64,000 nucleotides of DNA from Saprospira sp. CCB-QB6 (lineage in GTDB: Bacteria; Bacteroidota; Bacteroidia; Chitinophagales; Saprospiraceae): positions 496,001 through 560,000 of the forward strand of contig NZ_CP116808.1 in assembly GCF_028464065.1 (NCBI RefSeq). Reading direction: 5' to 3'. The position numbers and the translations under genes were made by a program. The notes beneath the pieces are model-generated. The model made no database searches. It had not been told where the DNA came from and was given only the letters and a program-made list of their open reading frames with translations. This document shows, in pieces, positions 1-64,000 of the stretch (its first letter is position 1; each line of letters opens with the position of its first letter).

Positions 1-194
1 GGACGCTGCAATAAAGCCCAAAGATCTTCCTTACTCATTTCTGCTGGCGGCTCCGCCCTTGGCCAAAGCATATAATATGGCGCCAAAAGCTCCCGCAAAG
101 GCACAGACTGCCCCTCCGCCAAACTAAAGGCTAACTCAATATTGGCCATATCGGCACTGCCTATTAAAGCTCTAAGTGCTCCTAAAATATTCAA
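1..194 (-). CDS. N-terminal fragment of a hypothetical protein, cut by the window edge
   Basis: An open frame runs from a stop at 216-218 off the left edge. The first ATG is at 147-149. I extended it to the TTG at 192-194 because the extra residues, including LGALRALIGSADM, read like genuine amphipathic helix and continue smoothly into NIELAFSLAEGQ. The pattern of two short helices followed by NIxLAxxLAxGQ resembles the N-terminal helices of some Bacteroidota leucine-rich-repeat proteins; this is recollection of a pattern, not a match I could test. Nothing of the C-terminal part is visible. It could equally be a stranded fragment. Confidence 0.4.
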   Translation of the reverse strand, partial: MNILGALRALIGSADMANIELAFSLAEGQSVPLRELLAPYYMLWPRAEPPAEMSKEDLWALLQR

Positions 195-422
195 AATATC
201 TATCGACTGCTTATGTTAAGATAAATAACGCCTTGGAATAATTTTTGATTGGCGAGAGCAAATTGCAAGGAGACGAGTCCCAATAAACAAAAGTTGGAAT
301 TGCTTTTGTTTTTAACCAAGTTCGGTCCCCTTGACTCCCCCTACTAACTAAACAATTCAAGTCACTATACCCCCAAAAGACAAACTAGCGTTTTCAGAAC
401 TTCCTACAACTACTTTATTAGC

Positions 423-1103
423 ATGAGAACAATTAAATTGCTTTTCGCTTTTTGCCTAATGATGACATTCGGCCTAAATAGCCTGCAAGCCCAAACGCCT
501 TTCTTTAAAAAGGCCCTAGCCAATGTGGAAAAATCAGACCCAGCCGCCAAAAAGGTTCTGGAAAAACTGAAAAAAAAGTACACTCAATATAATGCAATTT
601 ATGCAGAATATGAGTTGCTTATTGATAACCGTGAAACTCAAGAACGCCAACAAGGCCAAATTACCCAAGAAGGCGATAAGTTTCACGTTAATAATAATGG
701 CAACGAAATATATTGCGATGGCAGCACGCTCTGGATGTACATGAAAAATAATAATGAGCTCCAAATCAATGATTATGAGCCCGAAGATGAAGACATGATG
801 TCTCCCTCTAAAATTATGAAGATCTATGAGGCCGAAGATGAATTTTTCTACGCCCTCACCCAAGAAAGAGGCGATATCTGCGAAATCGAATTCAAACCCC
901 ATGACAAAGATGCCGATTTCTTTAAAATTAGAGCCACAATTGACCGTGCTAAACCAATGGTTAATGAAATTAAAGTTTTTGCCAAGGACGGTACTATCTA
1001 CACCCTAGATATTAAGGTCCTTAAAGCCGCCCAACCCAAAGCCAGCGATTTTGTCTTTGACAAAACAAAATATCCTGGCATCAGAGAAGTGGATATGCGT
1101 TAA
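423..1103 (+). CDS. LolA-like outer-membrane lipoprotein carrier protein
   Basis: A 226-residue exported protein with a classic signal peptide (residues 1-23, ending NSLQAQ). The mature part has the LolA-type layout: an N-terminal helix with AKKVLEKLKKKY, then alternating strands that include a GDKFHV segment, a YCDGSTLWMYM segment and a C-terminal VFDKTKYPG. LolA proteins shuttle lipoproteins through the periplasm from LolCDE to the outer membrane. Bacteroidota genomes carry several LolA-like paralogues, so whether this is the housekeeping chaperone is not certain. The gene stands alone and is followed by a strong hairpin terminator. The ATG at 423 gives the correct signal peptide. Confidence 0.8.
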   Translation: MRTIKLLFAFCLMMTFGLNSLQAQTPFFKKALANVEKSDPAAKKVLEKLKKKYTQYNAIYAEYELLIDNRETQERQQGQITQEGDKFHVNNNGNEIYCDGSTLWMYMKNNNELQINDYEPEDEDMMSPSKIMKIYEAEDEFFYALTQERGDICEIEFKPHDKDADFFKIRATIDRAKPMVNEIKVFAKDGTIYTLDIKVLKAAQPKASDFVFDKTKYPGIREVDMR

Positions 1104-1122
1104 TTTCGCCTTCCTTTTCCTC

Positions 1123-1161
1123 AAAAAGCCTAGCTGTTTAATCAACAGCTAGGCTTTTTGT
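1123..1161 (+). terminator. Intrinsic terminator after the LolA-like gene
   Basis: A perfect inverted repeat (AAAAGCCTAGCTGTT against AACAGCTAGGCTTTT) with a four-base loop is followed by a T-rich run. It begins 20 nt after the LolA-like stop codon. Confidence 0.85.
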
Positions 1162-1267
1162 TTTCTTAAAACCCATGAAGAACAAACCTTTTTTATATAG
1201 AGATTTTATCTTTGGATCAATTCACCCAAAAGTTTAGTTGAAATTTTGAGTAGGCTAATTCAGCAAT

Positions 1268-1463
1268 GGCTGAGGGATGGATAGCAGTGGCCCGAAGGGC
1301 CAGACCCAGCCGCCATTGGCGGCGCAGGGCCGAGCAGACCTGCGAGCTGCGACACAGCCCGACCCGCCCGATAGTTCATGAGGGTTTCAACCCTCATTTT
1401 GTATAGCTTCGCAAAGCGATACCGCTTTGCGCTGGGTTTCAACCCGACGGAAGGGGCAGCCCC
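1268..1463 (+). repeat. GC-rich modular intergenic element, copy 1 (forward)
   Basis: It opens with GGCTGAGGGATG, continues through a GGCCCGAAGGGCC hairpin into CAGACC, a variable hairpin (GCCGCC..GGCGGC), the GGGCCGAGCAGACCTGCGAG block, CAGCCCGACC, and ends GGGGCAGCCCC followed by an A run. Uniquely, a tract of three further hairpins (about 1375-1447, cores TTTCAA and GCAAAGC) is inserted before the terminal block. Its right end lies 94 bp before the preferred bshC start. Confidence 0.8.
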
Positions 1464-1556
1464 AAAAAAAAATGAACTCTATTGGCTTTTATTTGTCTCC
1501 ACTTTTTAAACTCAGTTCAACCATTATCTAAACAGCATTTTATCAGACATACAGCC

Positions 1557-3158
1557 ATGCAACGCCTAGCGCTTCCTTATTCCAAAATCCCCCAACTCTC
1601 TTCTTTTGATCAGGCCTACCAAGCTGGCGACCAGCGCCTACGGCCATTTTATGCTGCTTCGGCCAAAATAGACAGTTTTGGTCCAGCCATTCAGCAACGG
1701 CAGTTCTCGACCAAGCGCCGTGCGCTTTTGGTCCAAGAACTTCAGGCCCAATACGCTAACTTGGAGCAGCCCCAAATCTTAAAAGAGCAGTTGGCCGCCC
1801 TTGGGCAAGAAAAAACCTTTACGGTCACTACTGGACATCAACCCAATTTATTTACAGGTCCACTCTATTTTGTCTATAAAATTTTGGGCACTATCCGTTT
1901 AGCAGAAGAGCTAAAAACGGCTTACCCCCAATATCATTTTGTGCCTGTTTATTGGCTAGGCGAAGAAGATCACGACTTTGAAGAAATTAACCATACCTAC
2001 CTTTTTGGCCACCCCTTAGTTTGGGAAGACCATCAAGGCGGGCCTTTGGGGCAATACGATATAGAAAGCCTAGCGCCTGTTTTGAGCGAGCTTTTTGAAA
2101 TTTTGGGCGATAGCCCAGAAGCCCAAGAGCTAAAAACGAGCCTACAAGCCGCCTTTTCTGGCCCCAAAACCTATGGCCAAGCCTTTATGGAATGGGTGCA
2201 TGCCCTTTTTGGTCGCTATGGCTTAGTGGTGCTGCGCGCAGGCAGCCCCGCCCTAAAAGCGAGCTTTGCCGAAGTGATGAAAGAAGAGCTTTTGCAGCAG
2301 ACCTCTAAGGCCATTTTGGAGAAAAGCTATGCCGAGTTAGAATCAGCGGGTTTTGGTCCACAAGCCTACGCCCGCGATATCAACCTCTTTTACCTAAGCC
2401 CTAATCGCCGCAGCCGAATTATCCAAAACGAAGCTGGCGATTATCAGATTTTAGATACAGATTTATACTTCTCTGAATCTGAAATTTTGGCCGAATTGAA
2501 GCAGCATCCCGAGCGATTTAGCCCTAATGTCATTTTGCGCCCACTTTATCAAGAGCAGATTTTGCCCAACCTAGCCTACATAGGCGGCGGCGGCGAACTG
2601 GCTTATTGGATGGAGCGCAAAGCCCAATTTGCCCATTACCAAACGCCTTTTCCCATTTTGGTCCGCCGAAACTCGGTACAGTTGATCGATGCCCGCTCGG
2701 CAAAAAATTGGCTGGCCCTAGGTTTTGATTGGCCTCAACTCTTTGAAGAAACCGAACCACTAAGACAGGATTTTGTCCGCCGACAAACCGAACACGAACT
2801 CAATTTTGAAGCGGAACAAGCCCAAATCAGAGCCATTTTTGAACAAATTGGCGAGAAAACCGCAGCCGTAGACCCTACCCTCAAAGCTTCGGTGGCCGCG
2901 CAAGAAGCCCAAATTCAAAAGAGCTTGGATAAACTCCAAAAGCGATTGATGCGGGCCGAAAAACAAAAAATGGATACCGAATTAGCCAAAATTCAAAAAC
3001 TACAACACAAGCTCTTACCCAAAGGCAAACTCCAAGAACGATACAGCAATTTTATGGAATTTTACCTCCGCCTAGGTGGCCAAAAATGGCTATCCGAATT
3101 GCTGCAAGAACTCAACCCTCTCCAAAAAGATTTCCTTCTCCTATTTGAGGAGGACTAA
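1557..3158 (+). CDS. bshC: Putative cysteine ligase BshC (bacillithiol biosynthesis)
   Basis: BshC is thought to add cysteine to glucosaminyl-malate in the last step of bacillithiol synthesis. The TTGHQPNLFTGPLYFVYK and LGEEDHDFEEINHTYLFG segments are diagnostic of the family, and the C-terminal third is a long charged coiled coil, as in known BshC. I chose the internal ATG at 1557, giving 533 residues (Bacillus BshC is about 540), because family members begin just before a motif like LPYSKIPQLSSFDQAY. An upstream in-frame ATG at 1482 would add 25 unlikely residues and lies just after the GC-rich element. bshA and bshB are not in this window. The two following genes encode thioredoxin-fold lipoproteins, so a thiol-redox neighbourhood is possible. 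Confidence 0.92.
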   Translation: MQRLALPYSKIPQLSSFDQAYQAGDQRLRPFYAASAKIDSFGPAIQQRQFSTKRRALLVQELQAQYANLEQPQILKEQLAALGQEKTFTVTTGHQPNLFTGPLYFVYKILGTIRLAEELKTAYPQYHFVPVYWLGEEDHDFEEINHTYLFGHPLVWEDHQGGPLGQYDIESLAPVLSELFEILGDSPEAQELKTSLQAAFSGPKTYGQAFMEWVHALFGRYGLVVLRAGSPALKASFAEVMKEELLQQTSKAILEKSYAELESAGFGPQAYARDINLFYLSPNRRSRIIQNEAGDYQILDTDLYFSESEILAELKQHPERFSPNVILRPLYQEQILPNLAYIGGGGELAYWMERKAQFAHYQTPFPILVRRNSVQLIDARSAKNWLALGFDWPQLFEETEPLRQDFVRRQTEHELNFEAEQAQIRAIFEQIGEKTAAVDPTLKASVAAQEAQIQKSLDKLQKRLMRAEKQKMDTELAKIQKLQHKLLPKGKLQERYSNFMEFYLRLGGQKWLSELLQELNPLQKDFLLLFEED

Positions 3159-3169
3159 AAAAAAACAGT

Positions 3170-3778
3170 ATGAAACAGCTCCTATTTACTGCACTGCTCG
3201 CCCTTAGCTTGGGCGCCTGCCAAGAAGCTAAAACAGATAGCAAAACGGCTAGCACAGCCAACAAACAACCCGCCCAAACCGTGGCGGTGGTAGAAGAAAA
3301 ATCGCAAAACACAACTTCTAGCGATTTTCCCAATGCCGATAAAATCCTAACTACCGAAGCAGGTAAATCGCTCCCAATCTATCATTTTGAAGGCTTCGAA
3401 AAAGATATTCTGAGCCTAAAAGATGGCGAAGAACTCTATGTCGTCAATTTCTGGGCAACCTGGTGCGGCCCCTGTGTTAAGGAATTACCCTACTTCAACG
3501 CCCTAGAAAAAGAACTAGCCGGCAAGGTCAAATTCCTTTACGTTAGCCTCGATTTTACCAAAAGCCTAGAGAAAAAACTACTGCCCTTTATGGATAAAGA
3601 AGAGATTGGGCAGGTGGTTTTCTTGGACCAAAAAAAGGTGAATGAATGGCTCCCCAAAATTGACGAAAACTGGTCTGGCGCTATTCCCGCCACCCTCATT
3701 TTAGGCAAAGGCCAACATCAGTTCCACCGCCAAAGCTTCCATAGCAGCGAAGAACTCAAGGCCATTTTGCCCCTGTAA
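3170..3778 (+). CDS. TlpA/ResA-type thioredoxin-fold lipoprotein
   Basis: A 202-residue lipoprotein: signal peptide with lipobox LGAC (Cys17), a Ser/Thr/Lys-rich linker, then a thioredoxin domain with FWATWCGPC (catalytic Cys99 and Cys102) and a cis-proline region at GAIPATLIL. TlpA/ResA proteins reduce or oxidise disulfides of envelope proteins, for example during cytochrome c maturation. It starts 11 nt after the bshC stop, so co-transcription is likely. The substrate cannot be read from the sequence. Confidence 0.88.
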   Translation: MKQLLFTALLALSLGACQEAKTDSKTASTANKQPAQTVAVVEEKSQNTTSSDFPNADKILTTEAGKSLPIYHFEGFEKDILSLKDGEELYVVNFWATWCGPCVKELPYFNALEKELAGKVKFLYVSLDFTKSLEKKLLPFMDKEEIGQVVFLDQKKVNEWLPKIDENWSGAIPATLILGKGQHQFHRQSFHSSEELKAILPL

Positions 3779-3814
3779 TTTCATCGTATTTCCTGACTAT
3801 TTTATAATAATTAC

Positions 3815-4528
3815 ATGATCAAGCAAAGTTTAATTATGCTCTTGTTTTTGGGCCTATTTACAGCCTGCCAATCGGAGGCGCCCAAAACAACGGCCACAGA
3901 TGAAACCAACAAAACGGAACAAACTGCCGAAACTAGAGGCAAAACAGAAACAGCAGAAACCACCCCTAGCAAACGCTATGAATTGGGCGATGCCGTAGCC
4001 GATTTCAAACTCAAAAACGTAGATGGCAATATGGTCAGCCTGGCCGATTATCCCGAAGCCAAAGGCTTTGTGGTCATCTTTACCTGCAACCACTGCCCCT
4101 TCTCTATCGCTTATGAGGACCGCATTATCGCCTTGGACAAAAAGTACAAGGAACTCGGCTATCCCGTTATCGCGATCAACCCCAATGACCCTGAGGTCAA
4201 TGAAGATGATAGCTACCCAAAAATGCAAGAAAGAGCCAAAGAAAAAGGCTTTAGCTTCCCTTATCTATTCGATGAAGGCCAAAACGTTTTCCCTCTCTTT
4301 GGCGCAACCAAAACGCCTCACTGCTTTTTGCTCAACAAAGAAGGCGATGCACTTAAACTCGTTTACAAAGGAGCTTTTGACGATAGCAAAGAAGCAGAAG
4401 AGGTAAGCAAAACTTTCTTGGCCGATGCCTTGGAGGCCTTGCTCAAAAATGAAGCCCCCAGCCCTAATAGCACCCTCGCTTTTGGCTGTAGCATCAAAAC
4501 TAATGACAAAAGCAAAATTGCCGAATAA
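3815..4528 (+). CDS. Peroxiredoxin-like thioredoxin-family lipoprotein
   Basis: A 237-residue lipoprotein (lipobox TAC, Cys18) with a Thr/Glu-rich linker and an AhpC/TSA-fold domain. Its active site is FTCNHCPFS (Cys91 and Cys94), the CxxC variant typical of the PRX-like1 subgroup, followed by YEDRI and a conserved ATKTPHCFLL strand. These proteins are usually called thioredoxin-family proteins; peroxidase activity has not been shown for the subgroup in general. It follows the TlpA-like gene by 36 nt and ends the apparent bshC cluster at a terminator. Confidence 0.85.
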   Translation: MIKQSLIMLLFLGLFTACQSEAPKTTATDETNKTEQTAETRGKTETAETTPSKRYELGDAVADFKLKNVDGNMVSLADYPEAKGFVVIFTCNHCPFSIAYEDRIIALDKKYKELGYPVIAINPNDPEVNEDDSYPKMQERAKEKGFSFPYLFDEGQNVFPLFGATKTPHCFLLNKEGDALKLVYKGAFDDSKEAEEVSKTFLADALEALLKNEAPSPNSTLAFGCSIKTNDKSKIAE

Positions 4529-4556
4529 GCCATTCTGCTCTCAGCATTAACCAGCT

Positions 4557-4589
4557 CGCCTAGTGTCTTTAAGATGCTAGGCTTTTTTT
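4557..4589 (+). terminator. Intrinsic terminator ending the bshC cluster
   Basis: Inverted repeat CGCCTAG..CTAGGC with a 13-nt loop and a run of seven T, 28 nt downstream of the peroxiredoxin-like gene. Confidence 0.75.
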
Positions 4590-4599
4590 ATGTTGTTTT

Positions 4600-4713
4600 G
4601 GGGCCTCCTGCCTGCGGCAGGCGCTACGTTCCGCAGCTCGCAGGTCTGCTCGGCCCTGCAGCGCTGCGCGCTTTGGTCTGGCCCTGCGGGCCACTGCTGT
4701 CCATCCCTCAGCC
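4600..4713 (-). repeat. GC-rich modular intergenic element, copy 2 (reverse)
   Basis: Read on the minus strand it runs from GGCTGAGGGATGGACAGCAG through a GGCCCGCAGGGCC hairpin, CAGACC, a GC-only variable hairpin, GGGCCGAGCAGACCTGCGAG, AACGTAGCGCC, a GCCTGCGGCAGGC hairpin and GAGGCCCC. The GGGGCC end faces the terminator of the preceding gene and follows TTTT. It combines the CAGACCTG central block with the AACGTAGCGCC end, a mixed module type. Confidence 0.82.
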
Positions 4714-5213
4714 AAATCGAAATCCGGGACTATTTAAAATTTTGTGTCTGCCCTTTCCTGCGCCTAGGGACAAGCCCCTAGGCGATGATGTCTGGAATAT
4801 CATTAACGATACTAAAAAGGTCATTCTTTAGCTCTTTGGATAAGTTCAGTTATCAATAACTTTAACAAAACCTTCACGAAAGCAAAAAAAGGGCTTCCGT
4901 CCGCTAGTCTGCAGCGGCCAGAAAGCTTGGGCTTTAGCCCAGAGACCTAAAAGAGCAAGTAAAAAGCTAGGTCGAGCTAGGAAAAAGTTAGCTCAATAGG
5001 CTAATTGATTAAGTTCCGTTACTTAATATTTTAACTAGTTCATAACAGAAGATAAATAGTTGGCCATAGCTTAGTCTGGGCTAAACCAATGATTTAGCGC
5101 TTGGAGTTGGGTATAAAAAAGGGGGGCTTGAGGCCTAAAAAACTAAGCAAAAAGGTAACAAAATACAGCTTTGTACGTAAAATAGTTACATCATCTTTAA
5201 AACGGCTAGACTT

Positions 5214-5531
5214 ATGAAATCGAACACAGCACTTCATCTCAACCTACATCATGCAATTTCCCAGCAATTACTTGTAGCCTTTAGATATAATGATCAGGAT
5301 GACTGGCGGGTCGTCGAGCCATTTTGTTTGGGTTTGACTAGGGCCAACAATTGGGGATTACGGGCTTTTCAGCGTTCAGGGCCGGTGGGTTCAAAAACCA
5401 GTTGGAAGTTATTTAATTTGGATAAGGCGCAGGACTTGCGGGTCTTGAGTCAGCAATTTTCGGCGGAGGTACGGGAGCAGTATCGGGTAGGAGACAAACA
5501 GATGCAAACTATTTTCCGTCAGTTATATTAG
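5214..5531 (+). CDS. Small WYL-domain-like protein
   Basis: A 105-residue protein that looks like an isolated WYL-type ligand-binding domain: LHHAISQQLLVAFRYN, then DDWRVVEPFCLGLT, WGLRAFQRSG, SWKLFNLDKA, and a C-terminal FSAEVREQYRVGDKQM. WYL domains normally sit behind an HTH domain in regulators and bind nucleic acid or nucleotides; no HTH is visible here, so DNA binding is not implied. The assignment rests on pattern recognition and is moderate. The gene stands alone behind about 490 bp of conserved non-coding DNA, and a hairpin terminator follows. A second, gutted copy lies near 29.5 kb, which suggests the gene travels with its flanks. Confidence 0.6.
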   Translation: MKSNTALHLNLHHAISQQLLVAFRYNDQDDWRVVEPFCLGLTRANNWGLRAFQRSGPVGSKTSWKLFNLDKAQDLRVLSQQFSAEVREQYRVGDKQMQTIFRQLY

Positions 5532-5556
5532 GATAAGCCTAGGTTTTGGGGCATAG

Positions 5557-5593
5557 AGAAAGGGACTAGCGAAAATTTCGCTAGTCCCTTTTT
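5557..5593 (+). terminator. Terminator of the WYL-like gene
   Basis: Near-perfect stem GGGACTAGCGAAA against TTTCGCTAGTCCC followed by T5. The inverted segment copy at 29455-29490 keeps the hairpin with one base pair swapped, so pairing survived sequence change. Confidence 0.85.
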
Positions 5594-5614
5594 GGTCCAA
5601 TGAGCAGTAAGTTT

Positions 5615-5776
5615 GGGGTGGCGGAGCCGCCTTGGCCGCAGGCCAAAATGGCCCAGCGCTGCGCAGCGGTGGCCGCAGGCCAGACCGAGCAGGCGGAGCC
5701 TGCGAAGGGCCGAGCGAATAGCGAGCTGCGGAGCATAGCGGCGGCCGCCCCAAATTGGAGGGCGGCCGCGGGCCCC
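5615..5776 (+). repeat. GC-rich modular intergenic element, copy 3 (forward)
   Basis: Starts with GGTGGCGGAGCCGCC and GGCCGCAGGCC hairpins, then GGCCCAGCGCTGCGCAGCGG, CAGACCGAG, a GCAGGCGGAGCCTGC hairpin, GGGCCGAGCGAATAGCGAG, and a long GCGGCCGCCC palindromic end finishing GGGCCCC. The end lies 6 bp from the stop codon of the minus-strand DUF5686 gene. The first 75 bp or so match copy 10 closely; beyond CAGACC the two diverge. Confidence 0.82.
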
Positions 5777-5782
5777 AAATCT

Positions 5783-8296
5783 TTAGAAATAGAAGCTTAG
5801 TGTAGCACGGACCGAGAATTTTTGGGCATCTTGGTTATCGAAATAGCTAAGGCGCCAGAGGGCATCAACTCGGATAACCTTAAAGATATTTTCGATTCCG
5901 GCGCCAATTTCCATATAAGGGCCGCGGTTGAAGCTGCCGTAATAGGGGCCGCCATTATCTTGGTGGTTGAGGGCGTTGGCGGCTTGATTTTCTTGGCTCA
6001 GGCTGCCCCAAACGCCGCGGAAGAAGGCCACCTCTCTCCATTTGAGTTTTCGGATGAGTGGAATTCTGTTGAGGAAAAAGCCGTCGAAATGTTGGACGGC
6101 GCGAACGCCCACCCAGATATCGCTCACAAACTCGAAGCTATTCATGAGGTTGTAGGATTCGGGATTGTAGAAATAGGCCTCATTACCGGGATGGCTTTCG
6201 AGCAGGAGGTAAGGCAGGCGGCCAAAGACTTTTCCGCCTTCGATTCGGTAAGAAAACCAGCCGATGGGACCGACATTAAACCAGTGGGAGATTTCGGCGC
6301 TAATGCGGTGATAATTGTATTTGCTGCCTAGCACCCCTTTGATTCCGGCCAGGTAGCTCAGTTCGATAATGGGAAATTCGGTACCGATAGAGAGGTCGCT
6401 AAAGTAGCTACGCAGGAGTTTTTCTTTGTAGGCGTAGCGAAACTTGAGGAGGATTTCGGTAGTGGTAATAGCCGTATCGATTTTTGTGTAGTCGTTGGCA
6501 TTGGGATAATAGCGGAAATTGAAGCCTCTATCGGAGCGGCTAAAAGCGGCTCCTTGGGGGATTAGATTTCGGTGGATAACGGCCAGGCGGTTGGAGAAGC
6601 CTTTTTTGTAGGTATGTTGATAATAGGCTTTAAACTCCTTAACGGCCAGCATTTTTGGGGGCACATTTCGGCGGAGGAAGCCTGCAAAAAGGCCTTGGCT
6701 AGGGGTTTGTTCGCTATTTCGGTTATCGAAAAGGACATCGTTAATATATTTTACGCCAACTTCTCTTCTTTTGAATCGGTTGAAGACATATTGGCCTTCT
6801 AGACGGTACTTCCAGCGTTTATCACCGAAGCCGTAGGCCCCGTAGCCATAGATGCGTAATCTTTTAGAGAATTTAGGGCCTGTTCCGACGCCAAAGCCTA
6901 GGCGGATTCCTTCGATATCGTTATAATTGAAGATAGAGCCATAGGGGCCGAGGTAGAGGGGGCCTTGTTCATAATAGCCTGTAGATATGGTAGATAATAG
7001 CTTGGTTGCGGTTTGGTAGATAGGGACCGTTTTGATGCTATCGACCATTTTGTAGACTGCTTTTTCGTTATCGGTCAGTTTTTCGTGTCGTTGTTCGGTC
7101 CAGAAAGAATCGGCTTTTTCGAGGGAGATGAAATCTATATCCTCAGGATCGACTTCTTTATAGGTTTCTACTACCGTCTCTTTGCCAATTTTAAAGTCCT
7201 TAAACATCAGGGTTTTTCGGCCGATCACCCCCATCATTTTTTCTCGTTTTTTGCTTAGGGCGAAGTCGATAACGGTTTTTTCTTTATAGGGGAGCCAGAT
7301 ACTATCTTGTTGTTTGTATTCGGCATAGATGAGCAGGCGGTTCACGAGGTTCACGTTTACGTCTTCGCTCATTCTCATATTGACGATTTCGAGCCCATAA
7401 TTTTCAACAGAGACCCAGAAGTCGCCATAGAAGGTATTTTCGCCACGGCGTTTGGGTTTAAACTTAAGTTTATAGGACCATTCGTCTTCGATGTGAGTAG
7501 AATCGATGATATAGTATTCGTAGAAAAAGAGGCCATTATTGGCGAAGGGGCTAATAAACTCTTTACCCAGTACGGTAATATAGTTATCGTAGAGGTCAAA
7601 TTCGTCATGCATTTGGCCGATAAAGTCGACAACGGTTGTATTTTCTACGCCGGATACTTTTTGGGCTTTGAGTAGTTCTTTTTTGCCCTTACCATTAACA
7701 TAGAAAATATCGTAGATACGTTCAGCTACATAAGCGGGCAAAAAGGGTTTAACATCAGAGGTAGAATCGATATTATCGAAGATAAATTGGAGGTCTTTAA
7801 ACAAAGGGCTATCCTTCATTTTTGGGTCAATATTATTGAGGTCCAATTCTGTTTTAGAGTAGCATTCTACTTGATAATTATCAAAGTTTTTGCGCTTATT
7901 GCGTTCTTTATTGGCTACAATACGGCGAACGACTTCATTCGCTGGATTTTCTCCGGCCAGAACGGTTACGGCTTCTAGCTCTACAGAGCTACTCTTTAGA
8001 CGAAAATTGATAATCAATTCTAGCTTTGTCGTATCAATTTTTTTTATCAGGTTATCGTAGCCCACGGAAGCGGCCATAATAGTATCGCTGGGTAAGCTAG
8101 AAAGCTCCATTTCTATTCGATACTTTCCTTCTACATCAGAGGTTACCCCTAGTGGGATATCACCTGGGATAAACACGCTACAAAAAGGGACCCCCTCTTC
8201 CGTGTCATCATCAATTACTTGTCCTGTTAGTACAATTTTTTGGGCTATCAAAAGGGGGGCCCAAGCTAAAAAAACAAGAAGGAGTAGATTACGCAT
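5783..8296 (-). CDS. DUF5686 outer-membrane protein with carboxypeptidase-regulatory-like domain
   Basis: An 837-residue exported protein. The signal peptide ends LLIAQ; residues about 20-100 form a carboxypeptidase-D regulatory-like beta-sandwich (VLTGQVIDDDTEEGVPFCSV, GVTSDVEGKYRIEM), and the rest matches the layout of the DUF5686 family, ending in a beta-barrel-like tail with terminal aromatic residue (RATLSFYF). DUF5686 proteins are Bacteroidota outer-membrane proteins of unknown function; there is no TonB plug. The gene is monocistronic and its 3' end abuts a GC-rich element. No specific substrate can be proposed. Confidence 0.85.
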   Translation of the reverse strand: MRNLLLLVFLAWAPLLIAQKIVLTGQVIDDDTEEGVPFCSVFIPGDIPLGVTSDVEGKYRIEMELSSLPSDTIMAASVGYDNLIKKIDTTKLELIINFRLKSSSVELEAVTVLAGENPANEVVRRIVANKERNKRKNFDNYQVECYSKTELDLNNIDPKMKDSPLFKDLQFIFDNIDSTSDVKPFLPAYVAERIYDIFYVNGKGKKELLKAQKVSGVENTTVVDFIGQMHDEFDLYDNYITVLGKEFISPFANNGLFFYEYYIIDSTHIEDEWSYKLKFKPKRRGENTFYGDFWVSVENYGLEIVNMRMSEDVNVNLVNRLLIYAEYKQQDSIWLPYKEKTVIDFALSKKREKMMGVIGRKTLMFKDFKIGKETVVETYKEVDPEDIDFISLEKADSFWTEQRHEKLTDNEKAVYKMVDSIKTVPIYQTATKLLSTISTGYYEQGPLYLGPYGSIFNYNDIEGIRLGFGVGTGPKFSKRLRIYGYGAYGFGDKRWKYRLEGQYVFNRFKRREVGVKYINDVLFDNRNSEQTPSQGLFAGFLRRNVPPKMLAVKEFKAYYQHTYKKGFSNRLAVIHRNLIPQGAAFSRSDRGFNFRYYPNANDYTKIDTAITTTEILLKFRYAYKEKLLRSYFSDLSIGTEFPIIELSYLAGIKGVLGSKYNYHRISAEISHWFNVGPIGWFSYRIEGGKVFGRLPYLLLESHPGNEAYFYNPESYNLMNSFEFVSDIWVGVRAVQHFDGFFLNRIPLIRKLKWREVAFFRGVWGSLSQENQAANALNHQDNGGPYYGSFNRGPYMEIGAGIENIFKVIRVDALWRLSYFDNQDAQKFSVRATLSFYF

Positions 8297-8543
8297 AAAA
8301 AAATCTTAGGGTTTAGTCAAAAACGACATTCTAATTTAGGGAAAAAACAAACATAGGCGCTAAGTTAAATGGACATAATCCATTTTTATGCAGCCCAAGC
8401 AGAGTTTTTTTCCGATGAGTCTGTAACAAAATAGTTAAATTCGGTTTTTAGGAAATAGTAAGCAGAAGGCAGCGGTAAATTCCCTATTCGGCCCTGTCTT
8501 TAAATTTTTCATTTTGTTTTTTATATGTTTAAATAACTATTCT

Positions 8544-9449
8544 ATGCGAAATCTCCTTATGTTTTGCCTTAGTATTTTATTCGTTCAACTGGCCTATGCT
8601 CAGCCTCAAAAACTACTAGATCAACTCAGCGGTAGAGAAGAAATTAGTTTTATGGGGCGCAGTACATTTTCTTTAAAAGAGAATTCTGGGGCTACATTAG
8701 TTCAAAATTTAGGGCTTAAGTTGCATGATGCTTTAGTCAAAAAAGAGCTAAAAAACGTTAGTTCTGCGGGCTTGCCTCATTCTCCAGATCCTGCGCAATG
8801 GATGGCGGCTTATCCGCAGCGGGATGATGAGGTTTATTCTTTTAACCCCATGACCCTAGAAGAGGAAAAGCATGAAGTCAAAACTGAAGTAAAACTCACA
8901 GATTTTAGCGATTTTGATATTGTGGCCTTGATTGCCTATAACAAAAAGACGCATCAATTTGAGTATTATCCCTATGCGATTCGTCCTGTTTTGGCGGCAG
9001 CAGAAGGAGTAGTTTACAGCCCTATTCAGATTGAGATTGCTCAAGGGGACATGGTTCAAAACCAAAAGCGCCGCATGAGTTTTTCTGGAAAAATTGATGG
9101 CAAAATCAAGCTTGAGCGATTCCAGCCATTATCTAATGCAAAAGAAGGCGAAGCAATGGGCTTGAGCCAGATACTAGAGGAGCAAATTGGGGCTTTAGAA
9201 GAGCTCCCAATCAAAGATCTCAAAGGGAAAGAATTGGCGCAAGAAGCTCGATTGCAGCTCCAAAAAGACATTACTGCAGCTGGAGGGGTGGTTATTTTTG
9301 ATCCGACCTCCATGGCAGAAAAATTGATGTATCAAATTGCGCCTCAATTTATCCTCGATTTTAGCCGTGGAGTTTTCCATACGAGCAATCTATCGGTACA
9401 AATACAACATATTGAAAAAGAAGAATTAGGCTATATTTTTCCTTTCTAA
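8544..9449 (+). CDS. Exported protein of unknown function
   Basis: A 301-residue protein with a signal peptide (MRNLLMFCLSILFVQLAYAQ). I start at the ATG at 8544 because it gives a clean signal peptide; the frame is open upstream to a TTG at 8514 that would add a poor leader. The mature part has a Pro-rich region with DEVYSFNPMTLEEE, a central block FDIVALIAYNKKTHQFEYYPYAIRPV, and helical stretches rich in Glu and Leu. I do not recognise the family; the central block faintly recalls GldN/PorN-like proteins but not enough to name it. It stands alone, divergent from the DUF5686 gene, and ends at a terminator. Confidence 0.75.
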   Translation: MRNLLMFCLSILFVQLAYAQPQKLLDQLSGREEISFMGRSTFSLKENSGATLVQNLGLKLHDALVKKELKNVSSAGLPHSPDPAQWMAAYPQRDDEVYSFNPMTLEEEKHEVKTEVKLTDFSDFDIVALIAYNKKTHQFEYYPYAIRPVLAAAEGVVYSPIQIEIAQGDMVQNQKRRMSFSGKIDGKIKLERFQPLSNAKEGEAMGLSQILEEQIGALEELPIKDLKGKELAQEARLQLQKDITAAGGVVIFDPTSMAEKLMYQIAPQFILDFSRGVFHTSNLSVQIQHIEKEELGYIFPF

Positions 9450-9470
9450 GGCTGGGTTAGCCGAACATTT

Positions 9471-9503
9471 AAGCGCCTCCAAGAATATTGGGGGCGCTTT
9501 TGT
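9471..9503 (+). terminator. Intrinsic terminator
   Basis: AAGCGCCTCCAA pairs with TTGGGGGCGCTT across a five-base loop, followed by TTTTGTTTT. Confidence 0.8.
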
Positions 9504-9570
9504 TTTGCCCTGAATAAAGTGTAACTTCAGGCCCAGAGAAAGTCTTTTTTTCGATTGAAAAACATATCTA

Positions 9571-10848
9571 ATGCAAGAGGTACAATTTGAAGATGCTTTG
9601 GACTATGCCAGAGCACAGGATGTTAGTGATCCCCTAGCGCATTTCCGTCCCCAGTTCCATTTTCCCAAGCAGGCTGATGGAACCCCTATCATTTATCTTT
9701 GCGGCAATTCTTTGGGTCTACAGCCCCGCCTTGCTCAAGAGCTGATGCAAGAAGAGATGAATGTTTGGAAAGAGTTGGCCGTAGAGGGGCATTTTAAAGC
9801 CAAGCGGCCTTGGATGACCTATCATGAAGAGTTTAGCCAGCAATTGGCGCCCATTGTAGGAGCTCTTCCTCAAGAGATCACAGTCATGAACACCCTAAGT
9901 GTCAATTTGCACCTGATGATGGTCTCTTTTTATCGGCCCACAAAAACGCGTTATAAGATTGTGATTGAGGGCGGCGCTTTTCCTTCAGACAAATATGCGG
10001 TAGATTCGCAATTGCGTTTTCATGGAATTGATCCTCAAGATGGATTGATTCAACTTCGTCCTCGTATGGGCGAGGATCATTTGCGGACCGAAGATATTTT
10101 ACAAACCTTAGAGCGGGAAAAAGACAGCATTGCTCTAGTTATGTTGAGTGGTATCAATTATTATACGGGCCAATGTTTTGATATGCAAGCCATTACTAAA
10201 AAGGGTCATGAAATTGGTGCTATGGTGGGCTTTGATTTGGCCCATGCCGCAGGTAATGTTAAGCTTCAGTTGCATGATTGGGGGATGGATTTTGCCGTTT
10301 GGTGCCATTACAAATACCTCAATTCTGGCCCTGGTTGTATTGCGGGCGCCTTTGTGCATGAGCGTCATCTTGGCCGCAAAGATATTCCTCGTTTTGAAGG
10401 CTGGTGGGGCCACCACAAAGAAAGCCGCTTTAAGATGCCGGCTACTTTTGAACCCGCCCCCAATGCCGATGCTTGGCAGATTAGTAATGCACCTATTTTG
10501 GCCATGGTGCCTATGCGCGCTTCTTTGGCCCTTTTCAATGAAGCGGGCATGGATCGTTTGCTGGCCAAAAGCAAAAAACTCACGGCTTATTTAGAGTTTT
10601 TGCTCAACCAATTACCCACCGATCGCATCCGTATTCTAACGCCCAAAGATCCTAAAGACCGGGGCGCACAACTCTCTATCCAAGTAAAGGGCGCTGACCG
10701 CAGTCTTTTTGATGATTTGGTTGAAAATGGAGTAATTGGTGACTGGAGAGAGCCCGATGTCATTCGCATTTCGCCGGCCCCCATCTACAACTCTTTTGAG
10801 GATGTTTATCAGATGGTCCAAATTCTAAAAAAATGCTTAAATATCTAA
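9571..10848 (+). CDS. kynU: Kynureninase
   Basis: A 425-residue PLP enzyme that cleaves kynurenine (and 3-hydroxykynurenine) to anthranilate (and 3-hydroxyanthranilate) plus alanine. The family is clear from IYLCGNSLGLQPR near the N-terminus, VGFDLAHAAGNV with the PLP-binding Asp, the Schiff-base lysine Lys248 in HYKYLNSGPG, and RFEGWWGHHKESRF. Length is normal for bacterial KynU. No other kynurenine or quinolinate genes are adjacent, so its role in tryptophan breakdown or NAD synthesis cannot be settled here. The ATG at 9571 fits family starts. Confidence 0.95.
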   Translation: MQEVQFEDALDYARAQDVSDPLAHFRPQFHFPKQADGTPIIYLCGNSLGLQPRLAQELMQEEMNVWKELAVEGHFKAKRPWMTYHEEFSQQLAPIVGALPQEITVMNTLSVNLHLMMVSFYRPTKTRYKIVIEGGAFPSDKYAVDSQLRFHGIDPQDGLIQLRPRMGEDHLRTEDILQTLEREKDSIALVMLSGINYYTGQCFDMQAITKKGHEIGAMVGFDLAHAAGNVKLQLHDWGMDFAVWCHYKYLNSGPGCIAGAFVHERHLGRKDIPRFEGWWGHHKESRFKMPATFEPAPNADAWQISNAPILAMVPMRASLALFNEAGMDRLLAKSKKLTAYLEFLLNQLPTDRIRILTPKDPKDRGAQLSIQVKGADRSLFDDLVENGVIGDWREPDVIRISPAPIYNSFEDVYQMVQILKKCLNI

Positions 10849-10877
10849 ACTAATTCTCTATTTAGGGGATTTAGTTT

Positions 10878-11005
10878 GGGGCCCGCGGCCGCCTTTTGTT
10901 CAAAAGGCGGCCGCCGCTATGCTCTGGGGCTCGCAGGGCTGCTCGGCCCTGCGGCGCCTACAGCGCCTTGGTCTGGCCTTCGGCCACCCCGCCGCAGCGC
11001 TGGGC
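10878..11005 (-). repeat. GC-rich modular intergenic element, copy 4 (reverse)
   Basis: Begins 30 bp after the kynU stop with GGGGCCCGCGGCCGCC, a long palindrome around TTTTGTTCAAAA, then GCTATGCTCTGGGGCTCGC, the GCTCGGCCC block, GGTCTGGCC and TGGGCC. It forms a head-to-head pair with copy 5, 116 bp away. Confidence 0.8.
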
Positions 11006-11121
11006 CTGCTCATCCCATGAGCAGGCCCTAAGTTATCGGCTTCGGCCCTTTAAACTTAATGCGTACTGGAGGACCAAAGGGCCGCAGCTGCGCGGGCAAA
11101 GCAACCTAATAAGGTGGAGCT

Positions 11122-11284
11122 GGCTGAGCGCTGCGGAGCGGGTGCGGCCTAGCCGCAGACCCAGCGGGCAAAGCCCGCGCAGGGCCGAGCAGCCCTGCGA
11201 GCCCCGAAGCATAGCGACCCGAGGGACAACAAGGCCTTTAGGCCGCAGTTTAACGACCGCAGGGAGTAACCGAGGGGCAGCCCC
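11122..11284 (+). repeat. GC-rich modular intergenic element, copy 5 (forward)
   Basis: GGCTGAGCGCTGCGG, a GCGGCCTAGCCGC hairpin, CAGACC, a GCGGGCAAAGCCCGC hairpin, GGGCCGAGCAGCCCTGCGAG and AGCATAGCGACCCGAG, then an extra module of about 48 nt (11225-11272: ACAACAAGGCC, TTTAGGCCGCAG, GGGAGTAACCG) before GAGGGGCAGCCCC. The extra module recurs only in copy 13. The 11006-11121 spacer contains two further short GC hairpins and no gene. Confidence 0.8.
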
Positions 11285-11476
11285 TAGATTAGATCATAAA
11301 TTTTATTATTTTGTGACAAGATCTAAATTTGTGTTTTACAGAAAAAAAAAGAACTTAATTATTAGTTAAGTCCGAAAATGCGTTTAAAAGCTGCCTTTTT
11401 CTACTAAAGAACGCTTATTTTTGGGGTTAACCATTTTTCCACAAAGCGGGGACACCTGCTTGAAATCTACTTTTGT

Positions 11477-14476
11477 ATGCAAAAACTATCGATTCAATTT
11501 TTTATGCTGTTTTGCCTCAGCTTTCTGTCTTTCTCGGCCTCGGCCCAGTTGATAGAAGATTTTGAGGGCAGCGTTCCTCCTACGGGTTGGGCTATTTTTG
11601 ATAACGGGATTGGGACAGCGCAGTCTTGGCAGGCCTCTACCTCCTCAAATACGGGGGCTCAGGCGGCCTATGTTCGTTTTGAGAGTGTTACGGGAGGAAA
11701 TGCTGTAGACTGGATGGTAACGCCTTTAGTTAATATTAGTGCTGGAGCGAGTAGCATGGTTTTTTACCAGCGTCAGCTTTTAAGTACTGATTATGGTACT
11801 GTTTATACCATTCGAGTATCAACTACCTCTCAGACGGACACGACTACTTTTACGACGATTGACACTCAGGTAGAGACTGATTTTGGGACGACTTATGCCC
11901 CTAAGACAGTAGATCTTAGTGCTTATGTGGGCCAATCTATTTATGTTGCTTTTGTAATGGAGCAAAATGATGGAGACAACTGGTACATTGATGATTTGAG
12001 CATTGGGGCTACTCCTTGTTTGGATGCCACAGCTTTGACGGCAAGTAATATTACCGCCACTTCTGCAGACATTAGTTGGTCTAGCAATAGTGGAGGGGGA
12101 CAGGCTGAAGTAGCCATTGTAGCTAGTGGGGCTCCTGCTCCTACCTCAGGGACAACAACTACAAATAACCCTTTTGCAGCTACGGGTTTGGCTGATGGAA
12201 CCACCTATGATGTTTATGTACGGGAAACTTGTTCTACGGGTGGTCAGACAAACTGGGTAGGTCCAGTTAGTTTCACTACACTTTGCCTTGGTGTTCAGGG
12301 AGATGTAGCTAGTGATGCGATTGTTATTAGCACGCCTAACTTCAATCAAGCTGGTCCAACAGATTCTTGTTATACCAACTCTATTGGATATAGTTCTGCT
12401 GACGTTTGGTTCCAGTATGTGATTCCTAGTTGTACAGACTCTTTATACATTGGTTTAGATAGTTCTGATTTTGACACTTATCTTCGTGTTTATGCTGCTG
12501 ATGCCTCAACTTCTTTGGCAACAAATGACGATGGTGGTGCAGGATCTACTTCTCGTTTAGCATTGAGCATTTTAAATAATGCTAACTTTAATTCTGGAGA
12601 TACCATTTATATTTTGGTAGAAGGTTTTTTATCTAGCACAGGGAACTATGTACTAGATGTACAAGCCACTACAAGTAGTTCTCCTGCCGGAGATTGGGCC
12701 AATACGGCTATTTCTATGAATACTCTTCCTTTTGCATTCAGCAACGCTACTATTTGTTACAGCAATAGTACTGGGCAAGCTGCTTCTGATGTTTGGTTGC
12801 AATATATTGTAGAAGACTGCCTAGACTCTATTGTCATCTCTTTAGCAGGTTCTGATTATGACTCTTATTTGGGCATCTATGCTGCGGATAGCACAACCCT
12901 ACTTTTTAGTGATGACAATAGTGCTGGGAACAGCAATGCTGCGCTTAGCATTCCTGTGGGCACTACTATTAGTGTTGGAGATACCATTTATATTTTGGTA
13001 GAAGGCGCTGGAACTGCCAGCGGAAACTTCCAGCTAGATGTACAGGCGGTATTTCCTCCTCTTGCTGGTAATACTATTCAAGAAGCCATTAGCATCAATG
13101 CATTTCCTTTTAGTAATTCTGGAGCAACGACAGGTTGTTTCCAAAATACTATTGGAAATAGCTCTGCCGATGTTTGGTTCCAGCATGTACTTGACAACTG
13201 TACAGATACGCTATTCATTAGCTTAGATAGCTCTGATTTTGATACATACCTCCGTGTTTATGCAGCTGACGGCACTACTCAGTTGGATTACAATGATGAT
13301 GGTGGACAAGGAACAACCTCTTACCTTCTTCTTGATATCATTAATGATCCTAGCTATAATGCAGGAGATACTATCTACATCTTAGTAGAAGGTTTTGGCT
13401 CTAACACAGGAAACTACGGCCTCAATGTTGATGCGGTACGTTGTGACCCTGCAGTTAGTGCAACAGTGGTAGTTAATGGCCTACAAAATACATATTGTAA
13501 TGCCAATAATATCCCTAGCTCACAAATGGTCATCTACAATGGCGGAAATAGTGATTTGGCCATGGTTCCTTATACCATGACACTAAGCACTCTGCCCTTT
13601 ACTATTCTTGTAGACACGGTCTACAACGTTCCTATGGATGATTCTGTAGTGGTTAACCTTCCTGCCTTCCCGGCTGCTTCTGGCAACGGAATCTTTGAGG
13701 TAAGCATTGAGGTGCCTGGCGATTACGACAGTACAGACAATGTATATACTCAAGTATTGGCGATTTCTAATACTGTATCTACTGTTTCAGCTGTAAATTT
13801 AGCTTGTAATGGAGATGCTAGTGGTACAGCTACTGCTTTAGGACTAGCTGGTATTGCACCTTATAGCTATGTTTGGGATGCCAATGCTGGCAGCCAAACT
13901 ACGGCTACAGCTACAGGCCTCAATGCAGGAACTTATAGTGTTACCATTACAGATAGCATTGGTTGTGGTACACAAAATAGCGTTCAAATTACTGAACCCA
14001 CTGTTTTGACAGTAAATGCAGTAGACAATAACGATGGTACGGCTACAGCTAATGCTGCTGGTGGTGTTGCTGTTTACAGCTACAATTGGTCTAATGGAGA
14101 AACCACAGCAAGCATCCAAGATACCGGCTTCCAAACCGTTATTGTTACTGATGCTAATGGTTGTCAAGCTAGCGATACAGTGACTATCATCGTTCTTAGC
14201 ATTCAAGGTATCCAAGGGCTTGATGAACTAAGCATCTTCCCTAACCCTGCTCAGGATTATGTAAACCTCAACTTTGAGTTGACCGAAAGCCGTCAGCTTC
14301 AACTACAACTGGTAGCCCTAAACGGCCAAGTGGTCTATACGCAAAGCCTAAATGCTGTGGGTCAACAAAACTTGCAGATCAATACACAGGATTTGGCTCC
14401 AGCCATGTATATGCTCCGCATCATTGATGAAGAGAGCCGCACACAACATACAGCGCCTATCGTTATCCAACGATAA
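11477..14476 (+). CDS. T9SS-secreted multidomain adhesin (anchor-J, Fn3, three PPC-like repeats, SprB repeat)
   Basis: A 999-residue secreted protein. After a 24-residue signal peptide comes a choice-of-anchor-J type jelly roll (LIEDFEGSVPPTGW to NWYIDDLSIG, about 25-178) and a fibronectin type III domain (about 180-268). Three related PPC-like repeats follow (about 275-660), each with SSADVWFQ-type start, DFDTYLRVYAADG and GDTIYILVEGxG. Next are a CARDB-like domain, one SprB repeat (CNGDASGTATALGLAGIAPY, SVTITDSIGC) and a type A T9SS sorting domain (LSIFPNPAQDYV to IVIQR). Such proteins cross the outer membrane through T9SS and serve adhesion or gliding; no enzyme domain is visible, so the role is inferred. 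A TACTTTTG box at 11468-11475 lies only 2 nt before the ATG, so the transcript start, the start codon or the box is misjudged. Confidence 0.9.
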   Translation: MQKLSIQFFMLFCLSFLSFSASAQLIEDFEGSVPPTGWAIFDNGIGTAQSWQASTSSNTGAQAAYVRFESVTGGNAVDWMVTPLVNISAGASSMVFYQRQLLSTDYGTVYTIRVSTTSQTDTTTFTTIDTQVETDFGTTYAPKTVDLSAYVGQSIYVAFVMEQNDGDNWYIDDLSIGATPCLDATALTASNITATSADISWSSNSGGGQAEVAIVASGAPAPTSGTTTTNNPFAATGLADGTTYDVYVRETCSTGGQTNWVGPVSFTTLCLGVQGDVASDAIVISTPNFNQAGPTDSCYTNSIGYSSADVWFQYVIPSCTDSLYIGLDSSDFDTYLRVYAADASTSLATNDDGGAGSTSRLALSILNNANFNSGDTIYILVEGFLSSTGNYVLDVQATTSSSPAGDWANTAISMNTLPFAFSNATICYSNSTGQAASDVWLQYIVEDCLDSIVISLAGSDYDSYLGIYAADSTTLLFSDDNSAGNSNAALSIPVGTTISVGDTIYILVEGAGTASGNFQLDVQAVFPPLAGNTIQEAISINAFPFSNSGATTGCFQNTIGNSSADVWFQHVLDNCTDTLFISLDSSDFDTYLRVYAADGTTQLDYNDDGGQGTTSYLLLDIINDPSYNAGDTIYILVEGFGSNTGNYGLNVDAVRCDPAVSATVVVNGLQNTYCNANNIPSSQMVIYNGGNSDLAMVPYTMTLSTLPFTILVDTVYNVPMDDSVVVNLPAFPAASGNGIFEVSIEVPGDYDSTDNVYTQVLAISNTVSTVSAVNLACNGDASGTATALGLAGIAPYSYVWDANAGSQTTATATGLNAGTYSVTITDSIGCGTQNSVQITEPTVLTVNAVDNNDGTATANAAGGVAVYSYNWSNGETTASIQDTGFQTVIVTDANGCQASDTVTIIVLSIQGIQGLDELSIFPNPAQDYVNLNFELTESRQLQLQLVALNGQVVYTQSLNAVGQQNLQINTQDLAPAMYMLRIIDEESRTQHTAPIVIQR

Positions 14477-14515
14477 GCTTTAAATCCCATTTCATTAAGT
14501 GGGTAGCATAAAGTT

Positions 14516-14551
14516 GGCCCCCAAGATCAATGATCTTGGGGGCCTTTTTTT
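14516..14551 (+). terminator. Terminator of the adhesin gene
   Basis: Strong stem GGCCCCCAAGA against TCTTGGGGGCC followed by T7. The T run touches the stop codon of the convergent minus-strand gene. Confidence 0.88.
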
Positions 14552-16313
14552 ATTCTCGCCAAATAGGCTGCACTTCTCTCAAATTGACCTGTACATAAAC
14601 ATCATCAATCTTCTCAATGATTTGCGGCAATAGGTCCTTAACCAGCTTTTTCCGCTTATCATTCCAATGCCCCGCCGCTTTTTCAAACTCCTTAGAGTTT
14701 TGCTTTTTCATCCAATCTTCCCAAGGATTGCTGCGGCCTTCTAAAGTTTGACGCAAACCCTCAAAAAGGTTTTTAAAGAGCATGCTGGCCAAACGATAGC
14801 GCTCCAAAAGAGCATCCACTTCCTGTATTTTTGCCGAAATCGCTTTGATCTGCTCTTCTTTTTCTTCCTTATTCGTCGAAAACTTGAGTAAATTCTCAAA
14901 ATATTGATCTACAGAAGCACTCAATTTCTTCATCGCCTCCTTTTCATTATCCAACACTTTATTGATAAAAGCGCCGTCCTGAGCCAACTTTGGATCAATC
15001 AAAGCAATGTATTCAGATAACAACTCTTCTGCATCTTTACTCAAGTCCCGCATCCGCAAATTGACATTTTTCCAACTATTAGAATGATGATCCAAGGAAG
15101 CATACTCCGCCTCTACAATAGAAAAGAAAGCCGAAAAATGCTGATATTTTTGCCGGCCCGTTTGGATTAAAGAGTCATTCTTTTCCTGTATTGCTGGATC
15201 CATTTGATAGACCTTCACATTATGTTTGCCTCTCCATCCATCCAAACGAACGTTCTCTAAAATGACCTCTTTAAAGGGCTTGTACTTGGCCTCAATATTG
15301 GCCCGACTAAACAAGCTCGAAAATACGCCCTTAAAACTATTGATGACACTCTTTAGCTTGCCTCCAGTCAAAATATTTCCCACATCAGCCGCAAAATTGA
15401 GCACCTTGCCCGCTCTCGAACGCCCTTGTACTAGCTCTGCATTATATTGCTGTCGCTGCCGCTCAAACTCCTCTCTCAAATCTTTGATGTAATCCTTTTG
15501 CGCCAAATCCGATAGCTCTTCCATGGTCCCCAACCAAGCCTGAAACTCCTGGTAAGCCAAGGGATTGGCCATCTCACTGCGCTCATGAAAAATATCATAA
15601 ATCTGCAAGGAGATGTCAATATGGCCCACATAATTATACACATTGCCTATGGTCTGCACCTCACTATAATAAATGTCCTTGAGCCGCCTCGCTGCCTTGG
15701 CATAATTTCGATGCTCCGCCTTCCGAATACTTTCCAAAATATTTTCCTCAATCTTCACTTTCTCTACCTCCAATATTCGAGAGGTTTGTATACGATTAAA
15801 TGCAGTTTGTGACAGTTCCTCTACCTGAATATTATCAATCAATAATTCTCCAGATTCATAATTTTGAATGCTCATTTTGACCCGACTCAACTTGCTCAAG
15901 GCCAACTCATCCAACTGTATCGGATTGGGAAAACAAATGCTACTATTGCTCTTGATTTCCTGACTGCTATATTCCGACCATTTTTTATCCTCTTCCGAAT
16001 AATAGCTGTACACAATCCTAAATCCATGGCCCGCACTCACATTTTGCACCCGATAATCAAAGCGCAAACTCCCTATGCCATAAGGCGACTCCGGCAACCT
16101 GAGCTCCATACTCGAGCCATTTCCCAAGAGCAAAAGCGCCGGATTATCCGCCGCACAACCCGTAGGGATAATCGCCGCAGAACCCTGACAATGCAAGCCT
16201 TTTGCCTTGTCTAAATCCTCTATCGCATCAAAATTTTCACTCAATAAAAGTTTTTGGGCCTGCATAGAGCCAAAACCCAAAAGGAATAAACAGAATAAGA
16301 CGTTTTTCTTCAT
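14550..16313 (-). CDS. Exported coiled-coil protein of unknown function
   Basis: A 587-residue protein with signal peptide MKKNVLFCLFLLGFGSMQAQ. I start at 16313; the frame stays open for 49 more codons, but those translate the neighbouring GC-rich element and are not protein. Residues about 20-190 look like a beta-sandwich of the anchor type (LLSENFDAIEDL to GELLIDNIQVEEL). The remainder is mostly charged helix with probable coiled coils (about 210-330 and 430-580). No transmembrane helix, lipobox or sorting domain is apparent, so a periplasmic or loosely surface location is likely. I do not recognise the family. Confidence 0.75.
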   Translation of the reverse strand: MKKNVLFCLFLLGFGSMQAQKLLLSENFDAIEDLDKAKGLHCQGSAAIIPTGCAADNPALLLLGNGSSMELRLPESPYGIGSLRFDYRVQNVSAGHGFRIVYSYYSEEDKKWSEYSSQEIKSNSSICFPNPIQLDELALSKLSRVKMSIQNYESGELLIDNIQVEELSQTAFNRIQTSRILEVEKVKIEENILESIRKAEHRNYAKAARRLKDIYYSEVQTIGNVYNYVGHIDISLQIYDIFHERSEMANPLAYQEFQAWLGTMEELSDLAQKDYIKDLREEFERQRQQYNAELVQGRSRAGKVLNFAADVGNILTGGKLKSVINSFKGVFSSLFSRANIEAKYKPFKEVILENVRLDGWRGKHNVKVYQMDPAIQEKNDSLIQTGRQKYQHFSAFFSIVEAEYASLDHHSNSWKNVNLRMRDLSKDAEELLSEYIALIDPKLAQDGAFINKVLDNEKEAMKKLSASVDQYFENLLKFSTNKEEKEEQIKAISAKIQEVDALLERYRLASMLFKNLFEGLRQTLEGRSNPWEDWMKKQNSKEFEKAAGHWNDKRKKLVKDLLPQIIEKIDDVYVQVNLREVQPIWRE

Positions 16314-16333
16314 TTTTAGTATCTTGATTTTTT

Positions 16334-16453
16334 GGGGCCTCCGCCTCGCTTCGCTCGTCGGCGCTACGTTTCGCAGCTCGCTATTCGCTCGGCCCTGCGC
16401 CGCTTTCAGCGGCTGGGTCTGGCCTAACGGCCACTGCTGCACATCGCTAGGCC
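16334..16453 (-). repeat. GC-rich modular intergenic element, copy 6 (reverse)
   Basis: TTTTTTGGGGCCTCCGCC, a GCCTCGCTTCGCTCGTCGGC hairpin, GCTACGTTTCGCAGCTCGC, TATTCGCTCGGCCC, a variable GCCGCTTTCAGCGGC hairpin, GGTCTGGCC and CACATCGCTAGGCC. It fills the space between two divergent genes, with its GGGG end 20 bp from the start of the minus-strand gene. Confidence 0.85.
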
Positions 16454-16493
16454 AATACACTTAATGCTCGAAAGCCAACTAAATGATAGTTTC

Positions 16494-17630
16494 ATGCTAA
16501 GTTTCTGGGAAAAAGAACAATTCTTCGGACCACAAGATGTGGTTATTGTCGGAGCCGGTTTGGTCGGCCTAAATGCCGCCCTAAATTTAAAACAACAACA
16601 GCCCCAAGCTAAAATATTGGTCCTAGAAAAAGGCCTCTTACCCGCTGGGGCCAGTAGCCGAAATGCAGGCTTTGCCTGCTTTGGTAGCCCTGGCGAACTG
16701 TACGAAGACCTTAAAACACATAACTGGCCAGAATTAGAGGAGCTACTCTATCAACGCTATTTGGGCTTGCGCTTATTGCGAGAAACCCTAGGCGATCAAA
16801 ACATAGCTTATCAAGCCAGTGCTAGCCTAGAACTTTTTAGGACAGAAGAAGAAGAGCAATATCAAGCCATTTTGGCCCAGTTGCCCAGCTTCAACAAGCG
16901 TTTAGCCCCCCTTTTTGAGGGCCAAAAACTCTTTGTTCCCTTGGCCAAAGATGCGCTAAAAAAAGAAGGTTTACAAAATTTTTCGGCAGCTTTCAAAAAT
17001 CCCTTAGAGGGCCAAATTGACACGGGAAAAATGATGCAAAGCCTGGTCCAAAAAGCAGAAATGGCTGGGATTAGCATCCGTTGGGGAGCCGAGCTTTTAG
17101 ACTGGGAACAAAGCCCCAAGGGCCTTTGTTTAAATCTCCGTTTTGGTCCAGAACAACTAGCGCTATACAGCCAACAACTCTTAATTTGCAACAATGGTTT
17201 TGGCCCTCGCCTATTGCCTAAACTAGTCCTAAAACCTGCTCGAAATCAGGTAATTTTGACCAATCCCATTCCCAATTTGGCCCTCAAACGGCCCTGCCAC
17301 GCCCAAGCGGGCTATGTTTATTTTCGGCCCATAGCGGGACGGATTTTGTTGGGTGGTGGCCGACATCTGGACCTTGCAGGAGAAACAACCGATGAGCTGG
17401 GCCAAACGGCTATAATTCAAGATTTTTTAGCGGATTACTTGCATAATGTACTGGACCAAAAGGTAGGCATTAGCCAAAGTTGGTCGGGTATTTTGGGCGT
17501 AGGGCCACAAAAAAAGCCCCTTTTGGGCCAAACTGAGGAAGGCGTTTATTATGCGCTGCGTTTGGGCGGTATGGGCGTAGCCCTAGGCAGTTTGTTGGGC
17601 CAAAAAGCCGCCTCCTTATTAACCGATTAA
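16494..17630 (+). CDS. FAD-dependent amine oxidoreductase (DAO family)
   Basis: A 378-residue flavoprotein with an N-terminal dinucleotide-binding motif (VVIVGAGLVGLNAA), an acidic beta-2 end (ILVLEKG), GASSRNAGFACFGS and a C-terminal GILGVGPQKKPLLGQ with GGMGVALG, the arrangement of the DAO fold (glycine and sarcosine oxidase relatives). The substrate is unknown. I start at the second ATG because Bacteroidota relatives typically open with a sequence like MLSFWEKEQFF; the ATG at 16464 would add ten residues. The barstar-like gene follows after 9 nt, suggesting co-transcription. Confidence 0.82.
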   Translation: MLSFWEKEQFFGPQDVVIVGAGLVGLNAALNLKQQQPQAKILVLEKGLLPAGASSRNAGFACFGSPGELYEDLKTHNWPELEELLYQRYLGLRLLRETLGDQNIAYQASASLELFRTEEEEQYQAILAQLPSFNKRLAPLFEGQKLFVPLAKDALKKEGLQNFSAAFKNPLEGQIDTGKMMQSLVQKAEMAGISIRWGAELLDWEQSPKGLCLNLRFGPEQLALYSQQLLICNNGFGPRLLPKLVLKPARNQVILTNPIPNLALKRPCHAQAGYVYFRPIAGRILLGGGRHLDLAGETTDELGQTAIIQDFLADYLHNVLDQKVGISQSWSGILGVGPQKKPLLGQTEEGVYYALRLGGMGVALGSLLGQKAASLLTD

Positions 17631-17639
17631 ATTCTTTTC

Positions 17640-17957
17640 ATGCAACTAGATTTACGATTAGTAGACTTTAAGGAAGAAGCGGACTTACATGCTCAGTTGG
17701 CTTCTTTTTTTGGTTTTCCTGCATTTTATGGGGCCAATATTCACGCTTTAATTGATTGTTGGTCCTCTTTGCGCTATGAAGAAGACGGCATGAGCAACAT
17801 CCATTTGGGCTTGGAAGAGCAGCTTATTTTGCAGCTTTCGGCCTATGATTCGCCTAAAGGGAAGCGCTGGCTCTTTTTGTTATTAGATGCTGTGGCGGCG
17901 GTCAATGAGCGGGCCAAGGAAGAGGGGCAAGCTCCGTTGATTTATCTTTTGTTTTAA
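17640..17957 (+). CDS. Barstar-family protein (ribonuclease-inhibitor-like)
   Basis: A 105-residue protein with the barstar fold signature: an N-terminal strand, FFGFPAFYGANIHALIDCWSSL (the helix-loop that in barstar plugs the barnase active site) and a C-terminal LIYLLF strand. True barstar inhibits barnase-type RNases; many bacterial relatives are immunity proteins or of unknown role. No barnase-like RNase or polymorphic toxin is adjacent. It sits 9 nt after the FAD oxidoreductase. The fold assignment is firm, the function is not. Confidence 0.85.
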   Translation: MQLDLRLVDFKEEADLHAQLASFFGFPAFYGANIHALIDCWSSLRYEEDGMSNIHLGLEEQLILQLSAYDSPKGKRWLFLLLDAVAAVNERAKEEGQAPLIYLLF

Positions 17958-17995
17958 GGTCATTTTGCAAGGCCCAAAGCGCAGGGCTTCCATTT

Positions 17996-18111
17996 GGCCT
18001 AGGGGCCTGCAAGGGTGCCGCGTAGCGGCAGACCCAGCCGCTGAAAGCGGCGCAGGGCCGAGCAGACCTGCGAGCCCTGAAAGGGCCCGGCCGCCGAAGG
18101 CGGCAGGCCCC
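17996..18111 (+). repeat. GC-rich modular intergenic element, copy 7 (forward)
   Basis: GGCCTAGGGGCCTGCAAGGG, a GTGCCGCGTAGCGGCAGACC block, a GCCGCTGAAAGCGGC hairpin, GGGCCGAGCAGACCTGCGAG, and GGCCGCCGAAGGCGG ending in GGCCCCAAAA. It lies between convergent genes; the end faces a shared terminator. Confidence 0.8.
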
Positions 18112-18116
18112 AAAAT

Positions 18117-18152
18117 AAAAACAGCCTACAAAATCAATTGCAGGCTGTTTTC
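18117..18152. terminator. Bidirectional terminator between convergent genes
   Basis: AAAACAGCCT pairs with AGGCTGTTTT, giving A/T runs on both sides. It serves the barstar-like gene (plus) and the PiT-like gene (minus). Confidence 0.8.
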
Positions 18153-18172
18153 CTATTTCAGTAGAGATGGAA

Positions 18173-19177
18173 TTAAATATCCATCCAAAGTTCGCCAGTT
18201 TTGATGACGTGGATCACCCAAACGAGGACCACAGAAATCACGAGACCGAGGGCGGCCTTACCGATATCGCGGAAAACCATGCGGTGCATATTGCCATCTG
18301 CGCGGCCTTCTACAGCGATGCGGATACCGTATTCGCGGCCAGCCAGCAAGCCCAAAAACACCCAAGTTGTACTCATAGGAACGCGGTTAAGCTCTTTGAA
18401 AAAGTAGAGGACCACGCCATAAATACAGTCTACAAAAGTAGCTGAGCGGATGTCGCTGGTATTGGTTTTAGACTTAATAATGCCTTGGATTGCGCCTCCT
18501 TGTTTTTTGAAGATATAGCCCAAAAGTAGCAAGAGCCAGCCGAGGCTAAGCGTCATTTCTAGGGGACTAATTTGGCGGGGGAGGTAGACATAGATATTGG
18601 CAAAATCTTGAATTAGCCATTGGGTCCAGAGAAAACCTGTAGAGCCCCATTGTAGGACTGTCCAAAACAGCTGACCTTTTTTGCTAATTTCGGGATTGCG
18701 CAAGAAATAGCGTTCTGTAAATCGAGAAACGAGCAAATAAAAGACGAGTCCAGTGCCAAAGGCTACGCCGTAGCCAATCAGCGACTTAATGATCATGGGC
18801 GTGAGCCCTTTGGGGAGAAAAAAAGTGAGGATGAGGAAAGAAGTACTCACGGGGATTCCTAGTCGGGTAACGACTAAAAGGACTAGCGGTGGAAGGATAT
18901 ACCACCAGCTCATATCTTGGATAAAGGGGTATTTGGGGTTGTCTAAGCTAAATTTGTCGGGGTCTCCGATTAGGCGGCCGTAAGAAACGTCTCCGCCATG
19001 GGTATACCAGCCGTAAAGAAGGGTGACCGTAAGAATACCGCCAGCGAATAGCCAAAGGACCCACCAGGGGCGCTTTTCATTAGAGCTGATAAAGGTTCCA
19101 AGGGTTTGGATAACATCGTTGCCGATGACCGAATAGGCCGCGAGGGCAAAGCCGAGATAGATGTATATTTCTGGCAT
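18173..19177 (-). CDS. PiT-family-like inorganic phosphate transporter
   Basis: A 334-residue polytopic membrane protein with about nine hydrophobic segments. The N-terminal SVIGNDVIQTLGTFISS and C-terminal LNRVPMSTTWVFLGLLAGRE are the duplicated signature halves of the PiT/SLC20 fold, in which GANDVAN-like and P-x-S-T-T motifs line the transport path. PiT proteins co-transport phosphate with protons or sodium. The N-terminal motif is divergent, so another anion is possible. It is monocistronic with no accessory phosphate genes nearby. Confidence 0.75.
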   Translation of the reverse strand: MPEIYIYLGFALAAYSVIGNDVIQTLGTFISSNEKRPWWVLWLFAGGILTVTLLYGWYTHGGDVSYGRLIGDPDKFSLDNPKYPFIQDMSWWYILPPLVLLVVTRLGIPVSTSFLILTFFLPKGLTPMIIKSLIGYGVAFGTGLVFYLLVSRFTERYFLRNPEISKKGQLFWTVLQWGSTGFLWTQWLIQDFANIYVYLPRQISPLEMTLSLGWLLLLLGYIFKKQGGAIQGIIKSKTNTSDIRSATFVDCIYGVVLYFFKELNRVPMSTTWVFLGLLAGREYGIRIAVEGRADGNMHRMVFRDIGKAALGLVISVVLVWVIHVIKTGELWMDI

Positions 19178-19295
19178 TTCGTGATATAGATTAGTGCATC
19201 AAAAAGTCTTTGGCTTTAGGAGGCTCAAAATGCAATAATAATTTATCGGCTAAGGGAATAAAGGCATTAAGTAATTGTTAATTTGATTAGCCTAA

Positions 19296-19335
19296 AAAAA
19301 AACTTAGCCACCTACTTAAGGTAGCTAAGTTTTTT
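19296..19335 (-). terminator. Terminator of the peptidoglycan-binding-domain gene
   Basis: AACTTAGC and GCTAAGTT form a stem flanked by A and T runs. It lies downstream of the minus-strand gene ending at 19358. Confidence 0.8.
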
Positions 19336-19357
19336 TCTTTGTTATGTGACTTTGGTC

Positions 19358-20224
19358 CTAATAATCTACGCTAATCAGCGGGCGTCTTTCTAGGCCAAGT
19401 TTGTCTATAGTTGCTTGAGAGAGTTCGCCTTCTTCGGGATTGATGCCATAGTCTTTTTGGAATTGGCGGAGGAAAAGGCGGGTAGCTTCGTCATAGTCGC
19501 CTGTTTTAGAAATTTTGTAGCCTAATTTGCGCAAAGCCTCTTGAATTTCGTAGGCGGTGGGGGCATTAAATACGCCAAAGGGGCAGACAACTTCTGCCCA
19601 ACTTTGCCATTGGCCTGGGGGCAAATAGCGCAATTTTTCTCCTGCTTTGAGACTGGGTCTACCTGAGGATTCTGGAATAATTTCAATTCGGCTTTTTTGT
19701 TTTAGGGTTTGTCTTTTGACTACTTCATAGACTGCGGGGATCACATGATCCGTACGGCTGGTGTCCAAAATATCTTTAAAGGGATAAAAGCGCGTATTGA
19801 CAACTTTATATTCTGGGGCTAATTTGACCAAACAAGCGGCTACCTTATGTTTAGGTTCTTCATCTTGGCGGCAGATTTCAGAAACATCTGCGGGCCGCCA
19901 TTCTGAGACGGGATCTCTGAGCGTTAAAATTTCGGTACTCATGAAATAATTCGTCGTATCAAAATTTCCATTTAGGGCTGGAGAGACGAGAATACTATCT
20001 TCGGTTACTTCATATTCGGCGGGGACAAACTTAAGGTAATAGCCCTCAGCCAGATCATAGCTTTCTTCACTATTTGCATTGGCTAAGCCAATGAAGTAGG
20101 TTTTTCCCAATTCAGCCTGTTTTCTTAGACTCTCAAATATATCTTGAGTCTGAGCATTTATGCCCAAGCTAAGCAAAAAGCTAGTCAGAAAAAAGATAAA
20201 AGTATGTAGATATAATTGCCCCAT
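19358..20224 (-). CDS. Exported protein with C-terminal peptidoglycan-binding domain
   Basis: A 288-residue exported protein (signal peptide about 24 residues, ending GINAQ). The last 60 residues form a PG_binding_1 three-helix domain (IQEALRKLGYKISKTGDYDE, FLRQFQKDYGINPEEGELS). The preceding 200 residues are beta-rich, with a YFIGLANANSEESYDLAEGYYLKFVPAEYE segment and two Cys; I do not recognise that part. No hydrolase motif is seen, so the protein may anchor itself to the cell wall rather than cut it. It is monocistronic. Confidence 0.75.
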   Translation of the reverse strand: MGQLYLHTFIFFLTSFLLSLGINAQTQDIFESLRKQAELGKTYFIGLANANSEESYDLAEGYYLKFVPAEYEVTEDSILVSPALNGNFDTTNYFMSTEILTLRDPVSEWRPADVSEICRQDEEPKHKVAACLVKLAPEYKVVNTRFYPFKDILDTSRTDHVIPAVYEVVKRQTLKQKSRIEIIPESSGRPSLKAGEKLRYLPPGQWQSWAEVVCPFGVFNAPTAYEIQEALRKLGYKISKTGDYDEATRLFLRQFQKDYGINPEEGELSQATIDKLGLERRPLISVDY

Positions 20225-20443
20225 AAGCCTGTTAGATTAAACGTGTAGTGTTGGTCGAGAAGTTGAAAGTCTATTGGTGAGAACATTTTCTAAGGGGGAA
20301 AGGGGATTGGGGAATATCTTGTTCTTACGACAAAAAAAATCAATTTCTAGCGAAATGAGTCTATTAAACTCATTAAATTCATCGTATAAATATAATCAAA
20401 CTGGCATTTTATCGGTTCATTTTGAGTAGATAAATTCCAGTAA

Positions 20444-21220
20444 CTAGTTGATTTTTTCGAGAAAGCTTATCCAATGTTTGCGTTCTTTGCCCGTTTTGGC
20501 CTGCCTTAAAAGACGAGCGGCTAACTGTCGACAAGGCAAAATGACTTGCTGCTTGGAGGCCCCGTACAACTGTGCCTTTAAGAAGCCCTCTAAGGCCTCT
20601 TCTAGCCTTTCTAGGTCCATGTATGTTTGTGCTAAAAGCAAAGCCACTTCTTTTTTTGCTCTCGTAACAAGCATTTTTTCCAGTATCGAAACCTTTTCTA
20701 AACTAGCGGGCAAGGCTTTAATTTCTGACAAAGATAAGGCTTGCCTTCGCTTTTCTTTGAACAACCGTTGAAAATTTTCTGTTAGCTTTTCTTTTCCTTT
20801 ATGTTGACTGCTGCAATAAAAAGCTATATGTTCTGGTTGACTCAAGCGAAATTGTATTTCACTACTCGCCAAAGGCTCCCCTTGCTGCTCCATAAAAAAA
20901 TAGACGAAATAGAGCAAAGCCGTTTGCTGCTGAAAGGCAACTAAGGCCAAACTTAATGCCGTTACATCAACTTTCTCTGAATCAATCAATAATGTAAACA
21001 AAGGGTTAGGCTCTGCCAAATATACAAAAGGCGCCTCGGCTAATCGACTTTGCATTAAAGCACAATCGCCTAAAAACCGCAGCTGCAACAAAGTTGGCTT
21101 TTGCCCTTCTTTCAACTCAAATAGATAAAAGCCCGCCGCCCGAATCAAGGCCTCTAAACAGTTTATGTACTGGGCCGAATCAAAATAGTGTGCTGCCTTC
21201 TGGGCTGCTGCATAAAACAT
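20444..21220 (-). CDS. Alpha-helical protein of unknown function
   Basis: A 258-residue, wholly helical-looking protein without signal peptide or membrane segment. Alternating small and large residues and a late segment ALLLAQTYMDLERLEEALEGFLKAQLYGAS resemble one or two TPR hairpins; the N-terminal half (YFDSAQYINCLEALIRAAGFYLF) also has helical-repeat character. I cannot name a family. The gene is isolated, with about 220 bp of featureless DNA on either side. Confidence 0.65.
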   Translation of the reverse strand: MFYAAAQKAAHYFDSAQYINCLEALIRAAGFYLFELKEGQKPTLLQLRFLGDCALMQSRLAEAPFVYLAEPNPLFTLLIDSEKVDVTALSLALVAFQQQTALLYFVYFFMEQQGEPLASSEIQFRLSQPEHIAFYCSSQHKGKEKLTENFQRLFKEKRRQALSLSEIKALPASLEKVSILEKMLVTRAKKEVALLLAQTYMDLERLEEALEGFLKAQLYGASKQQVILPCRQLAARLLRQAKTGKERKHWISFLEKIN

Positions 21221-21446
21221 AAAGAAAGGTTTGCGAATCTAGGACTAAACTGCTTTAAACAGCAATACGCTGCTCCTAAAGATAAAAAACTAAAGCCCCC
21301 AAAACCTATAATCTGAATAAAAGCCCCACAAAAAAAGAAATAATGATTAAGTTTGCAGCGCTTTTTTGGGCATTTCCTTAAACAAAACGGTCCTTGGATC
21401 GCTTTATAGGTACATTTATTTTCTTGACGACTTGAAGTGACAATTT

Positions 21447-22469
21447 ATGGCTTTAGCCGGAAAAACTGGGGTTCTACTTGTTAACTTGGGCACTCCCGAT
21501 GCCCCAACTAGAGGAGCAGTTTACCGCTACCTCAAAGAGTTTTTATTAGATGGGCGGGTTATTGACATTAACCCTATTGCCCGAAATATTCTGGTCCGTG
21601 GCATTATTGCCCCTTTCCGCTCAGGCGCTTCAGCCAAATTGTATCAAGAACTTTGGACTGAAGAAGGCTCGCCTCTCAAGGTCTTTGGCTATTTTCTCAA
21701 GGAGGAGGTCCAAAAACAATTGGGCGAGGACTATATCGTAGAACTTGGGATGCGCTACCAAAATCCATCGATCAAATCGGCCTTAGATCATTTGCTGGCC
21801 CAACAAATTAGCCGCTTGGTCGTTCTTCCTCTCTTCCCGCAATATGCCTCGGCTACTACGGGCTCTGTGCATGATGAGGTCATGCGCCTGCTCCGCCAAG
21901 AGCAAATTATTCCCGAAATTAGCTTTATCAATTCTTATCACGATCATCCCAAAATGATCGCTGCCTTCGTGGCTCGTGCCCAAGAACACAATATTGAGGA
22001 ATACGATCATGTTCTTTTCTCTTATCACGGCTTGCCCAAACGCCAACTTGTCAAGGCCGACCGCTGTAATCACTGTATGCAATCCGAAGATTGTTGTCAA
22101 ACCTTCAGCATCAAGAACCAACATTGCTATAGCGCCCAATGCTATGACACTAGCCGCGCTATTGCCGAGGCCCTAAATTTGCCCAAAGAAAAATATAGCA
22201 ATTGCTTTCAATCTCGCCTCGGCCGAGACCCTTGGCTAGAACCCTATACCAGCGATTTGCTCAAAGAACGTTACGAGAAAGGCGACCGCAAAATCCTGGT
22301 CTTTTGTCCCGCCTTTGTGGCCGATTGCCTAGAAACTACTATCGAAATCTCGGAAGAATATGCCGAAGAGTTTGAAGAGATGGGCGGAGAACATCTCCAA
22401 CTGGTAGAAGGCCTCAATGACCATCCGCTTTGGGTGGAGGCTGTGGTGGAACTCATCCAAGAAGCTTAA
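21447..22469 (+). CDS. hemH: Ferrochelatase
   Basis: A 340-residue HemH, which inserts ferrous iron into protoporphyrin IX in the last step of protoheme synthesis. GVLLVNLGTPDAPTRGAVYRYLKEFLLDGRVI, VLPLFPQYASATTGS, the active-site FSYHGLPKR and the SRLGRDPWLEPYTSDLL glutamate region are all present. As is common in Bacteroidota there is a Cys-rich stretch (CNHCMQSEDCC and CYSAQCYDTS) after the active-site His. The gene stands alone and ends at a terminator. Confidence 0.96.
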   Translation: MALAGKTGVLLVNLGTPDAPTRGAVYRYLKEFLLDGRVIDINPIARNILVRGIIAPFRSGASAKLYQELWTEEGSPLKVFGYFLKEEVQKQLGEDYIVELGMRYQNPSIKSALDHLLAQQISRLVVLPLFPQYASATTGSVHDEVMRLLRQEQIIPEISFINSYHDHPKMIAAFVARAQEHNIEEYDHVLFSYHGLPKRQLVKADRCNHCMQSEDCCQTFSIKNQHCYSAQCYDTSRAIAEALNLPKEKYSNCFQSRLGRDPWLEPYTSDLLKERYEKGDRKILVFCPAFVADCLETTIEISEEYAEEFEEMGGEHLQLVEGLNDHPLWVEAVVELIQEA

Positions 22470-22474
22470 ATAAG

Positions 22475-22511
22475 AAAGGTCTCTAACTGTTGCTGTTAGG
22501 GACCTTTTTTT
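22475..22511 (+). terminator. hemH terminator
   Basis: AGGTCTCTAAC pairs with GTTAGGGACCT, then a run of T that leads directly into the GGGCC of the adjacent GC-rich element. Confidence 0.82.
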
Positions 22512-22623
22512 GGGCCTCCGCAGCAAAGCTGCGGCGCTACGTTTCGGGGCTCGCTGATCGCTCGGCCCTTCAGCGCTTCGCGCTTCGGTCTGGCCTTCGG
22601 CCACCCCTGCACATCGCTAGGCC
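22512..22623 (-). repeat. GC-rich modular intergenic element, copy 8 (reverse)
   Basis: GGGCCTCCGCAGCAAAGCTG, GCGCTACGTTTCGGGGCTCG, CTGATCGCTCGGCCC, an AGCGCTTCGCGCT hairpin, GGTCTGGCCTTCGGCC and CACATCGCTAGGCC. It follows the hemH terminator without a gap and pairs head-to-head with copy 9. Confidence 0.85.
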
Positions 22624-22668
22624 GAAGAGAACAGGCCCAAGGGCCTGCGAAAAGGGCGCGCTAGTTTA

Positions 22669-22745
22669 ATTCATGAGGGTTTCACCCCTCATTTATATAT
22701 AATCGCAAAGCGATACCACAGTTGCTGTGGGTTTTAACCTACAGT
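22669..22745. repeat. Small-hairpin tract with TTTCA and TTTTAA cores
   Basis: Consecutive hairpins ATGAGGGTTTCACCCCTCAT, ATCGCAAAGCGAT and CTGTGGGTTTTAACCTACAG lie in the spacer between copies 8 and 9. The same order and nearly the same sequence is inserted inside copy 1 (about 1375-1447), so the triplet moves or is copied as a unit. Confidence 0.7.
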
Positions 22746-22790
22746 AAAAACAGCCACTTTTATGCGGTTCTACAGGCCCGAAGGGCCGCA

Positions 22791-22909
22791 GGCTGAGGGA
22801 TAGTAGGCAGTGGCCCAAAGGGCCAGACCAAGACAGCGAAGCTGGCGAAGGGCCGAGCGAGCAGCGAGCTGCCGCATAGCCCGACCCGAGCGAAGCGAGG
22901 GGCAGCCCC
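22791..22909 (+). repeat. GC-rich modular intergenic element, copy 9 (forward)
   Basis: GGCTGAGGGATAGTAGGCAG, a GGCCCAAAGGGCC hairpin, CAGACC, a CAGCGAAGCTG hairpin, GGGCCGAGCGAGCAGCGAG, CATAGCCCGACC, GAGCGAAGCGAG and GGGGCAGCCCC. The last C is shared with the TAG stop codon of the minus-strand lipoprotein gene. Confidence 0.82.
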
Positions 22910-23799
22910 TACTCCTTAATATCTAAAAGCTCTATTTGATAATTTCCAATTGCAGTGCTGTCTTCTAGCCTTGTTTTAATTTTATAGCCTTTCATATAGG
23001 GGTACTGACTATTTAGGGGCATATCCTTAGCGCCAAGGAGCGTTAATGGCCGTTGATCTAACAGCTTTTTATCTTGGTCAAAATAACTAAGTCGGGCTTT
23101 TAAAAACTTGATATCCGCTTTAGATGACTGTTGCAGCCTCAGGCTAAGGTGATGAATAATGCCGTTGTCCTCCCTAGTAAAAGAGGAAAAGCGTTCCTCT
23201 AATTTTAGCCCATATTTTTGACTTTTTTCCGAATTGATCAACTTTATAGGCTTGGCTACTGCATCCACTATTTCTCCCTCCAAAAGATTCTCTACCTCAA
23301 AGGCTAGCTTAGCCACAGGAGGAATTTCCCCCTCTCCTTCATATTTTAGATAGAGGGGCAAATAATCTTGAGGAGTCAAGCCATCTGGTACATCTATCGA
23401 AAAAGGATCCATCCAAAGCACATTATCTTGATCGTCTAAATATTTGACCCAAAAAGTAAGCAGCTGAAGCTCACTATCTACTACTTTAAAATAAGCTTTT
23501 GACTCAATAACAAAGCTTGTATTAGAGATGAGTAGTTGTCCTTCTTTGGGTTGGCCTGGCTTGTCGATAGTGTCTAATGCGGCGCTCAACTGCTCTATGA
23601 TAATTAGCTGATCCGATATTTTTTCAGTATTAGTGGCCAAGGCTTGTCCATTAACAGCAGGAGGCATTGCCCTTTCAGCAATTGTTGGCTTTTCTGGGGG
23701 AGTTTGTTTTGCTTCAATAACTGGCTTTTGCCCACAAGCGGCCATAAAGGTCATAGCCAAGGAAAACATTATTGTAGTGGAAAGCTTATTTTTTTTCAT
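22909..23799 (-). CDS. Lipoprotein, paralogue of the upstream TPR membrane protein
   Basis: A 296-residue lipoprotein (signal peptide with lipobox MAAC, Cys22). The mature part has two similar beta-sandwich halves; the second (HHLSLRLQQSSKADIKFLKA, LLGAKDMPLNSQYPYMKGYK, IGNYQIELLDIKE) aligns residue by residue with the C-terminus of the gene upstream. The first half (PFSIDVPDGLTPQDYLPL) aligns with the matching part of that gene too. No known family comes to mind. The two genes probably form an operon (35 nt apart) produced by tandem duplication. The stop codon overlaps the terminal C of a GC-rich element. Confidence 0.8.
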   Translation of the reverse strand: MKKNKLSTTIMFSLAMTFMAACGQKPVIEAKQTPPEKPTIAERAMPPAVNGQALATNTEKISDQLIIIEQLSAALDTIDKPGQPKEGQLLISNTSFVIESKAYFKVVDSELQLLTFWVKYLDDQDNVLWMDPFSIDVPDGLTPQDYLPLYLKYEGEGEIPPVAKLAFEVENLLEGEIVDAVAKPIKLINSEKSQKYGLKLEERFSSFTREDNGIIHHLSLRLQQSSKADIKFLKARLSYFDQDKKLLDQRPLTLLGAKDMPLNSQYPYMKGYKIKTRLEDSTAIGNYQIELLDIKE

Positions 23800-23834
23800 C
23801 TATCTAGTTTTTTATTAAAAAATTTTGAGGGCCC

Positions 23835-25187
23835 CTACTCCTCAATTTCTAAAAGCTCAATTTGATAATCGGCTATCTTTTCGGCATTTTTTAAAGCCGT
23901 CTTGATTTGATAGGCCTTAATATAAGGATAGCGATTACTCAATGGCGAGTCCTCAGGCCCAATCAACAGCAGCTCCTGCTTATCTATAGGCTGGCCGTTC
24001 CCATCTAGATATACAATTTTTGCCTTTAGTTTTTTAATTGGCGAGTTAGCCGACTGCTTAAGGCGCAAACTCAAATGATGATAAACAGAGTTGGAAAATT
24101 GGTTATAGCTTAATTCACTAGCCATAGCCTCCGCCTTAAAAAAATACTTTTGGTTCAGCTTTTCGGGAAACAGCTTTAGCGATTTTGGAAGCATTGGGCT
24201 GAAGCGGTCCTTAATATTGACCAACTCTAGCTCCAACAAGAGCTCTGTTACAGGAGGCGGATCTCCATAAGACTGATGCCGCTCTTGAATGGCCACATAA
24301 TCGCCCATTTTGGCCCCTTTTGGAATATCAAAAGTTAATGGGCTGCTCCAGAGCTTCTCCCCATTTTGGTCCAAATAATGCACCCAAGCCACTACACTAC
24401 CACTGCCCGAACTCAGGAGTTTGAAATAGCCCTTTAGACGATAGGTAAACTCTTTTTCCTCTGCCCGATGGATCGTTTCTAGTTCGGCAGATAAGCCCAC
24501 AATCTCGCCATCTCCAGCAATCATGTTGCTTTTTTCCCAGCGGGCAGCAATAGATTCACTGGCTTTAACTACTTGAGGAGCTACTAATTCGGGAATTTGA
24601 TTGATTCGATCATGACTTTGGCCAGGCATAAGTACTAAACCCCCAACAGCTAGTAATGCCATCAGAATGACTAAAGCAATACCATTAGCCTTTTTATTTA
24701 TGGGCTTTGGTTGAGGAGCTTTGGCCAAATCAAAGTTAGGGGCCGCATTTTGGGCTCTAAAGGGGGCCCTTTCTTCTTCTTTTAACTGCACCAGCAGCTG
24801 CATAGCTCTTTGGTCCTCAGGATTGAGCTGTAATTGTCGCTGCGCCCAATCTTTGGCTGCTTTTTGGTCGGTCTTCTTTCCTTTTTCTTGGTAACAGAGC
24901 AAATATGCTTGGGCCATGAAGAGGGCCAGGTCTTCGCCCTGCGGCCGAATGAGTCGAGCCTGTTCTAGCTCTTGTAAGGCCTCCAGTCCGAGTTGGTGCT
25001 GAATATAGCCTTTGGTCCTACCGATAAAATCTTCGTAGGCGGCTTCTAGTTTGTCCCAATCCGTATAACTCAGACCTAAAGAGAGGGCCAATTCTTTGTA
25101 TTCCTCTTGGCTAAAGCTTTCTTCCTCAATGCGGTTTTGCATTTGCTTCAGTTGGCTGAGCAAAGATTTTATTTGGGGATCTTGCAT
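23835..25187 (-). CDS. TPR-like, single-TM protein with the same C-terminal double domain
   Basis: A 450-residue protein. Residues 1-145 are helical and TPR-like (ALQELEQARLIRPQGEDLAL, AQRQLQLNPEDQRAMQLLVQ), a single transmembrane helix lies at about 170-190 (IALVILMALLAVGGLVLM), and about 215-450 form the double beta domain shared with the lipoprotein downstream (HHLSLRLKQSANSPIKKLKA, YIKAYQIKT, ADYQIELLEIEE). The topology implies helical repeats in the cytoplasm and beta domains outside. It is the first gene of the pair and is divergent from the SulP gene. Confidence 0.8.
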   Translation of the reverse strand: MQDPQIKSLLSQLKQMQNRIEEESFSQEEYKELALSLGLSYTDWDKLEAAYEDFIGRTKGYIQHQLGLEALQELEQARLIRPQGEDLALFMAQAYLLCYQEKGKKTDQKAAKDWAQRQLQLNPEDQRAMQLLVQLKEEERAPFRAQNAAPNFDLAKAPQPKPINKKANGIALVILMALLAVGGLVLMPGQSHDRINQIPELVAPQVVKASESIAARWEKSNMIAGDGEIVGLSAELETIHRAEEKEFTYRLKGYFKLLSSGSGSVVAWVHYLDQNGEKLWSSPLTFDIPKGAKMGDYVAIQERHQSYGDPPPVTELLLELELVNIKDRFSPMLPKSLKLFPEKLNQKYFFKAEAMASELSYNQFSNSVYHHLSLRLKQSANSPIKKLKAKIVYLDGNGQPIDKQELLLIGPEDSPLSNRYPYIKAYQIKTALKNAEKIADYQIELLEIEE

Positions 25188-25332
25188 AAAAGTTGGAAAA
25201 ATCAGTAAACAATTTGGTCAAATCGTGATAGACGTCACCTTTTTTAAAAATTGGCTGCAGTACTTTTGTTAACAGACGGAACGCCTCAATATAATTCTTG
25301 ACCTCTTTTACAGCATTAAAGTACAAATTATT

Positions 25333-27060
25333 ATGAATATCAAGCAATTTATACCCGCCTTAGAGTGGCTCCCCAAATACTCCCAAAATGACCTAAAAGG
25401 CGATTTGTCCGCAGGTTTGACGGTGGGGGTTATGTTGATTCCTCAGGGGATGGCCTACTCTATGTTAGCTGGTTTGCCGCCTATTTATGGGCTTTATGCC
25501 TCTATTCTTCCTTTAATTATTTATGCTTTCTTTGGGACCTCTAGACAGCTGGCCGTTGGTCCAGTAGCTATGGTTTCTTTGTTGGTGGCTTCTGGTGTTG
25601 GGGCCATTACTCAAGATCCCGATGAATTTGTAAAATTGGCTATCATGATGGCCCTAATGGTGGGTATTTTCCAGTTCACCCTTGGGGTTTTGCGCATGGG
25701 TTTTCTGGTCAACTTTCTCTCTCATCCAGTGATTAGTGGCTTTACCTCTGCAGCGGCCCTCATTATTGGATTTTCGCAGCTCAAGCATTTGTTAGGAATT
25801 AACCTACAGCGCTCGCATCATGTGCATGATATTATTGGGCAAGCTATTGAGCGAGCAGGAGAAACCAATATAAGTACCTTGCTCATTGGTTTGGGGGGAA
25901 TTGCTATTATTCTGGCCCTCAAAAAGTTGAATAAAAAGGTGGGCATCAATATTCCTGGCCCTTTGGTAGCCGTTGTATTTGGTATTCTTAGTGTTTGGGG
26001 AATGGGCCTTGTTGATGCGGGAGTAAAAATTGTGGCCGAGGTGCCTAGTGGTTTGCCTACACCTCAAATTCCTACTTTTAGCCTAGAGAACTTCCAAAAA
26101 TTATTGCCTATTGCCTTGACCATTTCTTTGGTGGGTTTTATGGAGTCTATTGCCGTAGCCAAAGCCATTCAGGCAAAGCACAAAAACTATAAAGTGATTC
26201 CCAATCAAGAGCTTATTGGCCTAGGTTTAGCCAATATTGGTGGATCTTTCTTGCAGGCCTTTCCTACTACGGGGGGATTCTCTCGCACGGCAGTAAATGA
26301 CCAAGCGGGAGCCAAAACGGGCATGGCGGCTATTCTTTCGGCCTCACTCATTATTTTGACTCTGCTCTTCCTTACGCCTTTATTCTACTATTTGCCCAAA
26401 GCCATCTTGGCCTCGGTTATTATGGTGGCAGTATTTGGCTTAATTGATTATCGAGAAGCGATTCATCTTTGGAAAGCTGACCGCCGCGATTTCTGGATGC
26501 TTATCCTCACTTTTGCAGCTACCCTTTCGCTAGGGATTGAGCAAGGAATTGGTTTAGGGGTTGTCGTTTCGTTATTTAGCATTATTTACCAAACGACCCG
26601 CCCACATTTGGCCATTTTGGCCCGTATTCCAGGCAGTAAGCACTACCGTAATGTGAAGCGTTTTGATAAATTGGAAGAGCGCAGCGACCTGCTCATTCTC
26701 CGTTTTGATGCCCAATTATATTTTGCCAACACCACTTTCTTCCGAGAAAGCATTGAGCGCTTGGTAGAAGAAGCGGGAGCAGAACTCAAAGCCATCATCA
26801 TCAATGCAGAAAGTATCAATGCCATTGACTCTAGTGCCATGCATGCCTTAGAAGATGTAGCCAAAGAGATTCAGGCCAAAGGGACTCATTTCTTTGTGGC
26901 GGGGGCCAAGGGTCCCGTTCGAGATGCTCTTTACCGTGGGCATATTATTGAGCATATTGGTACCGAAAACTTCTTTATTGATGTTCAGGCCGCAGTAGAT
27001 GCCGCTGATGGCAAAGCAGGCCGAGAGCATGAAGAATATGTATTAGAAAATAGTTTGTAA
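25333..27060 (+). CDS. SulP/SLC26-family anion permease with STAS domain
   Basis: A 575-residue transporter. The N-terminal LKGDLSAGLTVGVMLIPQGMAYSMLAGLPPIYGLYAS is the SulP signature, followed by about 12-14 membrane segments and a cytoplasmic STAS domain (about 440-555) with INAESINAIDSSAMHALEDV containing the conserved Asp-Ser. Such proteins move sulfate, bicarbonate or other anions; no carbonic anhydrase fusion or sulfate-assimilation gene is nearby, so the substrate is open. The gene is monocistronic and ends at a strong terminator. Confidence 0.93.
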   Translation: MNIKQFIPALEWLPKYSQNDLKGDLSAGLTVGVMLIPQGMAYSMLAGLPPIYGLYASILPLIIYAFFGTSRQLAVGPVAMVSLLVASGVGAITQDPDEFVKLAIMMALMVGIFQFTLGVLRMGFLVNFLSHPVISGFTSAAALIIGFSQLKHLLGINLQRSHHVHDIIGQAIERAGETNISTLLIGLGGIAIILALKKLNKKVGINIPGPLVAVVFGILSVWGMGLVDAGVKIVAEVPSGLPTPQIPTFSLENFQKLLPIALTISLVGFMESIAVAKAIQAKHKNYKVIPNQELIGLGLANIGGSFLQAFPTTGGFSRTAVNDQAGAKTGMAAILSASLIILTLLFLTPLFYYLPKAILASVIMVAVFGLIDYREAIHLWKADRRDFWMLILTFAATLSLGIEQGIGLGVVVSLFSIIYQTTRPHLAILARIPGSKHYRNVKRFDKLEERSDLLILRFDAQLYFANTTFFRESIERLVEEAGAELKAIIINAESINAIDSSAMHALEDVAKEIQAKGTHFFVAGAKGPVRDALYRGHIIEHIGTENFFIDVQAAVDAADGKAGREHEEYVLENSL

Positions 27061-27106
27061 GCCTTTTGGGATTGGACGTATTCGTTCAGTAAGTTTAAGT
27101 TAGTCT

Positions 27107-27141
27107 GCGGCTAGTGGGATTTTCCCGCTAGCCGCTTTTTT
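27107..27141 (+). terminator. SulP gene terminator
   Basis: Thirteen-base perfect stem GCGGCTAGTGGGA against TCCCGCTAGCCGC, loop of three T, followed by TTTTTT. Confidence 0.92.
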
Positions 27142-27169
27142 GCGCCCTACAGGGGGCGAAGCCCCCACA

Positions 27170-27284
27170 GGCTGAGGGATAGTAGGCAGTGGCCGAAGGC
27201 CAGACCGAAGCGCGAAGCGCTGAAGGGCCGAGCGATCAGCGAGCTGCCGCATAGCCCGACCTGAGCGAAGCGAGGGGCAGCCCC
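27170..27284 (+). repeat. GC-rich modular intergenic element, copy 10a (forward)
   Basis: Preceded by CCTACAGGGGGCGAAGCCCCC, it reads GGCTGAGGGATAGTAGGCAG, GGCCGAAGGCC, CAGACC, an AGCGCGAAGCGCT hairpin, GGGCCGAGCGATCAGCGAG, CATAGCCCGACC, GAGCGAAGCGAG and GGGGCAGCCCC plus A run. It lies between the SulP and FISUMP genes. Confidence 0.82.
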
Positions 27285-27395
27285 AAATTAAAATCAAAAA
27301 GCAACTATTTAGAGTTAAAAAAAGTCTTTGGGATAGAAATGCAACAGGTTAAGTCCCTTTTTTTGGGAAAAACAACAGAAAACAAGCCTAATCCT

Positions 27396-29267
27396 ATGAA
27401 ACCATTTATCCCCCTTCTAGTCCCTTTTGTTCTTTTATTCTTTAGTCTAAGTTCTTGTAAAAAAGAGGCTAATGAAATTGATGGCGCCCCCCTTCAATTT
27501 CCAGAGACAAGCTACAGGCCCTTAGAATATGCCTGTATTTCCATAGCGGGGCAGTCTCTATCCAAAGATCAATATACAGCTGTTATTGACAATGAATATG
27601 CTGTAAACATATATAAAGTCGGTGATTTTTTGGTTTTTCAAATTCCAGAATTAGGGGAAGGCCAGCACCAGTGGCGAAGCTATCTCAATGGTATTGATTT
27701 TAAGGCTACTTATATTGAGGAGGGACCTATCCATATTTCGGATCACAGTAGATATTTGAATGAATATAAAGCTAGGTTGAGCAGCAAACTAGATGATCTA
27801 GAAAATTTACCCGCTAATATCGATAGTGTTTCCTTTCGTCAGGATATTCAACTATTGCGCACATATTTCCAACTAGCCGAACAAGCGCTAGTGAATGGAA
27901 GCCTAGCAGAGAAGGAAGAAGCCGCTAGGATGTTAATGGCCAATAGCTGGTGGATGGATGAAATCCATATTTCGCCCTATAATCTGAGTAATTATCAAGC
28001 GCCTAGTCTGCATGAAGACTATTTAGAGCAAGCTATTGAAAGCCAATTTAATTACTACAACTCCCGCAAAAATAGCATCCAAAAGCATTTTCCCAAACTA
28101 ATTGCTTGGGTAAAGGAAGGTTTGGCGGCCCCTGCTTCTAGTGGTCTAAATATTTCTGCTCAGTTTGCTTTAAGCAATGGGTATAGCGATTTTATGAGTT
28201 GTACTTGGCTACATAATGATTTCATGCAAACGGCCTTCATTCCTCATCAGCTTTATTTATCGGAAATAGACGCTAGCACAGGTCTTCCCCTTCCAATTAG
28301 TACAAGCGTACAAATGCAAAAAGCCCAAACAAAAACGTTCCAGCATAGCCTGAGTTATCGCAGTCCCTACCAACTGGACCAAGAAAGCGAGCTGCCCATC
28401 TGTCAAAGCTTAGAACAAGCTAGTAGTAACCTAACACAACTTTTTAGCATTTGGAACGACCTATTTCCGCAAAACTTTAATTGCCCCCCCTTGGCTCTAG
28501 AGCAGCAACAAAGCTTTCAGGAAAAAAGACGATTATTTGACAGCGAATACATCCGTACTGTTTTCCCTGGGAACCAAATTTCTAGCTACTTTATAGACCT
28601 AACTGATAGTAGCCTGCAACTAGCTATTTATGGGCACTTCAATAATACAGTGACCAATGAACAATTAGAGATACAATATCAATCACCTATTTTAGGCCAA
28701 GCGAGCAGTAGCATTTCTATTGAAATAGCCCCTCAATTAGAACAGTTTACCGATCCTCGAGATGGCGAAGTCTATGATGTTATTCAACTAAAAAACATGA
28801 CTTGGTTTGCCCAAAACCTTCGCTATAATGCAGCTGGCTCTAGCCTTCCCCCAAACAACTCTGGCCCAGAATATGGCCGTTTGTATGATTGGAATACCGC
28901 TATGACGGCCTGCCCCCCAGGCTGGCGCCTCCCCTCTGATCTAGAATGGACCGAACTAGAAAAAATACACAGCCCTCGCTTTCGCAGTCAATTAGACTGG
29001 CTGGGGCCAGGTTGGCGAAGCGATCATGCCCCTGCTATGCGTTCCCTTAGTTGGGCCCCCACGGCCCCCGCCAACGATTCCTACAACTTTAATGCTCTTC
29101 CCCTAAACACAAACGCAACTATTCTATATGCATCCTTCTGGAGCAGTAGCGATAACAACTCCTCAAAAGCATTTACCAGAAACATTAGCAGTAGCTTTTA
29201 CTATAGCGTTCAACGCGATGAAGTTGATAAATCTCTAGTGGCCTCTTGTCGCTGTCTCCAAGATTAA
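27396..29267 (+). CDS. Lipoprotein with C-terminal FISUMP domain
   Basis: A 623-residue lipoprotein (signal peptide with lipobox LSSC, Cys21). I start at the ATG at 27396; 19 further open codons upstream do not look like leader. The middle is a long helical and mixed region without recognisable domain. The last about 170 residues are a Fibrobacter-succinogenes-major-paralogous (FISUMP) domain: DGEVYDVIQLKNMTWFAQNL, YGRLYDWNTAMTACPPGWRL, WTELEK, SFWSSS and a final CRCL. FISUMP domains are common on Bacteroidota surface lipoproteins; their function is not established. Confidence 0.85.
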   Translation: MKPFIPLLVPFVLLFFSLSSCKKEANEIDGAPLQFPETSYRPLEYACISIAGQSLSKDQYTAVIDNEYAVNIYKVGDFLVFQIPELGEGQHQWRSYLNGIDFKATYIEEGPIHISDHSRYLNEYKARLSSKLDDLENLPANIDSVSFRQDIQLLRTYFQLAEQALVNGSLAEKEEAARMLMANSWWMDEIHISPYNLSNYQAPSLHEDYLEQAIESQFNYYNSRKNSIQKHFPKLIAWVKEGLAAPASSGLNISAQFALSNGYSDFMSCTWLHNDFMQTAFIPHQLYLSEIDASTGLPLPISTSVQMQKAQTKTFQHSLSYRSPYQLDQESELPICQSLEQASSNLTQLFSIWNDLFPQNFNCPPLALEQQQSFQEKRRLFDSEYIRTVFPGNQISSYFIDLTDSSLQLAIYGHFNNTVTNEQLEIQYQSPILGQASSSISIEIAPQLEQFTDPRDGEVYDVIQLKNMTWFAQNLRYNAAGSSLPPNNSGPEYGRLYDWNTAMTACPPGWRLPSDLEWTELEKIHSPRFRSQLDWLGPGWRSDHAPAMRSLSWAPTAPANDSYNFNALPLNTNATILYASFWSSSDNNSSKAFTRNISSSFYYSVQRDEVDKSLVASCRCLQD

Positions 29268-29278
29268 AAGATGACTTT

Positions 29279-29433
29279 GGGGCCTCCGCTGCGGCTTCGC
29301 CTTGCGGCGCTACGTTTCGGGGCTCGCTGTTCGCTCGGCCCTGCGCCGGCTCTGCCTCCTGGGTCTGGCCTGCGGCCACCGCTGCGCAGCGCTGGGCCAT
29401 TTTGGCCTGCGGCCAAGGCGGCTCCGCCACCCC
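29279..29433 (-). repeat. GC-rich modular intergenic element, copy 10 (reverse)
   Basis: GGGGCCTCCGCTGCGGCTTC, GCGCTACGTTTCGGGGCTCG, TGTTCGCTCGGCCC, a GGCTCTGCC-type hairpin, GGTCTGGCCTGCGGCC, GCGCAGCGCTGGGCC, GGCCTGCGGCC and GGCGGCTCCGCC. It begins 12 bp after the FISUMP stop. Its outer 75 bp or so match copy 3 because both belong to the duplicated segment. Confidence 0.83.
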
Positions 29434-29454
29434 AAACTTACTGCTCATTGGACC

Positions 29455-29490
29455 AAAAAGGGACAAGCGAAATTTCGCTTGTCCCTTTCT
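29455..29490 (-). terminator. Relict terminator of the deleted WYL-like copy
   Basis: GGGACAAGCGAAA pairs with TTTCGCTTGTCCC. Against the partner at 5557-5593 a T-A pair became A-T, so both arms changed together. Confidence 0.65.
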
Positions 29491-29509
29491 CTATGCCCCA
29501 AAACCTGGG

Positions 29510-29550
29510 CTTATCCAAATTAAGTAACTTCCAACTGGTTTTTGAACCCA
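29510..29550 (-). pseudogene. 41-bp remnant of the WYL-like gene
   Basis: The minus strand here matches 5387-5426 of the intact gene (codons for GSKTSWKLFNLDKA) with about one substitution. Upstream sequence including the start codon and downstream sequence including the stop are missing. The downstream deletion joins two GGATAAG copies that in the intact gene lie 111 bp apart (5420-5426 and 5531-5537). Confidence 0.75.
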
Positions 29551-29875
29551 GCGGGCCCAGCCCCCTTTTTTTTTGCCCCCAACTCCAAGCGCTAAATCAT
29601 TGGTTTAGCCCAGACTAAGCTATGGCTAACTACTTATCTTCTGTTATGAACTAGTTAAAGCATTAAGTAAAGGAACTTAATCAATTAGTCTACTGAGCTA
29701 ACTTTTTCCTAGCTCGACCTAGCTTTTCTCTTGCTCTTTTAGGTCTCTGGGCTAAAGGCTTTATGGCCGCTGTAGACTAGCGGACTGAAGCCCTTTTTGG
29801 CTTTCGTGAAGATTTTGTTAAAGTTATTGATAACTGAACTTATCCAAAGAACTAAAGAATGACCTTTTTAGCATC

Positions 29876-29938
29876 GTTAATGATGCTCCAGACATCGTTG
29901 ACTATAGTTCAGAAGTCGTTAATGACACTTCAAACATC
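29876..29938. repeat. Three tandem 21-nt units
   Basis: Units at 29876-29896, 29897-29917 and 29918-29938 share GTT(A/G)A(A/C)T at the start and CA/AA(A/G)TC-type ends and differ inside. The intact segment copy has a single unit (4787-4807). It is too short and too degenerate for CRISPR. Confidence 0.75.
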
Positions 29939-30011
29939 ATCGCCTAGGGAAGCCCCTAGGCGCAGAAAAGGGCAGACACAAAATTTCAAACAGTCCCGCT
30001 AGCAAGTAGAG

Positions 30012-30047
30012 CAAGGGCCAACCTCTTAAAGAGGTTGGCCCTTGATT
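30012..30047 (-). terminator. Terminator of the beta-barrel gene
   Basis: CAAGGGCCAACCTCTT pairs with AAGAGGTTGGCCCTTG across three bases. It lies downstream of the minus-strand gene ending at 30055. Confidence 0.78.
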
Positions 30048-30054
30048 TAGCTCT

Positions 30055-30876
30055 TTAGTAATAATTCCAGTAACGTTTGTTGGGGTTGTGTAAATACTTA
30101 AAGGCTCGATAACGCAGGCCTAGACTTAATTTTAGGCTCAGCCAATCTACTCTTTGCAAAAAGAGTTCATCTAGCTCAAAGAGCGGCGGACTTAGCGGGT
30201 TTTGTTGGCTATCTAAGGCGAAGAGTTGGTGGCGGCGGGTACCTTCGCGGCCTGCTCGGCCTCTGAAGTAGGAAAAATCGCTAAAGAGGGTCCATTTTTC
30301 ATTTAGGCGATATTGGAGGCTAGCGCCTAATTCTAGGGCGCCGCCCACTGCGGGCGAAAAGCTCCAGCTATAGCGATCTAATTGTTCGTTTGCGTTGAGT
30401 ATTCCTCTTTGGGCGTTCCAGCCCCAAAGGACAAAAGCACCTGCGTTTAGCCGGATTTGAAACTGCAAGCAATGTCCGCCTTGAAAGCTCAACCCAGGCA
30501 TCAAGTAAAGATTAGACCAGTCTTGCGCTTTTGCCTCAAATAGATTATACTGCTCTTTCCAAGCTGCTGTTTGTTGGCCCAATTGCATATAGCCCAGTTG
30601 TAATTGGGGGATCCAGATAGGGTGTTGGCTAGATCGGAATTGGATTCGGCCCTCTACAAAAGCGCCATAGCCTGCCCCACGGGCAAGGTCCGCTCGATCC
30701 TCTAGTTGGGCAAAGGAACCAAGCGCCCAAGTAGCCCCACTAGAAAGGGAATATTCGGCCTTAAGTTTTAATCGATAACTTTTAGGGCCAATTTGAAAAC
30801 GCTTAAATTGAGCAGCTAATGGCCTGCTATACAAGCAAAAAGCGAAGATAAAAAGGCAGAGAATCCACTTAAACAT
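30055..30876 (-). CDS. Exported beta-barrel-like protein
   Basis: A 273-residue protein with a signal peptide (residues 1-23, ending PLAAQ). I start at 30876; the frame is open 46 codons further upstream without coding character. The mature part is a series of amphipathic strands with aromatic ends and glycine turns (YRLKLKAEYSLSSGATWALG, YGAFVEGRIQFRS, WTLFSDFSYFRGR, LSLKLSLGLRYRAF), as in small outer-membrane barrels. The last strand is not at the very C-terminus. No family is recognised. Confidence 0.7.
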   Translation of the reverse strand: MFKWILCLFIFAFCLYSRPLAAQFKRFQIGPKSYRLKLKAEYSLSSGATWALGSFAQLEDRADLARGAGYGAFVEGRIQFRSSQHPIWIPQLQLGYMQLGQQTAAWKEQYNLFEAKAQDWSNLYLMPGLSFQGGHCLQFQIRLNAGAFVLWGWNAQRGILNANEQLDRYSWSFSPAVGGALELGASLQYRLNEKWTLFSDFSYFRGRAGREGTRRHQLFALDSQQNPLSPPLFELDELFLQRVDWLSLKLSLGLRYRAFKYLHNPNKRYWNYY

Positions 30877-31028
30877 TGGCTTAAATTTGTGTACCAAAAA
30901 AATGCGGTAAAAAGCTAGTAAAACAAGGACTTTCAGTAGGGGAAATACCCTTAGATAAGTTATAAAAAATAGCATAAAAATACTATCTTGTGGGCTCTTT
31001 AATCCTTGGGGCAAAATCGGTTTAGGAA

Positions 31029-31162
31029 GGCGGCGGAGCCGCCTTGGCCCAGCGCTGCGCAGCGGTGGCCGCAGGCCAGACCGAGCAGGCGGAGCCTGCG
31101 AAGGGCCGAGCGAATAGCGAGCCGCGAAACGTAGCGCCGACGAGCAGAGCGAGGCGGAGGCC
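31029..31162 (+). repeat. GC-rich modular intergenic element, copy 11 (forward)
   Basis: GGCGGCGGAGCCGCC, GGCCCAGCGCTGCGCAGCGG, GGCCGCAGGCC, CAGACCGAG, a GCAGGCGGAGCCTGC hairpin identical to that of copy 3, GGGCCGAGCGAATAGCGAG, CGAAACGTAGCGCCG, GAGCAGAGCGAG and GGAGGCCC plus A run. It ends 46 bp before gyrA and may lie in its promoter or leader. Confidence 0.85.
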
Positions 31163-31207
31163 CAAAAATAATAAAAGAATTAGTCTCAAAAGAGCGTTTT
31201 ATATATT

Positions 31208-33784
31208 ATGAATCCAGAACAGAAAATTGTCCCTATTAACATTACAGATGAGATGAAGTCGGCTTATATCGACTATTCTATGTCTGTAATTATTTCGAGA
31301 GCCCTGCCAGATGTGCGCGATGGGCTCAAGCCGGTTCATCGCCGTGTATTGTATGGCATGCATGAACTGGGATTGGTCCATAACAAAGCCCATAAGAAAT
31401 CTGCCCGTATTGTCGGGGAGGTTTTGGGTAAATACCACCCTCATGGTGATAGCTCTGTTTATGACACCATGGTGCGTATGGCTCAAGATTGGTCTTTGCG
31501 TTATACCTTGGTTGATGGTCAGGGAAACTTTGGTTCTGTAGATGGCGATAGTCCTGCGGCTATGCGTTATACGGAAGCTCGTTTGGCCAAAATCAGTGCG
31601 GAGATGTTGGCGGATATTGAAAAAGAGACCGTTGATTATCAATACAACTTTGATGATAGTTTGCAGGAGCCTACTGTTTTGCCTACTCGCATTCCCAATT
31701 TGTTGGTGAATGGAGCCTCTGGTATTGCTGTAGGTATGGCAACTAATATGTTGCCGCATAACCTCACGGAGGTTTGTGAGGGAATCATTGCCTATTTGCA
31801 CAATAAAGAAATTGATGTAGAAGGCTTGATGCAGTATATCAAAGGGCCAGATTTCCCTACTGGAGGCACTATTTATGGTACACAGGGGGTTCGTCAGGCC
31901 TTTGAAACAGGCCGTGGTCGCATCACTTTGCGTGGAAAAGCCGAAATAGAGGAAGTGAATGGCCGCACAGCGATTATTGTTCGTGAAATTCCCTATCAAG
32001 TCAATAAGGCCAACCTCATTCAGAAAATTGCCGAGATGGTCAATACCAAAAAGATTGAGGGCATTACGGACATTCGTGATGAGTCGGATCGTAAAGGGAT
32101 GCGCATTGTAATTATCTTGCGCAAAGATGCCAATGCTCAGGTAGTCTTGAGCAAACTCTATAAATACTCTGCTCTACAAAGCTTTTTTGGGGTCAATAAC
32201 ATCTGCTTAGTGGATGGTCGCCCTCGTTTATTGAGCTTAAAAGAGTTGATTGTGGAATTTGTAAAATTCCGTATGCAAGTCATTGAGCGACGTAGCTTGT
32301 TTGACCTCAAAAAGAATGAAGCCAGAGCCCATATCTTGATAGGTCTATTGGCCGCTTTGGATCGTTTAGACGAGATCATTTCGCTTATTAGAGCCTCTAA
32401 AAATGGAGAGGAAGCTCGCCAAGCTTTAATGGAATTTGACTTCTCGCCCAAAGGAGATGCTTTAGATAGTTTCTTAAAAGAATTCCCCTTAGAAGGAGGC
32501 AAGCTCTCAGAGAAACAAGCTAAGGCCATTTTGGATATGCGTTTGCAGCGCCTTACAGGCTTAGAAAGAGACCGCTTGCAAGAGGAATTCAAAGGCATCA
32601 TGGCCGAGATTGAGGACCTTAAAGATATTTTGGCTAGAGTAGAGCGTCGAGAAGGCATTATTGAGGAAGAACTACAAGAAGTAGTTGCTCAATATGGAGA
32701 TGAACGCATGACTGATATTACGCATGCCGCTGGAGAGATTTCTATTGAGGATATGATTAAGAATGAGCAAGTAGTCGTTACTATTTCTCATTTGGGCTAT
32801 ATCAAGCGCACGGTAAGTAGCGAATACCAAACGCAAAGCCGTGGTGGTAGAGGGTCTAAAGCTGCAGCTACCCGTGATAAAGACTTTATGGAGCATTTGT
32901 TTGTGTCTAATACACATGACTACCTATTGCTCTTTACCCAAAAGGGACGTTGTCACTGGAAGCGAGTGTATGAGATTCCCGAAGGAAGCAAAAGTACTAA
33001 GGGCCGAGCTATTCAAAACTTTGTGGAATTACCCGAAGATGATAAGGTGAAAGCTTATATCGTTCTTGAAGATCTCACAGATGATGAATTCCTAGATAAT
33101 CACTTCTTGACCTTTGCTACCCGCAAAGGTTTAGTGAAAAAAACGCCTTTGCGCGCTTACTCTCGACCTCGTGCAGCAGGGATCAATGCGATTTCCTTCA
33201 AAGAAGGCGATGAGTTGCTAGAAGTCAAATTGACTGATGGTAAATCAGAAATCATGTTGGCGGCCAGCAATGGTAAAGCCATCCGCTTCTCAGAGGAAGA
33301 TGTGCGCTCTATGGGCCGTAATGCCGCAGGGGTAAAAGGTATGAACCTCGGCAAAGACGAAGAGCTCATTGGTATGATTACCTTTGCAGAAGGCGAAGAG
33401 GAGAAAAAGATTGCCAATATCTCTGAAAATGGTTTGGGTAAATGTACGGAGCTAGAAGAGTACCGTCTCCAAAGCCGTGGTGGTAAAGGAATCAAGACCA
33501 TGCAATTGACTGAGAAAACGGGTAAATTGATTGCCATTAAGGCCGTGACCGATCGCGATGATTTGATGATTATCAACAAATCGGGCTTGACGATTCGCTT
33601 TATGGTGGAACAGTTGCCAATCAATGGTCGTTCTACTCAAGGGGTTAAGCTCATCAACCTCAAAAATGGCGATGCCATTGCCGATGTGGCCCTGATTAAG
33701 GATGCTGATCGGGAGGAAGATGAAGAGATTCTTGAGGATGGAGAAGCCAGTAGCGACGAAGCCACTGCACCTACTGAAGAATAA
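31208..33784 (+). CDS. gyrA: DNA gyrase subunit A
   Basis: An 858-residue type II topoisomerase subunit that cuts and rejoins DNA to introduce negative supercoils with GyrB. The catalytic Tyr121 is in [10 protein letters not shown]. The quinolone-determining region reads [15 protein letters not shown] with Ser82 and Asp86, the residues of the drug-sensitive state. The C-terminal beta-pinwheel holds QSRGGRG (near residue 541) in the GyrA-box position, which favours gyrase over ParC, and a second QSRGGKG near 754. The tail is acidic ([16 protein letters not shown]). gyrB is not in the window. A terminator follows. Confidence 0.96.
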
Positions 33785-33809
33785 GGCTTTTTTAACCTAG
33801 AAATTATAC

Positions 33810-33841
33810 AGCGAGTCTCTACAAGAGGCTCGCTTTTTTTT
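33810..33841 (+). terminator. gyrA terminator
   Basis: AGCGAGTCTC pairs (one bulge) with GAGGCTCGCT, followed by T8 or more. Confidence 0.85.
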
Positions 33842-33867
33842 TAGCATTCATTATCTTTAATGTAAAA

Positions 33868-34932
33868 ATGGGCTACGGCATTTTTAAGTATTTATTTTGG
33901 CCCTTGGGCTTGATTTACGGTAGCATTGTTGAGTTAATCAAATGGGGCTATCGCCAAGGGTTTTGGGAACGTCGGCGGTTTGAACGGGCGAGTTTGGTAG
34001 TAGGCAACTTATCTATGGGCGGCACGGGAAAAAGTCCGCATGTAGAATATATTTTAAAGCAAATGGGGAGCTACCATCATTTGGCGGTTTTGAGCCGAGG
34101 TTATGGCCGAAAAACCAAAGGACTTCGCTGGTTGAGTTTGCAATCTACAGCCGAAGAGGTAGGCGATGAGCCCTTGCAGATTCATCAAAAGTTTCCACAA
34201 ATTCCCTTTGTCGTTGCCGAAAAGCGAACCGAAGGCATGCAAGCCATCCTACAGAAAGCCCCAATTACCGAATTGGTCGTTTTGGATGATGCTATGCAAC
34301 ACTGGCCCCTGATTGCCGATGCTTATTTATTATTGACCACTTATCAGCAGCCCTTTTTTAAGGATGCCCCCTTGCCTGCTGGCCGTTTACGAGAGTTTGC
34401 CTTCAATTATAAGCGGGCCAAAATTATTGTGGTCAGTAAATGCCCAGCCGACTTGAGTGAGGAGGCAGCCCAAGCCTTTTTGAAGAAAATTAAGCCCCTC
34501 CCCCATCAAAAGGTCTTCTTTTCCTATTTCCGCTATGGGCAGGCCTATTTGTTGGGTTCGACCAGAGAGAAGCAGGAACCCTCTAACTGGATAAGCCAGC
34601 CTATTTTGTTATTGACAGGAATTGCCAAACCAGCCCCCTTGGTCCACTATCTGGAGCAGCAAGGCCTGAATGTTAACTTAATGGCTTTTGGCGACCATCA
34701 CTTGTATACCCAAAAAGATTGGGCAAATATTCAGCAAAAGCTGAAACAACTAGGGCCAAAAGCTATTTTGCTGACCACCGAAAAAGATAGCATCCGCTTG
34801 GCCCCCTGGACGAAAGAACAAGCCATTTATGTTCTCCCCATTGAAGTTGAAATTGCCTTTGGGCAAGCCGCAGCTTTTCAGCGGGCCATTATTGAAGTGA
34901 TTTATAGAAAAAAAGGCTATCCCTCCACTTAG
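33868..34932 (+). CDS. lpxK: Tetraacyldisaccharide 4'-kinase
   Basis: A 354-residue LpxK, which phosphorylates the 4' position of the lipid A precursor at the inner membrane, so the organism makes lipid A. Evidence: an N-terminal hydrophobic anchor (FKYLFWPLGLIYGSIVELI), the P-loop VGNLSMGGTGKSP (residues 45-57), LSRGYGRKTKG, LDDAMQHWPL and the PLPAGRLREF loop. Length is typical. The gene is alone between gyrA and a GC-rich element; no other lpx genes are adjacent. Confidence 0.95.
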   Translation: MGYGIFKYLFWPLGLIYGSIVELIKWGYRQGFWERRRFERASLVVGNLSMGGTGKSPHVEYILKQMGSYHHLAVLSRGYGRKTKGLRWLSLQSTAEEVGDEPLQIHQKFPQIPFVVAEKRTEGMQAILQKAPITELVVLDDAMQHWPLIADAYLLLTTYQQPFFKDAPLPAGRLREFAFNYKRAKIIVVSKCPADLSEEAAQAFLKKIKPLPHQKVFFSYFRYGQAYLLGSTREKQEPSNWISQPILLLTGIAKPAPLVHYLEQQGLNVNLMAFGDHHLYTQKDWANIQQKLKQLGPKAILLTTEKDSIRLAPWTKEQAIYVLPIEVEIAFGQAAAFQRAIIEVIYRKKGYPST

Positions 34933-34958
34933 AAAAGGCCGAGAGCAAAATACTCCCT

Positions 34959-35119
34959 GGCCTAGCGATGGTAGGCAGTGCGGCAAAGCCGCAGACCAAG
35001 CAAAAACTTGTTTTTTGCGCAGGGCCGAGCGAGCAGCGAGCTGCCGAACGACAACAAGGCCTTTAGGCCGCAGTTCGACGACCGAAGGGAGTAACCGCCC
35101 GCCGTAGGCGGGAGGCCCC
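34959..35119 (+). repeat. GC-rich modular intergenic element, copy 13 (forward, with extra 48-nt module)
   Basis: GGCCTAGCGATGGTAGGCAG, a TGCGGCAAAGCCGCA hairpin in place of the usual GGCC one, GACC, an AAAAACTTGTTTTT hairpin, GGGCCGAGCGAGCAGCGAG, then the ACAACAAGGCC..GGGAGTAACCG module also seen in copy 5, and GCCCGCCGTAGGCGGG with GAGGCCCC. It lies between convergent lpxK and the T9SS cargo gene. Confidence 0.82.
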
Positions 35120-35178
35120 AAAACAAAAAACTCCCGCTAACCGTAGCCAGCAGGAGCATCCAAGTAGTGAATCAACTA

Positions 35179-36813
35179 TTAGGGTTGAAAGACAAAGGGC
35201 AATGTCGTTTTTTGCCCCGCCTTCAATTGTAGTTCTAGGTAATAGCTGCCCGCAGGCCAATGAGCAGGCAACTGAATTATTTTTTGCTGTTGACCTGCGG
35301 CAAATTGGCTGGCTTTTTCTTCCCAAACCAATTGCCCCTTATTGTTGTAAATGGCAAATTTTAGATTTTCAGTTTGAGCTAATTGGAAAGAGAGCTGCAA
35401 CTGGCCTACAGTAGGATTTGGGGCCAGCCTTAGTCCTATATTTAAATCGTCCTGGACCAATTCTACAGCAGTATACAAGGCAGAATCCCGCTCTACATAA
35501 ACCTTAAACAATTGGGTAGATGGTCGAGATTGACTACCGTCATTGATAAAGAAAATATTGTCAAAATCCGATTCAATCCCCCCATAAATATAGCCCACTA
35601 AATTGGGCCCAATTGGCAATTGATCCAGCTCTAAGATGCCATTATGGCGAAAAGCGGAATGTTGCGGAATGAACTCGGCTCCAACGCCCAAAAAAGCAGG
35701 CATTTTCTGGACCAACTCATACTCCTGCATGCTATCATTAGCAAAACGACTGACCTGACTAATGGTTTTTACAAAAGGAACATTGGGATCATTCATCAAT
35801 TGACCATTGGCATCAAAATAATACTGGGCAATTCCCCCATAAAAGAAGGTGTGCATGCTATTATTATGCGCCTCGTAAATCGGCAAACGAGCCGTTTGGT
35901 ACTGATTGAGCAGTTGCTCAAAAACGGGACGAACAGTATAATTCCCCTGCGCATCAATGTCTACGGTATTCAACCAAGGTAAATCGACCTGATGCTGAAA
36001 CACGCCCGTAAAAATCGTAAACCCCTCCTCTCCATTAGGAAAAACCTGAGGCACCAAATTATAATCTCGGCGATGAAGGTTGGCACTATCTACTTGCTCC
36101 TGATAATTGTTAATTTGCAATTGCCCATTTTGTTCACTCAAACTAAAACTGCGAATCGCATCACTATAATATTGCGTAAAACCAGGGCCATGTGTAGGAC
36201 CTTGAGGATTATAACGCCCCCCAAAGAAATGTCCCCCAACTAAATAAAAAGTAGAATCGATATAATTCAATTGCCCCCCCGTAATCGCAAAAGCCGTATC
36301 CTGCAACTGCATAAAATGCTGACTAGAAACCGTCTGGCTTTGCATCACTTCCTGCATACAAGCCGAAATATCCAGCTTTAACAAGTAGGGATAAGTCACA
36401 TGATCCTGAGCCGTAGCGCTATACCCATAGCCCCCACAAATATAAAGCGTACTATCTTTTTGAATATAATTGAGGTTGGTCGAGCTCAACTGCTCCTGAT
36501 AAGAAGTGGGCAAGGCCGTTAGAGGAGCCGCATAAAAAGTTTTTTGTTCTGGATCAATCACATAAATCTGATTGTTCGCTTCGCTGCTACTAAAGGAAGC
36601 ATTGGGCTGCCGCTGATGCAAACCATCTATTCGGCCCGCCATAACCAACCATTTATTATTATGGTGGCCAATCACATAAGATTGCAAAGCTGGAATCTGA
36701 CTAAAGCTATCTACTGGCTCAATCCACATACGGAAATCGACAGCTTGCTGGGCAAACAGCCCCGGCCCAATAGTGAGCAATAGAAAAAAATAAAGCAGTA
36801 GTTGTTTCATCAT
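35179..36813 (-). CDS. T9SS cargo protein, large exported protein of unknown function
   Basis: A 544-residue exported protein. I start at 36813 (MMKQLLLYFFLLLTIGPGLFAQ); the frame is open 24 codons upstream but without leader features. The body has several kelch or propeller-like blades (NNKWLVMAGRIDG, STLYICGGYGYSA, NIFFINDGS), suggesting a beta-propeller, and the last about 85 residues are a type A T9SS sorting domain (LRLAPNPTVGQLQLSF, LKFAIYNNKGQLVWEE, GSYYLELQL). It is therefore likely secreted or surface-attached by T9SS. The ligand is unknown. Confidence 0.82.
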   Translation of the reverse strand: MMKQLLLYFFLLLTIGPGLFAQQAVDFRMWIEPVDSFSQIPALQSYVIGHHNNKWLVMAGRIDGLHQRQPNASFSSSEANNQIYVIDPEQKTFYAAPLTALPTSYQEQLSSTNLNYIQKDSTLYICGGYGYSATAQDHVTYPYLLKLDISACMQEVMQSQTVSSQHFMQLQDTAFAITGGQLNYIDSTFYLVGGHFFGGRYNPQGPTHGPGFTQYYSDAIRSFSLSEQNGQLQINNYQEQVDSANLHRRDYNLVPQVFPNGEEGFTIFTGVFQHQVDLPWLNTVDIDAQGNYTVRPVFEQLLNQYQTARLPIYEAHNNSMHTFFYGGIAQYYFDANGQLMNDPNVPFVKTISQVSRFANDSMQEYELVQKMPAFLGVGAEFIPQHSAFRHNGILELDQLPIGPNLVGYIYGGIESDFDNIFFINDGSQSRPSTQLFKVYVERDSALYTAVELVQDDLNIGLRLAPNPTVGQLQLSFQLAQTENLKFAIYNNKGQLVWEEKASQFAAGQQQKIIQLPAHWPAGSYYLELQLKAGQKTTLPFVFQP

Positions 36814-37140
36814 CGTTCTTTTGGTTTGTTCATTCTCTTTAAGGAGGCGGACTGCCTCTGTCACAAAAAAACAGTTTAAAACCAAAAAAATAGTGCGCTA
36901 AATCACAGTAAAAGTATCAGTAATCTGTCCAAATAAAGGCCTCTATTTAAAGCCAGAATACTATTGACAAGCTATCTGAACCAAAACCGCCTTACTTTTA
37001 TACACTAGCCTGCGTTTTTGAAGAACAAACCCCATTAAAAAAATGAGTTGACTACCTTTGCGCTCAATTCCCTCCTAAAGGAGAATTTTAGGCTTATTTT
37101 GGCCCCTTTCTTGAAAAGTTCCTCGAAAAGCAATTTTAAT
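36814..37140. other. Divergent intergenic region without recognisable feature
   Basis: About 330 bp between divergently transcribed exported proteins. A TACCTTTG box at 37053-37060 matches the Bacteroidota -7 element for the plus-strand gene, but no TTG lies at the right distance upstream. I see no hairpin or gene. Confidence 0.5.
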
Positions 37141-37779
37141 ATGATAAAAATGACTTACCGCTACTTTTTCCTCCTCCTCTTCTCCCTCCTGAGCCTCTCT
37201 ACTTTTGCCCAAATTGAAGATGAAGCCTATGATATGGAAGAAGAACGCAAACCTTTGCGCAATAACCGCCCTGGCGACCTAAGTCGAGAAAAAACAAATC
37301 CTCTCAAAGGCTTTTTTATTGGTAGCACTGCCGGCTTAGACCTCTGGAACTCCCTTTTCCGTATTGATTTTAGCCCCCAAATAGGCTACCGTTTAAGCAC
37401 TTTTGCTCATTTCGGCCTTGGTATCAACTACACCTATATGTATGAAATGACTAGCCAAGTTAACCTCCACCTCATTGGCCCCAAGGTCTTTGCCCGCATC
37501 CGCCCCCTCCCCCAATATTGGGAAAGCTTTTACCTACATGGCGAACTAGAACAGCTCTATATCCGAGAAAGTAACCCTAATTATACCGGAGGACCCAATT
37601 CCCCCAAATATTTCCAAGACATTCAACCCCGAGCCAATATCGGCTTTGGCTATACCAGCAATTTTGAAAATGGCTTTGGCATTTTTAGCGAATTCCTCTT
37701 CGACATCTATTATTTGCGTAACGGAACCACCTATGTCAATCCAGTAACTTACCGAGCAGGATTGTATTATGGCTTTTAG
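37141..37779 (+). CDS. Exported beta-barrel-like outer-membrane protein
   Basis: A 212-residue protein. I start at 37141 because it gives a good signal peptide (24 residues, ending STFAQ); an ATG at 37048 overlaps a likely promoter box. After an acidic and basic stretch (DEAYDMEEERKPLRNNRPGD) come about eight amphipathic strands (FIGSTAGLDLWNSLFRIDFS, FGLGINYTYMYEM, RAGLYYGF) ending in a terminal Phe, typical of small outer-membrane barrels. The family is not recognised. The G of its TAG stop is also the first base of the adjacent GC-rich element. Confidence 0.75.
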   Translation: MIKMTYRYFFLLLFSLLSLSTFAQIEDEAYDMEEERKPLRNNRPGDLSREKTNPLKGFFIGSTAGLDLWNSLFRIDFSPQIGYRLSTFAHFGLGINYTYMYEMTSQVNLHLIGPKVFARIRPLPQYWESFYLHGELEQLYIRESNPNYTGGPNSPKYFQDIQPRANIGFGYTSNFENGFGIFSEFLFDIYYLRNGTTYVNPVTYRAGLYYGF

Positions 37780-37889
37780 GGGCCTCCTGCCTGCGGCAGG
37801 CGCTACGTTCGGCAGCTCGCTGTTCGCTCGGCCCTTCAGCCCTGCAGGCTTCGGTCTGGCCTGCGGCCACCCCTGCAGATCGCTAGGCC
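37779..37889 (-). repeat. GC-rich modular intergenic element, copy 14 (reverse)
   Basis: GGGGCCTCCTGCCTGCGGCA, GCGCTACGTTCGGCAGCTCG, TGTTCGCTCGGCCC, an AGCCCTGCAGGCT hairpin, GGTCTGGCCTGCGGCC and AGATCGCTAGGCC. It starts inside the stop codon of the preceding gene. Confidence 0.85.
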
Positions 37890-38019
37890 TTGCGCGGGCT
37901 ACGCCTGCGCTAGGGCCAAACCCAACTTCTTAAAAAGAATTTAAAAAGGAACCAAAATAACCTTCTCTTCCTTTTTTCGCCTAGATTAAACTATCTTATA
38001 GCTGAAATCATCAATACAC

Positions 38020-38796
38020 ATGATGGATCCCAACTCAATTTATAAAGCATACAAATTCGCCAAAAAAATGTCGAACAACAATGGTAAAGACCGGGCTCAA
38101 AAAGCCGAAAGAACTATTCGTGCACACGTTATGTGGTCTATGGGGGCCGGTTTTATCCCCTTCCCCGTTGCTGACTTTCTAGCCGTTGCCGCCGTGCAAC
38201 TCGATATGATCCGCTCGATCAGCAACATCTATGAAGTAGATTTTAAAGAAACTGAAGGCAAAGCCCTCATTACCTCTATTACGGGCTCAGGCCTCTCTAA
38301 AGTAGGCGCCAACGCCCTCATCAAACTGATTCCAGGCGTAGGCTCTGCCCTAGGTGGCGCTTCGATGTCTATTATGTCGGCGGCCTCTACTTATGCCCTT
38401 GGCCAAGTGTTTAAACAACACTTTGAAAGCGGCGGGAACCTTATGGACTTTGATAGCGACCGCTTCAAACGCTACTATAACGAGCAGTTCGAAAAAGGGA
38501 AAAAAGTAGCCGAAGATATCCGTAAAGAGGAAAAAGCTAAGGAAGAAACCCCCAAAGCAGAAGAAGCCAAAGCTACAGATTCTGTAGAAGACCAAGCCCG
38601 CACCGTAGAAGTAGAGGTGGAAGTTGAAGCAAAAAAAGAAGCCCCCAAAACAGAAGAAACCCCAGCCAATGACGGCAATGAGGTCATTGTCAAAAAACTC
38701 AAAGAATTGGCCGAACTTAAAGATATGGGCGTAATCGATGAGAATGAGTTTAGAGAAATGAAGGCCCGCCTCATCCAAAACTTTTATAAGGCCTAA
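38020..38796 (+). CDS. DUF697-like membrane-associated protein with SHOCT tail
   Basis: A 258-residue protein. Residues about 25-140 resemble the DUF697 (YcjF-like) helical membrane-associated region: MWSMGAGFIPFPVADFLAVAAVQLDMI, KALITSITGSGLSKVGANAL, LIKLIPGVGSALGGASMS. A long Glu/Lys/Ala-rich linker (about 165-220) follows, and the tail (KKLKELAELKDMGVIDENEF) is a SHOCT motif, a short helical hairpin often fused to membrane or oligomerising proteins. Function is unknown. It has its own terminator. Confidence 0.78.
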   Translation: MMDPNSIYKAYKFAKKMSNNNGKDRAQKAERTIRAHVMWSMGAGFIPFPVADFLAVAAVQLDMIRSISNIYEVDFKETEGKALITSITGSGLSKVGANALIKLIPGVGSALGGASMSIMSAASTYALGQVFKQHFESGGNLMDFDSDRFKRYYNEQFEKGKKVAEDIRKEEKAKEETPKAEEAKATDSVEDQARTVEVEVEVEAKKEAPKTEETPANDGNEVIVKKLKELAELKDMGVIDENEFREMKARLIQNFYKA

Positions 38797-38830
38797 GCCA
38801 AATAAAGTTTGTTAAAGTACTCAAAAAGTG

Positions 38831-38867
38831 ACGGCCCTCGACTATCTTTTTAGTTCGAGGGCCGTTG
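38831..38867 (+). terminator. Terminator of the DUF697/SHOCT gene
   Basis: Stem ACGGCCCTCGA against TCGAGGGCCGT, 11 perfect pairs, with a T-containing loop and a weak T run. Confidence 0.72.
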
Positions 38868-39033
38868 TACTAAACGATGGCCCATCCATACAAGATAGAT
38901 CAACGCCATCTCTTGAATAGTTTGATAGTGCCTTGTTTTCAAAAAGTGAAGACAAGGCTATTTTTTCTATTGGCTATCCCGTTTCGCTTAATCCACAAAA
39001 CTTCTTAGTTTGTGGACCAATCAAATTTTAATT

Positions 39034-39963
39034 ATGCCTTCTATTCTTGAACAATACGACCTTCGACAACATGGAAATTTGGACCTCTTAGCCAGACAAG
39101 TCGTTGAGGGATTTATTATCGGCCTACACAAATCGCCTTTTCATGGCTTTTCTGTAGAATTTGCCGAACATCGCATCTATAACCAAGGAGACTCGACCAA
39201 AAATATCGACTGGAAAGTCTATGCCCGCACCGATCGTCTCTATACCAAACAATTTGAAGAAGAAACTAACCTCCGCTGCCAAATTGTACTCGATATTTCT
39301 TCTTCGATGTACTTTCCAGAAGCGCCCAAAGCTAGCAAAACGCCCCATCTGAATAAATTGGCTTTTTCTGCTTTAGCAGCGGGTTCTTTGGTCCATCTGC
39401 TCCAAAAACAAAGGGATGCCTACGGACTTTCGGTCTTTGGAGAAGAGGTAGAACTACACACCCCCTGCAAATCGAGTAGTAAACATAGGCATTTGCTCTT
39501 TTCTTATATCGAGCAGTACCTCAGCCAAAAAAGTAGACAAAAGGGGACCAATGCCGCCCAAGCCTTACATGAAATTGCCGAGCGCATTCATCGCCGCTCT
39601 TTGGTGGTCATCTTTAGCGATATGTTTGAGGATGGCGATGGCGAAGAGCTATTTTCGGCCCTCCAACACTTAAAGTACAATAAGCATGAGGTCATCCTTT
39701 TTCATGTGGTAGATAAGCGATACGAATTGGACTTTGAATTTGAGAACCGCCCTTATCAGTTTATTGATATTGAAACAGGAGAAAAACTCAAATTGCAGCC
39801 CAATCAACTCAAAGACTTTTATAAGCAACAGGTCAAAAAGTATAAGGAATCGCTTAAACTGAAGTGTTTACAATATAAAATTGACTTTGTAGAGGCCGAT
39901 ATCCAAGAAGACTTTAGACAAGTACTTCTCCCCTATTTGGTGAAGCGCAGCAAAATGCGCTAA
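39034..39963 (+). CDS. DUF58-family protein
   Basis: A 309-residue cytosolic protein with the DUF58 core: HKSPFHGFSVEFAEHRIYNQGDSTKNIDWKVYARTDRLY, a VWA-like beta strand with the MIDAS-like IVLDISSSMYF, and VVIFSDMFEDGD near the end. DUF58 proteins usually act with MoxR AAA+ ATPases and VWA proteins in envelope or assembly roles; here no MoxR gene is adjacent. I use the ATG at 39034; the frame upstream offers only a TTG. Confidence 0.88.
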   Translation: MPSILEQYDLRQHGNLDLLARQVVEGFIIGLHKSPFHGFSVEFAEHRIYNQGDSTKNIDWKVYARTDRLYTKQFEEETNLRCQIVLDISSSMYFPEAPKASKTPHLNKLAFSALAAGSLVHLLQKQRDAYGLSVFGEEVELHTPCKSSSKHRHLLFSYIEQYLSQKSRQKGTNAAQALHEIAERIHRRSLVVIFSDMFEDGDGEELFSALQHLKYNKHEVILFHVVDKRYELDFEFENRPYQFIDIETGEKLKLQPNQLKDFYKQQVKKYKESLKLKCLQYKIDFVEADIQEDFRQVLLPYLVKRSKMR

Positions 39964-40001
39964 AATTGGTCTTTCTGCGCCCTACAGGCGCGGAGCGCCG
40001 C

Positions 40002-40122
40002 GGCTGAGGGATGGAAAAGGGGGCGGCGAAGCCGCAGACCAAGGCACTGCAAGTGCCGCAGGGCCGAGCAGACCTGCGAGCCCTGACACAGCCCGACCCG
40101 AGCGAAGCGAGTGGGCAGCCCC
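40002..40122 (+). repeat. GC-rich modular intergenic element, copy 15 (forward)
   Basis: Preceded by GCGCGGAGCGC, it reads GGCTGAGGGATGGAAAAGGG, a GCGGCGAAGCCGC hairpin, AGACC, a GGCACTGCAAGTGCC hairpin, GGGCCGAGCAGACCTGCGAG, ACACAGCCCGACC, GAGCGAAGCGAG and GGGCAGCCCCAAAA. It ends 38 bp before the PorE-like gene. Confidence 0.83.
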
Positions 40123-40159
40123 AAAAGATCAGTCATCTTACCCTAAAAAATAATCATCT

Positions 40160-42142
40160 ATGTATAAATATTGGCTTCCCTTGCTTGTTTTGGCCCTTTG
40201 GAGCCTGCAAGCTTGTACCTATACCGAGCGGATAAAAGACGGTAGCACCGCCTATGATCGCAAGCAATTTTCGGTGGCGATTCCGATGTTGCAAAAGGAA
40301 TTTAAGAAGGCTAAAGAAAGTAAAATCAAGGGCCAAAAGGCCTATGAATTGGCCGAATCTTACCGCCGCACCCACCAATATAAAGAGGCCGCCAATTGGT
40401 ATGCCGAAGCCAGCCAACTGCGCTATGCCACCGATGCCGCCCTTTTTCAGGCCAAAATGTTGCAACAGGCCGAAGATTATGATTTGGCTATTCAGGCCTA
40501 TCGAACAGCAGGGCGCGATGCAGGCGATGCCAACCGCTATTTAGAGCATATTCAGGCTTGCCGACAAGCCAAACAATGGCTCGCTCTAGCCGATAGTAGC
40601 GTTTTTAGCATTGAAAATTTGCCTTTTAATACGGAGGCTACCGATTTTTCGCCCGCTATACAGGATAAACAAACCCTTGTTTTTTCTTCCGACCGAGAGG
40701 AATCTGAGGGCAAGAAAAGCTATAAATGGACCAACAAAAAGTTTTTTGACTTTTATAGTTTGGACCTAGAAACAGACAGCCTAAAACGTCTAGAGGTGAG
40801 CAATTGGGACCCAGAATTTCATCAGGGGAATCTCGTTTTTTCTGCCGATGGAAAATGGGCTTTTTTTACAGAATGTGGCTCGGATAAAAAGGAAGGCGTA
40901 GACTTTTGCCGCCTGATGATGGCCGAAAAAGCGGGCAGCAGCTGGTCTAAGGCCAAGGAAATTCGCCTAGGGGGAAAATTTGTCAATTATATGCACCCTT
41001 GCATTGATCCCGAAGGCCGCTGGCTCATTTTTGCCGCCAATGACAAAAAAGGCTTTGGAGGCTATGATTTATATATTTCGCTTTGGGTGAGCAGCGAAGA
41101 GCGCTGGTCCGAGCCCCAAAATATGGGCAACGAAATCAATACGCAGGGCAATGAGGTTTTTCCAGCCCTAGATGCCGACACCCTTTATTTTGCTTCGGAT
41201 GGACATGCTGGCATGGGCGGCTTGGATATTTTTAAGGCCCCTCGCCTTTTGGACCGCTGGGTGAATCCCCAAAATCTCAAAGCCCCAATCAATTCGGGAG
41301 CCGATGATTTTGGGCTTATCGTAAACCCTTATGCCGAGAAGGAAGACAGCATTATTCGCAAGGGCTATTTTAGTTCCAACCGCAATACTGGCCGAGGTTC
41401 TGATGATATTTATGCCTTTACGGAAGCCTTGCCTAAAGAGCCTATTGAAAGCGATACCTTAGAAGAAAAAGAATTTCAGCTCTTGCTAGCGGGTATGGTC
41501 AAAGAAATTATTCCCGCAGATAGCCTCAATGGCGAGCCCGCCCAAGAAAATCCCTTGATGGGCGCTAGCATTCGGATTTCTACTCAAGATACCGTTTGGA
41601 TTATGGGCTCAGATGTCGATGGGAGTTTCTTTAGTCAATTGGATACGAATGAAACCTACTTTTTTCAGACGACCAAAGCGGGTTATTTTACTGCTCTAGA
41701 TACCCTTTCCACCTTCAATTTGAATATTCCAGCCGATACCAATCAATGGACCTTGGCCATTCAGATTGAATTGTCTCCCTTTGAAAAAGGAAAAGAGATT
41801 GTGCTAGAAAATGTCTATTTTGATTACAACAAATGGGATATTCGGCCAGATGCGGCTGAAGAACTCAATAAATTGGTGCGTTTGCTCAATGAAAACCCCG
41901 AACTCAATATTGAAATGGGCTCGCATACGGACTGCCGCGGCCGCGATAGCTACAACCAAAGTTTATCGCAAAAACGGGCCGAATCAACTATGCAATACTT
42001 AATTCAAGCAGGGATTTCAGAAAATCGCCTGACCGCCAAAGGCTACGGAGAATCTAGCCCGGCCGCTAGCTGCGATTGCAATAGTTGTACAGAGGAAGAG
42101 CATCAGCGAAATCGCCGAACGAGCTTTGTAATTTTAGACTAG
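40160..42142 (+). CDS. PorE-like OmpA-family lipoprotein (TPR, propeller, OmpA)
   Basis: A 660-residue lipoprotein (lipobox LQAC, Cys19). It combines TPR-like helices (about 20-140), WD40-like PD40 beta-propeller blades (about 150-430: LVFSSDREESEGKKSY, WLIFAANDKKGFGGYDLYIS, LYFASDGHAGMGGLDIF, GYFSSNRNTGRGSDDIYAF), a carboxypeptidase-regulatory-like domain (about 430-540) and an OmpA domain (about 545-660: VYFDYNKWDIRPDAAEEL, SHTDCRGRDSYNQSLSQKRA). This order is that of PorE, a T9SS accessory protein that grips peptidoglycan. Close paralogues exist in most Bacteroidota, so the exact role is inferred. The TPM gene starts 1 nt after the stop. Confidence 0.85.
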   Translation: MYKYWLPLLVLALWSLQACTYTERIKDGSTAYDRKQFSVAIPMLQKEFKKAKESKIKGQKAYELAESYRRTHQYKEAANWYAEASQLRYATDAALFQAKMLQQAEDYDLAIQAYRTAGRDAGDANRYLEHIQACRQAKQWLALADSSVFSIENLPFNTEATDFSPAIQDKQTLVFSSDREESEGKKSYKWTNKKFFDFYSLDLETDSLKRLEVSNWDPEFHQGNLVFSADGKWAFFTECGSDKKEGVDFCRLMMAEKAGSSWSKAKEIRLGGKFVNYMHPCIDPEGRWLIFAANDKKGFGGYDLYISLWVSSEERWSEPQNMGNEINTQGNEVFPALDADTLYFASDGHAGMGGLDIFKAPRLLDRWVNPQNLKAPINSGADDFGLIVNPYAEKEDSIIRKGYFSSNRNTGRGSDDIYAFTEALPKEPIESDTLEEKEFQLLLAGMVKEIIPADSLNGEPAQENPLMGASIRISTQDTVWIMGSDVDGSFFSQLDTNETYFFQTTKAGYFTALDTLSTFNLNIPADTNQWTLAIQIELSPFEKGKEIVLENVYFDYNKWDIRPDAAEELNKLVRLLNENPELNIEMGSHTDCRGRDSYNQSLSQKRAESTMQYLIQAGISENRLTAKGYGESSPAASCDCNSCTEEEHQRNRRTSFVILD

Positions 42143-42143
42143 C

Positions 42144-43130
42144 ATGAGACTACTTTTTATCAGTTTTATTTTGGGCCTGAGCGTTTGCTTGCAGGCCCAA
42201 AATTTTCCAACTCGGCCCGCCAATTATAGAGCCGTTAATGATTTTGCAGAGATGATTGATGCGGCTTCAGCCGCAGAAATAGAGCAAGAGCTCCAAGCCT
42301 TTAATGATACAGCAGGGGTACAAATTGCCCTGATTACGGTCCAAAATATGGGCGGCTGGAGCATTGAAGACTACAGCCAACAATTGGCCGAAAAATGGGG
42401 CATTGGCAATGCCCAAACGAACCAAGGCCTGCTTTTGCTTTTGGCCAAAGAAGAGCGAAAGGTCCGTTTTGAAGTGGGCTATGGTCTAGAGGAACACCTG
42501 CCCGATTTATACTGCCAAGAAGTCATCGACCAAGTTTTAACGCCCGCTTTTAAACAGGGACAATTTGGCGAGGGTTGTTTGCAAGGCCTGCAAATGGTCC
42601 AATTGCAATTGCAGGGACTCCCCAATGAAATTAGCATCAATCGCAGCCTTTCTGCCCAAGCCTTCATTGCCGAAAACCAGGCTTTTGATTGGGTCTTATA
42701 CAGCTTTTTGATTGTCGTTTTTTTATCGGCCCTTTATGAGGGGCTTACCATTCGCCCCTATCCTTGGATCAACTTTTTCATGGCCCTTTTGGGCGCCCCT
42801 ATCTACCTTTTTATCGTGGTGGGGCTTTGTTTTTTGCCCGTTTACCTGATTGCCAGCAAAAGCTTTTCTTATACCCCCACTTTAGTCTGGACTCAATTTG
42901 GCATTTACCTAGTTTTGCTGCTGTTTTGGGCCATTTATTTTCGGGGACAATTTGCCGAAATGACCAAGGATAGCTTCAAGGGCGGTGGTGGCGGTGGCAG
43001 TGGCCGCTATAGCAGCAGCGGCTATAGTTCCTACTCGGGCTCCTCTTCCTCCAGTTATAGCTCCTCCAGTTCCTCTTCTTCTTGGGGGGGCGGCAGTTTT
43101 GGGGGCGGTGGCGCCTCTGGGGGCTGGTAG
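42144..43130 (+). CDS. TPM-domain membrane protein with Gly/Ser-rich tail
   Basis: A 328-residue protein: signal peptide (residues 1-18, ending LQAQ), a TPM domain (about 20-160: VNDFAEMIDAASAAEIEQEL, GVQIALITVQNMGGWSIEDY, FEVGYGLEEHLPD), transmembrane helices (about 175-200, 210-235, 250-270) and a C-terminal run of about 45 Gly and Ser ending GGASGGW. TPM domains are named for phosphatase activity of a plant member; bacterial YgcG-like members have poorly known envelope roles. It is translated right behind the PorE-like gene, so the two are probably one operon. Confidence 0.85.
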   Translation: MRLLFISFILGLSVCLQAQNFPTRPANYRAVNDFAEMIDAASAAEIEQELQAFNDTAGVQIALITVQNMGGWSIEDYSQQLAEKWGIGNAQTNQGLLLLLAKEERKVRFEVGYGLEEHLPDLYCQEVIDQVLTPAFKQGQFGEGCLQGLQMVQLQLQGLPNEISINRSLSAQAFIAENQAFDWVLYSFLIVVFLSALYEGLTIRPYPWINFFMALLGAPIYLFIVVGLCFLPVYLIASKSFSYTPTLVWTQFGIYLVLLLFWAIYFRGQFAEMTKDSFKGGGGGGSGRYSSSGYSSYSGSSSSSYSSSSSSSSWGGGSFGGGGASGGW

Positions 43131-43131
43131 A

Positions 43132-43590
43132 CTACTTTTTGCTAGCAAAACCAAAAAACCAACAACAGAATATATAAAATAACTGCAAGGGAATCCTAAA
43201 ATAGAGATAGGATAATCCAGGCCCATCAAAACTAGCCGTTTGATAATTCACAGTTTGCAAGGCCGCATAAATATTGGCAGGCAAAATTAAGATCAAAAAT
43301 ATAATGAGCAATAGGGCCGTCAGTCGCTGAACGGCCCTTATTTGTAGGCCTATGGCTGCTAAAATTTCTATTATTCCCGTCAGATATACCCAGAAAAATG
43401 GATAGGGAATATAGCTAGGTAACATCAGGGCCATGCCCTCGCTAAAGACAAAATGCGCCACAGCCGTAAACAGAAACATGGCCGAAAGCGCCCAGCGCCC
43501 AGCCACAAAATAAGCCAAAGGCTGCTTTCTCAACTTTTGAATAAACAGCAGCAATAAAAAGACAGAAACTAAGAGTATAAGCGGTTTCAT
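43132..43590 (-). CDS. DoxX-family membrane protein
   Basis: A 152-residue protein with four transmembrane helices (LILLVSVFLLLLFI, ALSAMFLFTAVAHFVF, YLTGIIEILAAIGLQI, LLLIIFLILILPANIYAAL) in the DoxX arrangement. DoxX-like proteins have been linked to quinone or redox stress roles, without a settled function. I start at 43590 because the first in-frame ATG (43614) overlaps a TACTTTTG promoter box. Stop codons of this gene and the convergent TPM gene are one base apart. The Crp/Fnr gene lies upstream on the same strand. Confidence 0.82.
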   Translation of the reverse strand: MKPLILLVSVFLLLLFIQKLRKQPLAYFVAGRWALSAMFLFTAVAHFVFSEGMALMLPSYIPYPFFWVYLTGIIEILAAIGLQIRAVQRLTALLLIIFLILILPANIYAALQTVNYQTASFDGPGLSYLYFRIPLQLFYIFCCWFFGFASKK

Positions 43591-43611
43591 AAGTCGTATT
43601 TTGATTCGACT

Positions 43612-43619
43612 CAAAAGTA
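43612..43619 (-). promoter_or_regulatory. Bacteroidota -7 box (TACTTTTG) before doxX
   Basis: TACTTTTG on the minus strand fits the TAnnTTTG box. A perfect TTG at the usual distance upstream is not obvious, so this is a half-match. It argues for translation starting at 43590. Confidence 0.5.
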
Positions 43620-43666
43620 CGCGCCCAAGACCAATAATAAAATGAACCTCGGTTAAGAAAAACGCC

Positions 43667-44239
43667 CTAAAGGCTGATCCGCTTCCTAATTCGACTCAAT
43701 GCCTGCGGACTCACCCCAATATAAGAGGCAATATATTTCAAGGGAATCTGCCGAATCAACTCTGGCCGCTGCTCAAATAAATCCAAATACCGCTGCTCGG
43801 CCGTCCTAGTCAACAAGGCAATTTCTCGCTTTTGCTTGAGCAAAAACAACTCTTCCGCCATTTTCCGCCCAATCAAATTCCCTATCTCCGTTTGCGCATA
43901 AATCAACTGCAAATCCGCATAACTGATGCGCCAAAGCGTAGCCGCCCGAACTACTTCTACCGAAAAAAGACTGGGCTTTTGCTCCAAAAAAGAATCATAG
44001 ACCGAAATAAAATCTCCCGCAAACACAAAGCCCAAGGTCAATTCTTTTTCGCCTAAAGGCAAATACAAACGCAAAATACCCGCTTCCACATAAGAAAGAT
44101 AATCCTCTCTTTTACCCGCCGCCAAAACCAACGCCTTCCGATCAAAATTTTGCCGCAGCAACTTGGCCGAAAAAAGCGCCCAATCCACTTCCGATATCCC
44201 ATATTTTTCTCGATACAACTGATGTAGCTCTTCACACAT
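43667..44239 (-). CDS. Crp/Fnr-family transcriptional regulator
   Basis: A 190-residue regulator: a cyclic-nucleotide-binding-type beta barrel (residues about 25-115, with LSYVEAGILRLYL and DFISVYDSFL) and a C-terminal helical region with IPLKYIASYIGVSPQALSRIRKRI as the helix-turn-helix. The effector is unknown; no Fnr Fe-S cysteines are present. It precedes doxX by 76 nt on the same strand and probably controls it; DoxX-Crp pairings of this type are common in Bacteroidota (general recollection). Confidence 0.87.
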   Translation of the reverse strand: MCEELHQLYREKYGISEVDWALFSAKLLRQNFDRKALVLAAGKREDYLSYVEAGILRLYLPLGEKELTLGFVFAGDFISVYDSFLEQKPSLFSVEVVRAATLWRISYADLQLIYAQTEIGNLIGRKMAEELFLLKQKREIALLTRTAEQRYLDLFEQRPELIRQIPLKYIASYIGVSPQALSRIRKRISL

Positions 44240-44263
44240 ATCCTAAGTTTTTTAATTTTTTTT

Positions 44264-44378
44264 GGGGCCTCCCGCCTACGGCGGGCGCTACGTTGCGCAG
44301 CTCGCTATTCGCTCGGCCCTTCGCCAGCAAAGCTGGCTCGGTCTGGCCCTGCGGGCCACTGCTGCACATCGCTAGGCC
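44264..44378 (-). repeat. GC-rich modular intergenic element, copy 16 (reverse)
   Basis: TTTTGGGGCCTCCCGCC, GCCTACGGCGGGCGCTACG, TTGCGCAGCTCGC, TATTCGCTCGGCCC, a GCCAGCAAAGCTGGC hairpin, GGTCTGGCCCTGCGGGCC and CACATCGCTAGGCC. Its GGGG end is 25 bp from the start of the Crp/Fnr gene. Confidence 0.85.
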
Positions 44379-44640
44379 GATTTGGCCTTCGGCCATCAAG
44401 GCTAATATGAATAGACCCTAGGGCCAAGGCCCTAGGCTATAGAATCATCGCCATCCCCTTTAGTCAGCCTCTAATTTTATTGGCGAAGTAAGAGAATCAC
44501 AGAAAAAGCCCCCCTATTGCTGTGGGTTGAACCCAAAAAATTGGCTGCGGCCTTTAGGCTGCAGTAATAGGATTTCAATCCTCAATTGTTAGGGAGTTGT
44601 TAAAAACAAAAATAATGTAACAAAATCAAAAAGGGCAAAA
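44379..44640. other. Intergenic tract of small hairpins
   Basis: Holds GGCCTTCGGCC, CCCTAGGGCCAAGGCCCTAGG, TGTGGGTTGAACCCA (TTGAA core), GGCTGCGGCCTTTAGGCTGC and GATTTCAATC. These are the same kinds of hairpin seen at 1.4, 22.7 and 55 kb. I see no gene. Confidence 0.6.
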
Positions 44641-44704
44641 GTTATGTCTGAAACATAACTGGCTTACTAAAAAACATAACTGGTTAGGTCGAGAACATAA
44701 GTGG
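44641..44704. repeat. 21-bp periodic array upstream of map
   Basis: AACATAACTGG (44652-44662), AACATAACTGG (44673-44683) and AACATAAGTGG (44694-44704) recur exactly every 21 bp, about two DNA turns. Just before them GTTATG (44641) and CATAAC (44654) form an inverted repeat. All units would face the same side of the helix about 55 bp upstream of the map promoter. Confidence 0.75.
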
Positions 44705-44759
44705 TTGAATGATTTAGATAGCTAGTTAAGGGGGTGGCGACATAATTTAAGCGGAGGGC

Positions 44760-44788
44760 TTGGTTGGCTAGAAAAATTTGTACCTTTG
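44760..44788 (+). promoter_or_regulatory. map: Bacteroidota promoter of map
   Basis: TTGG (44760-44763), 17 bp, then TACCTTTG (44781-44788): a full match to the TTG-N17-19-TAnnTTTG consensus of the Bacteroidota primary sigma factor. Transcription should start about 44795, before the ATG at 44815. Confidence 0.85.
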
Positions 44789-44814
44789 CCCCAGCAAATT
44801 TATATATCCGCGCT

Positions 44815-45618
44815 ATGATTATTTATAAGACGAAAGAACAGATAGAGCTGGTTCGCAAAAGTGCCCTTTTGGTTTCAAAGACCTTGGGGATGTTGGCCAG
44901 TGAGATCAAGCCTGGGGTAACGCCTAAGCATTTGGACCAATTGGCAGAAGCTTTTATCCGTGATAATGGTGGAAAGCCTGGTTTTTTGGGCCTTTATGGT
45001 TGTCCGAGCACCCTACTTACCTCAGTAAATGAGCAGGTAGTGCATGGTTTACCTACCGAGCGTCCCTTAGAGAATGGGGACATCATTGCGGTAGACTGTG
45101 GTGTGTTGATGAATGGTTTTTATGGAGACCATGCCTATACCTTTCCGGTAGGAGATATTTCTGATGAGCGTCAGCGTTTGTTGGATACTACTTTGGAGTG
45201 TTTGTATAGAGGTATTGAGCAAACCCGAGTAGGCAAGCGCATTGGAGACATTGGGCATGCAATTCAGGCATTGGCTGAAGAGCGAGGCTATGGTGTTGTT
45301 CGCGAATTGGTGGGGCATGGATTGGGCAAAAAGATGCATGAAGATCCGCAGGTTCCGAATTATGGCCGTCAGGGGCAGGGCAAAAAGATCAAGGAGGGTT
45401 TAGTGATTGCCATTGAGCCGATGATTAACCTGGGCACCCATAAGGTGCATACCTTAGAAGACAAATGGACCATTTCTACTATTGATGGGCAGCCTTCTGC
45501 GCATTTTGAGCATAATGTAGCTGTAGTAGATGGCAAACCTGAGATTCTCTCTACATTTGACTATGTAGAAGAAGTATTAGGAGAAAGAGCAGCATTAAAA
45601 CACAACAAAGTGCTTTAG
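44815..45618 (+). CDS. map: Methionine aminopeptidase
   Basis: A 267-residue type I methionine aminopeptidase that removes the initiator methionine from nascent proteins. Metal ligands lie in CGVLMNGFYGDHAYTF (two Asp), the GHGLGKKMHEDPQVPNYG histidine region, IAIEPMI (Glu) and FEHNVAVVDG. An in-frame ATG at 44764 lies inside the promoter, so the start is the ATG at 44815. The gene is monocistronic with a terminator; an unusual 21-bp array lies upstream. Confidence 0.96.
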   Translation: MIIYKTKEQIELVRKSALLVSKTLGMLASEIKPGVTPKHLDQLAEAFIRDNGGKPGFLGLYGCPSTLLTSVNEQVVHGLPTERPLENGDIIAVDCGVLMNGFYGDHAYTFPVGDISDERQRLLDTTLECLYRGIEQTRVGKRIGDIGHAIQALAEERGYGVVRELVGHGLGKKMHEDPQVPNYGRQGQGKKIKEGLVIAIEPMINLGTHKVHTLEDKWTISTIDGQPSAHFEHNVAVVDGKPEILSTFDYVEEVLGERAALKHNKVL

Positions 45619-45645
45619 AATCTGTTAGCAGAACAATAGCCAAAG

Positions 45646-45684
45646 AGCAAGCGCTCCAACTTTAGCAAAAGTTGGAGCGTTTTA
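45646..45684 (+). terminator. map terminator
   Basis: CGCTCCAACTTT pairs with AAAGTTGGAGCG, 12 base pairs, followed by TTTTA. Confidence 0.85.
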
Positions 45685-45848
45685 CATAAGTAGTTATTAA
45701 AGAAGAGATTGGGCTAGATTTGTCTGCTTTTGGTCAAAAAAAGAGGGGGCTTGAGCTAAATAAAGCAGAGAGAGAACTCAAAAGCCCAAGCCTTTTTATA
45801 TTTTTGTGGTCCTATTTCTTGCGAATAGCAGGCGGCGCAGCCGCCGCA

Positions 45849-45964
45849 GGCCTAGCGATGTGAAGGGGTGGCCCGCAGGGCCAGACCGAGCCAGCAAAGC
45901 TGGCGAAGGGCCGAGCGAATAGCGAGCCCCGAAACGTAGCGCCGCAGCTTGCTGCGGAGGCCCC
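45849..45964 (+). repeat. GC-rich modular intergenic element, copy 17 (forward)
   Basis: Preceded by GGCGGCGCAGCCGCC, it reads GGCCTAGCGATGTGAAGGGG, GGCCCGCAGGGCC, CAGACCGAG, a GCCAGCAAAGCTGGC hairpin, GGGCCGAGCGAATAGCGAG, AAACGTAGCGCCGC, a GCAGCTTGCTGC hairpin and GGAGGCCCC plus A5. It ends 44 bp before the aminotransferase. Confidence 0.86.
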
Positions 45965-46007
45965 AAAAAGAAAACAACAGCAACAACAACAATACAATTT
46001 TACGCTT

Positions 46008-47234
46008 ATGCCATCGATTTCACAGAGAGGTCAGTACACGCCAGCCTCGCCAATACGGAAATTGGTTCCCTTTGCGACAAGGGCCAAAAACCGGGGGGTA
46101 AAAGTTTATCATTTGAATATTGGGCAACCGGATATTGTCACGCCAGATATTGGTTGGAATGCCGTAAAGGAGGCCAATATAGAGGTTTTGGAGTATAGTC
46201 ATTCTGCGGGTATGGAGTCTTATCGGCTCAAGTTGGTCGAATTTTATACACGTTATGGGATTCAGCTCACGCATAACGACATTATTGTGACCAATGGAGG
46301 TTCTGAGGCCTTGATGTTTGCGATGATGGCTTGTTTGGATGCGGGGGATGAGATCATTGTGCCTGAGCCATTTTATGCTAACTACAATGGTTTTGCGCAA
46401 AGTTTGGGCATCAATATTCGTCCGATAACCTCTAGTATTGAGGATGGTTTTGCCTTGCCGCCGATCGAGTCTTTTGAGGCCTTAATCACGCCGCATACCA
46501 AGGCGATTTTGATTTGCAATCCGGCCAACCCCACGGGTTATTTGTATAGCCCTGCCGAGTTAGAGGCTTTGGGGGAGATGGTAAAAAAATATGATCTATA
46601 TTTGTTTTCGGATGAAGTGTACAGAGATTTCTGTTATGATGGTCGGAAGCATTTATCGGTTTTGGCGATTCCGGGATTGGAGGAGCACACAATTATGATT
46701 GATTCTATTTCGAAGCGGTATAGTGCTTGTGGGGCTAGAATTGGTTTGATGGTGACTAGAAACAAGGCGGTATTGGAAACGGCCATGAAATTTGCCCAGG
46801 CGCGTTTGAGTCCTTCTACTTTGGGTCAAATTATGGGAGAGGCCTTTATTGATGCCGATATGGATTATTTGGATCAGGTAAGAATTGAGTATGACAAGCG
46901 TCGCCAGTTGGTTTTGGCTCGTTTAAGAGCTATGGAGGGGGTAATTGCTCCCACGCCCAATGGTGCTTTTTATTTGTTGGCTCAGTTGCCTGTGGATGAT
47001 ACCGACAATTTCTGCCAGTGGTTGTTAGAATCTTTTCAGCTAGATGGGGAAACGGTCATGTTGGCGCCTGGTTCTGGTTTTTATGCCACCTTGGGCCTTG
47101 GTTTACAAGAAGTGCGGATTGCCTATGTATTGAATGAAGCGGATTTGAATAAGGCCTTAGATTGCCTAGAAGAAGCTTTAAAACTTTATCCTGGCCGCAC
47201 GATTAACAATAATCAACTAGCGAATCATCGTTAA
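46008..47234 (+). CDS. PLP-dependent aminotransferase, class I/II
   Basis: A 408-residue fold-type I aminotransferase of the aspartate/aromatic transaminase group. NIGQPDIVTP, NGGSEALMFAMMA, NPANPTGYLYS (PLP pocket), DEVYRDF and the Schiff-base lysine in SISKRYSACGARIG are all clear. Substrate specificity cannot be deduced; several such paralogues are normal in Bacteroidota. It is monocistronic with its own terminator. The start lies just after a CAA/CAG triplet stretch (45975-45993) and a GC-rich element. Confidence 0.92.
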   Translation: MPSISQRGQYTPASPIRKLVPFATRAKNRGVKVYHLNIGQPDIVTPDIGWNAVKEANIEVLEYSHSAGMESYRLKLVEFYTRYGIQLTHNDIIVTNGGSEALMFAMMACLDAGDEIIVPEPFYANYNGFAQSLGINIRPITSSIEDGFALPPIESFEALITPHTKAILICNPANPTGYLYSPAELEALGEMVKKYDLYLFSDEVYRDFCYDGRKHLSVLAIPGLEEHTIMIDSISKRYSACGARIGLMVTRNKAVLETAMKFAQARLSPSTLGQIMGEAFIDADMDYLDQVRIEYDKRRQLVLARLRAMEGVIAPTPNGAFYLLAQLPVDDTDNFCQWLLESFQLDGETVMLAPGSGFYATLGLGLQEVRIAYVLNEADLNKALDCLEEALKLYPGRTINNNQLANHR

Positions 47235-47246
47235 TATAGAACAACT

Positions 47247-47288
47247 ACGCCTACTGCAAAAAAAAATATGAGTAGGCGTTTTTTTTAT
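47247..47288 (+). terminator. Aminotransferase terminator
   Basis: ACGCCTACT pairs with AGTAGGCGT (nine base pairs, A-rich loop), followed by T8. Confidence 0.85.
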
Positions 47289-47389
47289 TTTAAAATCAGA
47301 GGTTTTGCCTCTAAATCTTTCATCTTCAGCTGCTTTTCTAGAAACTAATTAAACAGAAGTGCAGCTGTACCTATCAAAATAACGACGCA

Positions 47390-49003
47390 ATGAAGCATGT
47401 AGGAATTAAAAACCCGAAGGCTGACTTGGCCAATTATGGCCTAAGCAATTTTGCGACTGCTTACTGGAACCTTCCTGTTCCCGAACTAGTAGAGCATACC
47501 ATCCAACTTGGAGAAGGCGTTCTGGCAGATACGGGAGCGATCAGAATTAAAACGGGCAAATTTACAGGTCGATCGCCCAAAGATCGCTTTGTAGTACAAG
47601 ATGAACTTACGGAGAACACCGTAGATTGGAACAGCATCAACATGCCTTTTGAGCCGGCAAAATTTGATGCGCTTTACAACAAAATTGCCGCATACTTTGC
47701 AGACAAAGACCTCTTCATCCGCGATGCTTATGCTTGTGCTGATGAAAACTACCGCCTAAGCTTGCGTCTGATTGCAGAAAAGCCTTGGTCGGCTATGTTT
47801 GCCAACAATATGTTTTTGCGCCCTAGCGAAGAAGAACTGCTAAACGCAAATCCAGAATGGACCATTCTCTGTGCGCCTGGCTTTATGGCCAATCCAGAAG
47901 TTGACGGTACTCGCCAAGAGAACTTTGCGATCATCAACTTTAGCAAAAAGGCGATTATCATTGGAGGAACAGGCTATACTGGAGAGATTAAAAAAGGAAT
48001 TTTCTCTGTCCTCAATTATGTTTTGCCCCAAGAGCGCAATGTACTTTCTATGCACTGCTCGGCCAATGTGGGCCAAGATGGCGACACTGCTGTTTTCTTT
48101 GGCCTTTCTGGCACAGGAAAAACTACGCTTTCTGCTGATCCTAAGCGCAACCTTATCGGAGACGATGAGCACGGCTGGTCAGAAGAAGGCGTTTTCAATT
48201 TTGAGGGAGGCTGTTATGCCAAAACTATCGATTTGAGTGAGGAAAAAGAACCCCAAATCTGGAATGCCATTAAATTTGGTGCTATTCTAGAAAATATGGA
48301 GTTTTTGCCCAATACTCGCACCCCTGATTTTGCCGATACCAGCATTACTCAAAATACTCGCGTATCTTATCCCATTCATCATATTGATAATGCTTTAGAA
48401 CCTTCTAAAGGTGGGATTCCACAAAATATTTTCTTCTTGACTTGTGATGCCTTTGGTGTTTTGCCTCCTTTGTCTAAATTGACGCCTGGCCAAGCTATGT
48501 ATCACTTTATTTCTGGTTACACCGCTAAGGTTGCAGGTACAGAAGCAGGTATTGACGAGCCCGTAAGTGCTTTCTCTGCTTGTTTTGGTGCACCTTTCTT
48601 GCCCCTACACCCCACCAAATATGCCGAAATGTTGGGCGAGCGCATGCGCAAGCACAATGTTAATGTTTGGTTGGTCAACACGGGCTGGTCTGCTGGTCCT
48701 TATGGTGTAGGTAGCCGCATTGCCCTAAAATATACTCGTGCTATGATCACGGCGGTATTGGAAGGACAACTAGAAGCTGTTGACTATGAAGAAATGCCCG
48801 TTTTTGGTCTCTTTATGCCTACAAGCTGCCCCGGCGTTCCTGCCGAAATCTTGAACCCTCGTAATACATGGGCCGATAAAGCAGCTTATGATGTGAAGGC
48901 TCAAAATCTAGCGAACAAGTTTGTCAATAATTTCGATAAATTTAAGGATCAAGCCAATGAAGAAATCCTAGCTGCTGCTCCAGAAGCAACGGTTAGCCTC
49001 TAA
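47390..49003 (+). CDS. pckA: Phosphoenolpyruvate carboxykinase (ATP)
   Basis: A 537-residue ATP-type PEP carboxykinase, which converts oxaloacetate and ATP to PEP, CO2 and ADP at the entry to gluconeogenesis. Substrate site: FTGRSPKDRFVV. P-loop and metal site: FFGLSGTGKTTLSADPKR, with LIGDDEHGWS and EGGCYAKTI. Adenine and PEP sites: RVSYPIHHIDN, and the GGWSAGPYG-like NTGWSAGPYG. Length is normal. The gene is monocistronic and followed by a perfect palindromic terminator. Confidence 0.97.
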   Translation: MKHVGIKNPKADLANYGLSNFATAYWNLPVPELVEHTIQLGEGVLADTGAIRIKTGKFTGRSPKDRFVVQDELTENTVDWNSINMPFEPAKFDALYNKIAAYFADKDLFIRDAYACADENYRLSLRLIAEKPWSAMFANNMFLRPSEEELLNANPEWTILCAPGFMANPEVDGTRQENFAIINFSKKAIIIGGTGYTGEIKKGIFSVLNYVLPQERNVLSMHCSANVGQDGDTAVFFGLSGTGKTTLSADPKRNLIGDDEHGWSEEGVFNFEGGCYAKTIDLSEEKEPQIWNAIKFGAILENMEFLPNTRTPDFADTSITQNTRVSYPIHHIDNALEPSKGGIPQNIFFLTCDAFGVLPPLSKLTPGQAMYHFISGYTAKVAGTEAGIDEPVSAFSACFGAPFLPLHPTKYAEMLGERMRKHNVNVWLVNTGWSAGPYGVGSRIALKYTRAMITAVLEGQLEAVDYEEMPVFGLFMPTSCPGVPAEILNPRNTWADKAAYDVKAQNLANKFVNNFDKFKDQANEEILAAAPEATVSL

Positions 49004-49020
49004 GCGCTTTTCTTACTGCA

Positions 49021-49057
49021 AAAAAAAGTGAGCTCAAATGAGCTCACTTTTTTTTTG
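49021..49057. terminator. Bidirectional terminator between pckA and the minus-strand run
   Basis: AAAGTGAGCTCA pairs with TGAGCTCACTTT with A and T runs outside, so it works on both strands. Confidence 0.88.
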
Positions 49058-49064
49058 TTCCGTT

Positions 49065-49652
49065 TTAAGTTTTGTCCCAACCCAAACGATGAATCAGTTG
49101 TAGAATACTTCCCAAACCACTCAAATAAATGGCTTGCAAAATAAAAAAGTTGATCGTATCGCTAAAAAAGAGCAGACTCCCCAAAACGCACCAAAAAAGT
49201 AAGAGGAGATAAACGGTCCAACTTCCTCTTCTACTCATCTGGCTATAGCCATTATACAACCAATGGCCCGATAATAAAGCGGGGAGAATTTGGACCAAAA
49301 AATCAATCCACCAATACTCTCCAGGTTCTACTTCTGAGAGAAAAAGGGTAGCGCCTAAAATTCCCAATAATCCAATAGCTAAAGCTACGGCTAACCAAAT
49401 GGGCAAAAGGATCAAAGCCCATTTTTTAATAAAATTCCAGTTGGCTAAGGTCAGGTAAATTCCCGTAAAAGCAGGCAAACTCAATTGCAAGAGCTCTCCT
49501 TTCAAGAAAAGAATTTCTTCGAGTTGAAGATAAGCTACAAAAAGTAAAATAGCCATCAATAAGGCGCTGCTTATGGCCCAATGGGCCCAAGAATAAATGC
49601 GTAGGCTCCCTGCTGGCGGCTGGCTATTATTGTTCGTTGCGCTCTTGCTCAT
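49065..49652 (-). CDS. Integral membrane protein of unknown function
   Basis: A 195-residue protein with about six hydrophobic helices (WAISSALLMAILLFVAYL, LLPIWLAVALAIGLLGILGA, VYLLLLFWCVLGSLLFF and others). No signature residues are visible. Its start overlaps the end of the holin-like gene by 26 nt, so the two are translationally coupled and likely act together. It is the last gene of the mce-TauE-holin run. Confidence 0.72.
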   Translation of the reverse strand: MSKSATNNNSQPPAGSLRIYSWAHWAISSALLMAILLFVAYLQLEEILFLKGELLQLSLPAFTGIYLTLANWNFIKKWALILLPIWLAVALAIGLLGILGATLFLSEVEPGEYWWIDFLVQILPALLSGHWLYNGYSQMSRRGSWTVYLLLLFWCVLGSLLFFSDTINFFILQAIYLSGLGSILQLIHRLGWDKT

Positions 49653-50091
49653 CTTCCTTATTTTCGCTTAATGGAGTGGGAAATTCTATCTCTATTTCTT
49701 CTTCTATTGCTAAGTCCTTGGCCTCCTTGCTTTCGCCCAATAAGGCCTGATGAATTTGCTCAAAAATGGGGCTATGCACTAATTTTGTTCGATTTTTCCA
49801 AAGATAATAGCCTCCTGCACTCAATCCTATTGCCATCAAGCCAAAAGCCAAGACTAAAGCCCAAGCGCCCAAAAGTGGCCAAAGTAAGCCCGCTAACAAT
49901 AAAGTTAGGGTTAAACTAAGGAATAATCCCACCAATAACAAAATAGCCAAAAGGCTGAGGAGTTGGCCCAATTGAGCCACTCCCCTCGCCAAATCTTCGG
50001 CCAAACGCTCTCGGTATTCCTCAAAACGCTCATCGATATAAGCCGTTAATCGCTTTTGTAAACGATCCGACCAGTTATTTTTTCCAAACAT
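49627..50091 (-). CDS. Phage-holin-superfamily-like membrane protein
   Basis: A 154-residue protein with an amphipathic N-terminal helix (RLQKRLTAYIDERFEEYRER), two adjacent transmembrane helices (LSLLAILLLVGLFLSLTLTL, AWALVLAFGLMAIGLSAGGYYLW) and an acidic tail. This is the layout of the holin-X-like proteins widespread in Bacteroidota chromosomes; the name reflects fold similarity, not lysis. I start at 50091 (MFGKNNWSDR); 26 open codons upstream belong to the gap and the TauE gene end. No phage genes are near. Confidence 0.75.
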   Translation of the reverse strand: MFGKNNWSDRLQKRLTAYIDERFEEYRERLAEDLARGVAQLGQLLSLLAILLLVGLFLSLTLTLLLAGLLWPLLGAWALVLAFGLMAIGLSAGGYYLWKNRTKLVHSPIFEQIHQALLGESKEAKDLAIEEEIEIEFPTPLSENKEDEQERNEQ

Positions 50092-50105
50092 TTGAAAATT
50101 CTTTG

Positions 50106-50864
50106 CTAAAAGAAGAAAGCGCGAACGACTACGGAAATTAGCAAGACGACCAACATCCGATGCGCCCAAAGTCCCGCTTTGGGATGCTTAACCGCAAAAT
50201 GAGCGCCCAATTGTCCACCCGCAATTTCTCCTACACTCATGGCCAAGGCAAAATCCCAGCGAATCAAACCACTATACGCAAAAAGCAAAACCGCAAAAAT
50301 GGTATAACTAGCAATTGCCGCCAATTTTATTCCGCCCGCATCAATAATATTATAGCCAGCCCCCAAAACAGTCACCACCAAGAACAATAAGCCCACGCCC
50401 ATCTGTATAAAACCTCCATAAAGGCCCACAACAAAAAAAAGCGGCACCACAATCCAAGGCGAAAGCGCAGAAGGATCCGTTTCTTTCAACCAACGTTTAC
50501 TATCAAATAGAACGACAAACAATAAAGCGAGAAAAACATACTTCATGCTGTCTTTAAAGACGGCATTATCGACATAGATAAGTAGAAAGATACCAAAAAT
50601 TCCGCCCACTGCTGTAGACGCAACCATTAACCAGTCTCGTTTCCAATCAATTTTTCCCGCCCGTTGATAATGTGGCAAGGTAAAACCCAACATGGCCAAA
50701 ATGCTAAAGCGAATGGTCGCACTCGCAATTTTTGCCGGCAACCCCACCACATACATCAAAATGGATAAGGTAATGACGGACCCACTGCCCGCCAAAGTAT
50801 TGATAAAACCCGCTAGTAAACTTCCAAAAGCCGCTAAAAGGTATAAATAAATATCATCGGGCAT
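50106..50864 (-). CDS. TauE/SafE-family membrane transporter
   Basis: A 252-residue protein with eight or so transmembrane helices and a duplicated half structure: FGSLLAGFINTLAGSGSVITL in the first half and GLYGGFIQMGVGLLFLV in the second, characteristic of the TauE/SafE (DUF81) sulfite or sulfonate exporter family. The substrate is unknown. The start codon overlaps the mce stop (TAATG), indicating translational coupling; I therefore use 50864 rather than the longer frame to 50885. Confidence 0.88.
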   Translation of the reverse strand: MPDDIYLYLLAAFGSLLAGFINTLAGSGSVITLSILMYVVGLPAKIASATIRFSILAMLGFTLPHYQRAGKIDWKRDWLMVASTAVGGIFGIFLLIYVDNAVFKDSMKYVFLALLFVVLFDSKRWLKETDPSALSPWIVVPLFFVVGLYGGFIQMGVGLLFLVVTVLGAGYNIIDAGGIKLAAIASYTIFAVLLFAYSGLIRWDFALAMSVGEIAGGQLGAHFAVKHPKAGLWAHRMLVVLLISVVVRAFFF

Positions 50865-51271
50865 TAGTCTTTGATACTTTGACAAAGCTCTACCAAAACA
50901 CCATTGCTAGACTTCGGATGCAAAAAACAGATGAGTTTGTTATCGGCCCCGCGTTTGGGCGTTTCATTCAACAAACGATAACCTTCAGCCTGCAATCTTT
51001 TCATTTCGGCCTCAATATCTTCTACTTCAAAGGCCAAATGATGAATCCCCTCCCCTCTTTTCTCAATAAATTTGGCAATGGGGCTATCTGCTCGACTGGC
51101 CTCCAAAAGCTCAATTTTGCTCTCGCCAGCCATAAAAAAGCTAGTGCTCACCCCTTCCGACTCTACGGCTTCAATTTTGTAATGCGCTCGGCCCAAAAGG
51201 CTAGCAAAAAGTTCGTTGCTGGCCGCCAAGTCTTTTACGGCAATTCCAATGTGTTCTAGTTTCATATTCAT
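50864..51271 (-). CDS. mce: Methylmalonyl-CoA epimerase
   Basis: A 135-residue VOC-fold (glyoxalase-like) enzyme that interconverts the 2R and 2S epimers of methylmalonyl-CoA, linking propionate metabolism to succinyl-CoA. Metal ligands fit LEHIGIAVKDL (His), EGIHHLAFEVED (His) and VLVELCQ (Glu). Size matches the family. A mutase gene is not in the window. It is first of a four-gene minus-strand run with TauE/SafE, holin-like and membrane genes. Either of two close ATGs (codons 1 and 3) may be used. Confidence 0.93.
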   Translation of the reverse strand: MNMKLEHIGIAVKDLAASNELFASLLGRAHYKIEAVESEGVSTSFFMAGESKIELLEASRADSPIAKFIEKRGEGIHHLAFEVEDIEAEMKRLQAEGYRLLNETPKRGADNKLICFLHPKSSNGVLVELCQSIKD

Positions 51272-51297
51272 ACATTTTTTTAAATGATAATTTTTTT

Positions 51298-51426
51298 GGC
51301 CTCCGCCTCCCTTCGGTCGTCGGCGCTACGTTGCGCAGCTCGCTACTCGCTCGGCCCTTCACAAAAAATGCTGCGCATTTTTTGCTCGGTCTGGCCCTGC
51401 GGGCCACTGCTGCACATCGCTAGGCC
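51298..51426 (-). repeat. GC-rich modular intergenic element, copy 18 (reverse)
   Basis: GGCCTCCGCCTCCCTTCGGT, GCGCTACGTTGCGCAGCTCG, CTACTCGCTCGGCCC, a long hairpin of CAAAAAATG against CATTTTTTG, GGTCTGGCCCTGCGGGCC and CACATCGCTAGGCC. Its first end is 27 bp from the mce start. It forms a head-to-head pair with copy 19; the 170 bp between them hold no gene. Confidence 0.84.
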
Positions 51427-51596
51427 ATTTTGGCCCTGCGGGCCAAGGACCAAATTTCCTAAGCCTTGCAACGAAGCTAAGAACTTAGGCCATATTTTTA
51501 AAACCCTACCTCTCTTTAAGCCCATTTTGGCGTTCTTGTTTAGCCAAAGCGAAAAAAAAGCCCCAGAAATAAATTCAGCGCAAAAAAACGCTTTTG

Positions 51597-51723
51597 GCCT
51601 AGCGATGTGCAGCAGTGCGGCGTAGCCGCAGACCCAGCAAAAAAACTTGTTTTTTTGCGCAGGGCCGAGCGAAGAGCGAGCTGCGGAACGTAGCGCAGCA
51701 AGCGCAGCGCAGCTGAGGCCCCC
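51597..51723 (+). repeat. GC-rich modular intergenic element, copy 19 (forward)
   Basis: GGCCTAGCGATGTGCAGCAG, a TGCGGCGTAGCCGCA hairpin, GACC, a CAAAAAAAC against GTTTTTTTG hairpin, GGGCCGAGCGAAGAGCGAG, GGAACGTAGCGCAGC and GAGGCCCCC plus A6. Confidence 0.84.
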
Positions 51724-51907
51724 AAAAAATTATGCTCCTAAAATGGACAAAAAAACGGCAGAATTCGTTTTTTTCTTGCTGGCCTAGCTTTTGAACAGAT
51801 TTTGCCAACAAAATTGCCGTTTTTGGTTTTAAATAGCCATTAACTAGAAACTTAGTTAAAAAAACTTAGTTTTGTTGACAGTATTTAGATTTATCTCAAT
51901 AACAAAA

Positions 51908-53404
51908 ATGCTTTACATGAATTGGATTGCACGCAGCTTAGTCGCCTTTTCCTTGCTTTGTTTTGCGCAAGGAGTTTGGGCCCAAAAAGGCTATGACATC
52001 AAAGTAAAATTAAAAGATTATAAGAACGATACTTGTATTTTGGGTTATCGTTTGGGAGACAAAACTTATGTAAAAGATACGGCCATTGGCCGCAACGATC
52101 AGGGTTATTTTGAGTTTAAAAAAGATACGCTTTTAGAAAAAGGGGTGTATTTGATTTTGACCAAGCCGACCAATAGTTATTTTGAATTCTTGGTCCCTTC
52201 TGATGAAGAGCAGAAATTGACGATAGAAACCAATGATGAGGGGGGAAACTGGGTTAAAAACTTAAAGATTAAAGGCTCTGAGGATAATACGGCCTTTGTA
52301 GATTATCTACATTTTTTGTCTAAGCAGGCCGAAAAGAATAGAGATATGCAAACTCGCTTGCAAGCACTGCAAAAAGAGTTGGATGAAATGCAGGGCCAAG
52401 GGCCAAAAAAGGCAAAATTACAGGCGGAGAAAGAAGAGCTAGAACAAAAAATGAAAACGCTCAATGGCGAAGTGACGGCTTATCAGGAAAAAATGATTAA
52501 GGAGCGCCCCAACTACTTATCGACCAAGTTAATTTTGGCTTCTCGTCAACCCGAAGTGCCCGAATCTATTGCAGGCGATCGCACCCAAGCTTATTATTAT
52601 TTCAAGAAACATTATTGGGATGATTTTGACTTTGGTGATATGCGTTTGATTCGCACACCTGTATTTCAGCAAAAACTAGATTTTTACTGTGATAAATTAA
52701 CAGTGCAAGATCCTGACTCTGTAAATGCTTCTGTTGATTTTATTTTGGGCAATATTATTAAAGCTGGCGACAAAGATATGTATCAATTTGCGGCTGCGCA
52801 TTTGCTCAATCGCTACGCCAATAGCAAAGTAATTTGCATGGATAATGTTTATTATCATATTGGTAGCAAATATTATTGTGGGGCTGAAAAACCTGAGTGG
52901 GTAGATCAAGAGCAATTGGAGAAAATTTGTGAGAATGTAGAAGATTTGCGTTATAGCCTTTGTGGAGAAAAAGCGCAGGATATTAAACTCACAAATATTA
53001 AAACGGGCTTGCCCGTTAGCCTTTATGGTTTGAAAAAGCGTTTTGTAGCCGTTTATTTCTGGGATCCTAGCTGTGGGAATTGTAGCAAAAACTCTAAGAA
53101 ATTGGTCCCCGTTTATGAAAAATGGAAAGACAAAGGCTTTGAAATTTATGGGATTTGCAGCAAAAACATTGATGATGTAGATGCTTGTAAGAAAAAGATC
53201 AAAGAATTGGGCATGAACTGGATCAACACCAGCGATAAAGCTTATCCTTTGGCCTTGACCAAAAAACTTTATAATGTAAAAGTGAATCCTTTTGTCTATT
53301 TGTTGGACCAAGAAAAAAATATCTTGTACAAACGCTTAGATCCCGAGCAAATTGATCAAATTTTGACTCGTGCAGCAGAAGAAGACGCCAAAGAGAAAGG
53401 ATAA
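51908..53404 (+). CDS. DUF4369-type exported protein with thioredoxin-like C-terminus
   Basis: A 498-residue exported protein (signal peptide ending GVWAQ, using the ATG at 51908; a further ATG lies at 51917, and the frame extends upstream only to a TTG). Order: a DUF4369-like N-terminal beta domain (GYDIKVKLKDYKNDTCILGY), a coiled coil (MQTRLQALQKELDEMQG region), a helical middle, and a TlpA-type thioredoxin domain with FWDPSCGNCSKNSKKLVPVY, where both cysteines of CGNC are kept. Such Bacteroidota proteins are thought to be periplasmic thiol-disulfide enzymes; the partner is unknown. Confidence 0.85.
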   Translation: MLYMNWIARSLVAFSLLCFAQGVWAQKGYDIKVKLKDYKNDTCILGYRLGDKTYVKDTAIGRNDQGYFEFKKDTLLEKGVYLILTKPTNSYFEFLVPSDEEQKLTIETNDEGGNWVKNLKIKGSEDNTAFVDYLHFLSKQAEKNRDMQTRLQALQKELDEMQGQGPKKAKLQAEKEELEQKMKTLNGEVTAYQEKMIKERPNYLSTKLILASRQPEVPESIAGDRTQAYYYFKKHYWDDFDFGDMRLIRTPVFQQKLDFYCDKLTVQDPDSVNASVDFILGNIIKAGDKDMYQFAAAHLLNRYANSKVICMDNVYYHIGSKYYCGAEKPEWVDQEQLEKICENVEDLRYSLCGEKAQDIKLTNIKTGLPVSLYGLKKRFVAVYFWDPSCGNCSKNSKKLVPVYEKWKDKGFEIYGICSKNIDDVDACKKKIKELGMNWINTSDKAYPLALTKKLYNVKVNPFVYLLDQEKNILYKRLDPEQIDQILTRAAEEDAKEKG

Positions 53405-53409
53405 TTTTC

Positions 53410-53438
53410 TCCCCTTTCAATTAGCGGCTTTCAATTAG
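53410..53438 (+). repeat. 29-nt direct repeat, left copy
   Basis: This 29-nt stretch recurs identically at 55182-55210. It contains an internal pair of CTTTCAATTAG units separated by CGG. The two copies bracket the two-gene cassette at 53561-54878 and one hairpin module. Confidence 0.85.
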
Positions 53439-53439
53439 C

Positions 53440-53482
53440 AAGCGGCAGAAAAATCAGATCGATTTTTCTGCCGCTTTTTTTG
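53440..53482 (+). terminator. Terminator of the DUF4369-type gene
   Basis: Fifteen-base perfect stem AGCGGCAGAAAAATC against GATTTTTCTGCCGCT, loop AGATC-type, followed by T7. It lies just right of the left 29-nt repeat. Confidence 0.9.
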
Positions 53483-53506
53483 TCTAAAAAATTATTGCTC
53501 AGTCTA

Positions 53507-53537
53507 TTGACATTAGTATTTTTTAGTTTTAACTTTA
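53507..53537 (+). promoter_or_regulatory. Putative promoter of the two-gene cassette
   Basis: TTGA (53507-53510), 19 bp, TAACTTTA (53530-53537): a near match to TTG and TAnnTTTG, 23 bp before the ATG at 53561. It lies in an AT-rich stretch. Confidence 0.6.
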
Positions 53538-53560
53538 AAAACAACAAAAAATATAGCCCC

Positions 53561-54004
53561 ATGATGAGTCTCCAACAAAAAATGCAGGATTATAAATTAA
53601 CTAAGAAAATGCTCAAGGCTTTTTACGGCATTTCTTATCCCACTTTGCGCAAACGCTTGCGCGCTGCGGGTTTGGAGCATTTTATTGGCCGCAGAAAATT
53701 TCTCTTTGCAGAGTTTCTCCTCATTTTTAAAGCTTTGGGCCAACCCACAGCCATTTTGGAAGAGCTGGCAGAACTAGCACTCATTTATGAGCAACTCATT
53801 AGCTTGGGCTTATTAAAAGGGCAGTCGCAAAAAGATTTGCCACAAAAGCAGTTGGATCAACAGCCAACTATCAAATTGATGGCTATCAAACGGCCTGTAG
53901 ATCTATTGAACCACTTTTTAAGCAACTATTATCAAGTTTTGCTCAAAGGCTGGGACTTATTATATGGCCCAACAGAAAAAAAATATTTTAAACAAATTGC
54001 CTAA
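53561..54004 (+). CDS. Putative HTH-like protein, first gene of an orphan pair
   Basis: A 147-residue protein with no signal peptide. I start at the ATG pair at 53561; the frame stays open to a TTG inside the terminator, which is not credible. The N-terminal third (YKLTKKMLKAFYGISYPTLRKRLRAAGLEHF) looks like a helix-turn-helix; the rest is helical (AILEELAELALIYEQLISLG). A DNA-binding role is inferred only. The next gene starts 1 nt after its stop, so they are one operon. The pair is bracketed by 29-nt direct repeats. Confidence 0.65.
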   Translation: MMSLQQKMQDYKLTKKMLKAFYGISYPTLRKRLRAAGLEHFIGRRKFLFAEFLLIFKALGQPTAILEELAELALIYEQLISLGLLKGQSQKDLPQKQLDQQPTIKLMAIKRPVDLLNHFLSNYYQVLLKGWDLLYGPTEKKYFKQIA

Positions 54005-54005
54005 A

Positions 54006-54878
54006 ATGAGCCTGCATACATACTATAAGCTTAGCGAAGAACTAAGTCTCCACTTTTTGGGCCTAGAAGAGCTGAATAATACAGACTTAGCCCCAAAAGA
54101 TAAGTATCGTCTCCATTTTGAGGTGCTGTTTCCAAAATTTGATATTAGAGATCCTTATTATGTCGAACTATGGCGGCTAGATGCCTTTTTTAAGACTCAG
54201 CTCGAAAATATTCCGCCTGAAAAAAATCTATCTTTTGATAAGCGCAATAAACATTATATCTACTTGACCAAGGAGGCTTTGTCTCTGGAGTTAATCGAGC
54301 TACTCATCCAATATTTGCTTGAAAAAATAAGCCGTTCTCTTCCAAGTGTTTTTTTGCCCCAAGAATTAGAAGCAGAATACCTTTATCAAAGTCAACAAAA
54401 GATAAGCTTATACACTCCTGAAATGTTTTTTGAGCAGCGAAACTTCTCTGTGAGAATTGATACCTTTATGAAATATGATGAGGAATGCCTAGAAAATTAT
54501 GCTTACCAAATTATGCGTGACTATATGGACCGAAGAGAGGCCGATGCAGAAATTCTAAGTATAGAAGATGCCCCCAATAATCCCGAAATAAAAAATATTA
54601 GCGCTAGAGTACGCTTTCTGCTAAGAAAACAACCTTCTTTTATCCTTAAGTTCAGTTTTTATCCTGAGCAAACTGCTTTAAGCAGCCAAGAAGACTTAAT
54701 CCTTCCCTTAACAATTAGTCCCCAACTCTTTCAGCTTAAAAAATTTATTCTAGGCAAAGCCTTTAATCAAGAAGAAATTAGCCATTGTCTAAGTCAAATC
54801 GTTAGAAATGGTACAGAAGCAATTCCTTCCGAAATTTATGGAGAAAGTCTAGAAGGCTTCTTTGATATAGAATATTAG
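54006..54878 (+). CDS. Protein of unknown function, second gene of the orphan pair
   Basis: A 290-residue cytosolic protein, acidic and leucine-rich with no recognisable domain. Stretches such as MSLHTYYKLSEELSLHFLGL, YVELWRLDAFFKTQLENI and AYQIMRDYMDRREADAEIL suggest mixed helix and sheet. I use the ATG at 54006, one base after the preceding stop; an ATG at 53964 would overlap. The upstream partner may be its regulator. The neighbourhood to the right is hairpin-rich, non-coding DNA. What it does cannot be read from the sequence. Confidence 0.68.
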   Translation: MSLHTYYKLSEELSLHFLGLEELNNTDLAPKDKYRLHFEVLFPKFDIRDPYYVELWRLDAFFKTQLENIPPEKNLSFDKRNKHYIYLTKEALSLELIELLIQYLLEKISRSLPSVFLPQELEAEYLYQSQQKISLYTPEMFFEQRNFSVRIDTFMKYDEECLENYAYQIMRDYMDRREADAEILSIEDAPNNPEIKNISARVRFLLRKQPSFILKFSFYPEQTALSSQEDLILPLTISPQLFQLKKFILGKAFNQEEISHCLSQIVRNGTEAIPSEIYGESLEGFFDIEY

Positions 54879-54973
54879 TGAGCTGACAAAAAAACTTAGC
54901 TAGGTGCTTGTCCCTAGGCGATGAAAAGATTTTTAACTACATTTTTTTTCTGCTGAGAAAAAACTGCAGTGTT

Positions 54974-55181
54974 CTGTAGGTTAAAACCTACAGCAAGAGT
55001 ACAAAAACAGCATAAAAAAAGTAGCCGAGGATTAAAATCCTCAGCTACAATCAAGGTTTTTTATGGGCCGATGGTTTTAACCTTCGGCTCATTTTATTGG
55101 ATGTAGAATGGTCTCTTTTTTTGCTGTGGGTTTTAACCCACTGGTCCTAAAAAAACAACAGCAAAACTGCCGAAGAAAAAA
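54974..55181. repeat. 208-nt hairpin module A
   Basis: Contains four hairpins: CTGTAGGTTAAAACCTACAG (54974), GCCGAGGATTAAAATCCTC (55024), GCCGATGGTTTTAACCTTCG (55067) and GCTGTGGGTTTTAACCCA (55123). Stems differ but each loop is TTAAAA or its complement TTTTAA. The whole module recurs at 55391-55598 with the same length. The right 29-nt repeat begins immediately after it. Confidence 0.82.
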
Positions 55182-55210
55182 TCCCCTTTCAATTAGCGGC
55201 TTTCAATTAG
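55182..55210 (+). repeat. 29-nt direct repeat, right copy
   Basis: Identical to 53410-53438, in the same orientation. The 1.74 kb between the copies holds the two-gene cassette and hairpin module A. Confidence 0.85.
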
Positions 55211-55237
55211 TAATTAGGGCAAAAAAACTGCTATGGT

Positions 55238-55307
55238 CTGTAGGTTGAAACCTACAGCCATGCAACAAAAAGGCATTGCATTAAAAATGGAGGCTTAAAA
55301 GCCTCCA
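55238..55307. repeat. Two further hairpins between modules A and B
   Basis: CTGTAGGTTGAAACCTACAG at 55238-55257 has a TTGAAA loop, and TGGAGGCTTAAAAGCCTCCA at 55288-55307 a TTAAAA loop. They use new stems with the same core as the module hairpins. 55308-55390 shows nothing recognisable. Confidence 0.78.
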
Positions 55308-55390
55308 TAAAAAACAAGGGCAGAAATTTCTCTTGGGAAAAAATGGATAAATCTGATGAATAATTTTTAGGGTGAAAAAAATAATTGGAC

Positions 55391-55598
55391 CTGTAGGTTA
55401 AAACCTACAGCAACCGCTGCAAAACAGCATAAAAAAAGTAGCCGAGGATTAAAATCCTCAGCTACAATCAATATTTTTTATGCGCCGATGGTTTTAACCT
55501 TCGGCTCATTTTATTGGATGTAGAATGGTCTCTTTTTTTGCTGTGGGTTTTAACCCAGAGGTCCTAAAAAAACAACAGCAAAACTGCCGAAGAAAAAA
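55391..55598. repeat. 208-nt hairpin module B
   Basis: Direct repeat of module A, offset 417 nt. The four hairpins are essentially unchanged, while the loosely conserved linker after the first hairpin differs most, so the structured parts are the better preserved. Confidence 0.82.
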
Positions 55599-55623
55599 GC
55601 CCAAAGAAAAAAAATGGATGAGC

Positions 55624-55758
55624 GGCTGAGGGATAGAAAGTGGTGCGGCGCAGCCGCAGACCAAAGTTTTTGAGCGCAGCGAAAAAACTGCAGGGCCGAG
55701 CAGACCTGCGAGCCACGACATAGCCCGACCCAAGGCCGTAGGCCGAAGGGGCAGCCCC
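55624..55758 (+). repeat. GC-rich modular intergenic element, copy 20 (forward)
   Basis: GGCTGAGGGATAGAAAGTGG, a TGCGGCGCAGCCGCA hairpin, GACC, an AGTTTTT..AAAAACT hairpin, GGGCCGAGCAGACCTGCGAG, ACATAGCCCGACC, GGCCGTAGGCC and GGGGCAGCCCC plus A7. It ends 10 bp from the stop of the minus-strand glycosyltransferase. Confidence 0.84.
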
Positions 55759-55767
55759 AAAAAAATT

Positions 55768-56907
55768 TTATAGGTCCAGTTCTTTAAAGGTTTTTACTTT
55801 TTTGGCAAAATGCAGCCAGACAATACTTTTGCGCAAATAGCCCGTGCTATTAAACTGAGGTTTTTTGTTATAGGCATAAGCAGAGAGGCGTTCTTTGATC
55901 TCTGCTCTTTTTTTCCAGTGTTTTGGAAAGGCAAAGAAAAAATGCCAATGTGCTTTCACGATAGCGCCAATACTCCCCCATTTTCCTTCTTTCATAAAGC
56001 GAATGGCGGCCAAAGCATCCAATAAAAGTCGCCAGTATAAAAGGAGGAAGAGGCCCAAGCCCCCCTCTTTATTTTTGAGTAGGCAAACCAAACTGTTTCT
56101 AAAATTGAGATAATCTTTGCGGGGGTTATACATTGGGAGGGTTCCGCCGCCTACATGCCAAACTTTGGCCTTGGGACAAACATAAATTTGATAATTGCCT
56201 CTTTTTAATCGCCAACAAAGATCTATTTCTTCCATGTGTGCAAAAAAATCGGCATCTAATCCGCCAAACTGATGATAAAGTTGGCTACGAATGCAAAGTG
56301 CGGCTCCAGAAGCCCAAAAAATTTCTTCGGTTTGATCGTATTGCCCTTTATCTTCTTCTAATTCGGAAAAAATTCGTCCGCGACAAAAGGGATAGCCCCA
56401 ATGGTCCATCCAACCGCCTGCTGCGCCAGCATGTTCAAATAAATTGCGCTGGGCTTCCATTAAAATTTTTGGTTGGGCGGCTGCTCGTTGGGGCGATTTT
56501 TCTAGGCAATGAATGAGGGGTTCAATCCAATCGGGACTAACTTCTACATCAGAATTGAGCAGCACATAATAATCTGCATGTTGCAATTGGGCCAAGCCTC
56601 GATTATAGCCTTCTGCAAAACCATAATTTTCGGGCAAGTCAATATAATAGCGTGGAATTTTTCTATCTGCAGATTGTGCGGGGGGCAAAGGTTGGTCGGC
56701 CGTGGCCATAAAGCGTTCAAAGCCCCATTTTTTTAGCCGATCAATAGAATCATCTGTAGAGCCGTTGTCAATGACAAAAAGTTGGGTATTTGCGTAAGTC
56801 GTTTGCAAAACCGAGGGCAAAAAACGCTCAAGATAATCGGCTCCATTATAGTTGAGTATGGCGATAGCCACCAGCGGCGCTTGGGCTGCTACTTTAGAAG
56901 TAGGCAT
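55768..56907 (-). CDS. Family 2 glycosyltransferase
   Basis: A 379-residue GT-A fold enzyme that transfers a sugar from a nucleotide donor. N-terminal VAIAILNYNGADYLERFLPS, DNGSTDDS, ENYGFAEGYNRG, the metal-binding YVLLNSDVEVS and FAHMEEIDLCWRLKRGNY (catalytic ED-type region) are typical of GT2, close to rhamnosyltransferase-like members. The C-terminal 100 residues include hydrophobic helices (LGLFLLLYWRLLLDALAAIR), so it probably sits at the inner membrane. Acceptor unknown. It is last in an SH3-ribF-GT2 run, 12 nt after ribF. Confidence 0.92.
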   Translation of the reverse strand: MPTSKVAAQAPLVAIAILNYNGADYLERFLPSVLQTTYANTQLFVIDNGSTDDSIDRLKKWGFERFMATADQPLPPAQSADRKIPRYYIDLPENYGFAEGYNRGLAQLQHADYYVLLNSDVEVSPDWIEPLIHCLEKSPQRAAAQPKILMEAQRNLFEHAGAAGGWMDHWGYPFCRGRIFSELEEDKGQYDQTEEIFWASGAALCIRSQLYHQFGGLDADFFAHMEEIDLCWRLKRGNYQIYVCPKAKVWHVGGGTLPMYNPRKDYLNFRNSLVCLLKNKEGGLGLFLLLYWRLLLDALAAIRFMKEGKWGSIGAIVKAHWHFFFAFPKHWKKRAEIKERLSAYAYNKKPQFNSTGYLRKSIVWLHFAKKVKTFKELDL

Positions 56908-56919
56908 TTTTATTAAAAT

Positions 56920-57867
56920 TTATTGGTGGGCAAAAAAAGCGAGGCTATCTAGGCGATCTTGCGCCAATTGTGCCGAAAGTTGGTCCAAATTTTCAAAGCG
57001 AACATCCGCTCTTAAATATTTGAGCATTTCTACTTTGAGTTCTTGGCCATAAAGGTCCCCTTCAAAATCAAAAATGTTAATTTCGAGTGTAATATTTGGT
57101 TCATTTTCCAAAGTGGGGCGCGGCCCTCTATACAACATGCCCTGTTTTTTTTCGCCATTGGGCAAAATAACTTGCGCCACATAAATACCTTCTGGCGGCA
57201 AGAGCTTATAGGGATTCTCTACGGCAATATTGGCGGTGGGGAAACCTAGTTTTCGGCCTAGTTGCAAACCTTGCACTACTTTTCCGCCAAAACTATACGG
57301 CCGCCCCAATAATTGTTGGGCCAACATAATTTTGCCTTCAGAAATTGCTCTGCGAATTTTAGTCGAGCTCACGGCAATCTCATCCACTTCCTTTTTATCA
57401 AACTCTTTGAGTTCAAAACTGCGGCTTTTTTGTGCCTCTCTTAAAAAATGAATATCACCAGCGCGCCCTTTGCCAAACTTATGGTCATAACCAATGGCAA
57501 TGCAAGCGGGCTGAAAATAATGCAAGAGAAATTGGTCCAAATAATCTGCTGGACTCAAAGAAGAAAAGGCTTCGGTAAAAGGCACCACCACCAAATGAGA
57601 AATGCCCGCCTGTTCCAAAATTTCGGCTTTTTCTTCCAAACTCGTCAACAAACGCAAGCTGGTCGGTTCGCCTCTTTTTTGGGCCAAAACAATTCGTGGA
57701 TGCGGATCAAAAGTTAATAAAACAGTTTCTCCATCTCGCTCTTTAGCCAGTTGGACCAACTGCTTAATAATATGTTGATGCCCCAAATGTACTCCATCAA
57801 AAGAGCCCATGCTCAGCACTGCCCGCTTAAATTTGGGCAAAGCTTCTAGTTGGCGATAAATTTTCAT
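56920..57867 (-). CDS. ribF: Bifunctional riboflavin kinase / FAD synthetase
   Basis: A 315-residue RibF that phosphorylates riboflavin to FMN and adenylates FMN to FAD. The N-terminal nucleotidyltransferase domain shows SMGSFDGVHLGHQHII and LTFDPHPRIV; the C-terminal kinase domain has GRPYSFGGKVVQGLQLGRKL with GFPTANI and PPEGIYVAQV. Length is standard. It overlaps the operon, 6 nt after the SH3 gene and 12 nt before the glycosyltransferase. Confidence 0.96.
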   Translation of the reverse strand: MKIYRQLEALPKFKRAVLSMGSFDGVHLGHQHIIKQLVQLAKERDGETVLLTFDPHPRIVLAQKRGEPTSLRLLTSLEEKAEILEQAGISHLVVVPFTEAFSSLSPADYLDQFLLHYFQPACIAIGYDHKFGKGRAGDIHFLREAQKSRSFELKEFDKKEVDEIAVSSTKIRRAISEGKIMLAQQLLGRPYSFGGKVVQGLQLGRKLGFPTANIAVENPYKLLPPEGIYVAQVILPNGEKKQGMLYRGPRPTLENEPNITLEINIFDFEGDLYGQELKVEMLKYLRADVRFENLDQLSAQLAQDRLDSLAFFAHQ

Positions 57868-57873
57868 CTAAAA

Positions 57874-58476
57874 TTACTGTTCTGTTTCGCTATTGCTATT
57901 CTCTGCTTCCTCTTCCACCACAGGCTCCGGCCGAGGCGCAGGTTTATTTTTGCGGTAAGGACGAATACCTGCACCATAAACCCAACCTTCACGGCCATTT
58001 TTATCGCGCACTTTCACCCAAGGCTCTCGCGTAAATTCATCAACAGAAACTCTAAGGCCCTGTTCAAAATCCGTTACCTTATTCAAAGAAATCAATTCTT
58101 CGCCATGCGGCAAAATCCGAATCAATGTGCTATCCAAATAAGGGCCCGTCCGAAACTTTAAACTATCTAAAACCACATAATATTTAACCGCCGCCGCCTG
58201 AGGAGCAGCAGGCTGTAGCACCGCCGCACTATCCACCGCAACCACTTCTGGAGACGGAAGCTCTTCCGTTCGGCTACATCTAGACACCCCATACAATAAA
58301 AGCGAACCGATTAACAAACCACCGCTCACCAACTCAATGGGGCGCAAAACAGCCAACAAACCCTTTTTTTCTTTTGGGGCTTCCTCCAAATTTAACTTTA
58401 TTTGTTTTTGTTGTTGTTTTTTGGCCTCTTCCTGGGCTCTTTTTCTTTCCCTTCTTTTCCGAGAGCTTTCTGACAT
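57874..58476 (-). CDS. Membrane-anchored SH3-domain protein
   Basis: A 200-residue protein with a basic coiled N-terminus (RKRRERKRAQEEAKKQQQKQ), one transmembrane helix (about residues 48-66) and a bacterial SH3-like domain (YYVVLDSLKFRTGPYLDS, EPWVKVRDKNGREGWVYGAG) followed by a Pro/Glu-rich tail. SH3b domains bind cell-wall peptides or partner proteins; the target is unknown. It heads the SH3-ribF-GT2 operon. Confidence 0.85.
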   Translation of the reverse strand: MSESSRKRRERKRAQEEAKKQQQKQIKLNLEEAPKEKKGLLAVLRPIELVSGGLLIGSLLLYGVSRCSRTEELPSPEVVAVDSAAVLQPAAPQAAAVKYYVVLDSLKFRTGPYLDSTLIRILPHGEELISLNKVTDFEQGLRVSVDEFTREPWVKVRDKNGREGWVYGAGIRPYRKNKPAPRPEPVVEEEAENSNSETEQ

Positions 58477-58511
58477 ATTCTCCGCAATTTTATAACGACT
58501 TCTAGTTTTTT

Positions 58512-58647
58512 GGGGCTTCCCCTTCGGCCCTTTGGGCCTCGGGTCGGGCTGTTTCGGGGCTCGCTATTCGCTCGGCCCTGCAGTTTTTTCGCTTTGCTCA
58601 AAAACTTGGGTCTGCGGCTGCGCCGCCCCCCTGTCCATCCCTAAGCC
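58512..58647 (-). repeat. GC-rich modular intergenic element, copy 21 (reverse)
   Basis: TTGGGGCTTCCCCTTCGGCC, GGGTCGGGCTGTTTCGGGGC, CTCGCTATTCGCTCGGCCC, a CAGTTTTTTCGC-type hairpin, GGTCTGCGGCTGCGCCGCC and TCCATCCCTAAGCC. Its first end is 36 bp from the SH3 start. 58648-58801 shows a GCGGGCGCTGCGCGCCC hairpin and no gene. Confidence 0.8.
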
Positions 58648-58801
58648 GATGCGGGCGCTGCGCGCCCTGTCCACCGCAATCTGGACCTGCGCCAAATTTA
58701 CAAAAAAGATAGAGCTATTCAGAAATTTATTTAATAATGGCCCAAGCAAAAAAATGAGCATAACAGCCAACTAATTCTAAAATTGAAAGAATAAAATGGA
58801 C

Positions 58802-58836
58802 AAAAAAACCGCTTACTGAAAATTCAGTAAGCGGTT
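58802..58836 (-). terminator. TonB-dependent receptor terminator
   Basis: AACCGCTTACTGAA pairs with TTCAGTAAGCGGTT; on the minus strand it is followed by T7. Confidence 0.88.
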
Positions 58837-58858
58837 CGCATCTTCTGCTAAAATCTAT

Positions 58859-61207
58859 TTAAAAATCTAACTCCATCGCAAGAACAGGCAACAACCCACT
58901 TTGATAGGCATTGTAAATTCGATCTTCCAAATGATGATAAAAAGGCTGATACAAATTATTGACATTATTAGTCAAGTTTTGCACATCCAAAGAAAGGGTC
59001 AGAGAAGATTTTTTATAATTTTTTCGATACGCCAAACGCAAATCTACCCGATAATAAACAGGTACATCTTCATCTGATTGCCCTAAGGTATAACCTTGAC
59101 TTTCATCGAAAACCATTCGGTTTTGGGCCAAGGAAGCCGCCGTATCGGCAGGCATATAACGATAACCGCCATTGCTCAACAAACGAGCACTACACAATAA
59201 TCGTCCGCCTTTTGGCAAAGTCCACTCATAACCCGTGGTAAAATTAGCTACATAATTATTATCGTAGCGACTGCGATACCAATTATCATCAATCGCTCTA
59301 TAATTAGATCTAAAAAGCGAAAGCGAACTCATCAAGAAAAAGCCTCTGCGAAATACTTTCTCAATGCTCAGGTCAATACCATAATTTCGGTTTGCGCCCA
59401 AAGAAGTAAGCGGAACGCGGCCAAAACTCTTTCTTTGATTGTATAACCAAAATGTACTTCCCGTCTCACTACCAATTGGTTGGTTACTCCCATACTGATA
59501 CCATGCTTCCACCAAAGTAGATAAATCATAACGCAATGCTTGGCGCCAACTTAAAATAAGATGCTGCGAATGCGCAATCTTTAAAGTTTCGTTGGGGTTA
59601 ATTTTGCTTTGTGTTTCATAAGTGCCCAAAGGCAACAATTGACCATAAACACCATAAGAAAGGGCCAATTTTGTTTTTTTGCTTGGTCGATACATCAAAG
59701 CTGTTCGGGGTTCAATACAATAAGTATTATTATAACCTTGAAAGAGCAAGGCCCCACCGCCCAAAATTTGCCAGCGCTTAGAGAGATTCCATTGAATTTG
59801 CGCATAAGCTCTGGCCCAATAATTAAACTTCAAGCCAGTTTGTAAAAAAGTATCTAGTCGCTCGGTATCGTAATTATAATAATCGTGATGCAAATCGTAT
59901 AGCTGCCCATAAACACTCAATCCCGTTTTCAAACGAAACTTTTGATCTAGTTTTTTGCTATACACGCCTGAAATGCTGTATTGTTGGACCAAAAGGCTAT
60001 TCGACTCAATCCGAACAGAATCCATGGGCGCGTTATTCACATTATAAATAGTTCCATTTACAGAAGCACCCAAAGTTGCTTGAAAATATGCCCCACGGCC
60101 CAAGACTTCACTATATTTCAGGCCCAAAGTTCCATTTGCAGTACGGCTATCAATACTATTATGATCCAAGCGATTGATCCAATTAGTCGTATCTTCCTTA
60201 ATCAGCCACTGCTCAGAGCCCAAACCGCCAAGACCAAAAAAGCGAACTTCTTTTCGACGATCTTTTGATTCCCAATTTAAATTAAAAGATAAATCCTGAA
60301 AAGTATTGGCCACATTAGAACGGACCACATGAAGACCAAATTGAGAAAGCAATCCTAAGGTAGAATAACGATAGTTCACCAAAAAACTACTTTGTCCTCT
60401 CTGAATGGGACCCTCTGCACTAAAATCAATACCAATTACTCCAAATCGAAAACTATAAGCTTGATGATTTGGATTCCCCTTTCTAAAGTGCATATCCAAA
60501 ATAGCAGATTGGGTATTGCCATATTCTGCAGCAAAGCCCCCTGCAGAAAAATCTGATTTATCTAAAAGCGCAATACTCAAAGCCGATACACCTCCATTTC
60601 TACTCATGGGCGCCGCAAAATGGCCCATTCCTAAGAGTTCTACCCCTTCTAAGAAAAAAGTTTGGGTAGCCGTAGGGTTTCCCCGAATAATCATATCTGC
60701 ATTATTATCCCAATAAGATTGGACCGCAGGAAAACTGAGTGCCATTCGACTTGGATCGTTGATTGCGCCAGGATAGCGCTGTGTTTCTTCTACATTAAAG
60801 GAGCGAGAAGAAACTACAGAAGAGCTATTTAATGGCCGGTTTTCTCTAAAATCATCTCCCCATTTCAAATCCTTTTCGGCCTCCATACTCGCTTCAACAT
60901 AAGCAGGCCGAGACGAGCGCAAAACAATATTGTCCGTATAAAAAGTACGGTAGCCTGCTTTTTGTGCTTTGAGCGTTTGCCGACCTAGTGGCACACGGTC
61001 CAAACGAAAATAGCCATCAGCATCAGAACTTGTAGAAATAATAGGGTAGCTATCTTCTACAAAAACGATGACCCCGCCCAAAGGCTCTAGGGTTTCTGCA
61101 TCTATTAAGAGCCCTTCAATCAATTGACTGCCATTGCTTGCTTTCCGCTGCCCCCAAGCAACAGTCAATACACTCAAGAGCAATAAACTCAGGTAATACT
61201 TTTTCAT
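58859..61207 (-). CDS. TonB-dependent outer-membrane receptor with carboxypeptidase-like N-domain
   Basis: A 782-residue outer-membrane protein. Signal peptide about 1-19; carboxypeptidase-regulatory-like domain about 25-110 (LIEGLLIDAETLEPLGGVIV, SDADGYFRLDRVPLG); plug domain about 130-260 (MIIRGNPTATQTFFLEGVEL, AEYGNTQSAILDMHF); then a barrel of about 22 strands. It differs from SusC in lacking a SusD neighbour, and is probably an FoxA/CirA-like or general substrate receptor. The ligand is unknown. It is monocistronic. A TATTTTTG box on the minus strand at 61275-61282 may be its -7 element. Confidence 0.9.
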   Translation of the reverse strand: MKKYYLSLLLLSVLTVAWGQRKASNGSQLIEGLLIDAETLEPLGGVIVFVEDSYPIISTSSDADGYFRLDRVPLGRQTLKAQKAGYRTFYTDNIVLRSSRPAYVEASMEAEKDLKWGDDFRENRPLNSSSVVSSRSFNVEETQRYPGAINDPSRMALSFPAVQSYWDNNADMIIRGNPTATQTFFLEGVELLGMGHFAAPMSRNGGVSALSIALLDKSDFSAGGFAAEYGNTQSAILDMHFRKGNPNHQAYSFRFGVIGIDFSAEGPIQRGQSSFLVNYRYSTLGLLSQFGLHVVRSNVANTFQDLSFNLNWESKDRRKEVRFFGLGGLGSEQWLIKEDTTNWINRLDHNSIDSRTANGTLGLKYSEVLGRGAYFQATLGASVNGTIYNVNNAPMDSVRIESNSLLVQQYSISGVYSKKLDQKFRLKTGLSVYGQLYDLHHDYYNYDTERLDTFLQTGLKFNYWARAYAQIQWNLSKRWQILGGGALLFQGYNNTYCIEPRTALMYRPSKKTKLALSYGVYGQLLPLGTYETQSKINPNETLKIAHSQHLILSWRQALRYDLSTLVEAWYQYGSNQPIGSETGSTFWLYNQRKSFGRVPLTSLGANRNYGIDLSIEKVFRRGFFLMSSLSLFRSNYRAIDDNWYRSRYDNNYVANFTTGYEWTLPKGGRLLCSARLLSNGGYRYMPADTAASLAQNRMVFDESQGYTLGQSDEDVPVYYRVDLRLAYRKNYKKSSLTLSLDVQNLTNNVNNLYQPFYHHLEDRIYNAYQSGLLPVLAMELDF

Positions 61208-61600
61208 AATTCAGTGTTCTCTAGGAGGTAATTGGCGAGTAATATCATTTTGTTGGGAATTTACTGGTTTATGACAAAAATACCGTCGTATAGGAACAGC
61301 TATATTTAACTTTTTTTAAGATTTTTTCTTGGGTCAACTACCTTCTTCTATCATATTTTGTTTCCCCCTTTATAAGTCCTTCAAAAGAAAATATCTTTTG
61401 GTCTTATACCTATGTCCTTATTTTTATTATGCTGGCCAAGAAACCTTTAAACTTTCTAGCGCCACTCCTCTGCTCATGAAGCAGAAAGTTATAGGGTATC
61501 TGCCCTTATTCATGGCTAAAATTCCCCTAAAGCATTAGGTATTACTATTAAATATTAAGCTCTAAATCAAACAAAAAATCAGAAGCGAAGCCGCTCCCCA
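61208..61600. other. Intergenic region upstream of the receptor
   Basis: About 390 bp holding the possible -7 box for the receptor and otherwise no hairpin, repeat or convincing ORF. A 69-codon frame at 61329 starts without signal or coding bias. Confidence 0.5.
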
Positions 61601-61742
61601 GGCCCAGCGCTGCGCAGCCGTGGCCGCAGGCCAGACCAAGTTTTTTGAGCAAAGCGAAAAAAATGCAGGGCCGAGCAGAGCGCGAGCGGCGAAGCATAGC
61701 GGCGGCCAATCTAGGCCAAAGGCCTAGCTGGCCGCGGGCCCC
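61601..61742 (+). repeat. GC-rich modular intergenic element, copy 22 (forward)
   Basis: GGCCCAGCGCTGCGCAGCCG, GGCCGCAGGCC, CAGACC, an AGTTTTTTGAGC-type hairpin, GGGCCGAGCAGAGCGCGAG, AGCATAGCGGCGGCC and a GGCCTAGCTGGCC palindrome ending GGGCCCCAAAA. It lies between the receptor and a minus-strand operon and faces its terminator. Confidence 0.82.
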
Positions 61743-61768
61743 AAAAACCTAAAAAATCATTGAACAAA

Positions 61769-61801
61769 AAAAGAGAGCAAACAAACTGTCTGCTCTCTTT
61801 T
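61769..61801 (-). terminator. Terminator of the three-gene minus operon
   Basis: AAGAGAGCA pairs with TGCTCTCTT; on the minus strand it ends in T7. Confidence 0.82.
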
Positions 61802-61804
61802 CAT

Positions 61805-62590
61805 TTATCGCTTAACGAGTAAGCCTTGTTTAAAGCTTAGGAAGAGGTGGCGCATTTCTCGGAGTTCGGCCCCAATGCCTAAGATTTTCCATTCATTTTG
61901 GTAGACCAATAAAAGTAAGAGCTCGCGATTATAGCGGGCGGCTTGTGGGTGTGTGCAACTGATGGGGAGCAAAAGGGCTTTTTCTTCCTTAAATTCGGTG
62001 GCATAGTCAGGCCAAGCCTGAATTTCCCAGCGGTAGAGGGCTCTCAATCGGCAAAACTCTTCTACGGCTAGGCCGCCGGTACCGGCTAAATTGTGATTAA
62101 AAGCTTTGGAACTAGAGCGGGCGGCCAGGCCTTCCATATCTTCAGCTTGCAAAAGTTGCTCAAAATCTGTCAAAAAACCTTGAACTTCTTCTTCGGCGGC
62201 GGCTAAATGTACTGGTTTTTCTTCGGTTGTAGATTGTTGGCTTTCCCAAATAGCTTGTAGGGCTTCGGCAGCAGCACTTTCGGCAGCAGCCCAAATTTTT
62301 AGGCCTGCCGTTTCTTCTACCAAAAGCAGCCAGAGGCTATCGTTATAGCTTTCTTTTTGGCCCAAATAAAACTCTACTTCTAACAGAAGGTGTTGCTCAT
62401 CTAAGCGTTCTTCTTGGCCTAGGCGAATGGCATCGCCTAATTCTAGGCAAGTTTGAAAAAAGTCGGATGCTGACAAAAATGGGGCATCTTCAAGGGCGAC
62501 ATTGGCCCAGAGTTGTTGAAATAGGGCCAAATTTTGGCACTGCAAACAGAGCTGAAACTGCTCTAACCAAGCAGAGGAAGAAGTAGACAT
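61805..62590 (-). CDS. Acidic helical protein of unknown function
   Basis: A 261-residue acidic, Leu- and Glu-rich protein without signal peptide or membrane helix. I start at 62590; the frame extends to 62674 but that part overlaps the upstream gene. Amphipathic helices dominate (LEQFQLCLQCQNLALFQQLW, AAAEALQAIWESQQS), and a short segment near 250 (WKILGIGAELREMRHLF) may be a beta hairpin. It lies 26 nt after the Cys-rich lipoprotein gene, so it is probably in that operon. No family recognised. Confidence 0.66.
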   Translation of the reverse strand: MSTSSSAWLEQFQLCLQCQNLALFQQLWANVALEDAPFLSASDFFQTCLELGDAIRLGQEERLDEQHLLLEVEFYLGQKESYNDSLWLLLVEETAGLKIWAAAESAAAEALQAIWESQQSTTEEKPVHLAAAEEEVQGFLTDFEQLLQAEDMEGLAARSSSKAFNHNLAGTGGLAVEEFCRLRALYRWEIQAWPDYATEFKEEKALLLPISCTHPQAARYNRELLLLLVYQNEWKILGIGAELREMRHLFLSFKQGLLVKR

Positions 62591-62616
62591 ATCGGCTGTT
62601 TTTTTGTTGAACTCAT

Positions 62617-62985
62617 TTAACGGGAAGGAACAGTATGCTGCATGCGCTCTTGTAAACGAAGCAGTTCGGGGCATTGCTCGGCTTGCTGTTGTTCAAACTG
62701 TCGAATCAGCAGCTCTCTATTTTGGCGATTGAGTTTTTGTTCTAACTCTTGCAAAAGTTGCTCACCTCCTAAGCAGGCGATATTTTCGGCTACTTTAAGT
62801 TGCATACTATCTAAGAGTTGCAATTTTTGCCCAGGACTATTTTGCTGTTCCAAACTATCATAGAGAGGGAGAAGAACGCGGTTGCAATCGCACCAATCTT
62901 TGGCCAAATGCCTAGCCAATTCATCTGGAGAGGGTTGACAGGCCGTCAAAAATAGGGCAAAAATGGAGAAAAAAAGAAGACGCAT
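62617..62985 (-). CDS. Small Cys-motif lipoprotein
   Basis: A 122-residue lipoprotein (lipobox LTAC, Cys16). The mature part has a CDC motif early (KDWCDCNRVLLP), a later single Cys in IACLGG and CPELLRLQERM near the end. The same order of cysteines appears in the gene upstream, suggesting a shared domain. It may bind metal or make disulfides; no known family. It sits 4 nt after the upstream gene. Confidence 0.72.
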   Translation of the reverse strand: MRLLFFSIFALFLTACQPSPDELARHLAKDWCDCNRVLLPLYDSLEQQNSPGQKLQLLDSMQLKVAENIACLGGEQLLQELEQKLNRQNRELLIRQFEQQQAEQCPELLRLQERMQHTVPSR

Positions 62986-62989
62986 AAAT

Positions 62990-63331
62990 TTAGCGGAGTT
63001 TGGTCAGTAATTGGGCCAAATCGGGGCAACTAGCAGAGATAGCTTCTTCTAAGGCGCCTTCGAATTGGGCACGATCTCGAGCAGGCAATTCTCGCAAGCT
63101 CGTCTGCATTCCATTAAAATCGGCGCATTGATGAAAAGTTTTAAAGGCCGTTAGGTATTCGCCTTGAGCAGCTGTTTTGGGGGCTGCTCGAAAAGCAGCT
63201 TCTTTAGCAATCAATTCAGAAGTTTGGGCACAATCGCAAATTTTTTGTGCCGCTACTGCGGGTTCTGGCAGCTCTTGAGCGGGACTAAACTGGCTCAAGA
63301 TAAGTAGCCACTGAAATAAGGTAGATAGCAT
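62990..63331 (-). CDS. Small exported Cys-motif protein, relative of the next gene
   Basis: A 113-residue protein with a signal peptide (residues 1-19) and the motif pattern CDC (KICDCAQTSEL), Cys (FHQCADFNG) and CPDL (ASCPDLAQLL). Layout and spacing resemble the lipoprotein downstream, so the two look like diverged duplicates. First gene of the three-gene minus-strand run. Confidence 0.72.
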   Translation of the reverse strand: MLSTLFQWLLILSQFSPAQELPEPAVAAQKICDCAQTSELIAKEAAFRAAPKTAAQGEYLTAFKTFHQCADFNGMQTSLRELPARDRAQFEGALEEAISASCPDLAQLLTKLR

Positions 63332-63556
63332 ATAATATAATTTAGGAATAGCCGACTTTCAGTTCGCCTATTGTTTAGAATGACAAAAATAATAAATCTA
63401 TAGCATTTGGTCGAAGAGATCCCTTAACTCATAGAAAACTCCTAAAATTATTTCCTTTGGTTAGTGACCAAGGTAAAATAAAGTGCTCTCCATAATGGAG
63501 GCGCTTAGCAAAAAATTAAATCCTATTCTTAAACTTTAGAATCAGTTTTTTGTCTT

Positions 63557-63564
63557 TAAGTTTG
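63557..63564 (+). promoter_or_regulatory. Putative -7 box before the globin-coupled sensor
   Basis: TAAGTTTG fits TAnnTTTG and lies 37 bp before the ATG at 63602. A TTG at the right distance upstream is not seen, so this is a half-match. Confidence 0.4.
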
Positions 63565-63601
63565 CGTCACAAAAACAAATTTTACGTAAAAAAACAACTA
63601 T

Positions 63602-64000
63602 ATGCAGACTTTCACGGCCGAGGCCTATAAGCTCCATTTCTATATCAGTGAGGAGACTTTAGGGCAGATTCGTTCTGTTAGTCCCCAAATTCTTACCCAA
63701 CTCCCCCAACTTGTTGACGATTTTTATGAACGCATGCTCAGCTACCCTAAATTTTCGGCCTATGCCGAATCAGAAGCACAGGTTCAGCATCTCAAGAACT
63801 TACATCTTCGCTACTGGCAAAGCTTTTGGGCTGCCAAAGTAGATGAGAACTACATTCAGAGTCGCAAGCGCATTGGCGAAGTACATGCTCGAGTAGGTTT
63901 ACCTATGGACCTTTACTATGATGGCATCGTTCTCTTTTCGAAGTTATTCAAAACTTTTTTTCAGCAAGAAAAGATAGCCAGTTTCGATTTATGGACGGCC
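63602..64000 (+). CDS. Globin-coupled sensor (protoglobin domain), N-terminal part
   Basis: The frame starts at the ATG at 63602 and is open to the window end (133 codons). LHFYISEETLGQIRSVSPQI, LPQLVDDFYERMLSYPKFSA and RKRIGEVHARVGLPMDLYYD match the heme-binding globin domain of globin-coupled sensors; the His in IGEVHARVGL is the likely heme-iron ligand. Such proteins sense O2 and pass the signal to a fused output (chemotaxis, cyclase, kinase or STAS), which lies beyond the edge. The start agrees with known family starts. Confidence 0.82.
   Translation, partial: MQTFTAEAYKLHFYISEETLGQIRSVSPQILTQLPQLVDDFYERMLSYPKFSAYAESEAQVQHLKNLHLRYWQSFWAAKVDENYIQSRKRIGEVHARVGLPMDLYYDGIVLFSKLFKTFFQQEKIASFDLWTA

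Follow-up and report, generated by a model that had tools for sequence, protein, structure and literature searches.

Ectopic gene conversion between dispersed repeats, with pseudogene decay, is a known process, and tandem units are known from minisatellites, iterons, and plasmid centromere arrays. In DNA, lengths of 21 and 42 bp correspond to two and four helical turns. The Saprospira locus described here bears on both subjects. It harbors a duplication with a decayed gene, which is ordinary and recent, and, in its leader, 21-bp-phased elements, which are the unexpected part. Non-coding DNA in a recent copy can look as if selection had retained it; comparison with sister genomes and with the rest of the copied tract separates the two situations.

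The window, that is, the whole stretch of 64,000 nucleotides that was analysed, corresponds to G000:C1:496001-560000 and belongs to a Saprospira genome of 4.24 Mb (G000). By sequence comparison within the window, positions 4726-5681 match the reverse complement of about 29368-29997. The two copies are 24 kb apart, both are intergenic, and their orientations are opposite (Table 1). A sequence-only reading of this DNA had claimed an inverted duplication with its elements in the same order, and alignment bears this out, with 24 mismatches over 391 aligned bases in the leader (4725-5125), 2/38 in the gene remnant, and 3/79 in the 3' region and terminator. The GC-rich element, aligned up to 5743, has 12/133 mismatches. 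It is present in both copies, as had been proposed, with the refinement that the copied tract stops inside it. Indeed, the inner GC part of the second copy (29366-29480) is identical to the WYL locus at 113/115 positions, and the outer part (29262-29365) at 79/104. The latter compares with 80/104, 75/104, and 77/104 for the repeats found at the place of the second copy (locus 2) in the sister genomes G001, G002, and G003, respectively. Ancestry thus changes inside a shared repeat, and the copied tract seems to end there, near 5681. Because the identity of the outer part to the WYL locus (79/104) is nearly that to locus 2 of G001 (80/104), the breakpoint is marked only by a sharp drop in identity. 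The opposite edge of the tract is, in both copies, the outer end of an IS256-type TIR. GC-rich dispersed repeats with mirrored arms are also seen in many other intergenic stretches across the window.

Table 1. Features of the two copies, in window coordinates.
Feature	Position	Strand	Basis
IS256-type TIR with CGCCTAGGG..CCCTAGGCG palindrome, forming one terminus of a dispersed MITE family; partner end absent here	4726..4784	+	
Flank of GATG-type 21-bp array; array remnant only at about 4784-4810	4798..4895	+	R1 match G000:500798-500893, E 1.0e-20; alignment A1
Last units of decayed CTAG-type array and flank (R1 match 4966-5058)	4955..5058	+	Sequence comparison
Spacer, 49-52/86 identical to sister genomes	5041..5126	+	Sequence comparison
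Promoter-proximal block; 5129-5213 lost in copy 2	5127..5213	+	Sister-genome conservation
Gene for stand-alone WYL-domain protein, 105 aa	5214..5531	+	Pfam WYL, structure model, fold search
Hairpin and T-run 3' of the gene, a terminator by eye; absent from the pattern-scan list	5559..5593	+	
Dispersed GC-rich repeat; copied tract seems to end inside, near 5681	5611..5743	+	Sequence comparison
Chimeric GC-rich repeat of locus 2; identity to WYL locus 113/115 in the inner and 79/104 in the outer part (outer part 80/104 to the G001 locus-2 repeat)	29262..29480	-	
Gene remnant, 42 bp plus GGATAAG	29510..29558	-	Copy alignment
Copy of WYL-locus flank	29631..29723	-	R1 match G000:525631-525723
Copy of GATG-type flank, then array fragment slightly longer than that of copy 1	29788..29886	-	R1 match G000:525788-525886
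IS256-type TIR, outer edge of copied tract	29976..29997	-	

The second copy has lost 361 bp through two deletions. The first removed 250 bp (5129-5378) without clear microhomology, and the second removed 111 bp lying exactly between the GGATAAG at 5420 and the GGATAAG at 5531. Together, they took away the 85 bp preceding the start codon (5129-5213) and most of the gene. The remnant is made up of 5379-5419 (41 bp; 29517-29558 in copy 2) plus one GGATAAG, in agreement with the earlier estimate of about 41 bp. That estimate had been accompanied by the statement that a non-coding half of about 490 bp remains, which holds for 4725-5128 and fails for 5129-5213. What is left of the leader in copy 2 is its repeat-derived part and a spacer.

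The origin of the second copy was addressed with three sister genomes, G001 (S. grandis Lewin, NC_016940.1), G002, and G003 (DSM 2844, NZ_JH719942.1). The WYL gene is at the WYL locus in all four genomes, and a protein search found the remnant in G000 only, the search being near its limit there (E 2.5e-4 for the G000 remnant itself). The locus-2 stretches of the three sisters give no blastn match to 29400-29816 and have 0, 0, and 1 14-mers in common with 5378-5605. They do carry related repeats: a GC-rich repeat in 3/3 and a flank with a 42-bp array in 2/3 (G001 and G002, not G003). At the WYL locus of the sisters, a TIR-like end, a CTAG-type array, and a flank precede the gene. The genes around both places are collinear in the sisters, which argues against an inversion. 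Since the duplicate is absent from the three sisters, since related repeats occupy both places there, and since the tract stops in a shared GC-rich repeat, repeat-mediated copying is the best explanation, and we give copying followed by decay a probability of roughly 0.75.

In this mechanism, both places would have carried the same dispersed repeats, namely an IS256-type end, a 21-bp-phased array with its flank, and a GC-rich element. The composite leader would have reached the WYL locus first, before DNA of that locus was copied to locus 2, an order of steps that we infer. In the G000 lineage, the stretch running from the IS256-type end through the leader, the WYL gene, and the terminator into the GC-rich element would then have been copied, inverted, to locus 2. 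The route was most likely ectopic gene conversion anchored on the repeats, which we favor over another copying route. The extra gene would later have been broken by the two deletions, one of them between 7-bp direct repeats, with loss of the promoter-proximal block and of most of the coding sequence. The flank now at locus 2 of G000 differs in type from those that the sisters have there (67/90 and 68/90 identical), and hence the state of the recipient before copying is one that we infer. The outer GC part, which resembles locus 2 no more closely than it does the WYL locus, also calls for some caution toward repeat-mediated copying.

In G000, the leader is a composite of a TIR, a GATG-type array fragment with its flank, a short module, and a CTAG-type array fragment with its flank. 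It is thus a mosaic of one IS256-type end and two decayed elements of flank plus array. In the sister genomes, 42-bp arrays stand at the position of the G000 CTAG-type array. Positions 4955-5040 are identical to the three sisters at 67-72/86, and the block 5127-5213 at 68-70/87. Between species, the spacer at 5041-5126 is no more conserved than four-fold sites. The leader has 43 matches in its own genome, most of them within its first 65 bases, and its inner part recurs without the WYL gene at a third place of G000 (2353585-2353801, 85%). A search of the genome for further copies, with or without the gene, had been suggested, and parts of the non-coding half do recur elsewhere without it. The hint that this half is independent of the gene was therefore correct; what it indicates is a repeat element of Saprospira rather than an RNA retained in copy 2. 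Elsewhere in the window, other repeats are found. A gene-poor stretch at 54870-55780 carries two 229-bp direct repeats (91%) and is rich in short perfect palindromes such as CTGTAGGTTAAAACCTACAG, which form another dispersed repeat class, and three 79-bp repeats that are 73-75% identical lie at 12588-13434, inside a 999-aa frame (11477-14476).

The flank belongs to a family present throughout the four genomes. A model of sequence only, built from 21 flank sequences and with many of its matches being its own seeds, gave 62 matches at E<=0.01 (8 in G000, 21 in G001, 19 in G002, and 14 in G003). At the same threshold, none was found in genomes G004 and G005, and a search of 298 family genomes with stricter filters added one weak match beyond G000-G003 (G241, E 2.8e-4). 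Forty-nine of the 62 flanks were examined (8/8, 16/21, 16/19, and 9/14 in G000 to G003), the other 13 being the weak tail and G001:544459, a duplicate beside an IS. A tandem array adjoins 38 of the 49, with a best lag of 42 at 28 flanks, 21 at seven, 84 at two, and 63 at one. By genome, adjoining arrays occur at 1/8 flanks in G000, 15/16 in G001, 14/16 in G002, and 8/9 in G003. As a control, 490 random stretches of equal length were drawn from three Saprospira genomes; an array signal appeared in 14 of them, with lags of 21 or 41-44 in eight cases and 83 in one. A TIR motif lies within 700 bp on the array side of 32/49 flanks vs. 13/490 random stretches, and a GC core within 200 bp on the non-array side of 31/49 vs. 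35/490.

At three places, the orthologous flanks of the pair G000-G001 agree at 239/269 positions (89%; 69/80, 89/99, and 81/90), vs. 313/483 (65%) for the four-fold sites of three neighbouring genes, a conservation that is overstated to the extent that decayed flanks escape a model built on flanks, the flank count being open to the same ascertainment bias. Locus 2 (67/90) was left out of this sum, its flank having been replaced by the copied tract; with locus 2 included, the sum is 306/359, still above the four-fold sites. The flank at G000:1503742 is just 57-58/76 identical to its counterparts in G002 and G003.

As a member of a genus-wide family, the flank of the leader is a candidate DNA site, and it may be a maintained one. 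Tentatively, flank and array together could form such a maintained site, for instance a phased binding array, with the leader copies kept or spread for that purpose. This possibility agrees with the adjoining of arrays at 38/49 flanks, all at a lag of 21, 42, 63, or 84, with the identity of orthologous flanks beyond that of four-fold sites (239/269 vs. 313/483), and with the excess of TIR motifs (32/49 vs. 13/490) and GC cores (31/49 vs. 35/490). However, G000 keeps an array at 1/8 flanks, and dyad symmetry is not general in the units (3/30 at p<0.05). The model misses decayed flanks, and identity falls to 67/90 at locus 2 and 57-58/76 at G000:1503742. Conversion between copies could also keep flanks alike, although the flank of the WYL locus carries its own variant in each of the four genomes, and a protein binding the flank or the array is not known.

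Arrays of these periods are not restricted to the flanks. In an even sample of 400 kb per genome, periods of 21-22, 41-44, 83, or 123-126 are found in 9/13 arrays of G001, 8/11 of G000, and 11/20 of G002, five of whose 20 rows belong to a single locus, a CRISPR by eye. Among arrays with less than half of their length inside ORFs of at least 100 codons, these periods are found in 4/4, 7/8, and 6/14, respectively. The controls gave 0/1 array in 400 kb of G066 and 0/5 in 320,841 bases taken from the contig starts of 20 family members, where one of the five has a period of 23. A second listing consists of overlapping loci chosen around repeats, the 400-kb set being the even sample. The arrays at L087 2879-3336, L089 3187-3643, L103 1249-1744, L244 3871-4377, and others have periods of 21, 41-44, or 83 bp. 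Their units are mutually unrelated, in up to about 24 copies, and some form higher-order units of 84 or 126 bp. The CRISPR array recognized by eye (L245 181-4480, in G002) has a repeat of about 36 bp. For the arrays themselves, a CRISPR identity was rejected, their units being without spacers, and so was a palindromic nature of the units (3/30 families at p<0.05).

Several 42-bp arrays lie inside long ORFs and at least two of them resemble acidic protein repeats, so that the set is not purely non-coding. Flank-borne arrays all have periods that are multiples of 21; other arrays have periods of 41, 43, 44, and 83, which do not fit codons. Between units, a coding test of 16 arrays in six frames gave no consistent synonymous excess, with low power (2-19 changes per array). 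Heptad-like frames can be seen by eye, and GATG-type arrays are open in one frame, but a coding nature was rejected, given the lack of consistent synonymous excess and the periods of other arrays that are not divisible by 3. A bolder and doubtful idea is that Saprospira possesses intergenic satellite-like arrays, whose units differ but keep a spacing of two or four helical turns, with a conserved flank of about 65-100 bp at many of them, and which would be read by a putative DNA-binding protein. If true, this would be a bacterial counterpart of a satellite or centromere array, and the two leaders of the window would be decaying examples. The literature search found nothing on such arrays, although the papers describing the Lewin and Sa g1 genomes may mention them. 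PMC10508125 does not mention repeats, and passages from PMC4060949 name Saprospira 0 times.

The TIR leads to another route for the duplication itself, in which an IS256-type transposase moved the whole unit by means of a single TIR and, at the opposite end, a substitute for it. Both copies of the tract begin precisely with the TIR, an edge that fits transposition equally well. The window holds two TIR matches with up to 3 mismatches, one per copy at the outer end, vs. a chance mean of 0.03 over 100 shuffles. The TIR family occupies about 30 or more places in G000. In G001, a Transposase_mut gene is bounded on both sides by this TIR, and such a gene (E 3e-105) lies at locus 2 itself. Yet a window scan with up to 3 mismatches found no second TIR at either place, the other end of the tract lies inside the GC-rich repeat at a sharp drop in identity, and G000 now has no Transposase_mut match. 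Transposition of the unit is thus improbable. With respect to MITEs, the TIR of the window places matches a transposase-bearing relative, but these places do not have TIRs at both ends. At locus 2 of G001, an IS256-like element with a Transposase_mut frame (L088 3540-4890) has, by eye, about 75 bp of neighbouring sequence on both sides, far beyond the usual target-site duplication.

Repeat-mediated copying leaves the question of what is maintained at the WYL locus. The label "WYL-like" given to the gene product was well chosen. Of seven aligned members, five match Pfam WYL at E<=1, the best at 4.1e-5, the window protein itself scoring 18.8 bits against PF13280, below the cut-off of 21.8; the PADLOC WYL model gives E 1.8e-6. 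The AlphaFold model has a pLDDT of 75.5, and the first 20 PDB matches of a fold search are chains of the WYL regulators PafBC, DriD, BrxR, and CapW, 3 of the 20 at E<=0.001. Predicted model and fold search thus indicate a WYL fold; in contrast, searching the sequences of solved structures with the WYL alignment gave two chance-level matches only. A type III toxin-antitoxin system, in which a toxin gene follows a repeat RNA, was also considered; the gene beside the array at the WYL locus encodes a WYL domain. Among the four genomes, the protein shows 0 amino-acid differences, while 16-18 of the 41 four-fold sites of its gene (39-44%) differ between G000 and each of the other three. Judging from these sequences, what is maintained is the WYL protein, which contradicts the proposal that the non-coding half, "not the protein", is kept. 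A paralogue, 86-90% identical, exists elsewhere in G000-G003, and a protein search found neither gene nor paralogue in G004 and G005. Among 100 family genomes searched, five matched: G000, G001, two genomes of other genera (48-54% identity), and one with a weak partial match. The G000 paralogue (G000:C1:2484533-2484847; L032, L094) is 90% identical; a block like that of the WYL gene precedes its start codon, and the 400 bp upstream showed no flank with array. By eye, the core of 5127-5213 resembles the region before the paralogue; its one sigma-70-like match (5155-5183) is not above chance.

Divergence between the two copies shows no difference along the tract. That of the leader is not lower than that of the gene remnant and 3' region (Fisher p=0.65) or of the GC part (Fisher p=0.32), comparisons with little power (38 gene bases). 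Compared with the 3' side up to 5686, the leader is, if anything, more diverged (24/391 vs. 4/157, Fisher p=0.09), and, within it, flank pieces do not differ from the rest (11/190 vs. 13/201, p=0.84). The non-coding half of this duplicate is thus no better conserved than expected, an outcome named beforehand as one that would refute its maintenance, and the selective persistence claimed for it finds no support, the p=0.09 trend running in the opposite direction. Rfam gave no match in the window at gathering score, and the best hit of a loose search (E 0.065) lies in the terminator. Folding of the flank-family alignment predicted 0 pairs, and folding of the WYL leader in four genomes gave two-sided changes in 2/59 predicted pairs. 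A structured RNA leader was rejected, with no Rfam family at gathering score and no covarying structure. Hence, of the "RNA or site" previously envisaged, the RNA fails, and the site survives in another sense, that of the flank conserved between species (239/269 vs. 313/483 four-fold sites). Retention of the non-coding half of copy 2 by selection for an RNA or leader function, despite loss of the gene, is very unlikely. In its favor are the survival of about 400 of the 489 leader bases vs. about 42 gene bases, a leader fold slightly better than that of shuffles (z-score -1.8; 5/100 shuffles as good), and the conservation of the flank between species, but leader divergence is not below that of the rest of the tract, Rfam and covariation are negative, and the likeliest regulatory stretch, 5129-5213, is the deleted part. 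The non-coding part would rather have been left because the deletions missed it, in a loss without selection.

The by-product may matter more than the duplication, as it reveals a genus with arrays at about 21 bp or its multiples across unrelated units, many beside a conserved flank. With these arrays, the idea that helical spacing is constrained in bacterial DNA can be put to the test. When compared with known systems, the WYL protein shares, by model and fold search, its domain fold with the regulators PafBC, DriD, BrxR, and CapW; unlike them, it has 105 aa and the WYL domain alone, a DNA-binding domain not being seen in the model. The TIR is of the type that surrounds the G001 Transposase_mut gene, as in IS256-family insertion sequences and MITEs, but each window place has one TIR, with no second end. 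Minisatellites, iterons, and plasmid centromere arrays likewise have tandem units of about 21 or 42 bp. In contrast to them, the Saprospira arrays occur at many chromosomal places, with unrelated units of the same period and a conserved flank at one end, a binding protein not being known. Finally, ectopic gene conversion between dispersed repeats with pseudogene decay has in common with this locus an ancestry change inside a common repeat and a recent, decaying extra copy; unlike the usual cases, the TIR edge is unusually sharp here and the copy is inverted over 24 kb.
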